Shown in pieces: positions 1-39,413 of a stretch of 39,413 nucleotides of DNA (position 1 is its first letter; the number at the start of each line of letters is the position of its first letter). The notes below the pieces were generated by a model. That model did no database searches, had not been told where the DNA came from, and saw only the letters and a program-made list of their open reading frames with translations. Position numbers and translations under genes: made by a program. The DNA is from an uncultured Eubacteriales bacterium (GTDB lineage Bacteria; Bacillota; Clostridia; Oscillospirales; Acutalibacteraceae). Location of the stretch: contig OMWP01000027.1 of assembly GCA_900314795.1 (NCBI GenBank), positions 1-39,413 on the forward strand. Reading direction: 5' to 3'.

Positions 1-18
1 CGGTCAATTGATACAATT

Positions 19-64
19 CCTCAGTCACCGTTCGGTGACAGCTCCTTTTCCCAAAAGGAGCCTT
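19..64 (-). repeat. Double-hairpin intergenic repeat, inverted copy
   Basis: Two adjacent hairpins are visible, GTCACC/GGTGAC and GCTCCTTTT/AAAAGGAGC. Read on the minus strand this gives GGCTCC...GGAGCTGTCACC...GGTGACTGAGG. The same architecture recurs at 14.48, 23.46, 23.52, 27.59 and 39.34 kb with compensating changes in the stems, so it is an interspersed repeat family rather than a one-off terminator. Confidence 0.7.
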
Positions 65-109
65 GGAAATCGGCTACTCATTTTTTATTCTATACTTTTC
101 CGCAAGCTG

Positions 110-133
110 AAAGGCTCCCTCATGGGAGCCTTT
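110..133 (-). terminator. Hairpin terminator after the COG2509 flavoprotein gene
   Basis: A perfect stem AAAGGCTCCC/GGGAGCCTTT with a 4-nt loop starts one base after the stop codon of the leftward operon. The 3' arm ends in TTT but a long U-tract is missing, so termination efficiency is uncertain. Confidence 0.55.
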
Positions 134-134
134 G

Positions 135-1718
135 TTATGTTGTGATGATTTTTTCGGCGACCTTGATGCCGTCGACAGCGGCGGACACGATGCCGCCCGC
201 GTAGCCCGCGCCTTCGCCGCAGGGGTACAGTCCTCTCAGACTCACGCTCTGCATACTCTCGTCACGTGTGATGCGGATGGGGGAGGAACTGCGGCTTTCC
301 ACTGCGGTGAGGATCGCGTCAGGATGGTTGAAGCCATGCAGCCTGCGGTCGATCATCGGGATCGCCTCGCGCAGAGAATCGGTCACAAACGGCGGCAGGA
401 TGTCGTCCGGATTCGCAAAGTGCGTGCCGGGCAGATAGCTCGGTGTGACCTCGCCGAATCGGGTGGAAACCTGTTTGTTCAGGAAGTCGCCGACACGAAT
501 GACCGGCGCGTTGTAATCGCCGCCTCCCGCGACAAACGCCTTGCGCTCGAGCTCTCTTTGCCAGTACATACCTTTGAGCTGATGCTCGCCCGCGATATCA
601 TCGGGATGAACGGATACCAATAGAGCCGCGTTGGAGTTGATCTTGTCGCGCGCAAATTCGCTCATGCCGTTAGTGACAACGCTGTTTTCTTCACTCTGTG
701 CCGCGACGACCACGCCGCCCGGACACATGCAAAAGGTGTATACCCCGCGTCCATCCTTGAGGTGGACGTTTTGTTTATAGTAAGCGGCGGGCAAAATGTG
801 ATGCGCCTCGCCGTATTGGGAGCGGTCGATGTTCTCGCGCAAGTGCTCGATACGCACGCCGACCGAGAACGGCTTCGGCTCGATATGAATATCCATATGA
901 TGGAGCAGTTCAAAGGTATCGCGCGCGCTGTGCCCGATCGCGAGCACGATCTCATTGCAGTCGATCAGCCGCTTTGTGCCGTGATGTTCGACCTCGGCGG
1001 CGGTGATCGCGCCGTCATTTGTTTTGATTCCGATCAGCTTGGTGTCGAAGTAGATTTCAGCGCCGAGAGCGATCAATTCTTCGCGGATATTTTTGACGGT
1101 ATCGCGGAGCTTGTCCGTGCCGATATGCGGCTTGGCATTATAGAGAATCTCCTCGGGAGCGCCGTGCGCGGCAAATTCAAGGAGCACCTTGCGAGATCTG
1201 CCGTCCTTGGTGCCGGTGTTGAGCTTGCCGTCCGAGAAGGTACCCGCGCCGCCCTCGCCGAACTGCACATTGCATTCGGTGTCGAGAGTAGCATGATGCC
1301 ACATTCGATTGACTGCTTTGGTGCGTTCTTCTACGCGCGATCCGCGTTCGATTACGATGGAACGGATACCGCTCTGCGCCAGTGTCAATGCGCAGAACAA
1401 TCCTGCGGGACCCGTTCCGACGATCAGCGGCCGTTTCTCTTTGTCCTTCGGCGTCAGAGGGATGTAGCGGTATGGTTCGGTGATGACGGCATTTTTGCAT
1501 TTCGCTTTATTCAGCGCCGCCTGCTCGTTACCGCTCAGTGTCACATCGATACTTGTGGTGTAGTGGATGTCGTTTTTGTGCCGCGCGTCGATGGAACGGC
1601 GGTAAAGCGACGCTTGTTTAATTGCTTTATCAGGTATCCGCAGTTCCTTGGCGCAGGCCTTGCGGATGTCTTCATCGGTATAGCCCAGGGGGAGTTTTAC
1701 ATTGCTCAGTCGTATCAT
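135..1718 (-). CDS. FAD-dependent dehydrogenase, COG2509 type
   Basis: A 527-residue soluble flavoprotein. After a ~95-residue N-terminal domain there is a Rossmann dinucleotide site GTGPAG (residues 101-106) with an acidic residue at the end of the second strand (E124), then FGEGGAGTFSDGKL (153-166), and near the C-terminus the FAD-contacting CGEGAGYAGG segment. This order is typical of the uncharacterised FAD-dependent dehydrogenases of COG2509 in Firmicutes; the substrate is unknown. The start is set at the ATG at 1718 because it forms an ATGA overlap with the stop of the upstream gene and has GGGGGAT upstream; a GTG at 1736 is possible but less likely. It is the last gene of a three-gene leftward operon, probably translationally coupled to the gene before it. 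Confidence 0.85.
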   Translation of the reverse strand: MIRLSNVKLPLGYTDEDIRKACAKELRIPDKAIKQASLYRRSIDARHKNDIHYTTSIDVTLSGNEQAALNKAKCKNAVITEPYRYIPLTPKDKEKRPLIVGTGPAGLFCALTLAQSGIRSIVIERGSRVEERTKAVNRMWHHATLDTECNVQFGEGGAGTFSDGKLNTGTKDGRSRKVLLEFAAHGAPEEILYNAKPHIGTDKLRDTVKNIREELIALGAEIYFDTKLIGIKTNDGAITAAEVEHHGTKRLIDCNEIVLAIGHSARDTFELLHHMDIHIEPKPFSVGVRIEHLRENIDRSQYGEAHHILPAAYYKQNVHLKDGRGVYTFCMCPGGVVVAAQSEENSVVTNGMSEFARDKINSNAALLVSVHPDDIAGEHQLKGMYWQRELERKAFVAGGGDYNAPVIRVGDFLNKQVSTRFGEVTPSYLPGTHFANPDDILPPFVTDSLREAIPMIDRRLHGFNHPDAILTAVESRSSSPIRITRDESMQSVSLRGLYPCGEGAGYAGGIVSAAVDGIKVAEKIITT

Positions 1719-2932
1719 AGGTGATCCCCCGCGCACATCCCGCTCGCAAAGGCGAACTGGAGGTTATAGCCGCCGCAGTCGCCGTCGATATCCAGCACCT
1801 CGCCGATGAGATACAGCCCGCGGTGACGGTTGCTCTCAAAGGTATAGGGGTCGATCTCGCTCAGCCTGACCCCGCCCGCGGTGACCTGCGCTTTCTTGAA
1901 ATCGCGGGTCTCTTCGCAGACAAAGCGCCAGTCGGTGATGTGGCGGCAAAGCGATTTAATTTCTTTTACAGAAATATCCTTGCAGAGAGCGGAGGGCTTG
2001 ATGCCGCTCGATTTCAGCAGTGCCAGTCCAATATTTTTATGGAACATTCCCGTGAAGAGCTCGCCGCAGGTTGTTTTGCTGCTGCGCTTAAATCTGTTGG
2101 TGATCTCCTGCTCGACCTGCTCATCGGTGAAATCGGGCAGAAGATCGAGGTGGATCTCACACCCGCCAAGATTGGCGTGTCGGGAGAGGTTGAAGATGCA
2201 GATGCCGGATAACGCGTTTTCGGTGAACTGCACCTCGCCGCGTTCGGTTTTGATGATCTTTTTGTCGCGGATCAGGGTCGCTTCCGCCGACGCGCGAATG
2301 CCCTTGAGCGATTTTAACAACTCGCTTTTGACCTTGACGGGCGAGAGGGAGGGGCTGAGCTTGGTCATGCTCAAACCCAGTGCTCGCAGCAATTCGCGGC
2401 TGTCGTTATCTCTGCCCGCATAATCCGCCTTTCCGCCTGCGGCAATGACCAGCTTTTTGGCGAAAAGCCGCAGCTCCGGGGTCGCGACCTCATACCCCTC
2501 GGCGGTCTTTTGGATGCGGCGGATATCGGTATTGCAAATGGTTTCGATAGGGAGCTGTGCGATCCTCATACGCAGTACGTCGAGGACAGAGCTCGCCTGA
2601 TTGGACAGGGGATAGACCCGGTTTTCACTGTCGGTATGCGTGAGCAGTCCGAGTGTGCGAAAGCCGGATAAGACGGCATCAGGATGATATTTCTTAAAAA
2701 GAATATTAATCAATGCGTCGCTCCCGTCGCCGTGATAGCTCTGTGCATCCGCGCCGATATGGCTGAGGTTGCATCTGCCGTTACCGGTGACAAGGATCTT
2801 TTTGCCCACGCGATCCGCTTTTTCCAGTATGACGATCGTTTGATCGGGGTGGTTCTCTGCGGCACGGATCGCGCACATCAGTCCTGCCGCGCCGCCGCCG
2901 ATGACCGCCGCGTAAACGCTACGCTTCTTCAT
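1715..2932 (-). CDS. BaiN/HI0933-family NAD(P)/FAD-dependent oxidoreductase
   Basis: A 405-residue flavoprotein of the HI0933/YhiN/BaiN family. The FAD-binding GGGAAG lies at residues 12-17, the family hallmark TGNGRCN at 49-55, and a GEVLDIDGDCGGYN-type segment near the C-terminus closes the FAD site. The family prototype BaiN was linked to bile-acid dehydroxylation in Clostridium scindens, but most homologues have no known substrate and no other bai gene is seen here, so that role should not be transferred. Its start codon shares one base with the stop of the gene before it (TAATG), and its end overlaps the next gene by 4 bases, so the three genes are one transcription unit. Confidence 0.88.
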   Translation of the reverse strand: MKKRSVYAAVIGGGAAGLMCAIRAAENHPDQTIVILEKADRVGKKILVTGNGRCNLSHIGADAQSYHGDGSDALINILFKKYHPDAVLSGFRTLGLLTHTDSENRVYPLSNQASSVLDVLRMRIAQLPIETICNTDIRRIQKTAEGYEVATPELRLFAKKLVIAAGGKADYAGRDNDSRELLRALGLSMTKLSPSLSPVKVKSELLKSLKGIRASAEATLIRDKKIIKTERGEVQFTENALSGICIFNLSRHANLGGCEIHLDLLPDFTDEQVEQEITNRFKRSSKTTCGELFTGMFHKNIGLALLKSSGIKPSALCKDISVKEIKSLCRHITDWRFVCEETRDFKKAQVTAGGVRLSEIDPYTFESNRHRGLYLIGEVLDIDGDCGGYNLQFAFASGMCAGDHL

Positions 2933-3432
2933 TATGCTTTGGGTGCGAAGATCGCGCCGAGTGCGCCGAATACGCCCATCGACGCCAATCCCATGATCAC
3001 GCCTGCGATGACGACGCCGAGCATGACGGCGATAATGCTCTTTTTAAAATCCATATCCAGCATGGAAGCCGCGAGTGTCCCCGTCCAGGCGCCTGTACCG
3101 GGCAGGGGGATGCCGACGAACAGCATCAACGCGACAAACAGACCTCTGCCTGCTTTTGCCTGCAATTTCTTTCCGCCCTTTTCACCCTTTTCCAGACAGA
3201 AGGTGAAGAACTTGCCAATGAATTTTTTGTCCTTGCCCCATTCAAGGATCTTGCGCGCAAAGAGATAGATGAACGGTACGGGCAGCATGTTGCCGAGGAT
3301 GGCAAGGATATACACGACGACCATGTTCATGTTGCCGCCGAGATTGTTGACGCCGACGGCATAGGGGATCGCACCGCGCAGTTCGATCAGCGGCACCATA
3401 GAAATCAAGAAAACAACGATATAATGAAGCAT
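2932..3432 (-). CDS. Small multidrug-export-like membrane protein (COG2426)
   Basis: A 166-residue, strongly hydrophobic protein with about four membrane segments. The N-terminal stretch containing MVPLIELRGAIPYAVG and the following LGNMLPVPFIYLFARKIL resemble the COG2426 / Sm_multidrug_ex family (PF06695), whose name is historical and whose transport activity is essentially unproven. An AAGGAG ribosome binding site lies 7-8 bases upstream of the ATG. It is the first gene of the leftward operon, read from the promoter at 3503-3531 with a leader of about 65 bases. Confidence 0.8.
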   Translation of the reverse strand: MLHYIVVFLISMVPLIELRGAIPYAVGVNNLGGNMNMVVVYILAILGNMLPVPFIYLFARKILEWGKDKKFIGKFFTFCLEKGEKGGKKLQAKAGRGLFVALMLFVGIPLPGTGAWTGTLAASMLDMDFKKSIIAVMLGVVIAGVIMGLASMGVFGALGAIFAPKA

Positions 3433-3502
3433 AGAGAATCTCCTTTTTATTCAGACGATCAGCACCCCTGTCGGGCGCGGGTTCGTCCTTACTCTCCATA
3501 GC

Positions 3503-3531
3503 ATTATAACTGAAAAAAGCGGTCTTTTCAA
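3503..3531 (-). promoter_or_regulatory. Sigma-A promoter of the leftward flavoprotein operon
   Basis: On the minus strand TTGAAA (3531-3526) and TATAAT (3508-3503) are separated by exactly 17 bases. It lies about 70 bases upstream of the first gene of the operon and is back-to-back with the rightward promoter at 3571. Confidence 0.75.
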
Positions 3532-3570
3532 CTCTAATTTGAAGGATTGATAAAACTTATATGAATCCGT

Positions 3571-3599
3571 TTGACAACTTATGCGGAATGGATTAGAAT
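3571..3599 (+). promoter_or_regulatory. Sigma-A promoter for the VanZ gene
   Basis: TTGACA (3571-3576) and TAGAAT (3594-3599) are separated by 17 bases, about 45 bases upstream of the VanZ start. Confidence 0.75.
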
Positions 3600-3644
3600 A
3601 AACTCGGATTATCATGATACTTATCACATAAAACAAGGTGTATG

Positions 3645-4130
3645 ATGAAAGACAAAAAAGTGTTAATTATACGCGTGATCCTAACGGTGCTGACGGTGGC
3701 GGCGGTCGCCGCGATCTTTTACAATTCATCACAGGATGCGGTCGAATCGACTGAGCGCAGCTCGCCCTTGACCGATTGGATCAACGGTATTTTGGCGGGT
3801 TTTCCGATCCCGTTCAGTGTGACGGAAAACTTTATACGAAAGCTCGCGCATTTCACCGAGTATTCGATCCTCGGAGCATTGCTGAGTGTGACGTATTATT
3901 TGTATATTCACAGGATCAAAACAGTGCTGATATCGACGCTGATCTCCGGCGCGGTCATCGCGACGATCGACGAGATCATTCAGCTGTTCCCCGCAGGACG
4001 ATCCTGTCAGGTGAGCGATATTTTGCTCGATTGCTGCGGCGTCGCGTTCGCGACCGTGATCGTGATGCTGATCATTCGGACGATAGAGAACAATCGTCTT
4101 AAAAAACAACTCAATGAACAATCATCATAA
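3645..4130 (+). CDS. VanZ family membrane protein
   Basis: About 161 residues with four hydrophobic segments. Conserved VanZ features are present: KLAHFTEY near residues 67-74, DEIIQLFPAGR near 109-119 and the following D-x-x-L-D-x-x-G. VanZ proteins are membrane proteins; the founding member gives low-level teicoplanin resistance, but most chromosomal copies have no assigned role. Two in-frame ATGs are adjacent (3642, 3645); the second has better spacing from AAGGTG. There are no van resistance genes nearby, so a general envelope role is more likely than glycopeptide resistance. Confidence 0.85.
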   Translation: MKDKKVLIIRVILTVLTVAAVAAIFYNSSQDAVESTERSSPLTDWINGILAGFPIPFSVTENFIRKLAHFTEYSILGALLSVTYYLYIHRIKTVLISTLISGAVIATIDEIIQLFPAGRSCQVSDILLDCCGVAFATVIVMLIIRTIENNRLKKQLNEQSS

Positions 4131-4162
4131 TGTGATTTCTTTTTCGGAAGGAAGGGTAAAAC

Positions 4163-5548
4163 GTGAGTGAGGTTTCTCAGAATAAAATGGGCGTAAAGCC
4201 GATGCTCCCGCTGCTGTTGGGAATGTCGCTGCCCGCTATGCTGTCGATGATGATACAGGCGCTGTACAATGTGGTCGACAGTATCTTTGTCGCGCGCTAT
4301 TCGCCCGACGCGCTGCAGGCGGTGTCGCTGGCGTATCCGCTGCAGATGATACTGATCTCCTTCGGCGTCGGCACGGCGGTGGGCGTCAACTCGCTGATCG
4401 CGCGCCGGCTGGGCGCGAAGAATTATGAAGAAGCGAATAACGCCGCAACCACGGGTTTGGTGTTGGCGGTTATCAACTGGATGGTCTTTTTGGTGATCGG
4501 GCTGACGGCGTCCCGTCCGTTTATCTCGCTGTTCACCTCTAACGCCGACGTCATCAAGGACGGTACAAGCTATCTGACCGTTGTATTATGTATCTCGTTC
4601 GGTATGATGATCTCCTGTATGGGCGAGAAGATCCTGCAATCAACGGGCAACATGATCATCCCGATGATCACCCAGATGCTCGGCGCGATCGTGAACATCA
4701 TCTTCGATCCCTTGTTGATCTTCGGCATCGGCTTCTTCCCACGGCTGGGCGTACTCGGCGCGGCGATTGCCACCGTGTTCGGGCAGATCTGCTCCATGAC
4801 GTTCATCCTGATCATCCTCTTTGTCAGAAAGCATGAGGTCAAGATCCGTTTCAAGGGCTTCCGCATGCAAAAGATCACCTTGAAGAATATCTACGCGGTC
4901 AGCTTCCCCGCAATCATCATGCAGAGCATCGGCTCGGTGATGGTGTCGGGCATCAACGCGATCATTTCAATAGCAAATCTGACGGCGGAATACGCTGCGG
5001 CGTATATCAACGCCTTCGGTATCTACTTCAAGCTCCAAAGCTTTGTCTTTATGCCTGTGTTCGGATTGAGCCAGGGCGTGTCGCCGATCATCGGCTACAA
5101 CTACGGCGCGCGTAACAAAAAGCGTATGTTCCAGGCGTTCCGTCTGGGTATCATCATCGCGGGCGGTATCATGGTGGCAGGAACCCTGCTGTTCCACCTC
5201 GCGCCCGAGTGGCTGTTATCACTCTTCGAGTCAAAGGACAATGTCGCCGCCAATGCGCTGCTTGCCGAGGTCGGCGTTCCGATGCTCCGCATCATCAGTA
5301 TTTCGTTCATCATGGCGGCGGTCGGCATCATGTTCTCGACCCTGTTCCAGGCGGTCGGCAAGGGCTTTTACAGCATGACGATGTCCGTACTGCGCCAACT
5401 GGTCGTACTCCTGCCCGTGGCATATCTTCTCTCCAAGATCAACATGACCGTGATGTGGTTTTCGTTCCCGATCGCCGAGGTCGTCTGCCTGATCATCGGC
5501 ATCATCTTCTTTATCCTGCTCCGGAAAAAGGAGTTCAGCAAGCTGTAA
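4163..5548 (+). CDS. MATE family efflux transporter
   Basis: A 461-residue protein with about twelve membrane helices arranged as two homologous halves. It has the MATE opening PMLPLLLGMSLPAMLSMM and the typical ALYNVVDSIFVAR segment in helices 1-2; the second half starts near NIYAVSFPAIIMQS. MATE proteins export cationic drugs or metabolites using Na+ or H+ gradients; the substrate cannot be read here. The start is a GTG at 4163 preceded by GGAAGGAAGGG. It follows VanZ by 32 bases and is probably cotranscribed from the promoter at 3571. Confidence 0.9.
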   Translation: MSEVSQNKMGVKPMLPLLLGMSLPAMLSMMIQALYNVVDSIFVARYSPDALQAVSLAYPLQMILISFGVGTAVGVNSLIARRLGAKNYEEANNAATTGLVLAVINWMVFLVIGLTASRPFISLFTSNADVIKDGTSYLTVVLCISFGMMISCMGEKILQSTGNMIIPMITQMLGAIVNIIFDPLLIFGIGFFPRLGVLGAAIATVFGQICSMTFILIILFVRKHEVKIRFKGFRMQKITLKNIYAVSFPAIIMQSIGSVMVSGINAIISIANLTAEYAAAYINAFGIYFKLQSFVFMPVFGLSQGVSPIIGYNYGARNKKRMFQAFRLGIIIAGGIMVAGTLLFHLAPEWLLSLFESKDNVAANALLAEVGVPMLRIISISFIMAAVGIMFSTLFQAVGKGFYSMTMSVLRQLVVLLPVAYLLSKINMTVMWFSFPIAEVVCLIIGIIFFILLRKKEFSKL

Positions 5549-5598
5549 TGTTTTATCCTCTCACCACATATGCATATAGTATCATGTGGGGTGATGGT

Positions 5599-5967
5599 AT
5601 GAGTGATATTAAGCGTAACGAGATCGTCTATGAGGAGGGCTGGCGGGAAGCCTCCCCGATCATGAAGGAAGAAACGCCGCTCGATGAAGCGTCTGCTCCT
5701 GTTGAGCGACCGCAGGATCAAAGCGATAAAAGCAGACCGCTTTTGATCACGATCCAACTCGTGCTCAGCCTGTTGGCGGCGCTGGTGCTGTTTTTGCTCA
5801 AGGCGATGGACAGCGAAGGGTATTACAACTTCATGGACTATTACCGTGAGGAACTGCAAAAGCCTGTGGTATCGCAGGAGATCTTCCACGCGGCAGACGC
5901 GTTGTTGGAGCAGAATCCCGTGACGGTGCAGGCGACCCCGGATGAAACTGCGCATAGCGAAGATTGA
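5599..5967 (+). CDS. Small single-pass membrane protein paired with an M50 protease
   Basis: I do not recognise a family. The 122-residue product has a charged ~47-residue cytoplasmic N-terminus, one membrane helix (about 48-69) and a ~50-residue outer tail. Its last 26 bases overlap the start of the M50 protease gene in another frame, implying translational coupling and possibly a physical complex. The arrangement recalls SpoIVFA upstream of SpoIVFB, but SpoIVFA is about twice as long and carries a LytM domain that is absent here, so the comparison is positional only. The chosen ATG at 5599 has GGGGTGAT upstream; earlier in-frame ATGs near 5551 and 5584 are possible. Confidence 0.6.
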   Translation: MSDIKRNEIVYEEGWREASPIMKEETPLDEASAPVERPQDQSDKSRPLLITIQLVLSLLAALVLFLLKAMDSEGYYNFMDYYREELQKPVVSQEIFHAADALLEQNPVTVQATPDETAHSED

Positions 5968-6514
5968 TTTATTCGTCGGCTACGAGGCGATCGCGGCGAT
6001 GACCGCCGTATTGTTGCTCGACCGCGACAATCGTGTGATCTACTGTTTTCTTGCCGCGATCCTCCACGAGCTGGGTCATGTGCTGATGATGCTGTTATGC
6101 GGTGTGCATTTGAAGGAAATCAGGCTTCGCCTGTTCGATGTGCTGATCCAAGCGGACGACGCGCCGTCATTTAAGGCGGATGTGCTGATCACCATGGGCG
6201 GCATAGCGGTGAATTTCCTGTTCGCCTTACTGCTGTATCCTGTCTGCGTGAAGGTCGCTTTGCCGCATTTGGCGCTCGGCATCTTTAATCTATTGCCTGT
6301 CATGAGTCTCGACGGTGGGCATTTGCTCGAGATATTCATGGACAAACGGTTCTCGCCGCGTGCGACTTCGATCACGCTGCGGGTGACGACCTTTTTCTTT
6401 TTACTGCCGCTGATGACGGCAGGACTGTATGTGTTACTGAACAGCGGCTATAATTATTCGTTGTTGATCATCTCGATCTATCTGATCGTTTTATTGTTTC
6501 TAAAAAATAGGTAA
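5942..6514 (+). CDS. M50 site-2 protease, SpoIVFB-like
   Basis: A 190-residue polytopic membrane protein with the zinc-metalloprotease motif HELGH (residues 42-46) in a membrane helix and the second active-site segment NLLPVMSLDGG (116-126), where D124 would be the third zinc ligand. This is the core of the M50 site-2 protease family, in which SpoIVFB of Bacillus cleaves pro-sigma-K. No C-terminal CBS domain and no PDZ domain are present, so it is a minimal enzyme. Its gene overlaps the upstream small membrane protein gene by 26 bases. The substrate is unknown; a role in sporulation is possible but not shown by the neighbours. Confidence 0.82.
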   Translation: MKLRIAKIDLFVGYEAIAAMTAVLLLDRDNRVIYCFLAAILHELGHVLMMLLCGVHLKEIRLRLFDVLIQADDAPSFKADVLITMGGIAVNFLFALLLYPVCVKVALPHLALGIFNLLPVMSLDGGHLLEIFMDKRFSPRATSITLRVTTFFFLLPLMTAGLYVLLNSGYNYSLLIISIYLIVLLFLKNR

Positions 6515-6558
6515 ATGCCGATCATTTCCTTTGTCGATCGGCAGATAAGGAGAAGCCT

Positions 6559-8418
6559 ATGATCCCTGAAAAAGTCGAAAAACTGCTCCTGAAGGTACAA
6601 AAGCCCGGCCGCTATGTCGGCGGTGAGCTCGGAGCTGTCATCAAGGACAAGCAGGAGGTGGACGTGCGGTTCGCGTTCTGTTTTCCCGATATTTATGAGA
6701 TCGGCATGTCGCACCTCGGCATCAAGATCCTCTACAGCCTTTTTAACGAAAAGCCGTACATTTGGTGCGAGCGTGTTTTCGCGCCGTGGATGGATATGGA
6801 AGAACAGATGCGCGCGCATGATATCCCCTTGTATGCGCTCGAATCGGGCGATCCGCTGACGGATTTTGATTTCATCGGCTTTACCCTGCAATATGAACTG
6901 AGCTACAGTAATATCCTGAATATGCTTGACCTCGGCGGCATTCCGTTGCTCTCAAAGGACAGGCATGATCTCAAGCACATCGTCGTTGCGGGAGGCCCCT
7001 GTGCCTGCAATCCCGAGCCGATCACCGACTTCATCGATATCTTCTTCCTCGGCGATGGCGAAGAGGTCGACCTCGAGGTGATAGAGCTCTACAGAACCTG
7101 CAAAAAAGAGGGCAAAAGCAGAGAGGAATTCCTGCACCTTGCCTCTCAGATCAAGGGCGTTTATGTACCCTCATTATATGATGTTTCCTATCACGATGAC
7201 GGCACTGTTGCCGCTGTTACGCCGCGCGACAATGCACCTGCGGTGATCGAAAAGCGCGTGATGATGGATATGGACAAGTCCTATTATCCCGATAATTTCG
7301 TTGTCCCAAATATCGAGATCGTCCATGACCGCGCCGTGGAGGAGATCTTTCGCGGCTGTATCCGCGGCTGCCGCTTCTGTCAGGCGGGCTTTCTCTATCG
7401 TCCCGTGCGCGAGAAGTCGGTGGAGTGCATCAGTAAGCAGTGTCATGCGTTGTGCCGCAATACCGGCTATGACGAGGTATCCTTATCGTCACTCAGCTCC
7501 AGCGACTATACGCAGGTCGTTCCGATGCTCCGAGAGCTCAATTCATGGGCAAAGCCCGAGCACGTCAGCCTGTCTTTGCCGTCACTGCGTGTAGACGGCT
7601 TCTCCGATGATATCCTCAACGAGATCAAGACCGTGCGCAAGAGCGGTCTGACCTTTGCTCCCGAAGCGGGCAGTCAGCGCCTGCGTGACGCGATCAATAA
7701 GAATGTCTTTGAGGACGAGCTGATGAACACCTGCCGCGTCGCGTTCGAGGGCGGCTATACGACCGTCAAGCTCTATTTTATGATCGGTCTGCCGACCGAG
7801 ACGATGGATGATGTCGCCGATATCGCGAACCTCGGCAAGAAGGTGCTCGATACCTACTACAGCACCCCGAACCGCCCCAAGGGCAAGGCGCCCCGCGTTA
7901 CCATTTCCGCGTCTTCCTTTGTGCCCAAGCCTTTTACTCCCTTCCAGTGGGAGCCGCAGGACACGATGGACACGCTGCGCGAAAAGCAGCAGCATATCAA
8001 GCAGACCATCATCGACAACAAGATCTCGATGAGCAAGCTTTCTTATAATTATCACGATTCCGATACCTCCTATCTGGAGGCGGTGTTTGCCCGCGGCGAC
8101 CGCCGTCTGAACAAGGTGATGCTCGAGGCGCACAAGCGTGGGATCCGCTTTGACGGATGGAGCGACTGCTTCTCTCTGCAAAATTGGCTCGAGGTATTTG
8201 AAGCGTGCGGGATCGACCACGCGTTTTATGCCAACCGCCGCCGTTCGTTTGATGAGATCCTGCCGTGGGATCACCTCGACTACGGCGTGACCAAGGCGTT
8301 TTTGCGCCGCGAGTGTGAGCGCGCGTATCGCTCCGAGGCGTCGCCCAACTGCCGTGAACAATGCCTTGGCTGCGGCTCAAGAAAGTACGGAGGAGGCGTG
8401 TGTTATGAAAAGCGTTAG
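6559..8418 (+). CDS. B12-binding-like radical SAM protein, TIGR03960 type
   Basis: A 619-residue protein. The first ~230 residues have the look of a B12-binding-like domain (IYEIGMSHLGIKILYSL near 46-61, GGPCACNPEP near 145-154, FFLGDGEEVDLEV near 162-174). The radical SAM cluster motif CIRGCRFC follows (C267, C271, C274, a CxxxCxxC site for a 4Fe-4S cluster). A Cys-rich C-terminus (CREQCLGCG near 600) may hold a second metal site. This matches the TIGR03960 family; its reaction is not established. AAGGAG precedes the ATG. It overlaps the next gene by 14 bases; the two families are characteristic partners in Clostridia. Confidence 0.88.
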   Translation: MIPEKVEKLLLKVQKPGRYVGGELGAVIKDKQEVDVRFAFCFPDIYEIGMSHLGIKILYSLFNEKPYIWCERVFAPWMDMEEQMRAHDIPLYALESGDPLTDFDFIGFTLQYELSYSNILNMLDLGGIPLLSKDRHDLKHIVVAGGPCACNPEPITDFIDIFFLGDGEEVDLEVIELYRTCKKEGKSREEFLHLASQIKGVYVPSLYDVSYHDDGTVAAVTPRDNAPAVIEKRVMMDMDKSYYPDNFVVPNIEIVHDRAVEEIFRGCIRGCRFCQAGFLYRPVREKSVECISKQCHALCRNTGYDEVSLSSLSSSDYTQVVPMLRELNSWAKPEHVSLSLPSLRVDGFSDDILNEIKTVRKSGLTFAPEAGSQRLRDAINKNVFEDELMNTCRVAFEGGYTTVKLYFMIGLPTETMDDVADIANLGKKVLDTYYSTPNRPKGKAPRVTISASSFVPKPFTPFQWEPQDTMDTLREKQQHIKQTIIDNKISMSKLSYNYHDSDTSYLEAVFARGDRRLNKVMLEAHKRGIRFDGWSDCFSLQNWLEVFEACGIDHAFYANRRRSFDEILPWDHLDYGVTKAFLRRECERAYRSEASPNCREQCLGCGSRKYGGGVCYEKR

Positions 8419-9070
8419 AGTCTTCTACCGCAAGTTCGGGCCGTGTAAGTACATTTCCCACCTCGATACCAACCGCGTGATGATCCGCGCCATCGGCAAA
8501 AGCCGCCTGAATATCTGGCGCACCGAGGGCTTCAATCAGCACGCCTATATCACCTTTGCACTCCCGTTATCGCTTGGATTCGCCTCCGAATGTGAGAGCA
8601 TGGATTTCCGTGTGCTGGATGATAACGAGGATCTCTCGGCGATCCCCGACCGACTCAATGCCTGCCTGCCCGACGGCATCCGCGTCCTGCGCTGTGCCGA
8701 GTCGGTGCACAAGCCCGCAGCTATCGAGTCCTCCAAATATACGGTGATCCTCGAGCCGATGAACGAAGGGGATATTTCCGATAAAGAATTATCCGAGAAG
8801 CTGACCGCGTTTCTCGCATCCCCCGAGATCATCGTCGAGAAGAAAACCAAAAAGGGTATGAAGAACATTGACCTCAAGCCCTATATTCTCGCGTTTGAAC
8901 CGCGTGAAGGGGATAAGGTATGCTTTGATCTCAAACTCCCCGCGGGCTCTACGCTCAACATCAATCCAAATCTTCTGATCAACGCCTTTGCCGATCACCT
9001 CGGTATCGAGCTGTATGCCGACATCACCCGCGCCGCGATCTATACCAAGGGGGGAGAGGAGTTTGCCTAA
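8405..9070 (+). CDS. TIGR03936 / DUF2344 radical SAM-associated protein
   Basis: A 221-residue protein opening with MKSVRVFYRKFGPCKYISH then LDTNRVMIRAIGKS and RTEGFNQHAYITFALPLSLG, the diagnostic beginning of the DUF2344/TIGR03936 family. It always travels with the TIGR03960 radical SAM protein or is fused to it; function unknown, possibly a substrate-presenting or RNA-binding partner. The start at 8405 has a good GGAGGAGG site and overlaps the upstream gene by 14 bases. It in turn overlaps the HAD gene by 8 bases, so all three are translated from one message. Confidence 0.88.
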   Translation: MKSVRVFYRKFGPCKYISHLDTNRVMIRAIGKSRLNIWRTEGFNQHAYITFALPLSLGFASECESMDFRVLDDNEDLSAIPDRLNACLPDGIRVLRCAESVHKPAAIESSKYTVILEPMNEGDISDKELSEKLTAFLASPEIIVEKKTKKGMKNIDLKPYILAFEPREGDKVCFDLKLPAGSTLNINPNLLINAFADHLGIELYADITRAAIYTKGGEEFA

Positions 9071-9758
9071 ACGCTTTGACATCGTCCTCCTCGACGCGGA
9101 TGAAACGGTCTACGACTTCAAGCTGGCGGAAAAAACCGCCGTTAGTCTGACGCTCGAGCAGTTCGGCGTAACGCCTACCGATGATGTTGTCACCCGCTAC
9201 AGCGCCATCAATCTCAGCTGCTGGAAGGCACTCGAGCGCGGAGAGCTGAGCCGTGAGGACTTAAAGCCGACCCGCTTTCAAATGCTCTTTGAACAGCTCG
9301 GCGCACAGCCTGTTGATTTTAACGCGGTGAACGATACCTATGAGAACAATCTCTCCCATCAGGCATTTTTGCTTGACGGCGCGTTGGAGTTTGTCAAACA
9401 GCTCCACGAGCATTGCAGGATCTATCTGGCGACCAACGGCTTGACGATCCCACAGACAGGGCGATTCAACCGCGCCGCGGTCAAGCCCTATGTCGACGGT
9501 ATCTATATCTCGGAGCAGATCGGTCACAGCAAGCCCGACAAGGCGTATTATGATTATATCTTCCGTGATCTCCATATCACGGACAAGAGCCGTGTGATCA
9601 TGCTCGGCGACAGCCTGACCTCCGATATGCTCGGCGGCAGGAACGCAGGTCTGACGACCTGTCATTATCTGAACGGAGAAGCACCGTCCCACAGTCCCTT
9701 GTGCGACTACGAGATCGCCTCTTACGACGAATTTTTTGATATCCTGTTTTCTGAATGA
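9063..9758 (+). CDS. HAD phosphatase, YjjG-like nucleotidase
   Basis: A 231-residue HAD-superfamily hydrolase. Motif I is DADET (nucleophile D11, acid D13), motif II sits in LATNGLT, motif III lysine is in SKPDKAYYDYIF and motif IV is GDSLTSDMLGG. The cap and spacing fit the YjjG/YfnB subfamily of pyrimidine nucleotidases that hydrolyse non-canonical nucleoside monophosphates; that substrate is inferred from family only. The start is taken as the TTG at 9063 because GGGGAG lies six bases upstream and the homology begins there. It is the end of the overlapping operon and is followed by a hairpin terminator. Confidence 0.85.
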   Translation: MPKRFDIVLLDADETVYDFKLAEKTAVSLTLEQFGVTPTDDVVTRYSAINLSCWKALERGELSREDLKPTRFQMLFEQLGAQPVDFNAVNDTYENNLSHQAFLLDGALEFVKQLHEHCRIYLATNGLTIPQTGRFNRAAVKPYVDGIYISEQIGHSKPDKAYYDYIFRDLHITDKSRVIMLGDSLTSDMLGGRNAGLTTCHYLNGEAPSHSPLCDYEIASYDEFFDILFSE

Positions 9759-9766
9759 TAAAAGCA

Positions 9767-9791
9767 ACCCCCACTGGTTTACAGTGGGGGT
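9767..9791. terminator. Bidirectional hairpin terminator between convergent genes
   Basis: A perfect 10-bp stem ACCCCCACTG/CAGTGGGGGT with a 5-nt loop lies just after the HAD gene stop and 53 bases from the stop of the convergent P-type ATPase gene. The minus-strand side is followed by a T-rich run (TTGCTTTT), so it can serve both directions. Confidence 0.7.
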
Positions 9792-9805
9792 CTCATTATT
9801 TCGAT

Positions 9806-9842
9806 GTCATTGCGAGGGTCGGACAGCCCGTGGCAATCTCAA
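9806..9842. repeat. REP-like repeat, copy 1
   Basis: Carries the terminal pair GTCATTGCGAGG and CGTGGCAATCTCAA around a short variable centre. The ends pair with each other (ATTGC/GCAAT). The same termini occur at 21311-21362 and 23592-23628. Confidence 0.7.
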
Positions 9843-9844
9843 CC

Positions 9845-12800
9845 TTATTCTTGACTTGTCGCCAAGGTTGGCTTGTTGTCATTTGTTGAGATAATGTTGA
9901 GGAATATCAGTGAGCAGCCGATGAAGTAGGCGAGCACCACTGCGCTTGCAACGGCGCTGTCGATGATCATCAGCGCGCTTTGGGTCACTTCTTCACTTCC
10001 GGAAGCAGTCATCGGCGCCATCGCCAAGCTGATCAGCACCATACCCGCGATGAAGGTGATCGTCGTCAGTCGTTTTGTCGGATTCGTCCACATGCGGTAG
10101 CCGAGCGCACCGACAATGATGTAGACAACGGCATAGAAGATGTTGAAGTAAACAGCCGTGTTGCCGTCACCGAGCAGGCTTTCTGTCAGGAACGAACCCG
10201 TGTTGGTGAGCACCTCAACGATGGACAGCATCGCATGCAGGATCAGAACAAGACCCGATGCGAGGATCAGGCGCTTGCCAAAGACGTACGAGCGGTTCAG
10301 GTTGCGGTCGGGGTCGCTTTCATCAAGCTTGCTTTCCAGCGTGAAGCGAATGATGATGAACAGCGGGATCGCGACATACAGGAACATGCGCAGCACGATG
10401 TAGTTGTTGGGATCGCCGACCAATTCTCTGACGAGCGGTGAGTTCATCGGTCGGAACACCTCTTGCGCCAGCTGACTGTCAAAGATGCTCTGACCTGCCG
10501 CTTTATTATAAGCGAGCATATCGCTGCCGATGGTGGAACCTCCGATATACGCGGACGGCAGCAGCAGTCCGAGTGTCGCCGCTACGGCGACTACGCAACT
10601 CAAGGCGATCGCGCGGTATTTATTGAACGGGATACACATGGAGAAGACCACGATGATGCCCGCAATGGACAGCAGGACCGTCATCATCGGACGGACGTTG
10701 ATGTCGGTGATGACCGGAGCGTTGCCGAGCGCTTTCGGAACTGCGTTGAGCAGGATCGGCAGGAGTACGGCGATCGCACCGAGTGCGCCCGCGCATATCG
10801 CCTGAGATACGATCTTCTTGAGAAACGAACCGCTGACCGGCGTACGGCGAGGCTCCAGCGAGAGCAGGAAGCCGCCTGTACCGATAACAGCCGCTTCCAG
10901 CATGTACATGTTCTCGATCGAGAACCACATCTGACCCTTCGCAAAGGGGATCAGCGCAAATGCCAATATGAAGACAGCGATCGACTTCATCAGATAGAGG
11001 ACGGATGTTTTCTGGGTATTGCCGATGACGCGTCTGCCCTCGCCGACGACCTCTTTGAGGTGGCTGAAGTCGTTGTCGAGCAGGATGACGTCGGAGCAGG
11101 ATTTTGCCGCCTCGGAGGCTTTGGCAAAGGTGATGGAGGAATCCGATCGTCTGAGCGCTAAAATGTCGTTGACGCCGTCGCCTGTCATCGCAACCTTATG
11201 TTTATTTGCCTGCAGCGCCATGACGAGCGCTTCCTTCTGTTCGGGAGATACACGGGCAAATACCGTGTATTCCTCCGCGATAGAGGGGATATCCTCGAGC
11301 GGAACACCCGCGAGGGAAATGTATTTGTCAGCGTTCACGATGCCGCATTTTTGTGCGATCATGCTGACGGTCAGGGGGTTATCACCCGAGATGACCTTGA
11401 CAGTAACGCCGTTTTCACGGAAGAATTTGAGCGTACCCGCCGCGGTCTCGCGGATGTGGTCTTCGATTGCGATAAAGGCGATCAGCTTATCGTCGAGCTT
11501 TACGGCGATAACGCGGTTGCCTTCCTTGGCGCGTTCGGTGACATATTCCAGGCGTTCATCGTCCTTAGGAAGCAGGTATTCGGGAGCGCCCATCAACAGC
11601 TTTTGACCGTTGTTGTATACGATACCGGAGTATTTGTTGGCGCTGGAGAAGGGGATCAGCTCGCGGATATCGTTGGACTGATCGGCGCCGAAATACTGAA
11701 AGACCGCTTCACTTGTTGCGTTTCTTTCATCGGTCGCGCCCATCAGCACACGGATGTGCTTTTCGGCGTCATCATCAAATTTCTTGATCTCAAATACGGA
11801 CATCGTGCCGTCGGTCAGTGTACCGGTCTTATCCAGACAGATCACGTCGACACGCGAGAGGTTTTCGAGCGAGTACAGCTCCTGCACCAGCGTCTGCTTC
11901 TTGGTCAGTCCCGCGATGGATACCATCAGCGCGACCGAGGTGGTCAGCACCAGACCCGACGGGATCATACCGACGCCGAACATACCGTCTGTCAACACGA
12001 TCAGCGACCAGGTAACGGGATCCTTGAGCGACAACGTCAGACCGTTCCAGATGGCGGGATCGTTACCGGTCGCAGAGATCTTGACTGCGAGGGTAACGGT
12101 GGCGGTGATGATCGCAAAGCACAGGCAAACGGTCAGCACCTTGATGATCTTCATGATCGAGCTCATCAGCTCGGATTTGTGGCCGGAGCTGTTCTTGACC
12201 TTGCGGGTCAGCTCAGCGGCATAGGTGTCGTCGCCGATCTTGTCGGCGCGGCAGCGTGCCGAACCCACGATAATGGAAGAGCCGGAGAGGATGGTATCAC
12301 CCTCTGCCTTTTTGATGTGATCCGATTCGCCGGTCAGCATCGATTCGTCCACCTCGACCTCGCCGCTCAAAACGATCAGGTCGGCGGTCGCCTGTTCACC
12401 CGCCGAGAGAGCGACGATATCGTCCAGCACAATCTCGGAGGCGTCGACCGACTCGATATTGCCGTCACGCACGACCTTACTCTTGGTGCTGGTGACGATC
12501 TTGAGCTTTTGGATGGTCTTCATGCTCTGGTATTCCTGGAACGAGCCCATACAGACGTTCATGATCGCAGGGATCAGAAAAACGAATTTCGAGAATCCGA
12601 AATAGCTGTTCACGATATCGGAGCGTCCGATCGCATTCAAGTAGATCATGAATCCGATAAAGACGGATGCGATGACGAACAGCACAATATTGAAGAAGGT
12701 GAAGGTGTTGTTCGCGATGATCTGCAACATGTTTTTTTGGTTGGGATCCTGTGTGACGTTGACATAGCCCTTTTGGATCCTTTCTTCAACCTCTTTCTTT

Positions 12801-12868
12801 GTCAAGCCCGCCTCATATGCCGCTTGCACACGATCAATAGGCGGTTTTTCTTTTTTGTTTTTTTTCAT
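9845..12868 (-). CDS. Cation-transporting P-type ATPase, HAD-IC family (CtpE-like)
   Basis: A 1007-residue membrane pump. The actuator loop motif LTGES is at residues 178-182, the metal-site helix 4 reads IPSGL (302-306), the phosphorylated aspartate is D346 in DKTGT, and TGDGVND lies near residue 590. Order and N-terminal start resemble the CtpE-type (probable Ca2+ or other divalent cation) branch. It is longer than the usual 800-900 residues because of an extended, strongly hydrophobic C-terminal third with long loops. The ion cannot be assigned by eye. GAGGAG stands 7 bases before the ATG, and transcription likely starts at the promoter at 12954-12982. It is monocistronic. Confidence 0.88.
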   Translation of the reverse strand: MKKNKKEKPPIDRVQAAYEAGLTKKEVEERIQKGYVNVTQDPNQKNMLQIIANNTFTFFNIVLFVIASVFIGFMIYLNAIGRSDIVNSYFGFSKFVFLIPAIMNVCMGSFQEYQSMKTIQKLKIVTSTKSKVVRDGNIESVDASEIVLDDIVALSAGEQATADLIVLSGEVEVDESMLTGESDHIKKAEGDTILSGSSIIVGSARCRADKIGDDTYAAELTRKVKNSSGHKSELMSSIMKIIKVLTVCLCFAIITATVTLAVKISATGNDPAIWNGLTLSLKDPVTWSLIVLTDGMFGVGMIPSGLVLTTSVALMVSIAGLTKKQTLVQELYSLENLSRVDVICLDKTGTLTDGTMSVFEIKKFDDDAEKHIRVLMGATDERNATSEAVFQYFGADQSNDIRELIPFSSANKYSGIVYNNGQKLLMGAPEYLLPKDDERLEYVTERAKEGNRVIAVKLDDKLIAFIAIEDHIRETAAGTLKFFRENGVTVKVISGDNPLTVSMIAQKCGIVNADKYISLAGVPLEDIPSIAEEYTVFARVSPEQKEALVMALQANKHKVAMTGDGVNDILALRRSDSSITFAKASEAAKSCSDVILLDNDFSHLKEVVGEGRRVIGNTQKTSVLYLMKSIAVFILAFALIPFAKGQMWFSIENMYMLEAAVIGTGGFLLSLEPRRTPVSGSFLKKIVSQAICAGALGAIAVLLPILLNAVPKALGNAPVITDINVRPMMTVLLSIAGIIVVFSMCIPFNKYRAIALSCVVAVAATLGLLLPSAYIGGSTIGSDMLAYNKAAGQSIFDSQLAQEVFRPMNSPLVRELVGDPNNYIVLRMFLYVAIPLFIIIRFTLESKLDESDPDRNLNRSYVFGKRLILASGLVLILHAMLSIVEVLTNTGSFLTESLLGDGNTAVYFNIFYAVVYIIVGALGYRMWTNPTKRLTTITFIAGMVLISLAMAPMTASGSEEVTQSALMIIDSAVASAVVLAYFIGCSLIFLNIISTNDNKPTLATSQE

Positions 12869-12953
12869 AAACCCACTCCTCGGCTTTATGTTTGTTCACG
12901 GCGTTCTTTGTCGGATGATACCGTTAACCGATAGCCGTATTAACTCATCCTCT

Positions 12954-12982
12954 ATATTATCATATCTTTTTGCAAATATCAA
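12954..12982 (-). promoter_or_regulatory. Sigma-A promoter for the P-type ATPase
   Basis: On the minus strand TTGATA (12982-12977) and TAATAT (12959-12954) are separated by 17 bases, about 85 bases upstream of the ATPase start. Confidence 0.6.
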
Positions 12983-13130
12983 GAAAACGAAAGAAGAATC
13001 AAAGAAAAATCTTGGGACATTATCACGCTTTTGTTTTGATGACGAAAATCGATAAAGATCGGCATGGGTATTGATTTTTTGAGAAAAGTGTGTTACGGTT
13101 ATCTTATAGAATATTACGGGAGAGGTTCGA

Positions 13131-14369
13131 ATGAAAAAAATCGATAAGCTGATTAAAAACAGAAGGGTGATCTACGCGCTCTCAGCGCTCGCGGCAGGTG
13201 TCCTGTGCGCGGTGGCGATCTTCTTTATCGTTTTTTTGAATGTCAACTCGATCTCAGGCTTCTTTGAGGGCGTCACAAGGGTTTTAGCGCCGATCATCAT
13301 TGGTCTGGTGCTCGCTTACATTATCGACCCTGTCGCCAAATTCTTTGAAACAAAGGTATTTGTAAAGCTCAAAAAAGAGAACCTGCGCCGCACCCTTTCC
13401 GCGGTGATCGCGCTGGTACTGGTGCTGTCGTTACTGACCCTTTTTATCGGCACGTTGATCCCTAACCTCATCAGCAGTATCTCGATGCTGATGGACAACG
13501 CCGATACCTACTATGCCACTATCGAAAAAGCCGTCAACCAGATCAATTCCCTTGGCTTCGGTTTGCATATCGACTTGTCCGCGATCGAGGCGTCCATCAG
13601 AAATTGGCTCGGTGATTTTGTCAACAATCTGTCCCAGAACCTGTCCTCTATCCTCAGCACCACCAAGAATATCGGCGCTGTTCTTCTGAATATCCTGATC
13701 GGCGTTATCCTCGCGATCTATATTTTGTTCAGCAAAAAGTACCTGCTCTCGGGATTGCAAAGACTCCGCAAGGCGATCTATACACCCAAGCAATATGAGA
13801 GTGACACACGCTTCTGGAACCGTTGCCACGATATTTTTACCCAGTATATCGGCTGCAATATCATCGATGCGCTGATCATCGGTATCTCAAACGCGATCTT
13901 CATGCTGATCCTCGGTATGCCGTATGTACCGTTGGTATCCTTTGTTGTTGGTATCGCCAACCTCATCCCGACCTTTGGCCCGATCATCGGCGGCGCTGTC
14001 GGCGCACTGGTACTGGTATTGGTCAAGCCGTCCTATGCGCTGTGGTTCCTGATCTTTACCGTCGGCATCCAGATCTTGGACGCTTATGTGATCAAGCCCA
14101 GATTGTTCTCCAGCTCTATCGGTTTGGCGCCGGTATGGACGCTGATCGCGATCACGGTCGGCGGCAATCTGTTCGGCATCCTCGGCATCCTGTTGGCGAT
14201 CCCGGTAGCGGCTATCCTGACCTTTATCTATGACGAGCGATTCATTCCGTGGCTGGAAAAGAAGAGTAAAGCGCGCGCCGCTAAAGAGGAAAACAACGCC
14301 AAGGCGCTTGATAACACGCCCGAAGAAGCGACAGAAAAAGAACCCGAGAAAGAGCAGACCGCACAATGA
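13131..14369 (+). CDS. AI-2E family transporter (PF01594)
   Basis: A 412-residue membrane protein with the AI-2E exporter-family layout: two N-terminal helices, a long extracytoplasmic loop (about 120-180), then a cluster of helices holding the conserved LIPTFGPIIGG segment near 283-293 and the KPRLFSSSIGLAPVWTLIA segment. The last ~45 residues are a charged Lys/Glu/Ala tail predicted to be cytoplasmic. The family includes TqsA but most members have no tested substrate. GGGAGAGG precedes the ATG. I see no convincing promoter with a 16-18 base spacer; a weak TTGAGA at 13079 is present. Confidence 0.88.
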   Translation: MKKIDKLIKNRRVIYALSALAAGVLCAVAIFFIVFLNVNSISGFFEGVTRVLAPIIIGLVLAYIIDPVAKFFETKVFVKLKKENLRRTLSAVIALVLVLSLLTLFIGTLIPNLISSISMLMDNADTYYATIEKAVNQINSLGFGLHIDLSAIEASIRNWLGDFVNNLSQNLSSILSTTKNIGAVLLNILIGVILAIYILFSKKYLLSGLQRLRKAIYTPKQYESDTRFWNRCHDIFTQYIGCNIIDALIIGISNAIFMLILGMPYVPLVSFVVGIANLIPTFGPIIGGAVGALVLVLVKPSYALWFLIFTVGIQILDAYVIKPRLFSSSIGLAPVWTLIAITVGGNLFGILGILLAIPVAAILTFIYDERFIPWLEKKSKARAAKEENNAKALDNTPEEATEKEPEKEQTAQ

Positions 14370-14408
14370 TCTGCCTTTGAGGGTGAGCCCTTTCATCATA
14401 ACATCTAT

Positions 14409-14435
14409 ATCCACCAGTACCTTTTACCGGTGGAT
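14409..14435 (+). terminator. Hairpin after the AI-2E gene, abutting a repeat element
   Basis: ATCCACC...GGTGGAT forms a stem extended by GTA/TAC. Instead of a U-tract the sequence runs directly into the 121-bp repeat (TTCAG...). A near-identical hairpin with a proper U-tract stands on the other side of the repeat at 14670. Confidence 0.55.
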
Positions 14436-14660
14436 TCAGTTTGTCGAAAAAGTATACATATAAAACGCAGAACATTTCCGAGGCTCCCTCTGACGAGGGA
14501 GCTGTCGCCGGACACGCGTGTCTGGCGACTGAGGGAGAGATAACGAAACATGACATCCTTTTTATCGTCGCGTTATCTCTCCCCCGCATTTTACGTTTAT
14601 CTCTCTGTGAATCATACTTCTTGCCGCCCCCTCGTCAGAGGGGGCAGGATAGGTTTTTCT
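14435..14660 (+). repeat. Palindromic interspersed element, copy 1
   Basis: Bases 14435-14555 match 39292-39413 at every position except one inserted T, as far as that copy is visible. Inside are a double hairpin (GCTCCCT/AGGGAGC, then GTCGCC/GGCGAC), a 13-bp perfect inverted repeat GGGAGAGATAACG (14533-14545) / CGTTATCTCTCCC (14571-14583), and a hairpin GCCCCCTC/GAGGGGGC at 14626-14645. No protein of its own is evident. This looks like a MITE-like or RNA-structured repeat; its right boundary is uncertain. Confidence 0.75.
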
Positions 14661-14669
14661 ACAGTCTGT

Positions 14670-14700
14670 ATCCACCGGTACCTTTTACCGGTGGATTTTT
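14670..14700 (+). terminator. Rho-independent terminator
   Basis: A perfect 11-bp stem ATCCACCGGTA/TACCGGTGGAT with loop CCTTT is followed by TTTT. It is almost identical to the hairpin at 14409-14435, so the pair brackets the repeat element. Confidence 0.75.
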
Positions 14701-14762
14701 GTCATATTGATTGTTTCCATGACTGTTTTGATGACAATTCTATTTCAAATTAATAAAATTTA

Positions 14763-14791
14763 TTGTATTTATTATCGGATTATGATATATT
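14763..14791 (+). promoter_or_regulatory. Probable promoter of the glycerophosphodiesterase gene
   Basis: TTGTAT (14763-14768) and TATATT (14786-14791) with a 17-base spacer lie in an AT-rich stretch, giving a leader of about 195 bases before the ATG at 14993. No other structure was recognised in the leader. Confidence 0.45.
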
Positions 14792-14992
14792 AAAACGGAA
14801 AGTTATCCCAATGGATTCATGAACGACATCTTTGATCTGTTCTGCCAAATTGTGTGACCGCTTTGCGCTTGAGCAGTAAGGGAACTGCCTTCAAGGTCGG
14901 TACGATCCTTCTTCCGAATCGTTTCATGTTGATTATTGCTTTTGGCAAATCAAAATATAAAACCGAATCTTTAATTCTGAGGAGAGAGAACT

Positions 14993-16750
14993 ATGAAATT
15001 AAAACAACGGTTTCAGCCTTTTTTACAGGCGATCCCAAAGCTGCTGCTGTTCCAGTTTGTGTCGACCGTCATTCTGACGCTGGTGACATGGGGCATATCT
15101 CTGTTGGGCAGTCTGTTATTAGGCTTATCCGGAAAAGCTGCCGTGACCAGCGGCGATCTGTCATTCCTGTTTACAAGATGGCAGGGTTATGTGATGATCA
15201 TCCTTTTGCTGGCGATGGTAACGATTTATGTTGCTGTTGAGCTGAATGCGCTGATCATCTTCTGTAACAAGACGCTCGATGGCGAAAAGGTTTCTGTTTG
15301 GCAGTGCATCAAAGAAGGCTTTATCGGACTCAAGAAGTTCCTGAGTCTTCGCGGTGTAGTCGTCATCATCTATGCGGTCGTGCTCGCGCCGATCTTCGGA
15401 CTCGGCTTCTCGATCTCGCTGACACAGAACTTCTATATCCCGAAGTTCATCATGTCGGTCATCGAGGCGACCCCGCTGTTCATGACGGCATATATCATCG
15501 TCGGTGTATTCCTGACGGTCGTAGCATTCGTATATTGCTTTATCCTGCACGGCACATTGCTCAACGATATGACGATGAAAGAAGCAAGCGTACACGCCCG
15601 CAAATTATTTGTAAAGAACTGGAAGAATCTGCTGGTGGAACTGCTCATCTTCTTCCTGCTTGCAGTATTGACTGCGGTGGTAGTGATCGGCGTATGCGGT
15701 GTGCTGCCTCTTCTGATCGTTCAGGCGATCCCGATGGGCGAGTCTGTAAAAGCATTCTTCACCATCTTCTTCAGCGTGATCATCATCCTGCTTTGTGCGA
15801 TCGCGGCATATTCTTATGTATCGCTGCTGATGATTAAGCTCACCTCCCTCTACAAAAAGTATACCTCCGAGGGTGAAGAATGGAGCTATCAGCCTCAGGA
15901 AAAGAAGCGTCATCCCGTTGTGATCACGGTAGTAGCGCTTTTGCTGGTTGCTTCGATCGGATTCTCTGTCTATGCGGTCGGTCATTTTGACGAACTCTTC
16001 AAAACGCAGGTCGACGGCAATATCGTCGCTCACCGTGCCGCCGGTGTTGAAGCGCCCGAGAACACCGTCAAGGGTATCGATGTCGCGTATCAATACGGCG
16101 CTCTCGGATCGGAGATCGATATCCAGCGTACCTCTGACGGTCATTATGTCGTTAACCACGACGCCGACTTTGAGCGTGTCGCAGGCGTTGCCAAGGCTCC
16201 CGAGGAGATGACCCTTGCGGAGGTCAAGGAGCTCAGAGTTGACGGAGAACCCGTCCCGACTCTCGAGGAGATGCTCGACGCGTCCAAGGACAAGGTGATC
16301 CTGTTTGTTGAGCTCAAGGGCGCGACCGCCGATAATCAAATGGCGGATGACGCTGTCAGGATCATCAAGGAGAAGGGAATGCAGGATCAGGCGGTATTGA
16401 TCTCTCTCAAGATGGATCTCCTCGAATACATCGAGGAGAAATACCCCGAGATGCAGACCGGCTATCTCGCGTTCGTATCCCTCGGCTACATCGAGGAAAC
16501 TCCCTTCGATTATCTGGCGCTTGAGGAAGAGATCTCCACAGATGAGACGATCGAGTCCGTCCATCAAAAGGGCAAGAAGATCATCGTCTGGACAGTCAAC
16601 GATGAAGAGGACATCGAGCACTTTATGCTCAGTGACGCCGACGCGATCATCACCGACTCTGTCAAGCTGTCCGGTGAAGTCAAAGAACGCCTCTCCAATC
16701 GCAGCACTTCTGAGATCATCTTCCAGCAGGCACTCAGATTGGTTCAATAA
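14993..16750 (+). CDS. Glycerophosphodiester phosphodiesterase with membrane domain
   Basis: A 585-residue protein. Residues 1-330 hold about seven to eight membrane helices of the GPDPase_memb type (PF10110); residues ~340-570 are the GDPD catalytic domain. Its active-site signatures are visible: H347-R348, E356-N357-T358, a G-x-E-x-D pair ~20 residues on, and the second catalytic histidine in VVNHD. FVELKG and the closing IIVWTVND/ADAIITD segments complete the barrel. It hydrolyses glycerophosphodiesters, probably at the outer membrane face, to glycerol-3-phosphate and an alcohol. GAGGAGAG precedes the ATG, and a strong terminator follows, so it is monocistronic. Confidence 0.92.
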   Translation: MKLKQRFQPFLQAIPKLLLFQFVSTVILTLVTWGISLLGSLLLGLSGKAAVTSGDLSFLFTRWQGYVMIILLLAMVTIYVAVELNALIIFCNKTLDGEKVSVWQCIKEGFIGLKKFLSLRGVVVIIYAVVLAPIFGLGFSISLTQNFYIPKFIMSVIEATPLFMTAYIIVGVFLTVVAFVYCFILHGTLLNDMTMKEASVHARKLFVKNWKNLLVELLIFFLLAVLTAVVVIGVCGVLPLLIVQAIPMGESVKAFFTIFFSVIIILLCAIAAYSYVSLLMIKLTSLYKKYTSEGEEWSYQPQEKKRHPVVITVVALLLVASIGFSVYAVGHFDELFKTQVDGNIVAHRAAGVEAPENTVKGIDVAYQYGALGSEIDIQRTSDGHYVVNHDADFERVAGVAKAPEEMTLAEVKELRVDGEPVPTLEEMLDASKDKVILFVELKGATADNQMADDAVRIIKEKGMQDQAVLISLKMDLLEYIEEKYPEMQTGYLAFVSLGYIEETPFDYLALEEEISTDETIESVHQKGKKIIVWTVNDEEDIEHFMLSDADAIITDSVKLSGEVKERLSNRSTSEIIFQQALRLVQ

Positions 16751-16767
16751 AATAAAACTGATTTAGC

Positions 16768-16805
16768 AGAAAGCCGTTGCCGTTTTGACAACGGCTTTCT
16801 TTTTG
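16768..16805 (+). terminator. Rho-independent terminator
   Basis: A 12-bp stem AGAAAGCCGTTG/CAACGGCTTTCT with a 9-nt loop is followed by TTTT, 18 bases after the GDPD stop codon. Confidence 0.88.
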
Positions 16806-16873
16806 GCGTCTTCAAGGTGCGGGAACGATTCCACGCTTCATCAATTGAACCGGCAGTTTTGCTCTTATCGCTC

Positions 16874-16903
16874 TTGACGTTAACAGATGCCTTACTGTAT
16901 AAT
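16874..16903 (+). promoter_or_regulatory. Sigma-A promoter for the acyltransferase-like gene
   Basis: TTGACG (16874-16879) and TATAAT (16898-16903) are 18 bases apart, with an extended TG before the -10 box. The leader would be only about 20 bases. Confidence 0.7.
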
Positions 16904-16929
16904 CAAAATGCATAAGGAAGGAGACATCC

Positions 16930-18180
16930 ATGATGAAAGAATTCTACGAGCCGATGCTATACCTGTCAACCCCCGAACACCCCAATACCATGAGTGTAGT
17001 CGCCGAGTTGAAAGAACCAATCGACGGCAATATCCTGAACAGTGTTGTCGAGGCGCTTCGTGTACGTTTCCCGTATTTCTATGTCAAGGCAGTCGTGCGG
17101 GACAACGACGTCTATCCGGTGCCTAATCCGCTCCCCATGACAGTACGCAATTCTTGGGAGCCGATCAACTTCAATTCGCAGGAGTCCAACTACCATTTGG
17201 CGGCATGGAAGTATGACGGAACACGATTGGCGGTTGAGATATCGCATTCTCTTACCGACGGCGCGGGCATTCTCCCATACGTCAAGAGTGCGTTGTATCT
17301 GTATCTGTGTCGCAAGACGGGGTTGGAGCTGGATCCCGCAGGGATCCATTTGCCGGGGGAGGAGATCCCCGCGTCCGAGACCGGCAATCCCTTTGCCGGC
17401 ATGGATATCGACGGGGCAGAAGAGCCGATGTATACCAAAAAGCCCATCGAGGATTTTTATCGGGTAAAGCGCGAAGGAGATCCGCAGCCTCAGTTCCATT
17501 GTATCAAGATGGCGGAGTCGCAGCTGATCCGATATTGCAGGGATTTTGACGGCAGCCCGAACGCGATGATCGCGGTGCTGTTGGCAAGAGCTGCCCGAAA
17601 ATATGATCCGGATAGCGAAAAGACCGTCAGCGTATCGGTCGCGATCGACCACAAGGCGATGTTGGGCGCTCGTGAGAATTACCGCATGTTTGCCAACGTC
17701 ATCGAACTGGATTTTCCAAAAAGCAGGTCGCTGGATGATTTGATGCAATCGTGCACAGTAGCTCGCGGACAGATGATGCTGCAGGCGCAGCCGGAGAACT
17801 CGCTTTGGGCAATGAAGAACAGAAAGCTGACCTACGCTAAGCTGGGACAGCTGCCGCTGGACATGAAGCTGGGCGCGATCGCAAAGTCCGCGGGAAACAC
17901 ACGCTGGACCTTTTCTGTTTCCTACGTCAACAGCCGATCCTTGGGCGCGATCGATCCTTATCTTGACGCGGTGTATATCATCGCGGAACCGGGCGTTTTC
18001 GATATCGGCTGTGAGATCTTCTGTAATGATCACAACTTCTTTTTGACGATCATGCAGTCCTTCTCGGCTGACCGATTTGTCGAACTCTTCCTCGATGAGC
18101 TCTCCTCAGTCGGCATCGACTATGATGTGCTTCATAAAGAGCCGTTGCGCTTGTGCGGTATAGAGCCGTTCACAAGCTGA
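16930..18180 (+). CDS. CAT/condensation-fold acyltransferase-like protein
   Basis: A 416-residue soluble protein with the HxxxDG catalytic signature of the chloramphenicol acetyltransferase / condensation-domain superfamily: HSLTDG at residues 106-111, with H106 as the general base. The N-terminus (YEPMLYLSTPEHP) and the later VSVAIDHKAMLGA and WTFSVSYVNS segments fit the alcohol/N-acetyltransferase-like (PapA-like) branch found as stand-alone genes in Firmicutes. There are no NRPS carrier or adenylation domains nearby, so a peptide-synthesis role is unlikely. AAGGAAGGAG precedes two adjacent ATGs (16930, 16933). It has its own promoter and terminator. Confidence 0.78.
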   Translation: MMKEFYEPMLYLSTPEHPNTMSVVAELKEPIDGNILNSVVEALRVRFPYFYVKAVVRDNDVYPVPNPLPMTVRNSWEPINFNSQESNYHLAAWKYDGTRLAVEISHSLTDGAGILPYVKSALYLYLCRKTGLELDPAGIHLPGEEIPASETGNPFAGMDIDGAEEPMYTKKPIEDFYRVKREGDPQPQFHCIKMAESQLIRYCRDFDGSPNAMIAVLLARAARKYDPDSEKTVSVSVAIDHKAMLGARENYRMFANVIELDFPKSRSLDDLMQSCTVARGQMMLQAQPENSLWAMKNRKLTYAKLGQLPLDMKLGAIAKSAGNTRWTFSVSYVNSRSLGAIDPYLDAVYIIAEPGVFDIGCEIFCNDHNFFLTIMQSFSADRFVELFLDELSSVGIDYDVLHKEPLRLCGIEPFTS

Positions 18181-18243
18181 TCCACTCATAATATTGAGTC
18201 AATATCCGATCGCTGTTACGGCGGAGGAACACAGCCAAAATAG

Positions 18244-18272
18244 AAAAGCAGGGTTTCACACCCTGCTTTTTT
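18244..18272 (+). terminator. Rho-independent terminator
   Basis: AAAAGCAGGG/CCCTGCTTTT, a perfect 10-bp stem with a 7-nt loop and TT tail, stands 63 bases after the acyltransferase stop. The hairpin core (AAAGCAGGG...) is the same as in the tRNA-Ser terminator at 20.72 kb. Confidence 0.85.
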
Positions 18273-18296
18273 ATATAAACGATTTATAACAGACCG

Positions 18297-18347
18297 GTAG
18301 GGGAGGGGCTTGTGTCAAGAGTAACATGGTACAACTTGCTCCTCCCG
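18297..18347. repeat. GTAGGGGAGGGGCTTG inverted repeat, long-loop copy
   Basis: The half GTAGGGGAGGGGCTTG is separated by about 20 bases from CTTGCTCCTCCCG. At 23751-23775 the two halves are directly adjacent, so this copy seems to carry extra sequence in the loop. It lies in the gap between two convergent genes. Confidence 0.55.
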
Positions 18348-18398
18348 GGGTGTGGGCAACGCCCGCCATTTCGATCAAAACAGTGAAAAGCGTGAGCT

Positions 18399-20186
18399 TT
18401 ACACCCTGATGATCAGATTGTTCGCGCCGAAGGTCGCGGTGTATTTGACGTCCTTTGCCATTTTGAAGATGATCGCCAGGCTGATTTCTTCATCCTCTAT
18501 CTCGGGCGTTTCTAACAGCATTTGGTAGTAGTCTTTCAGATTCAGCGGCTTGCAGTCGTCTCGCATACGGATGATCAGATCATCATCCTTCGCGACCAAT
18601 CTCGCGTTGATATTGTGCTCCTCGCCGTCCTTAAAGCCGATATTCGCCAGGAAGATCGCCAGCTCCTCGGTGATCAGCCCGTAGGTCAGGGCTCGTTGTT
18701 TATCCGCACCGTGCTCCATGGCAAACGCGACCGCGATTTTGGATAACCGCTCGATCTTTTTGATCGAGGAGGTGATGACCGACATCTCATTCTCGGGCGT
18801 TGTGCCAAAGTCCTCGGGCATCAACAGCATCTTATCGCTGAATGTCTTGCCGCCTTTATGGATCAGTATGTAGATGACGGCGATCAAAGAGAGTCCCGCC
18901 ATATTGACGATCTTGGAGATCCACGCGCCCTGATAGCCGATGAAGCCGAGCATCAACAGGGTGATCGGCACCAGGTTGCCGCACTCGATCAAAAAGCTGT
19001 AGATGTTGGCAAAACGCAGGCGTCTGATGCCCATCAGATAATTGTTGAAGTTGTAGACGATCGTGTGGAACGGCAGCGACAGACAGGAGATGCGGATACA
19101 TTGCGAGGCGAGCTTCAACGCCTCAGGTTCATCGGTGTTAAGGAACACGGTCACGATCGGATCGCAGAAGAAATACAGCAGCACCGTGATGAGAGTGGTC
19201 ATGACCAGTGAGTGAAGCAGTGCGATCCTCTGCACCAGCTTGACCGCCTTCTTATCCTCCTCGCCGACAAAAACGCCCGCGAATGCCATCAGCGTATCAG
19301 CCGGCGCGTACCATGCCGCTCTCAGGAACACCGTGATCTGAGAGAACACGCCGTGTGCCGCGACCAGATACGGCATGTTAAAGGAGGTCAGCATGTTGTT
19401 GATGATCAGTCCGGCGATCGAGTTACTGCCCTTGGTGATACCCATCGGCGCACCCAGACGGATGACCTCCGCGCATAGCTTCAAGTTGAAGTCCTTGAAT
19501 TTCAGCTTGAAGACAGAGGCGCTCTTCTTGACCATATAATAGGATGCGCCGATAAAGAACGGAAGGATATAGCCGATCGAGGTCGCCAAGCCGATCTCGA
19601 ACATACCGCCGTGCAGGACAAAGACAGCGACCGAGTCACCCACGATATCGATGACCGTCGTTGAGATGGAAGTCGCGTTCACGCGCTTGTACTGCCCCTC
19701 GATCTGCAAGAACGGTGTGATGACTCTGGTGAGCGTATAGAACGGGAATCCGATCAGATAGCCCAGGATATACTGCCGCGTCATCTCCGCGACTGCGGGG
19801 TCTCTTGCGCCGAGGACAAATGCCAGTCCCGAGCTGAAGATGAAGGCGAGCAGCGCCATGATCGTTGCCAGACCGCCGCCCATCAGCAGTGAATTGGAGA
19901 ACACACGGTTCGCGTCTGCAAGCTTTCCGGCGCCGATCATCGCAGAGACCTTATTGCGCGCGCCGTTGGCGACAGCCGATCCGATCAGCTCAAAGAACAT
20001 GATCAGCGGCGACATAAAGCCCAGCACCGTGACACCGTCGATGCCGATGAACTGGCTGACAAACACCAGGTCGATCATCGGACCGATCGCTTTCGAAAAG
20101 TCCGACACGCCCCATGATATCTCCGACTTATAAAACAGCCGCCGAATGATTTTGTTATCGACCTGTTTTTCGACCTTCATTTCCAT
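18399..20186 (-). CDS. MATE transporter with C-terminal HATPase-like domain
   Basis: About 595 residues. The first ~450 are a twelve-helix MATE transporter (IGPMIDLVFVSQFIG in helix 1-2, second half from IRLGAPMGITKG). The last ~128 residues are soluble and resemble the RsbW/HATPase_c_2 fold: an N-box-like GLITEELAIFLANIGF, a D-box-like MRDDCKPLNLKDY (compare D-N-G-x-P-F-N-P in RsbW-like proteins) and a closing ISLAIIFKMAKDVKY then FGANNLIIRV. The glycine-rich ATP lid is degraded (DEEISLAI), so nucleotide binding is doubtful. The ATG at 20186 is preferred, with GGTGGG six bases upstream; 20192 is possible. It is monocistronic from the promoter at 20215-20243. Confidence 0.85.
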   Translation of the reverse strand: MEMKVEKQVDNKIIRRLFYKSEISWGVSDFSKAIGPMIDLVFVSQFIGIDGVTVLGFMSPLIMFFELIGSAVANGARNKVSAMIGAGKLADANRVFSNSLLMGGGLATIMALLAFIFSSGLAFVLGARDPAVAEMTRQYILGYLIGFPFYTLTRVITPFLQIEGQYKRVNATSISTTVIDIVGDSVAVFVLHGGMFEIGLATSIGYILPFFIGASYYMVKKSASVFKLKFKDFNLKLCAEVIRLGAPMGITKGSNSIAGLIINNMLTSFNMPYLVAAHGVFSQITVFLRAAWYAPADTLMAFAGVFVGEEDKKAVKLVQRIALLHSLVMTTLITVLLYFFCDPIVTVFLNTDEPEALKLASQCIRISCLSLPFHTIVYNFNNYLMGIRRLRFANIYSFLIECGNLVPITLLMLGFIGYQGAWISKIVNMAGLSLIAVIYILIHKGGKTFSDKMLLMPEDFGTTPENEMSVITSSIKKIERLSKIAVAFAMEHGADKQRALTYGLITEELAIFLANIGFKDGEEHNINARLVAKDDDLIIRMRDDCKPLNLKDYYQMLLETPEIEDEEISLAIIFKMAKDVKYTATFGANNLIIRV

Positions 20187-20214
20187 GAGCATCCCACCCT
20201 TACTGAGCTTCGAT

Positions 20215-20243
20215 ATAATATTCCGTGTATCATTCTACTACAA
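20215..20243 (-). promoter_or_regulatory. Sigma-A promoter for the MATE-HATPase gene
   Basis: On the minus strand TTGTAG (20243-20238) and TATTAT (20220-20215) are separated by 17 bases, 30 bases upstream of the start codon. Confidence 0.6.
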
Positions 20244-20298
20244 ACATTCTCATTATTCAATAGGGCTGTTTGTAATGAAATGGTAGGGAAATCTATCA

Positions 20299-20525
20299 AT
20301 GGCGTAGAGTGAGTACGTTGAATCGGTAGGGTAAAGAGATATCGCCTTCGGATCAACACCTCCCGCCATACCTGCATCAACGCTCTCCCTAAAAATGATT
20401 CCCCGAATCATTTTTACCTTCGGTTCATCGCGCGGCTCGAACCTCGGCACACTCGCCTTCAAATCCCTCACTCAACGCTGTAGGGTAATAAAAAAGCAGG
20501 GCATCGGATGATACCCTGCTTTTCT
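20299..20525 (-). repeat. tRNA-Ser-associated tandem repeat, unit 1 (distal)
   Basis: A 227-bp unit. It opens with ATGGCGTAGAGTGAG, the reverse complement of the tRNA-Ser acceptor 3' strand plus CCA, and ends with the same AAAGCAGGG hairpin that terminates the tRNA. Most of the unit matches unit 2 closely; the part at about 20394-20455 differs in sequence but keeps a hairpin (AAAAATGATTC/GAATCATTTTT). Confidence 0.8.
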
Positions 20526-20753
20526 ATGGCGTAGAGTGAGTAGGTTGAATCAGTAGGGTAAAGAGATATCGCCTTCGGATCAACACCTCCCGCCATACCT
20601 GCATCAACGCTCTCCCTAAAAACAGTCCGCAGGACTGTTTTTGTCCGCGCCATGCGCTTACCGCTTATGGCTTGACACGGTCGCCTTCAAATCCCTCACT
20701 CAACGCTGTAGGGTAATAAAAAAGCAGGGTATCGGATGATACCCTGCTTTTCT
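20526..20753 (-). repeat. tRNA-Ser-associated tandem repeat, unit 2 (proximal)
   Basis: A 228-bp unit directly downstream of the tRNA-Ser gene and directly abutting unit 1. It starts with the same tRNA-end-like ATGGCGTAGAGTGAG and contains an AAAAACAGTCC/GGACTGTTTTT hairpin, TTCAAATCCCTCACTC (like the tRNA T-arm and 3' acceptor) and the tRNA terminator hairpin. Both units can be read as short similar open frames on the minus strand (sharing RESVDAGMAGGVDPKAISLY), which I regard as by-products of the repeat. Confidence 0.8.
20713..20750 (-). terminator. Rho-independent terminator of tRNA-Ser
   Basis: On the minus strand a perfect 13-bp stem AAAGCAGGGTATC/GATACCCTGCTTT with a 4-nt loop is followed by TTTATT, starting five bases after the tRNA CCA end. 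Confidence 0.88.
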
Positions 20754-20754
20754 A

Positions 20755-20844
20755 TGGCGTAGAGTGAGGGATTTGAACCCTCGGTACCTGAATAGGTACA
20801 CAGCATTTCCAGTGCTGCTCCTTCGGCCACTCGGACAACTCTAC
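20755..20844 (-). tRNA. tRNA-Ser(GGA)
   Basis: Read on the minus strand, a 90-nt class II tRNA. The acceptor stem is GTAGAGT/ACTCTAC with discriminator G and an encoded CCA. The D arm TCCGAGTGGCCGAAGGA is typical of serine tRNAs. The anticodon arm is CAGCA-CTGGAAA-TGCTG, giving anticodon GGA (reads UCC/UCU). A long variable arm GTACC...GGTAC and the T arm GAGGG-TTCAAAT-CCCTC complete the cloverleaf. All stems pair, so the gene looks intact. Its 3' end is echoed in the two downstream tandem repeat units. Confidence 0.96.
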
Positions 20845-21202
20845 ATGTGGTCAAATGATAATCGGCAACAGCCGTTTTTCAATTGCTCAACTATTATATA
20901 CAATTTCTCCCGAAAAATCAAGTCTTTTTTCAAAAATGTTTTGAACTGAGAAAAAAAGAGAAATATTGAGAAAAGCAGACACGCCTATATTGCAGAATGA
21001 TAACAAATAGCCCTTATTGTTTACAGTTTCGTCATATATCGTTCATTTGCTTGACAAATTTTTCTTTTTGGATTTGTGTTATTTGCATATGCAATAGGCA
21101 AGTTGCACAATTTTCTAAGATAAAATCAGTGCATTACTAACACAAAACCGATTGTATAGGGGTGTTTTGCTGTATTTGAGGCAGGAGCCACGGAAAAAGT
21201 TA
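20845..21202. other. AT-rich intergenic stretch, no gene seen
   Basis: This stretch lies upstream of both the leftward tRNA-Ser gene and the rightward SipW-type cluster. It contains homopolymer-rich AT sequence, a TTGACA at 21051 without a good partner -10 box, and a small palindrome TTGCATATGCAA at 21083-21094. It probably holds the tRNA promoter and control sites for the cluster, but I could not assign them. Confidence 0.4.
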
Positions 21203-21231
21203 TTGATTTTCCACAAATTTTATTCTATAAT
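21203..21231 (+). promoter_or_regulatory. Sigma-A promoter at the head of the SipW-type cluster
   Basis: TTGATT (21203-21208) and a perfect TATAAT (21226-21231) are exactly 17 bases apart. The predicted leader is about 160 bases and includes the REP-like repeat at 21311-21362. Confidence 0.75.
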
Positions 21232-21310
21232 CAGTATGAGATTATTATGATTTAATGTAGGGAAAGTGGGTCTGTTGCCAGCAGTATCCCTGGCGAATAC
21301 CGGAAGAATT

Positions 21311-21362
21311 GTCATTGCGAGGAGGGCTGATGTTTATGTCAGCCTGACGTGGCAATCTCAAT
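21311..21362. repeat. REP-like repeat, copy 2, in a 5' leader
   Basis: GTCATTGCGAGG ... CGTGGCAATCTCAA surround a central hairpin (GGCTGA...TCAGCC). It lies inside the untranslated leader of the first gene of the cluster, only ~35 bases before the start codon, so it would be part of the mRNA. Confidence 0.7.
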
Positions 21363-21398
21363 CGATACACATTATTAATGTTTGATATGGTGAGTAGT

Positions 21399-22214
21399 AT
21401 GGATGAAAAGACTGTCTTAGAGCTCCAACAGGAACTGCAAAAACTGAAAAAAGCGCAGGTGCGTATCAAACGCAAGTTCACCTTTATGCTCAGCATCATC
21501 GCAATGTTGGTGCTGATCACGGCGACGCTTGCGTGGTTTACGCTGTCTAATTTTGCTTCTGTCAACGATATCACGCTCAAGATCTCCACAGCACCTCAGC
21601 TGTATCTGGATATTGAGAACCGCGGTACTGACGTCAGCCTGTGGAAAAAGGTACTCACCAATGACATGGTCAATACCGCTCTTAGAGCTGAGAACGCTCC
21701 CACCCTCGATCAGCAGTTGATGGATCCGGTCACAACATCCAACGGCATTAGCTTCCAGAGCCGTTCCGGCAATACCCGCAACGCGAATTCTACCACCTTT
21801 GTTGAATTCAAGGTCTGGTTTATCGCCACAGAAGAGATGTGGGTGCACCTCTCCGGCGACAAGGTTCAGGTTGAAAACAACGACGCTACCACCTCTGTTT
21901 CGACGACAGAGACCGGCGCCAAGGCAGATGTTGTCCGTGCGATCCGTGTTTCCTATGAAGACAGCGGATCCGCCGCGATCTGGGAGCCTAACAAGGGTGC
22001 CGCCGTCAACGGACAGACTACCTTTGACGTTTCTACTACATACTCCAACGACACGCGCATCTTCCACCTTGACAAGCTCACCCCCAAGCAGATCACCTTC
22101 CGCATCTGGGCAGAGGGTAACGACCCTGAGTGTGACGACGACGTTCAGGACGCCAACGTCACCATCCAGATGCTCTTTGCCGGCACGGATGATAACAACT
22201 CGCTGTTTGAATAA
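21399..22214 (+). CDS. SipW-cognate-like secreted protein A
   Basis: A 271-residue protein with a charged helical N-terminus (1-27), one membrane segment (about 28-47) ending in ATLAWF (42-47), then a beta-rich, Thr/Ser/Asn-rich exterior domain. The hydrophobic run ending in AWF is how SipW-cognate signal peptides look, as in the TasA/camelysin (CalY) class. Near the C-terminus is the motif IWAEGNDPECDDDVQD, shared in variant form with other proteins of this locus. GGTGAG lies upstream of the ATG at 21399; ATGs at 21378 and 21387 are alternatives. It is the first gene behind the promoter at 21203. Function is inferred as a surface or matrix protein; the N-terminus is unusually long and charged for a signal peptide. 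Confidence 0.72.
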   Translation: MDEKTVLELQQELQKLKKAQVRIKRKFTFMLSIIAMLVLITATLAWFTLSNFASVNDITLKISTAPQLYLDIENRGTDVSLWKKVLTNDMVNTALRAENAPTLDQQLMDPVTTSNGISFQSRSGNTRNANSTTFVEFKVWFIATEEMWVHLSGDKVQVENNDATTSVSTTETGAKADVVRAIRVSYEDSGSAAIWEPNKGAAVNGQTTFDVSTTYSNDTRIFHLDKLTPKQITFRIWAEGNDPECDDDVQDANVTIQMLFAGTDDNNSLFE

Positions 22215-22223
22215 CCTCTCTTC

Positions 22224-22247
22224 GGTTAACGGTTAAAACTGTTAACC
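22224..22247 (+). other. Intergenic hairpin between the first two cluster genes
   Basis: GGTTAAC (22224-22230) pairs with GTTAACC (22241-22247), extended inward with one mismatch. There is no U-tract, so it is more likely a processing or stability element or a weak attenuator than a full terminator. Confidence 0.45.
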
Positions 22248-22347
22248 CCAAAACTATATTTGGTTTAAACAGGCGCACAAACGTCTGATTAAATAGTAAT
22301 TCTGTCCTCGTGTTTGGGACAACAATAATTATTAAGGAGGAATTCTC

Positions 22348-23166
22348 ATGACAAACACTAAATTCAGAAGAAGAGCGTTGCTCTCTTCCGTTGCAATGCT
22401 CCTCGTAGCTCTTGTAGCTCTTGGTTCCGCGACATTCGCATGGTTCTCGACCACCAACACCGCATCCGCAAGCGCGATGAATGCGAAGACCAACAAGGCT
22501 TCCAACATCCTGCTCAATGAGTACTTAACCGATGAATCTGGTTTTGCCGGAGATTGGCAGCAGACCCTGACCCTCACCCAGAACACCGCTTCCGGTACCA
22601 CCAACGGCAACATTGCTATGGAGCCTGTTACCACCAAGGACTTCACTACTTGGAACAATGTTAAGGCTACTGTTTACAATCAGGGCTTCGCTACCGGCGC
22701 CTACACTGATGTAACCAGTAATATCAAGAAAAACGGTAAGTATGTGAAGTACACCTCTCTGTACATCAAGAACACCGGTGAGAATACCGCTGCTACCATC
22801 AGCGCAAATGCTACTCCTGCTGTTTCTACCAACACCCTCGGTGAAAACTATCTGCGTGTAGCACTGGTTCCCAGAGCTGCCGGTTCTAAGGACGTTACTG
22901 CTGCTGTTGCAGCCCCGATCGTATATGGCGATGGCAACGACCGTTCCAATGCGACGGCTGGTTGGAATTCTTCTGATGTTACTGATCAGGCGGATTCTAT
23001 CGTTACTACCGCAATGGGCGGAAATGCCTCTTTGGGCACTCTTACCAAAGATGCTATTTACGCTTTTGATGTATACGTTTACTACGAGGGTACCGACTTC
23101 CAGTGTAAAGATGACGTCGCAGGCGGCGACATCAATGTTACCTTCAACGTAGCTAAGACTGCATAA
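22348..23166 (+). CDS. Putative major SipW-type fibre/matrix subunit (protein B)
   Basis: A 272-residue protein with a basic N-terminus (TKFRRRA), a hydrophobic stretch 11-31 and SATFAWFST (27-35), a textbook SipW-cognate-like signal. The mature part is rich in Thr, Asn, Ala and Gly, with variable beta-strand-like sequence, and ends with YYEGTDFQCKDDVAGGD and then NVTFNVAKTA, a version of the shared C-terminal motif. A consensus AAGGAGGA ribosome binding site, frequent GCT/ACC/AAG codons, small size and the strong GC-rich hairpin downstream suggest high expression, as expected of a structural subunit like TasA. This is inference; no sequence identity to TasA is claimed. It is separated from the next gene by 680 bases of repeats, so it probably ends its own transcript. 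Confidence 0.75.
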   Translation: MTNTKFRRRALLSSVAMLLVALVALGSATFAWFSTTNTASASAMNAKTNKASNILLNEYLTDESGFAGDWQQTLTLTQNTASGTTNGNIAMEPVTTKDFTTWNNVKATVYNQGFATGAYTDVTSNIKKNGKYVKYTSLYIKNTGENTAATISANATPAVSTNTLGENYLRVALVPRAAGSKDVTAAVAAPIVYGDGNDRSNATAGWNSSDVTDQADSIVTTAMGGNASLGTLTKDAIYAFDVYVYYEGTDFQCKDDVAGGDINVTFNVAKTA

Positions 23167-23267
23167 TCAGAGTATTATTACTGATTAACTTATTTGAGTC
23201 TATTCTTTACCGACGTTTAAGTTTTAAACATCGTATAAGAGATTTCTCTGTTAAATTATCATAAACG

Positions 23268-23300
23268 GCGGCGCGGGTGGCAAACACACGCCCGCGCCGC
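23268..23300 (+). terminator. GC-rich hairpin after the putative major subunit gene
   Basis: GCGGCGCGGG (23268-23277) pairs perfectly with CCCGCGCCGC (23291-23300) across a 13-nt loop, about 100 bases after the stop. There is no U-tract, so it may protect the mRNA 3' end from exonucleases as well as, or instead of, terminating. Confidence 0.55.
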
Positions 23301-23460
23301 ATAGGACATTTCCCGCGAGGGATTTGTACTTGTTTTTGATAAGACACGGCTCTGTATGAGCGGTCGGTCGCCCTGCGGCGACGGCCGTCGGACGTTCGAC
23401 ATGGCTTGTTCGGAGTCGTTCACATTTGCCTCCTCCGGTCTGACAAGGAGGCGGGGTTCA

Positions 23461-23503
23461 GCCTCCCTTTCCTAAGGGAGGTGGCACGAAGTGCCGGAGG
23501 GTT
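23461..23503 (+). repeat. Double-hairpin repeat, plus copy
   Basis: CCTCCCTTT/AAGGGAGG followed by GGCAC/GTGCC and GGAGGGTTGA. It faces an inverted copy at 23516-23571, making a larger inverted structure in the gap after gene B. Confidence 0.7.
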
Positions 23504-23515
23504 GATGATAATTGA

Positions 23516-23571
23516 CAACCCCCAGTCGCCTTTGGCGACAGCCCCCTTGGGAAAGGGGGCCTGAATCCTCA
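23516..23571 (-). repeat. Double-hairpin repeat, inverted copy
   Basis: CAACCCCCAGTCGCC/GGCGAC and GCCCCCTT/AAGGGGGC in the reverse order to its neighbour at 23461-23503. Confidence 0.7.
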
Positions 23572-23591
23572 GTAGTCAGATCATCATCAAT

Positions 23592-23628
23592 TGTTATTGC
23601 GAGGCATTTATGCCGTGGCAATCTCAAC
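23592..23628. repeat. REP-like repeat, copy 3
   Basis: TGTTATTGCGAGG and CGTGGCAATCTCAA flank the small hairpin GGCATTTATGCC. It is the third copy of the family in this window. Confidence 0.7.
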
Positions 23629-23693
23629 TGATAAACTGCCTCTCGCTCCTGTGAGCAGAGGTCAAAACGTTTTGAACTATGCGAAAATGGAGT

Positions 23694-23775
23694 GTAGGGG
23701 CGGAAAGGCATTTCCGCCCGGCACGCCCCTATGATTCCGTTCTTTTTCGTGTAGGGGAGGGGCTTGCTCCTCCCG
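23694..23775. repeat. Two GTAGGGG-type palindromic repeats
   Basis: First unit: GTAGGGGCGGAAA...TTTCCGCCC and GCACGCCCCTA. Second unit at 23751-23775: GTAGGGGAGGGGCTTG with GCTCCTCCCG, the compact form of the repeat at 18297. The rest of the gap 23167-23847 (23330-23455) holds further GC-rich hairpins (GTCGCC/GGCGAC near 23367 and GCCTCCT/AGGAGGC near 23428) and no credible gene. Confidence 0.55.
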
Positions 23776-23847
23776 AGAGTAGCTCTAATCTGTGTATACC
23801 TTTATGTATATAGAGATTAACGCTATTAATAGATATGGAGAATGAAT

Positions 23848-24810
23848 ATGAAAGAGAATGAAACCAAAACGCAGAACAATAACAACGAAACGCAAAGCAA
23901 GGGTAAGAGCGTTTTCAGAACGATCCTCAACACGATCATCAATATCCTGATCGTTTTAGTGCTGATCGTTTCCGTTGTGATCGCTACGCTTGCCTTGACT
24001 TCAAAATCGACCGGTATCTCCACGATGTTCGGTTATACCATCCAGCCGATCCAGTCCGACTCGATGAAAGGCGGGTCTCCCGATGGGTATCCGAGCGGGG
24101 ATTTCGGCAAGGGCGATTTGATGATCGCGAAAGCGACCGATTTCAATTCATCGGCTGAGTATGAAAACGGTGATATTGTTACTTTTGTCACTGGAGATGA
24201 GAATGGTAATAAGATGTTGATCGTCCATAGAATCATCAATACTATTACCTTGAAAGATGGAACCAAGCGTTACCAGACGCAGGGTGATAACAGAGAAACT
24301 TCTCCCGCTCCCGATCAGGAAGAAGAGTCACTTTATCTTCCCGCGATGGAGATCGGCTCTGTCTATTATTCACCCGGTTATGAAGGCAAGATCTTAAAGG
24401 GTTGGGGCTCGGTGCTCGATTTTATCCAGAGCCAAAAGGGCTTCTTCTTAGTCGTCCTCCTGCCGATGATCATCTTCTTCATGTACGCGGTTATCCGTGT
24501 TGTGATCAGCTCCATGAACTATAAAAAGGCAAAAGCCGACGAGGACAAAGAAGAGGCTGTCAAGGCGGCTGTCGCGGCTGCACTTGCCTCCAAGGATGAA
24601 GATACCGAACCGGTTAAAACAGACGGCGGTACCGCACCGGTAGAACCTGCTAACGCGGAAGCTGAGGCTAAGCCCCAGGATCAACCCGCCGAGCAGGATG
24701 TGAAAATGACGGCAGAGGAACTCGAGCAGTTCAAGAAATTCCAAGAGTTCCAGAAAATGCAGCAGGCTTCTGAACAAGCAGAGCAAAAGAACGCTAAAAC
24801 GGAAGAATAA
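23848..24810 (+). CDS. SipW-like signal peptidase I with long charged tail (SP-1)
   Basis: A 320-residue membrane protease of the ER/archaeal-type signal peptidase I class. Membrane segment ~25-50; catalytic serine S72 in QSDSM, histidine H127 in IVHRI (replacing the lysine of classical bacterial enzymes) and aspartate D147 in TQGDN, a Ser-His-Asp set. A second membrane segment (~198-222) is followed by a ~95-residue Ala/Glu/Lys-rich cytoplasmic tail with a Q/K/E helix at its end. It would cut the AWF-type signals encoded around it. GGAG is 7 bases before the ATG at 23848; 23842 is too close. An unusual insert (GGSPDGYPSG) sits just after the catalytic serine. Confidence 0.87.
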   Translation: MKENETKTQNNNNETQSKGKSVFRTILNTIINILIVLVLIVSVVIATLALTSKSTGISTMFGYTIQPIQSDSMKGGSPDGYPSGDFGKGDLMIAKATDFNSSAEYENGDIVTFVTGDENGNKMLIVHRIINTITLKDGTKRYQTQGDNRETSPAPDQEEESLYLPAMEIGSVYYSPGYEGKILKGWGSVLDFIQSQKGFFLVVLLPMIIFFMYAVIRVVISSMNYKKAKADEDKEEAVKAAVAAALASKDEDTEPVKTDGGTAPVEPANAEAEAKPQDQPAEQDVKMTAEELEQFKKFQEFQKMQQASEQAEQKNAKTEE

Positions 24811-24871
24811 CGACAGGGGGAGAGCATATTCCTCCCGGAACAGATAGATTACGAAAAAGGAGCTGTTTTAT

Positions 24872-25816
24872 TTGAGCAAGAAACCGAAAAACATCGATGA
24901 GCCTTTCTCTCCGGAACAGCTCGAACAATTAGAGTATAAAGGCGATAAGCAGGTACAGCTGCAACGCCAAAAAGAGGGTCTCTTTCAGCGTTATACAGCA
25001 AAGCGTGATTCGCAGGATATCGCCAAGCAGGTCAGATGGAAACGCCGCGCCGGTATCGCGTTGATTACCTTGGTTGCGGTTTTGTTCCTGATTTGGATCA
25101 TGACTTGGCTGTTGACAACGATCGGTGATTTGGTCATCTCTGTCGACAGCGGCGCCGCCAAGAAAGGTATCTCTATTTCTGAGAATGAGGATGGCTCAGG
25201 AGCCACGCATAAACTCAGCGCCAACATGGTAAAAGAAGTTACCAATATCACTTATGACTGGTTACCCGCAACATTGGATCTTGAGGCAAGCGGTTCTCAT
25301 AACGGAAGAAACTATCTCGCCTATACATTTTATCTGACAAACAACGGTTCTGAAACACTCAATTACCAGAGCATGCTCCAGAGTGTCAAGGCGGCAAAGG
25401 ATGCTGATGAGGCGTGTCGCGTGATGATCTATAAGAACGGTGAGCCCGAGGTGTTCGCGAAGGAAAACAGAGGCTTGACCTCCGCAGATGGTTCTCCCGA
25501 ACCGTTTGAAAAGATATTCAAGAAAGAAATCCCCGCAAATTACACACCGCCGACAGCGGAAGAGATCGAGGCGGCGGCAGAACAACCGCAAAATAAAGAG
25601 CTTGTCAACCACACCGATGAAGAAATCGTGATCCAGCCCTTTGTTGACTCCAAGACCGTATTCAATACCGAGGTCGATGGTCTGGAGCCCGGGCAGACCG
25701 ATAAATACACGATCGTCATGTGGATCGAGGGAGAGGATCCCGAGTGCCTTGACGTTATCCGCGACGGATATGTCAAGCTGATGTGGTTCTTCAACATCGC
25801 GGACGAAGAACTGTAA
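24872..25816 (+). CDS. Membrane-anchored camelysin/TasA-like protein C
   Basis: A 314-residue protein starting at a TTG (24872) with AAGGAG ten bases upstream. It has a ~57-residue charged cytoplasmic N-terminus, a membrane helix (~60-85) and a ~225-residue outer domain. The helix lacks the AWF ending seen in its neighbours (it has WIMTWLLTTIG), so it may stay uncleaved and anchor something. The outer domain contains LAYTFYLTNNGSETLNYQS, a Pro/Glu/Ala insert and, at the end, MWIEGEDPECLDVIRDGYV, which closely matches the C-terminal motif of protein A. It lies 61 bases after signal peptidase SP-1, probably in one transcript. Candidate membrane anchor or assembly platform for the fibre; this is inference. 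Confidence 0.66.
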   Translation: MSKKPKNIDEPFSPEQLEQLEYKGDKQVQLQRQKEGLFQRYTAKRDSQDIAKQVRWKRRAGIALITLVAVLFLIWIMTWLLTTIGDLVISVDSGAAKKGISISENEDGSGATHKLSANMVKEVTNITYDWLPATLDLEASGSHNGRNYLAYTFYLTNNGSETLNYQSMLQSVKAAKDADEACRVMIYKNGEPEVFAKENRGLTSADGSPEPFEKIFKKEIPANYTPPTAEEIEAAAEQPQNKELVNHTDEEIVIQPFVDSKTVFNTEVDGLEPGQTDKYTIVMWIEGEDPECLDVIRDGYVKLMWFFNIADEEL

Positions 25817-25820
25817 ATAT

Positions 25821-25975
25821 TGCCTTCCCCTTGAGGGGAAGGTGCTGAACGAAGTGAAGCGGATGAGGTGGAAGCCTTTCCGGTTCATGAATGCGTGGTT
25901 GGAGCGGCTACGTTTTCACCTCATCCGTCACCGTCAACAAGTTGTCGGCGACACCTTCCCCTCAAGGGGAAGGCA
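25821..25975. repeat. Large inverted repeat with 24-bp arms
   Basis: The 24-base arm at 25821-25844 is exactly the reverse complement of 25952-25975; each arm is itself a hairpin (CTTCCCCTT/AAGGGGAAG). Inner arms CGGATGAGGTG (25860-25870) and CACCTCATCCG (25917-25927) also pair. It looks like two double-hairpin repeats head to head, filling most of the gap between gene C and the AAA+ gene. Confidence 0.78.
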
Positions 25976-26042
25976 TGGTGTAAGCGCTCATACCTATGTA
26001 CATAATCCAAATGAAATAAACTAGCAGCAAGGAGTAGAACAT

Positions 26043-27578
26043 ATGGATACTATCTTTAAATTCTTATTTGAGTTTCTAAAGCAGTTCTTCGGCTCGATTT
26101 TTAAGGGCATTGTCGATATACTGCAGGCTTTCAACTTCAAGGCCTACTATGATATTATTCAGAATTTCACGGGACAGGGCGAGCTCGGTAAGGGCGTCGC
26201 TTGGGCGATCGCGATCGTCGCTATGCTCCTTCTTGCCGCTGTACTCGGTTTGATCATCTTCTTCATCGTGAAGGGTATCATGAAATTCACGAAGTTCAAG
26301 AAAAAGGCGAAGGACACCAACGATCTTGTCAATGAGGTCAACGCGTTGAATAAAGAAGTCATGCGCCTCAACCTCGAGAAGGATAAGATCCTCTCCATGA
26401 AGGTCTCTCAGATCGGTCTGAACCCGAACGAGATCTCCGAGCTGACCGGCGAAGAGCTGGAAGCCCTCAACAAGGAAGGCGAGGAAGAAGAGGTATCCAC
26501 CGGCCGCTTCAACAAGCTCATCACCATCGACGAAGAGTGGGCGGATTATCAGCCCGAGCCGTACGACTGGGATGTTACTCTCCCCGAGTTCGTCACCAAC
26601 TTCCGCAACTTTGCTTGCTCCAGAATGCATTATTGGTATGAGATCAAGCTGCTCCGTTGCTTTGTAGCAGGCTTCGCATCCGGTCGTTTGACGATCCTGC
26701 AAGGTATCTCCGGTACCGGTAAAACTTCACTGCCTTATGCGTTTGGTAAATATGTCTGCAACCCCGCCGTCATCGCGTCTGTCCAGCCTTCCTGGCGTGA
26801 CCGTACCGAGCTGTTCGGCTACTACAACGAATTTACCAAGAGATATAACGAGACAGAACTGCTCCGTGCGCTGTACGAAGCATCCTATAACGAAAACGTA
26901 TACGTCGTCATCCTCGATGAGATGAACATCGCCCGTGTCGAGTATTACTTCGCTGAGATGCTGTCCATCCTCGAAATGCCGGCACATGATGAGTGGATCG
27001 TCGAGATCGTTGCGGCTCCGTGGCCGGATGATCCGAAGCATCTGGATCACGGTAAGCTGACCATCCCCGATAACATCTGGTATGTCGGCACCGCGAACAA
27101 CGATGACTCCACCTTCGCTATCACCGATAAGGTTTATGACCGTGCGATGCCCATCGATATCAACACCAAGGGTAAGCCTTTCGATGCGCCCGACACACCG
27201 CCGTGTCATATCAACTATAAACATTTCACCAAGCTGCTGGAGGATGCGGTTGCCGCGAATCCCATTAGCGAGGAAAATTTGAAGAAGATCGAGATTCTCG
27301 ACGATTATGTCATCGAACACTTCCGTGTTGCTTTCGGTAACCGTGTTATGAAGCAGATCAACTCCTTCGTACCCGCGTTCGTCGGCTGCGGCGGAACAGA
27401 GATCGACGGTATCGACTATGCGCTGTGCAAGAAGGTATTCCGTAAGTTCGAGGCACTGAACATTTCTTACATCCGCGACGAGATCGACGGTCTTGTCCAG
27501 CAGCTCGATCAGCTCTTCGGACGTGAGAACATGAACGAATGTAAAGAGTATGTCCGCATGCTCCAGAAGATGACCTGA
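26043..27578 (+). CDS. Membrane-anchored McrB/MoxR-like AAA+ ATPase
   Basis: A 511-residue protein. Residues 1-45 form amphipathic helices, 52-78 a membrane helix, 88-150 a charged linker likely coiled. The AAA+ core runs from ~195: Walker A GISGTGKTSL (221-230, K227), McrB-like SWRDRTELFGYY (250-261), Walker B VVILDEMN followed by IARVEYYFAEML (288-306, D292/E293), sensor 1 GTANNDDST (349-357), arginine finger candidate R367 and sensor 2-like FGNR (431-434). The Walker B context DEMNIARVEYYF is characteristic of McrB-type ATPases, but the GTP-specific MNxxDRS element reads ANNDDST, so ATP is more likely than GTP. AAGGAG lies before the ATG. It precedes a DUF2357-like coiled-coil gene, the usual partner type of McrB. 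Confidence 0.85.
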   Translation: MDTIFKFLFEFLKQFFGSIFKGIVDILQAFNFKAYYDIIQNFTGQGELGKGVAWAIAIVAMLLLAAVLGLIIFFIVKGIMKFTKFKKKAKDTNDLVNEVNALNKEVMRLNLEKDKILSMKVSQIGLNPNEISELTGEELEALNKEGEEEEVSTGRFNKLITIDEEWADYQPEPYDWDVTLPEFVTNFRNFACSRMHYWYEIKLLRCFVAGFASGRLTILQGISGTGKTSLPYAFGKYVCNPAVIASVQPSWRDRTELFGYYNEFTKRYNETELLRALYEASYNENVYVVILDEMNIARVEYYFAEMLSILEMPAHDEWIVEIVAAPWPDDPKHLDHGKLTIPDNIWYVGTANNDDSTFAITDKVYDRAMPIDINTKGKPFDAPDTPPCHINYKHFTKLLEDAVAANPISEENLKKIEILDDYVIEHFRVAFGNRVMKQINSFVPAFVGCGGTEIDGIDYALCKKVFRKFEALNISYIRDEIDGLVQQLDQLFGRENMNECKEYVRMLQKMT

Positions 27579-27587
27579 TAATACAAT

Positions 27588-27636
27588 AAGGCTCCCTTTG
27601 GTAAAGGGAGCTGTCACCGAATGGTGACTGAGGGAT
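27588..27636 (+). repeat. Double-hairpin repeat between AAA+ and coiled-coil genes
   Basis: GCTCCCTTT/AAAGGGAGC then GTCACC/GGTGAC and TGAGGGA. It begins nine bases after the AAA+ gene stop, so it would lie in the intercistronic RNA if the two genes are cotranscribed. Confidence 0.72.
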
Positions 27637-27651
27637 TGTACAAATGAACGA

Positions 27652-27668
27652 GTGTGACATAGTCACAC
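27652..27668. promoter_or_regulatory. Perfect small palindrome upstream of the coiled-coil gene
   Basis: GTGTGAC-ATA-GTCACAC, a 7-bp perfect inverted repeat with a 3-base centre, 46 bases before the start codon. It could be an operator or a small hairpin; no regulator is known. Confidence 0.35.
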
Positions 27669-27713
27669 AAGATACAATATCTAATCCGACCCTGACATAA
27701 AGGAGTGAGACCC

Positions 27714-30134
27714 ATGATTGATTATAGCAGATACTACAGAGTATATGCCGAAATGAAAGACACCCTTGACGGTGACTATGCGCGCGAGTATCTGACTTCT
27801 GCTTTGGCGGACGCCGATAAAGGCAATGATGAGCTCTCCGGTAACGCGTACAACCGTGTTATCGACATGGAATGGGTCGAGATGATCGAGGGCAAGCTGC
27901 CCTATATCGAGAAAGCGATCGACGAACAGCGAAAATTCATTGAAGAGTATAAAGAAGTCGACCGTATCGATAAGGTTAAACAGGTCGGCAAGGACGCTGT
28001 TCAACATCTGACGCAGCACGCGAATCTGATCATGGCGATTGAGGATGACGGCAGCGTTATCCCCGAAAGATTGTTGAACACGCATCGTGAGGATAGCTTT
28101 GCAACCTATGAGAATCGCTTTCTTCATACGCTGATTTTCAGGACGATCGCATTTGTCGAACAGCGCTTCCGTGCGCTGCAGGATGCACCGAACGATTCAT
28201 CCAGTAAGATGAATATGGAGCGTGAGATTCGTGTCGGACACGAGGTTTTCGGTTTTCAATTAGAGCACCATGCCGAAAAGCATGAGCGTGATAAGGTTGA
28301 CAGAGATGAAGACCTTTCCAGTCTGACTGACTATGAGCGTATTGAGCGTATTCGTATGAAGCTTGATGACTTTGCCGGAACAGAGTTGATCAAATCGCTC
28401 AAAGGCTGTATTGCGGTAAAATCGCCGATCAATAAGACCAACTGTATCAAGCAGGATCCTGCTTTCAAGCAGTGCTATGACCTGTGGGTCTTTATTGAGG
28501 GTTACCGTAAGACCGGCTATGTATTAGAGAAAAACGTCTTTGAAGGTCAGATGCCTGAGGACGTTCAGAAAGATATGTACGACGTGATGGCGTTCCAGCA
28601 TTTCGTCGCTACCATCAACACCAACTCCGCTCTCCGCGAGAAGCTCCATGCTGAGTATATCGCTGAGAATGAGCGCCGCGCCGCCGAGGCTAATAAGCCC
28701 GAAGAGGAAATGGCGCGTTATATCGAGGATAAGATCTATGAGGCGCGTCGTGAAGAAATGGCGTTACGACTCAAAGAGGTTCGTGAGCGTGAGGTCATTA
28801 TTTCTAAATTGACCGCCGAACTCGAACAAGCGAAAGAACAGATCCGTATCCGCGATATCAAGATCAAAGAACTCGAATCCGTTATTGCCGCTTTGAAGAA
28901 AGAGCTTGAGAATCTCCGCGAAGAGCTGCGCAAAGCGCAGGTTCGCATCATGGATCTCGAGAAAGAGGTCGAAGAGCTCAAGGCGCATATTGCAGAGCTC
29001 GAGGCAAAGATCGCCGAGCTCGAAGCTACCATCCGCGAGTTAGAGGCTCAGATCGCTGCTCATCTTGCGACGATTGCCGCTTTGGAGGGCACGATCGCAG
29101 AACTGCAGGCTCATATCGAGAAGCTGAATGCTGAGATCGCCGGACTCAAGGCGCAGATCGAAGAGCTCAACGGCGTCATCGCCGAGCAAAAGCAGACCAT
29201 CGCCGAGCGTGACGCGACGATCACTGAGCAACAGGGCGAGATCGGCAAGCTGAATACACAGGTTGGCACCCTGACCAACACGATCGGCAATCTGAGCGCT
29301 GAGAATTCCGAGCTCAAAACGACGATCGAGGACAATAATCGCACGATCGCCGAACAGGCTGACGATATTGCCGCTAAGGCAGCTTCTTTATCCGCCGCGA
29401 ATGACGCGAATGAAAAGCTGACCGGCAAGTATAACAATCTGAAAAGTGACTACGACGCGGCTGTTGAGAAGTATTCGAACTATCAGCGTGAGATGGATGA
29501 CCTGAACCGCGTGATCGATGAAGGAAATGGCGAGAAGAAAGAGCTCGAGCATCAGATTCGTGTTCACCTCAATACGATTTCTGCAAAGAACGCGATCATC
29601 GCTACATTGAACGATGAAAAGTCCGCGCTGAGTGAGCGCATCGGCGGCGTAGACGCTGTCGAACAGCAGGCGAAGCGTGATATTATGGCGGCGCGTGAAC
29701 AGGTTTCCGAGATCGAGACCAAGAATGTTGCGCTCAATAACTCTCTGCGTACACAGATCGCCGCGATGAAGTTCCGCGATGATCAGATTGCAGAATTGCA
29801 GGCGCAGCTCGAGACCGCTGAGCTGACCAAGCAGGCTGAGATCAAAGCGATCCGCGAGAAGTATGAGAAGCAGATCGCTGACATCCAATCACAGTACGAG
29901 GTCAAGATCGATACCCTCGAGAACGAAAAGGTCGCCGCGTGCACCTTCTCCGATGACCAGAAATACACCATCCGCCTCAACGCCGAGAAGAAAGCGATCC
30001 AGAAGGATTATGACGTCAAGCTCGCCGACGCTACCAAAAAGGCAAAGAAGTTTGTCAAAAAAGCGCGCGTGCTCGTTGACGATAAGCCTGAGGCGCTTCT
30101 CAATCTTCCCGAAGCAAAGAATTATTATAAGTAA
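27714..30134 (+). CDS. DUF2357-like protein with long coiled coil
   Basis: An 806-residue soluble protein. Residues 1-~315 resemble the DUF2357 region of McrC-partner-type proteins: IPERLLNTHREDSFATYENRF (115-135), then TNCIKQDPAFKQCYDLWVFIE (242-262). From 363 to 558 there are 28 consecutive heptads without a stutter, mostly Ile at position a and Leu at d (for example IAELEAK, IAELEAT, IRELEAQ), followed by less regular coil to ~760 and a Lys-rich end. At 0.15 nm per residue the regular part alone would be about 29 nm long. No PD-(D/E)xK nuclease motif is seen, so it is not an ordinary McrC. AAAGGAG is eight bases before the ATG; the GTG at 27705 overlaps that site and is rejected. It heads a close-packed run of secreted-protein genes. 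Confidence 0.78.
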   Translation: MIDYSRYYRVYAEMKDTLDGDYAREYLTSALADADKGNDELSGNAYNRVIDMEWVEMIEGKLPYIEKAIDEQRKFIEEYKEVDRIDKVKQVGKDAVQHLTQHANLIMAIEDDGSVIPERLLNTHREDSFATYENRFLHTLIFRTIAFVEQRFRALQDAPNDSSSKMNMEREIRVGHEVFGFQLEHHAEKHERDKVDRDEDLSSLTDYERIERIRMKLDDFAGTELIKSLKGCIAVKSPINKTNCIKQDPAFKQCYDLWVFIEGYRKTGYVLEKNVFEGQMPEDVQKDMYDVMAFQHFVATINTNSALREKLHAEYIAENERRAAEANKPEEEMARYIEDKIYEARREEMALRLKEVREREVIISKLTAELEQAKEQIRIRDIKIKELESVIAALKKELENLREELRKAQVRIMDLEKEVEELKAHIAELEAKIAELEATIRELEAQIAAHLATIAALEGTIAELQAHIEKLNAEIAGLKAQIEELNGVIAEQKQTIAERDATITEQQGEIGKLNTQVGTLTNTIGNLSAENSELKTTIEDNNRTIAEQADDIAAKAASLSAANDANEKLTGKYNNLKSDYDAAVEKYSNYQREMDDLNRVIDEGNGEKKELEHQIRVHLNTISAKNAIIATLNDEKSALSERIGGVDAVEQQAKRDIMAAREQVSEIETKNVALNNSLRTQIAAMKFRDDQIAELQAQLETAELTKQAEIKAIREKYEKQIADIQSQYEVKIDTLENEKVAACTFSDDQKYTIRLNAEKKAIQKDYDVKLADATKKAKKFVKKARVLVDDKPEALLNLPEAKNYYK

Positions 30135-30195
30135 GTAACTAATAACCGCATACTCATCCGTTAGTACAGCAAGTTCGCAGATACAGAGGTTTGCA

Positions 30196-31338
30196 ATGAA
30201 AAAGAGCGATGAACTGAGGGTAAGAACTCGGAAAATGATTGCTAAAAATTTAATAGTTTTAGTAGCGCTCGCCGTTGTTGCATTCGTCGGTGCTTATTCG
30301 TGGTTCTCCAAGACCACTACGGCATCTGCGCAAGGTATCAATGCCAGCACGAAGATGAATGATAAGCTGGAGTTTTACATCATGCCGCCGTCTGACACTG
30401 ACCAGTATAATGCGATCAAAAAAAGATTTGTGGATAATGCCGCTTGGAATGCGGAACATTCCTCCGAGACCCCAAGGCGTACCGATTGGCATCATGGGGA
30501 GTTGAACTTTGATTTCTCCGACCAGGAGTTCAAATTTATGGACGGTTTGTTTATGTCTGAGGTCACCGGCGATGGGGTTTCTTTCAATATCCCGAAGCTG
30601 ATGCAGTACGATAATGTGGCGTATATCGATAAGACTCAGGCGTTTGAGAAAGCGACCCCCAACGATAACTACATGTCGTTTGATCTGTATATCCGCAGCA
30701 AAAACAATTATTCCATTGCTTTGATGAATGATTCCTCGATTGAGCCGGTTAACTCTAATAGCATTTCCGGTCAACATGATTACACAGGTGATGCTGCAGA
30801 GGCGAACATGAAGCCCGGCGCGATCGGCGCGGTCAGGATGTCGATCTTGAACTGTGAAGCGAATAATGAGCGCGAGCTTCTCTGGATCCCTGCTCCTAAT
30901 GTCTGGTACAACGGTCTTACCGATCATCTTTATACCGGGCTTACTGCGAATAGTTCCGGTGACTACAGCTTTTCCGGTAAGGGCAGCGCTTATTATGACG
31001 AGAACGACGCCACTAATAAGTTAAAGCTGACTAACGAAGGCACCACCACCCATGCTTTTTACAGCGCCAATAATGCAAATCGTACCACATGGGCAAACGG
31101 TTCCAATAAAGTAAAAGCCAGCACAGCCGGCAATTATCAGCTCGGTTCCGACAACACAGACGATATTGTTGTATTAACCTTACAGAATCAAGATAATGAT
31201 TATCGTTACGGTCGTATTCGTGTCAACCTCTGGATCGAAGGCGAGGATTCCGAAGCGAGATTACGATTGGTCAACGGTAAGTTCAATATGTCGTTGCGTT
31301 TTGATATCAAAGAAACTGCTACAGAACCCGGTTCATAA
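30196..31338 (+). CDS. SipW-cognate-like secreted protein D
   Basis: A 380-residue protein with a basic N-terminus, a hydrophobic run 18-34 and GAYSWFS (32-38), a variant of the AWF signal. The exterior is beta-rich with many Asn, Ser and aromatic residues. A PVNSNS-type region lies near residue 190 and NLWIEGEDSEARLRLVNGKF near the C-terminus, which matches the C-terminal motif of proteins A and C except that the cysteine is replaced. It follows the coiled-coil gene by 61 bases and precedes protein E by 44 bases with AGAGG before its ATG, so it is in one operon with them. Likely a surface protein matured by one of the local signal peptidases. Confidence 0.72.
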   Translation: MKKSDELRVRTRKMIAKNLIVLVALAVVAFVGAYSWFSKTTTASAQGINASTKMNDKLEFYIMPPSDTDQYNAIKKRFVDNAAWNAEHSSETPRRTDWHHGELNFDFSDQEFKFMDGLFMSEVTGDGVSFNIPKLMQYDNVAYIDKTQAFEKATPNDNYMSFDLYIRSKNNYSIALMNDSSIEPVNSNSISGQHDYTGDAAEANMKPGAIGAVRMSILNCEANNERELLWIPAPNVWYNGLTDHLYTGLTANSSGDYSFSGKGSAYYDENDATNKLKLTNEGTTTHAFYSANNANRTTWANGSNKVKASTAGNYQLGSDNTDDIVVLTLQNQDNDYRYGRIRVNLWIEGEDSEARLRLVNGKFNMSLRFDIKETATEPGS

Positions 31339-31382
31339 CCCATATATTAACAATTATAAACTACCGGTAAAGGAGGTGAAAC

Positions 31383-33170
31383 ATGATGAAAGCGAAGACA
31401 ATTCTAAAAGCGCTGGGTACCATGGCAAGACAGCGCCATTTCTTCGGAAAAGGTCTTATCAAATCATATGTTTCACTGCTCCTTGTTTTGATACTCGGCG
31501 TTTCATCCACTATGGCATGGTTCTCTGAGCGTGAAGCGGCTCATCTCAGAGCTAATAATCTCGAGTTCCAGTCCGCCTCTTCACTGCGTATCAATAAAGA
31601 TAAATACAGCGCGAATAAAATCACCATCCCCGCGTTTACTCTCGATGAAGCGTCCAGCTTAGACGGCAGAAATATCTATTTCCCTGTCGGCGAGTCGTTC
31701 ACCTCTGATACGGCTGAGATGTTCTTCCGCGAGGGCAACAAAGGCGATGAGAATGTTCATTATGTCTACAAGGACTTTGAGCTCAAGGGTACCTCCGGTA
31801 ACACTCCCGTCTATATCAAGAGCTATAAGATCCAGGTCGGCGACGATATTTATGAGGATGAACTGAAGGTCGAAGACGACGCGCAAGGAAAACCGAATAA
31901 ACAGGTCAAACCTCCGGATCATTGTCCTGTCAGATTGGCGTTTATCGCCGATAGCGGCGTCAAGCCTGTTGTTATTGATCCCTCCGCACAGGTTGACAAA
32001 TATGTCGATAATTCCCCCGGCGTAGTTTCACTGGTCGATGATAACGGTAATCCTACGCTCGAACCGTCTTATCCTAACTATAACTGGAACTCTTTTTCCA
32101 CCTATTATTACGAGCACACTCCGCTGTTCATTATCCCCGGCGGACAGAAACTGAATGTTACTCTGGTCGTATGGCTTGAGGGTTCTTTAGAGGATCTTGA
32201 TCCCTATAAGGATAAACAGATCAAGGTCGATATCGATATCGAGAGTAACTTCGCCGCGATGGACACCATCAAGTTTGTCGACGCGTCAGTTGGTGATAAT
32301 GACTCCAGTGCTTCGGCTCGCTATTGGGTTAGCGATAAAGACGGGCAGGGTTATCCCATTATTCTTGCTTGCTCTTATGAAGACCCTTATTCAGAAGAAA
32401 ATCCCAAGCGTTGGAAGACTGTCATCATGAGACAGACCAAACAGGGTCAAAAGGGCGTCACCGGTGGCGAGTGGGAATGTGAGATTCCTAAGAAAGCTAC
32501 CACAAACATCTCTTTCTATCGTTTGACCAGCCAAAACGGATCGTCCCAGGCTACCATCTATAACGCTTGGTATACGCGCTCCGGCATTATGGGAATGATC
32601 AATAGCAGTATCAATAATTCTACATGGCTGACAAACGGTAATTTACAAGAAAGCAGAACATTCTTCGATGCTTCCACCAATACAAATGATAACGCATTAG
32701 TATATACCGCGATCCACGGTAACGGATATAGTACCACAAGCGATGAAAGTCAGCGCCTGTCTCCCTGCGTCGGTTACTGGAACTTTACCGCAGGCTCCGG
32801 CAGCAGCTCCGGCGGCGGACAGTCCTCCGGCGGTGGCGGCGGCAGTTCTGTAACGAATTGTAACTTGAAAGTGATTGCGAGAATTCCGGACGGCAAGAGT
32901 TGGGTTTCTTCTACCGATACGCTCGGATTTGAGACCGATGCCGGTAACAGCTACTACTTTACCGATAACTGGACAGATAGCGGTAAAGCAAATGAACTCA
33001 CGGCGTCTTTGCCTGTCGGTGAGAAGATCGTCCGCTTCTGTAAGAAGAACAGCTCCGGCACGAATTACTATCCGTTCAGTGGCGGCACTCAGACCTTTAC
33101 AGTGCCGAATTCAAACGATTGGACGGTAACGTACGAACTGACCAACAGTGATTATTGGGGTCATAATTAA
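31383..33170 (+). CDS. SipW-cognate-like multidomain surface protein E
   Basis: A 595-residue protein with a long basic N-terminus, a hydrophobic run ~29-43 and STMAWFSE (42-49). Residues ~50-290 form a camelysin/TasA-like domain with the motif VVWLEGSLEDLDPYKD. Residues ~295-470 (from KFVDASVGDNDSSASARYW to VYTAIHGNGYST) look like a starch-binding-module-26-type fold or relative. A Gly/Ser linker at ~473-491 leads to a ~100-residue C-terminal domain starting TNCNLKVIARIPDG, which I do not recognise. A perfect AAAGGAGGTGA ribosome binding site stands six bases upstream. Probably a cell-surface adhesin or a fibre-associated protein; carbohydrate binding is a guess. Confidence 0.72.
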   Translation: MMKAKTILKALGTMARQRHFFGKGLIKSYVSLLLVLILGVSSTMAWFSEREAAHLRANNLEFQSASSLRINKDKYSANKITIPAFTLDEASSLDGRNIYFPVGESFTSDTAEMFFREGNKGDENVHYVYKDFELKGTSGNTPVYIKSYKIQVGDDIYEDELKVEDDAQGKPNKQVKPPDHCPVRLAFIADSGVKPVVIDPSAQVDKYVDNSPGVVSLVDDNGNPTLEPSYPNYNWNSFSTYYYEHTPLFIIPGGQKLNVTLVVWLEGSLEDLDPYKDKQIKVDIDIESNFAAMDTIKFVDASVGDNDSSASARYWVSDKDGQGYPIILACSYEDPYSEENPKRWKTVIMRQTKQGQKGVTGGEWECEIPKKATTNISFYRLTSQNGSSQATIYNAWYTRSGIMGMINSSINNSTWLTNGNLQESRTFFDASTNTNDNALVYTAIHGNGYSTTSDESQRLSPCVGYWNFTAGSGSSSGGGQSSGGGGGSSVTNCNLKVIARIPDGKSWVSSTDTLGFETDAGNSYYFTDNWTDSGKANELTASLPVGEKIVRFCKKNSSGTNYYPFSGGTQTFTVPNSNDWTVTYELTNSDYWGHN

Positions 33171-33192
33171 CAGATGATTTCCGTAGTACGTA

Positions 33193-33213
33193 GCCTCCCT
33201 TTTTTGGGGAGGC
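33193..33213 (+). repeat. Truncated double-hairpin repeat between proteins E and F
   Basis: GCCTCCC/GGGAGGC hairpin with a T-rich loop followed by GGCACGC, the start of the second hairpin of the family. Only the first hairpin is complete. Confidence 0.5.
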
Positions 33214-33277
33214 GGCACGCGGTATATCATGGCCTAATAACCTTGACAAAAAATGATAGATTATGGAGGTGATACAA

Positions 33278-36103
33278 TTGAATAAGCTATATAAGAAGCT
33301 CAAAGCAAAGGTTTCTCAACCCGGCAAAAAGGGAATGAAGAATTCCGTGATTTCAATTGTGATCCTCCTTGAGGTCATTGCGCTTTTGATCGTGGGAACC
33401 TTTGCTTGGGTCGAGACGGTGTCATCCATCAAGATCACTAACGAAGCGAACAAGGTCGGTACTATTAAGGATGATACCAAATACACCGATATGATGATCG
33501 GTGATAAGACCGGTACGATCAATCTGCTCGATTATTTCGAGCCGTCCGGTGATATGCACTTAGCGCCCGCGTCCAGTGCCGACGGCAAGACCCTCTACTT
33601 CCCGAAAGCGAATATCGGATCGAATGTGATTTACAGAAAAGGTAACGTCAACGATAAGAACACCACTTATCTCAGCGCTTCCTTTAGGCTGAGAGCTGAT
33701 ACAAATGCTGATTTCTTCTTCTGGAAAGATACTGGGCACGATATTAGCGTAGATAATAATATTCGAGTATCAGTAACTGCTTATACGGAGGGAGAGAACC
33801 CCGAGGGAACTTATGATCCCAAGTCCGGTAAGCTGATCAGCAATACAAAGATCTACGCGAATAACGCCAGCACGACCGCGGTGGTCAATTCCACTTCCGG
33901 CGCGACCGGTGCTACCACTGTTGAAAAGTTCACCGATCATCAAAAGGGCAAGAGCTCTACCGCACGACTGTTTGCGGTCGGCGCGAATGAGACGAAATAT
34001 GTCACCATCAACGTATGGCTTCAGAAGCAGTCGGGTAATTCCGATCTGACTTCTAATATGTCAGTATCTCAGGCGATCAATAACCTCGGTATCACCTCCT
34101 CGCTGACGCCTCGTCATGTTACTCTGCTCCCGACTCCGACTTGGGATCAGAGTGGAGTGGATGAGACATTCTACGCTTGGTGTTGGGGCGCTACCAATGG
34201 TGACGCCAGCCGACTCTATAAGTTGGAACTGGATGATAACGAGCATTATGGCTTTGACTATAACGGTACTTATCAGAATACGCTGTTCATCCGTTCCGGT
34301 AACGCAAATCTGACTAAGGAATATCTTGAAGCTAATAATGGAGAGCACTGGAACGATAATACGATCTGGAACGTAACGGAGAATACTTCTATCCCGAACG
34401 ATCCCGTCGATCCGACCTTTATCATTGAAACGATCAACGGCAGCACTCTTAGCGGTGATGATAAATACGATCCTTCAAATAAGAAAAATATATCAGATTG
34501 GGATACCAATCCTAACGGACGTCCTAAGAAGAGCACCGGTAGTTGGCACGATCCGGCCACGGTTAAGGTAGCGCTCTGTACCGGTCAGGGTGGTGAGAAT
34601 CCTTGGGGTACACTTGAAGCTACCTCCTATGTTGGCTCGACAACATCTACGCATGTGATCGAGTCGACCAATCCTGATAGCCAGAAGCATAAGGACACCA
34701 TCCATGCTTGGCCCGGTAAGAAGCTCCAGCTGAAAGCTACCGCCAAGACAAATTATGCGTTTGTCGGTTGGTATTTAGATGCTGATGGAACTACTCCTGC
34801 GTCCGGTACCTATACCGATGCAACGTACACACCCAACGCCCCCTCTACCGCTTCCGAGATCACTTATTATGCGAAGTTCAAAGAGACGCGTACTTTCACG
34901 ATCAATCGTATGGTAGACGGCAACCTGAATTCTACTGTTGCAGCCGGAACGATCACAGTTAATGATAATTCGACAACGTCTACGGGTCGTTCTAAAACCG
35001 TAACAGTCGATAAGGGCGATAGCGTGACCTTCTCCGCGGCTGCGGAACGCGGCTATACTCTTGAAGGTATTTACACAGCTTCTTCTTATGGCACGTTGAA
35101 ATACGGACCGAATGATGGTAACGGTAATCCTGTTCCATCTGATTACCCGGAAGAGGCATCAATTAAGCTTAACAATAACACGACCTATTACGCTCGCTTT
35201 ACGACAAATAAGCATAAGGTTAATTTGAGGACGATCGGTTCTACCGGCAGTACGGTTCAGTACGGAAGTGAAACAGCTTCAACTTCTGTGACTAAGACCG
35301 GCGTGAAGTACAATACCTCGGTAACGATCAAAGCAAATCCTGCTGCGGGTTATAAGTTCGTCGGTTGGTATACCAACTCAAGCGGTACAGGTACTGCGGC
35401 AAGTACAAGCGCTTCTTATACCTTTACGCTCGGTGACGCTGATGTTACTTATTACGCAAAATTTGATATTGCCGATTATTATCTGACCGGTTATATCAAT
35501 GGAGCGGATGAGAGCGGAACAACGCATCACTTCTCACACAACGGAAACGGAGTATTTACTTATACTTATAAGTTTACCGGCGACAGTGATCAGTGGGTTA
35601 CCGTCTATGACGGAACAAACGCTTATCATCCCGGTACTCACGGTGCTGGTTCTGGTACAGCTGCTAACACCAGTTTGACGGATACAACGCCGGCAGGTCC
35701 TAACGGTAACAAGTGGAATATACCTGCTCCGAAGGGCACCACAGTTACGATTACTTGGGATTCAGGCACTAAGAAATTATCGTGGACGCTTAACAGCCGT
35801 GAGCTGTTCTTAAAGCCGAATTCCAACTGGACGCAAAGCAGTGCGAGATTTGCCGCTTATGTCTATGGCAACGGCGAGGCTTGGTACGACATGGAATCCG
35901 CCGGCGACGGTTATTACAAGGTTACTGTTCCCGCTTCTTATCCGAATATCATATTCTGCAGAATGAATGGCGGTACAACCGCGAATAACTGGGGTAATAG
36001 GTGGAATCAGACCGGTGATTTGACGATTCCGGCTGATAAGAACTGCTTCACTGTTCCCGATGGAGCTTGGGACGGTTCGACCACGACATGGTCATTGTAT
36101 TAA
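33278..36103 (+). CDS. Large adhesin-like SipW-cognate-like protein F
   Basis: A 941-residue protein from a TTG start: GGAGGTGAT lies eight bases before TTG 33278, while the ATG at 33263 sits on top of that site. The signal is LLIVGTFAWVETV (36-48), the AWF variant AWV. Next are a TasA/camelysin-like region with TEGENPEGTYDP (to ~275) and a CBM26-like stretch (~280-390, from LLPTPTWDQSG). Three InlB-type B repeats (Listeria-Bacteroides repeat, Flg_new) follow at ~480-535, 580-646 and 680-729, each with a G(W/I)Y core and a YYA(K/R)F end. Then come a YYLTGYINGAD module (~733-840) and a final ELFLKPNSNW...NRWNQTGDLTIP module (~841-941), types I recall from secreted Clostridia proteins, including amylases. 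Probably the tip or adhesive component. Confidence 0.78.
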   Translation: MNKLYKKLKAKVSQPGKKGMKNSVISIVILLEVIALLIVGTFAWVETVSSIKITNEANKVGTIKDDTKYTDMMIGDKTGTINLLDYFEPSGDMHLAPASSADGKTLYFPKANIGSNVIYRKGNVNDKNTTYLSASFRLRADTNADFFFWKDTGHDISVDNNIRVSVTAYTEGENPEGTYDPKSGKLISNTKIYANNASTTAVVNSTSGATGATTVEKFTDHQKGKSSTARLFAVGANETKYVTINVWLQKQSGNSDLTSNMSVSQAINNLGITSSLTPRHVTLLPTPTWDQSGVDETFYAWCWGATNGDASRLYKLELDDNEHYGFDYNGTYQNTLFIRSGNANLTKEYLEANNGEHWNDNTIWNVTENTSIPNDPVDPTFIIETINGSTLSGDDKYDPSNKKNISDWDTNPNGRPKKSTGSWHDPATVKVALCTGQGGENPWGTLEATSYVGSTTSTHVIESTNPDSQKHKDTIHAWPGKKLQLKATAKTNYAFVGWYLDADGTTPASGTYTDATYTPNAPSTASEITYYAKFKETRTFTINRMVDGNLNSTVAAGTITVNDNSTTSTGRSKTVTVDKGDSVTFSAAAERGYTLEGIYTASSYGTLKYGPNDGNGNPVPSDYPEEASIKLNNNTTYYARFTTNKHKVNLRTIGSTGSTVQYGSETASTSVTKTGVKYNTSVTIKANPAAGYKFVGWYTNSSGTGTAASTSASYTFTLGDADVTYYAKFDIADYYLTGYINGADESGTTHHFSHNGNGVFTYTYKFTGDSDQWVTVYDGTNAYHPGTHGAGSGTAANTSLTDTTPAGPNGNKWNIPAPKGTTVTITWDSGTKKLSWTLNSRELFLKPNSNWTQSSARFAAYVYGNGEAWYDMESAGDGYYKVTVPASYPNIIFCRMNGGTTANNWGNRWNQTGDLTIPADKNCFTVPDGAWDGSTTTWSLY

Positions 36104-36126
36104 ATGATAACTAAGGAGGTGAAACC

Positions 36127-37422
36127 ATGAAAAAGTCAAAAGTCGTCTTAGCGATCGTGTTGGCGGTCGTACTGCTGATAGCCGTTTGGAACGTCCCGAC
36201 GTTTTCATGGTTCTCACGTCCTCATAGCCAAAATGGCGCACAGGCGGTCTTAGGTGGCAGCAACGGCGCCTATTCCATCAACGCCTATAACGGCTACAAT
36301 GTTTCCATAGCGACCTATCCCTCAAATGATGGATTTACTTACTCAACAACTGCTACAACTAACTATAGCGGCTCCAATATCCCCAACAACAACCGCAAGT
36401 ATTTTAAAACGACGCTCACCAATAACTCCGGTGGGGAACAGAATGTTTCGCTCTACGCGCGTACGCTCTCGATCCCGACCGCAAACAACGGCTCTCTCGC
36501 TATCGGTGTTAATGGTCCCACCCGTAGCTATCACGACTATTCCACTTTAGCGGCAGATACTGCTGACGCTACACGAGATGCTATGCGTATTTATTTCCAG
36601 AAGCCTAAATCTGCCCCCGACGGTTGGGCGGGTACAGAGTTTTATATCTGTTGGAATGAAGATACAAATACAAGTATCGCAAGTCTTGATTCGACCGGAT
36701 CTAACGGTACCTATTACAAGATGACCTATTGCGGTGAAAAGGATAACTACTATAATTACTATGTCGATATCCCCAAGACCGCGACCCACGCGTTCTTTGC
36801 TTGTGAAAACTGGGCTGAAGGAAAGCAACAATCAGATTTAACTGCTGATAACTGGAAGAAGCGTACTCAGACCATAAAGAATCTGTACGGCGCCGGTCAG
36901 TCTCAATTGCAGAGTAAGATTTATAAGCTCACGTCGACTATTGACTATGGAAACACAAAAGTTGAGACACCGCCTGATAGTGTTGACGGCGCTTGTATCA
37001 ATCATTTTTATTCATCGATTTTTGTGAAGACCGGTAGTACATATAATGCCGGTTTGGATCAAACAACGAAAATCCCTACCAGAGAAGGCTACACTTCCAA
37101 TTATATCGGTACGTTGGAGTACTATTCCGGTGATACAAACGTATTTACTGTTGATAAGACTACGGGCGTGATCACTCCTGTTGGCGCGGGTGAAGCGACG
37201 CTGTATACCAAAGCTGTCGGCTCTTCTTATTCGGATTCACAGCAGGTAGAAACGACCGTCAAGGTCACCGCCGCAGATAACTATGTTTTCAATGATGTTC
37301 CGATTGTCAAGAATGTCAAGATGGCGGCGAATGAGACGGTTGATGTCAACTGGTATGTGATCAATAACTCTCCCACCACCGCGCTCACCTATACGATCGA
37401 TGAAGTCTATGTCAGTAACTGA
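36127..37422 (+). CDS. SipW-cognate-like surface protein G with BIG2-like domain
   Basis: A 431-residue protein. A hydrophobic N-terminus (7-24) ends in VPTFSWFSRP (23-32), another AWF variant. The first ~150 residues are Tyr/Ser/Asn-rich beta sequence. Residues ~155-255 (MRIYFQKPKSAPDGWAG to AFFACENWAEG) look like a starch-binding-like module. Residues ~345-410 carry an Ig-like group 2 (BIG2) pattern, YYSGDTNVFTVDKTTGVITP then GAGEATLYTKA. It ends with a ~45-residue stretch (NVKMAANETVDVNWYVIN). It does not show the EGxDPEC motif. AAGGAGGTGA precedes the ATG, 23 bases after protein F. A terminator follows, closing the operon that began at the coiled-coil gene. Confidence 0.72.
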   Translation: MKKSKVVLAIVLAVVLLIAVWNVPTFSWFSRPHSQNGAQAVLGGSNGAYSINAYNGYNVSIATYPSNDGFTYSTTATTNYSGSNIPNNNRKYFKTTLTNNSGGEQNVSLYARTLSIPTANNGSLAIGVNGPTRSYHDYSTLAADTADATRDAMRIYFQKPKSAPDGWAGTEFYICWNEDTNTSIASLDSTGSNGTYYKMTYCGEKDNYYNYYVDIPKTATHAFFACENWAEGKQQSDLTADNWKKRTQTIKNLYGAGQSQLQSKIYKLTSTIDYGNTKVETPPDSVDGACINHFYSSIFVKTGSTYNAGLDQTTKIPTREGYTSNYIGTLEYYSGDTNVFTVDKTTGVITPVGAGEATLYTKAVGSSYSDSQQVETTVKVTAADNYVFNDVPIVKNVKMAANETVDVNWYVINNSPTTALTYTIDEVYVSN

Positions 37423-37472
37423 TTGTCATTTGTGAGATCGTTACATGAACTTCAACATCATAAAAATATACA

Positions 37473-37501
37473 AAAAGGGTTGTTTTTACAGCCCTTTTTT
37501 A
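37473..37501 (+). terminator. Rho-independent terminator after protein G
   Basis: AAAAGGGTTG pairs with CAGCCCTTTT (one G-U pair) and ends in a run of T, about 50 bases after the stop codon. Confidence 0.85.
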
Positions 37502-37555
37502 TTATACTGATTGATAGAGCGTATATCGTGTGATGTAGAATGAACGAGGTTTTCT

Positions 37556-38566
37556 ATGAACAAGCTGAAACAAAAAATCAAAGATAGATTAGGTGAGAAA
37601 AAGACCGCCATGCTGAAAAAGGCGTTAAACGTCACCCGTATCATCAAGAATATCGTGTGTTGGACGTTGATCGCGATTTTGACATTAGCTGTCATCATCT
37701 TTGTATTCACCAAGATCAACGGAGAGACCCCAAAGGTATTTGGCTATACGCTGCATCGTATTGTATCGGGCAGTATGAAGCCTGAACTCGAGGTCGGCGA
37801 CGTCATCGTCAGTAAGGAGATAAAGGAAAAATCCGAGATCGCTATCGGTGATATCGTTACCTTCCAAGGTGACGCTCGGTTTGAGAATAATAAAGTCACG
37901 CATCGTGTTTTAGTCGCTCCTTATGATAATGGCAGGGGAGCAACGGTGATTGTGACAAAGGGTGACGCTAATATCGATGACGACGGTGAGATCAACGTAA
38001 GCGATGTGGAGTCAAAGTATCATTCTAAAATTGATTTTTTGAAGAAGCTTTATAATTTCTTTTTTACGCCTTGGGGCTTACTGGTTTTCATCTTTGTATT
38101 GTTGTTGGTATTCTTTGATGAGATCATGAATATCGTCAAATTATCGACTCAAAGCGCGAAAGAAAACAACGACGAGACGATTAAAGAGATCGTTGAACGC
38201 GTCAAGCGTGAACAATTGGAGGAGGCAAGAAAGAAGCAGGCTGAGGAGAAAGAAGCTCTTATCGAGGAACAGAGCGCTTCGACCGTCTCAGAAGAACATG
38301 CATCGAACGATGAAGAAGTAAATGCTTCTGCAATCGATGAAGCCCATCCTGAGAAAAAAGAGATCGATACAACACAGCAGAAAAAGGAAAAAGCGAAAAG
38401 ACCTGCTTCAAAGACGCGATCGAAGCAGAAGAAAGATTCACATTCAAAAGTTCATTCCGAGAAAAACAGTGCAGGGAATGGACAGCGTAAAACAAATCAG
38501 AAAAAGACCCCGCCATCTTCAAAGAATACATCCAAAAAGAAATCAAAGAAGCGTAAGAAACACTGA
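37556..38566 (+). CDS. SipW-like signal peptidase I with basic C-terminal tail (SP-2)
   Basis: A 336-residue ER-type signal peptidase. Membrane segment ~31-52; GYTLHRIVSGSMKP with S73; THRV with H116; TKGDAN with D137, the SipW-like Ser-His-Asp set. A second membrane helix spans ~172-188. The following ~140-residue cytoplasmic tail is very charged: first Glu/Lys/Ala (coiled), then extremely Lys/Ser/Arg-rich to the end (about -KKKSKKRKKH). Such a basic tail is not a usual part of SipW and could bind nucleic acid, phospholipid heads or an acidic partner such as the tail of SP-1. GAGG precedes the ATG. It follows a terminator, so it needs its own promoter, which I could not find with confidence. 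Confidence 0.87.
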   Translation: MNKLKQKIKDRLGEKKTAMLKKALNVTRIIKNIVCWTLIAILTLAVIIFVFTKINGETPKVFGYTLHRIVSGSMKPELEVGDVIVSKEIKEKSEIAIGDIVTFQGDARFENNKVTHRVLVAPYDNGRGATVIVTKGDANIDDDGEINVSDVESKYHSKIDFLKKLYNFFFTPWGLLVFIFVLLLVFFDEIMNIVKLSTQSAKENNDETIKEIVERVKREQLEEARKKQAEEKEALIEEQSASTVSEEHASNDEEVNASAIDEAHPEKKEIDTTQQKKEKAKRPASKTRSKQKKDSHSKVHSEKNSAGNGQRKTNQKKTPPSSKNTSKKKSKKRKKH

Positions 38567-38613
38567 TTGGTTTATGTTGCTGATTTTATCGTAAATAAGC
38601 AGGAGGGAACTCA

Positions 38614-39258
38614 GTGATTAGAAAAATAATCCACGTTATATCCGTAGTGTTTTTTATCGTTCTTATCTTTGTGGTGGTGTATTCTCTTGCGTCGCGCATT
38701 ATGGGAGAAACTCCGTCGATTTTCGGCTACTATTTCTTCCGTGTTACATCAGATTCTATGGAGCCTACTCTGAAGGTCGGCGATGTATTGTTGGTTCATT
38801 CTGCTGATGCGGAAGATATCCACAAAGATGATATCATTACCTTTAAATCTAAAGAAGGTTCGATGTATGGTCGTTATGTGACCCACCGCGTCGTTTCGGA
38901 TCCTGTGGTCAAAAAAGATCGTTATTATTATCAAACACAGGGAGACGCGCCGGGTGCGCCTCTGGATAAGGCGATTACCTACGATCAGATAGAGGGCAAG
39001 CTGGTGCGCAAACTTGCTATTATCGGAAAAGTATACAGCTTTTTCTGTACGCCGACGGGTATCATTGTTTTGATCGGAATCATCGTATTGTTGTTTGCTT
39101 CTGAGATGATCCCATTATTTTTTACATCAAAAAAATTGGACGAAACAGACGAATTGCTCTTTGAGTCAATAGGAAAGCAGACATCTGAGAATGCTTCTAT
39201 TGAGAAGGGCGATTCGGAAAAGAAAGCACATGATAATGATCCCGACAAGTCAAAATAG
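38614..39258 (+). CDS. SipW-like signal peptidase I, short form (SP-3)
   Basis: A 214-residue ER-type signal peptidase starting at a GTG with AGGAGGG upstream. Membrane segment ~5-27; FFRVTSDSMEP with S48; THRV with H91; TQGDAPGAPLD with D111; second membrane helix ~148-170; a ~44-residue acidic cytoplasmic tail. It is closest in size to Bacillus SipW (about 190 residues). It lies 47 bases after SP-2 and is probably in one transcript with it, ended by the hairpin at 39270. Confidence 0.88.
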   Translation: MIRKIIHVISVVFFIVLIFVVVYSLASRIMGETPSIFGYYFFRVTSDSMEPTLKVGDVLLVHSADAEDIHKDDIITFKSKEGSMYGRYVTHRVVSDPVVKKDRYYYQTQGDAPGAPLDKAITYDQIEGKLVRKLAIIGKVYSFFCTPTGIIVLIGIIVLLFASEMIPLFFTSKKLDETDELLFESIGKQTSENASIEKGDSEKKAHDNDPDKSK

Positions 39259-39269
39259 TCTATCTGAAA

Positions 39270-39293
39270 AAGCCACTCTTTACGGAGTGGCTT
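39270..39293 (+). terminator. Hairpin after SP-3, abutting a repeat element
   Basis: A perfect 9-bp stem AAGCCACTC/GAGTGGCTT lies 11 bases after the stop. As at 14409 there is no U-tract; the stem runs straight into the repeat element. Confidence 0.65.
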
Positions 39294-39413
39294 CAGTTTG
39301 TCGAAAAAGTATATCATATAAAACGCAGAACATTTCCGAGGCTCCCTCTGACGAGGGAGCTGTCGCCGGACACGCGTGTCTGGCGACTGAGGGAGAGATA
39401 ACGAAACATGACA
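39292..39413 (+). repeat. Palindromic interspersed element, copy 2 (cut by window end)
   Basis: 122 bases that match 14435-14555 with a single inserted T near position 39315. It includes the complete double hairpin. The element continues beyond the window. Confidence 0.85.

What the first reader, a model, noticed from the sequence alone, without database searches (positions are those of the whole stretch)
21203..39293. Dense SipW-type secretion and surface-protein locus with a built-in AAA+/coiled-coil pair
Twelve consecutive rightward genes combine seven anchored or secreted proteins (six with AWF/SWF/AWV-ended signals), three ER-type signal peptidases, one membrane AAA+ ATPase and one giant coiled-coil protein. 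The known relative, Bacillus tapA-sipW-tasA, has one peptidase and two substrates and no ATPase. I infer a more elaborate fibre or matrix system in which the AAA+/coiled-coil pair acts from the cytoplasm in assembly, positioning or quality control. This organisation is not one I recognise as described.
Basis: partly seen in the sequence, partly recalled or inferred. Interest (0 to 1): 0.88.

Follow-up and report, generated by a model that had tools for sequence, protein, structure and literature searches.

The report
GTPase-linked surface-fibre export locus
A gut bacterium related to Ruminococcus bromii carries a conserved set of genes that appears to build surface fibres and that includes a membrane-bound enzyme pair related to a DNA-restriction enzyme, suggesting that bacteria have reused a defence motor to help build their outer surface.

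Summary
In detail: twelve rightward genes (21378-39258) encode seven exported or anchored proteins (six with AWF/SWF/AWV-type signals), three ER-type SipW signal peptidases, a membrane AAA+ protein and a long coiled-coil protein. The AAA+ is an McrB-like GTPase (motif NNDD, one TM helix); the coiled-coil protein begins with DUF2357, the McrC N-terminal domain; no nuclease was found. This matches the 'CoCoPALM' systems that Bell et al. 2024 name in one paragraph and leave uncharacterised. The association is not accidental: in 90 of 91 examined loci with enough flank, a SipW peptidase and the DUF2357 partner accompany this GTPase type, against 0 of 16 control loci of related GTPases. The peptidase next to the GTPase has a cytoplasmic tail motif that the other peptidases mostly lack. 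One exported subunit is modelled as a beta-sandwich whose best solved match is the TasA fibre, at middling scores. Best reading: a TasA-type fibre system with a restriction-related GTPase acting from the cytoplasm in assembly or export. The conserved system is well supported; the mechanism is inferred. It belongs to a named but undescribed kind and is a new variant of the SipW-TasA kind.

The parts
21378..22214 (+). sub1: exported protein, signal ends TLAWF; has the W-x-EG motif near its C-terminus
   Evidence: sub1-type homologue labelled in 39 of 39 genus loci
22348..23166 (+). sub2: exported protein, signal ends TFAWF; modelled as a beta-sandwich, candidate TasA-like fibre subunit
23842..24810 (+). 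SipA: SipW/ER-type signal peptidase with a long cytoplasmic tail
   Evidence: NCBIfam SipW E 2.2e-17, below its curated cut-off; S74 and H129 invariant in 15 aligned peptidases; tails
24872..25816 (+). tmS: membrane-anchored protein, N-terminal part before one TM helix, beta-sandwich ectodomain; candidate fibre base
26043..27578 (+). membrane McrB-like GTPase (AAA+), motif GTANNDDST, one TM helix at residues 48-83
   Evidence: McrB PRK11331 E 1.4e-5, below cut-off; E. coli McrB 6hz4 E 3.9e-7
27714..30134 (+). McrC-like partner: DUF2357 domain followed by a long coiled coil; no nuclease domain found (ORF opens at GTG 27705)
   Evidence: DUF2357 29.0 bits, cut-off 23.3; 17 of 17 aligned relatives hit DUF2357; C-terminal 176 aa: nothing convincing
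30196..31338 (+). sub3: exported protein, signal ends AYSWF
31383..33170 (+). sub4: exported protein, signal ends TMAWF
33263..36103 (+). sub5: large exported protein, signal ends TFAWV, with InlB-type B-repeats
   Evidence: (Flg_new_2 E 5.2e-13)
36127..37422 (+). sub6: exported protein, signal ends TFSWF
37556..38566 (+). SipB: SipW/ER-type signal peptidase with a lysine-rich tail
   Evidence: (sigpep_I_arch 81.9 bits, cut-off 51.85)
38614..39258 (+). SipC: SipW/ER-type signal peptidase, last gene of the locus
   Evidence: (sigpep_I_arch 92.6 bits, cut-off 51.85)

Best explanation
The locus encodes an export and assembly system for TasA-type surface fibres. Shown by sequence: exported proteins with SipW-type signals, ER-type peptidases to cut them, a membrane-anchored protein, and a membrane McrB-like GTPase with a nuclease-less McrC-like (DUF2357) partner; peptidase, GTPase and partner stay together in relatives across Bacillota. 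Inferred: the GTPase forms a ring under the membrane and the DUF2357 protein stimulates its hydrolysis, as McrC does for McrB. The pair is coupled to the cytoplasmic tail of the adjacent SipA peptidase and to the N-terminus of tmS. GTP hydrolysis then gates or drives hand-over of newly exported subunits to cleavage and to the growing fibre, which polymerises outside by donor-strand exchange from a tmS base, with sub3-sub6 as further or tip subunits.
For: Of 114 distinct loci, the 90 with at least 3 kb on both sides all have a SipW peptidase and the DUF2357 partner on the same strand; 89 of 90 have an AWF-type signal; a peptidase lies within 400 nt upstream of the GTPase in 69 of 90. Controls: 0 of 16 loci of GTPase classes B, C and D have a SipW match. 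In 150 genus genomes, 92 of the 94 with a GTPase match also have a SipW match, against 31 of the 56 without one (cross-tabulated). Cytoplasmic tail motif in 70 of 82 GTPase-adjacent peptidases, 3 of 49 others, 0.4% of shuffled tails (motif chosen after viewing tails). Sub2 model: best Foldseek match the TasA fibre; tmS also aligns with it. No nuclease among the family hits shown for the twelve proteins; ordinary neighbours. The sister GTPase group B also sits beside large anchored proteins (transglutaminase core in the two tested). Among genus representatives the GTPase is 67-95% identical to the window's, sub2 21-74%.
Confidence: 0.5

Rival explanations
1. Positioning rather than driving: the coiled-coil/GTPase pair is a membrane scaffold that places the peptidase and the fibre base at certain sites of the cell, without acting on subunits.
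For: Long partner in most examined carriers (71 of 90 at least 600 aa counted from the start of DUF2357); weak FtsL matches in 7 of 14 GTPases.
Against: In 5 of 90 loci the partner is under 420 aa from the start of DUF2357, in four of them DUF2357 with little else, so a long coiled coil is not needed; the GTPase signature is kept in 114 of 114.
Confidence: 0.18
2. Quality control: the pair extracts or clears stalled, uncleaved preproteins and peptidase complexes from the membrane.
For: Membrane AAA+ encoded beside the peptidase; peptidase tail predicted on the cytoplasmic side.
Against: No intracellular protease recognised among the twelve proteins; McrB-type rings are not known (recalled) as unfoldases.
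Confidence: 0.14
3. Defence: an McrBC-related immune system that guards the envelope or uses the surface layer as part of anti-phage defence.
For: Relation to McrB and to PADLOC PDC-M26A; Bell et al. discuss the clade with Type IV restriction.
Against: No nuclease or HEPN domain among the hits shown for the twelve proteins, whereas Bell et al. say that CoCoNuTs without an active McrC nuclease always have a nuclease nearby; near-constant linkage to SipW; ordinary neighbours in the window.
Confidence: 0.12
4. Accidental neighbourhood of unrelated genes.
For: One lone GTPase without SipW (L226).
Against: 90 of 91 examined loci, over several families of the order and into MAGs labelled Bacilli and Erysipelotrichaceae.
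Confidence: 0.01

Closest known systems
CoCoPALM systems (Bell et al. 2024, eLife, PMC11090510)
   Same: McrB-like GTPase with N-terminal TM part, DUF2357 McrC homologue usually with coiled coil, adjacent signal peptidase genes; NxD motif followed by D.
   Different: The paper gives one paragraph and defers analysis; 'SipW' and 'biofilm' do not occur in its main text. Substrates, the peptidase tail and the minimal partner are not discussed in the section read. I could not read its supplementary table, so these very loci may be listed there.
Bacillus tapA-sipW-tasA (and B. cereus sipW-tasA/calY)
   Same: SipW-type peptidase that cuts AWF-type signals; beta-sandwich fibre protein; an accessory subunit starts the fibre (passages of PMC9674648).
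   Different: One peptidase, few substrates, no GTPase or DUF2357 gene in the operon (recalled); here three peptidases, seven exported or anchored proteins and the GTPase pair.
McrBC Type IV restriction
   Same: AAA+ GTPase and DUF2357 partner encoded by adjacent genes.
   Different: No nuclease found in the partner; the N-terminus of the GTPase is a TM helix, not a DNA-reading domain.
Class B membrane GTPases found here (L180-L185)
   Same: Sister group of the GTPase (A+B 90/90); 1-3 predicted TM helices; DUF2357 partner found in 5 of 6 loci; large anchored proteins nearby.
   Different: SipW match in 0 of 6 loci; several loci hold two GTPases; surface proteins carry a transglutaminase core in the two tested.

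Membership tests
CoCoPALM | McrB-like GTPase with NxD motif followed by D or E | tested here: met
   GT[AI]NNDDS in 114 of 114 distinct loci. Caveat: a D also stands at +3, so the letters alone also fit NxxD; the related class C reads NRDES in the two shown.
CoCoPALM | GTPase fused to an FtsB-like TM plus coiled-coil domain | tested here: inconclusive
   One TM helix (residues 48-83) and a conserved charged stretch after it; Pfam gives only weak FtsL in 7 of 14 (best E 0.037) and no DivIC/FtsB among the 25 of 40 families shown.
CoCoPALM | associated signal peptidase genes | tested here: met
   90 of 91 examined loci with enough flank
CoCoPALM | McrC (DUF2357) homologue, usually with coiled coil | tested here: met
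   DUF2357 in 17 of 17 aligned, 14 of them class A; long coiled coil in the window protein, short or absent in 5 of 90 loci by length
CoCoNuT | nuclease in McrC or an adjacent nuclease/HEPN gene | tested here: not met
   no nuclease among the family hits shown for the 12 window proteins (Pfam; 25 of 58 families were shown for the coiled-coil protein, its C-terminus rescanned; NCBIfam covered 10 of 12)
McrBC Type IV restriction | PD-(D/E)XK nuclease in McrC | tested here: not met
   DUF2357 then coiled coil, no nuclease hit; distant partners as short as 362 aa. A strongly diverged or inactivated fold is not excluded by sequence search.
SipW/ER-type signal peptidase | Ser-His catalytic pair instead of Ser-Lys (definition recalled) | tested here: met
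   S74 and H129 invariant in 15 of 15; best solved matches SEC11A/C, E 2.3e-15
TasA-type fibre system | subunits with the TasA beta-sandwich fold | tested here: inconclusive
TasA-type fibre system | polymerises by donor-strand exchange into fibres | not testable with these tools
   needs microscopy or in-vitro assembly
TasA-type fibre system | TapA-like accessory protein | not tested
   no TapA search was made
PDC-M26 (PADLOC candidate defence) | match to PDC-M26A over the whole protein | tested here: inconclusive
   E 1.1e-33, two stretches, the best covering residues 195-315 only; three class B/C GTPases match too

The most novel reading that the evidence does not exclude
A new kind of surface-fibre biogenesis machine: a restriction-related GTPase and its McrC-like activator have been recruited to the membrane to power or gate assembly of TasA-type donor-strand fibres, docking on the tail of a dedicated SipW peptidase. 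It occurs in many gut Bacillota, including Ruminococcus bromii, and belongs to a larger clade of membrane McrB-like GTPases that serve the cell surface rather than nucleic-acid defence.
Probability: 0.4. Interest if true: 0.85.

Novelty: new variant of a known kind. Interest (0 to 1): 0.66.

Why it matters
If right, it gives the named but uncharacterised CoCoPALM systems a concrete substrate set and a testable function, adds an NTP-using module to the SipW-TasA type of fibre, and shows an McrBC-type engine reused for building the cell surface. The locus is present in cultured Ruminococcus bromii strains (ATCC 27255 and 5AMG), so it can be tested in a known gut species.

Tried and rejected
Defence-island reading: rejected as main account because of the SipW linkage and the neighbours (RadC-, UvrB-, ParE/ParC-like downstream by my reading; MatE, radical SAM, DUF2344, GDPD, AI-2E and others upstream, ten upstream proteins scanned).

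Mobile-island reading through the upstream tRNA-Ser: 10 of 39 genus loci have a tRNA-Ser(gga) within the fetched stretch and upstream genes differ between subclades; this suggests a shared local position in part of the genus, no more.

Carbohydrate-binding tips in sub5 and sub6: suspected by eye; Pfam gave no such family and PDB sequence searches gave nothing convincing. The sub2 profile found nothing in the PDB by sequence; the DUF2357 profile did not find McrC there.

Limits of the counts. Long antisense ORFs hid some GTPase genes (for example L138, L207, L215, L217, L219), so counts were redone on six-frame segments, identical GTPase domains counted once (143 class A loci to 114). Dropped: 24 of 114 with under 3 kb on a side. 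The one locus of 90 without an AWF-type signal is L215. Of the 16 control loci, 10 pass the 3-kb filter; 3 of the other 6 are cut by contig ends or stretch ends on one side, one (L198) has 2.7 kb, one (L197) starts at a contig end, and L196 has no GTPase hit at this threshold. One control (L193, class D) has one AWF-type signal on the other strand. L226 was fetched after the 90-locus count and tested with the same profiles: GTPase, no SipW, no DUF2357. Genome G149 keeps a 61-aa GTPase remnant, an open partner gene and a sub3 piece, with no SipW match. The tail motif was picked after viewing tails, so its contrast is descriptive. The tree used 25 of the class A loci and 44 rows in all.

Literature: 'CoCoPALM' occurs in 10 papers; judged by title, only the eLife paper and its preprint concern it. 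R. bromii with SipW: 0 papers. Searches (88 papers, 20 listed; 4 listed; 4 listed; 9,391 papers, 8 listed) were judged by listing only and showed no description of this locus. Read: PMC11090510 abstract, section 7 and found passages; PMC9674648 and PMC13082335 found passages; PMC10151520 search listing only.
Full report
Observation. The window holds twelve rightward genes from 21378 to 39258. Six products have N-terminal signals ending in AWF, SWF or AWV, one more is anchored by a single TM helix, three are signal peptidases, one is a membrane AAA+ protein and one a long coiled-coil protein. In the window and the next 20 kb, 0 of 32 ORFs of 100 aa or more without a family hit show a W-type signal. 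Downstream genes read, by eye, as RadC, UvrB, ParE and ParC, and the ten upstream proteins scanned are ordinary transporters and enzymes or have no hit. So the locus ends at sipC, and nothing near it looks like a defence island.

What the AAA+/coiled-coil pair is. The AAA+ protein matches McrB (NCBIfam PRK11331 E 1.4e-5, below its cut-off; solved E. coli McrB E 3.9e-7 with a profile) and the defence candidate PDC-M26A (E 1.1e-33). It has one TM helix at residues 48-83 and then a nearly invariant stretch (residues 105-131 invariant in 14 genus sequences bar one position). Its GTPase signature reads GTANNDDST. The coiled-coil protein starts with DUF2357, above Pfam's cut-off (29.0 against 23.3 bits); all 17 aligned relatives match DUF2357. 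No nuclease appears among the family hits shown for the twelve proteins (for the coiled-coil protein 25 of 58 families were shown, down to E 0.0009, and its last 176 residues gave nothing convincing). In some distant relatives the partner is only 362-394 aa, essentially DUF2357 alone, so the long coiled coil is not the core of the partnership.

Conservation of the neighbourhood. In the genus (150 genomes sampled) 94 have a match to the GTPase, 57 of 75 among good genomes. In all 39 genus loci fetched with long flanks, GTPase, partner, a SipW peptidase and AWF-type signals occur together. Over the class A loci examined, 114 distinct, 90 have at least 3 kb on both sides: SipW peptidase 90 of 90, all on the same strand; DUF2357 partner 90 of 90; AWF-type signal 89 of 90; sub2- or tmS-type protein 85 of 90; a peptidase within 400 nt upstream of the GTPase in 69 of 90. 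One further locus, L226, has a lone GTPase. Related GTPases (classes B, C, D) have a SipW match in 0 of 16 loci, 10 of which pass the same flank filter. At genome level 92 of 94 genus genomes with a GTPase match also have a SipW match, against 31 of 56 without (cross-tabulated, Fisher p 6e-11, relatedness not corrected): the pair nearly always comes with SipW, not the reverse. The two exceptions are G064 (lone GTPase) and G149 (a 61-aa remnant in a decayed locus). Relatives reach other families of the order and MAGs labelled Bacilli and Erysipelotrichaceae; cultured Ruminococcus bromii strains carry the locus. Distribution is patchy above the genus: 43 of 312 good genomes of the order have any match, related GTPase classes included.

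Evolution of the GTPase. A tree of 44 GTPase domains puts the SipW-linked class A on one side of a branch (81/85), with class B as its sister (A+B 90/90); the four class C rows fall outside A+B in two places and class D is far. In the two class B loci tested, a large anchored protein beside the GTPases carries a transglutaminase core. Both sister groups thus sit beside surface proteins, which argues for a surface role of this branch; this is inference from context.

A possible coupling point. The peptidase directly upstream of the GTPase has a longer tail after its last TM helix than the other peptidases (median 63 against 40.5 residues, n 82 and 44) and one of two short motifs in 70 of 82 cases, against 3 of 49 others and 0.4% of shuffled tails (patterns chosen after looking at tails). 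With the membrane GTPase and the N-terminal part of tmS, this places candidate contacts on the cytoplasmic side, if the topology is as predicted.

Mechanism. Most likely the pair works as a GTP-hydrolysing ring with its DUF2357 activator under the membrane, gating or driving hand-over of exported subunits to SipA and to a fibre based on tmS. Shown: gene content, linkage, motifs, TM helices by hydrophobicity. Inferred: ring formation, stimulation by the partner (by analogy with McrBC), docking on SipA and tmS, fibre formation by donor-strand exchange (reported for TasA in PMC9674648, passages read; not shown here). Rivals are scaffold positioning, quality control and defence; of those considered, only chance neighbourhood is excluded.

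Relation to what is known. Bell et al. 2024 (PMC11090510, section 7 read) describe an NxD-motif clade of McrB-like GTPases with FtsB-like fusions next to signal peptidases, 'CoCoPALM', and defer their study. The window's pair meets the features tested, except that FtsB homology is only weakly supported and the NNDD letters also fit the longer motif. Compared with Bacillus tapA-sipW-tasA it is a larger variant with an added GTPase module. Beyond that paragraph I found no paper describing this combination, within the open-licence library and the listings seen.

Noticed in passing
L180:3791-7156: A class B locus encodes a 1121-aa frame with glycosyl hydrolase family 3 C-terminal and Fn3-like domains and a GTPase-like match, an unusual fusion.
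   Followed up: partly
L180-L185: Sister group of membrane McrB-like GTPases, several loci with two copies, beside large anchored proteins; the two tested have a transglutaminase core.
   Followed up: partly
L190, L191: McrB-like GTPases behind 7-10 predicted TM helices, with DUF2357-type partners that end in CxxC zinc-ribbon-like motifs.
   Followed up: no
20296-20777: Repeats of 107 and 100 nt, two copies each at 227-228 nt spacing; the last copy runs into the 3' end of the tRNA-Ser gene.
   Followed up: partly
L052, L054, L057, L060, L066: In some relatives the coiled-coil partner ends in an extra conserved, globular-looking stretch of roughly 120 aa; the one scanned (L052) has no Pfam name for it (25 families shown).
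   Followed up: no
L140, L145, L215: Frames of about 2500 aa lie next to the core genes in some relatives and may be further surface subunits.
   Followed up: no
L225 (G149): A decayed copy: 61-aa GTPase remnant, partner gene still open, a sub3 piece, no SipW match left.
   Followed up: yes
L226 (G064): A lone full-length GTPase without SipW or DUF2357 partner, the only such case seen.
   Followed up: partly
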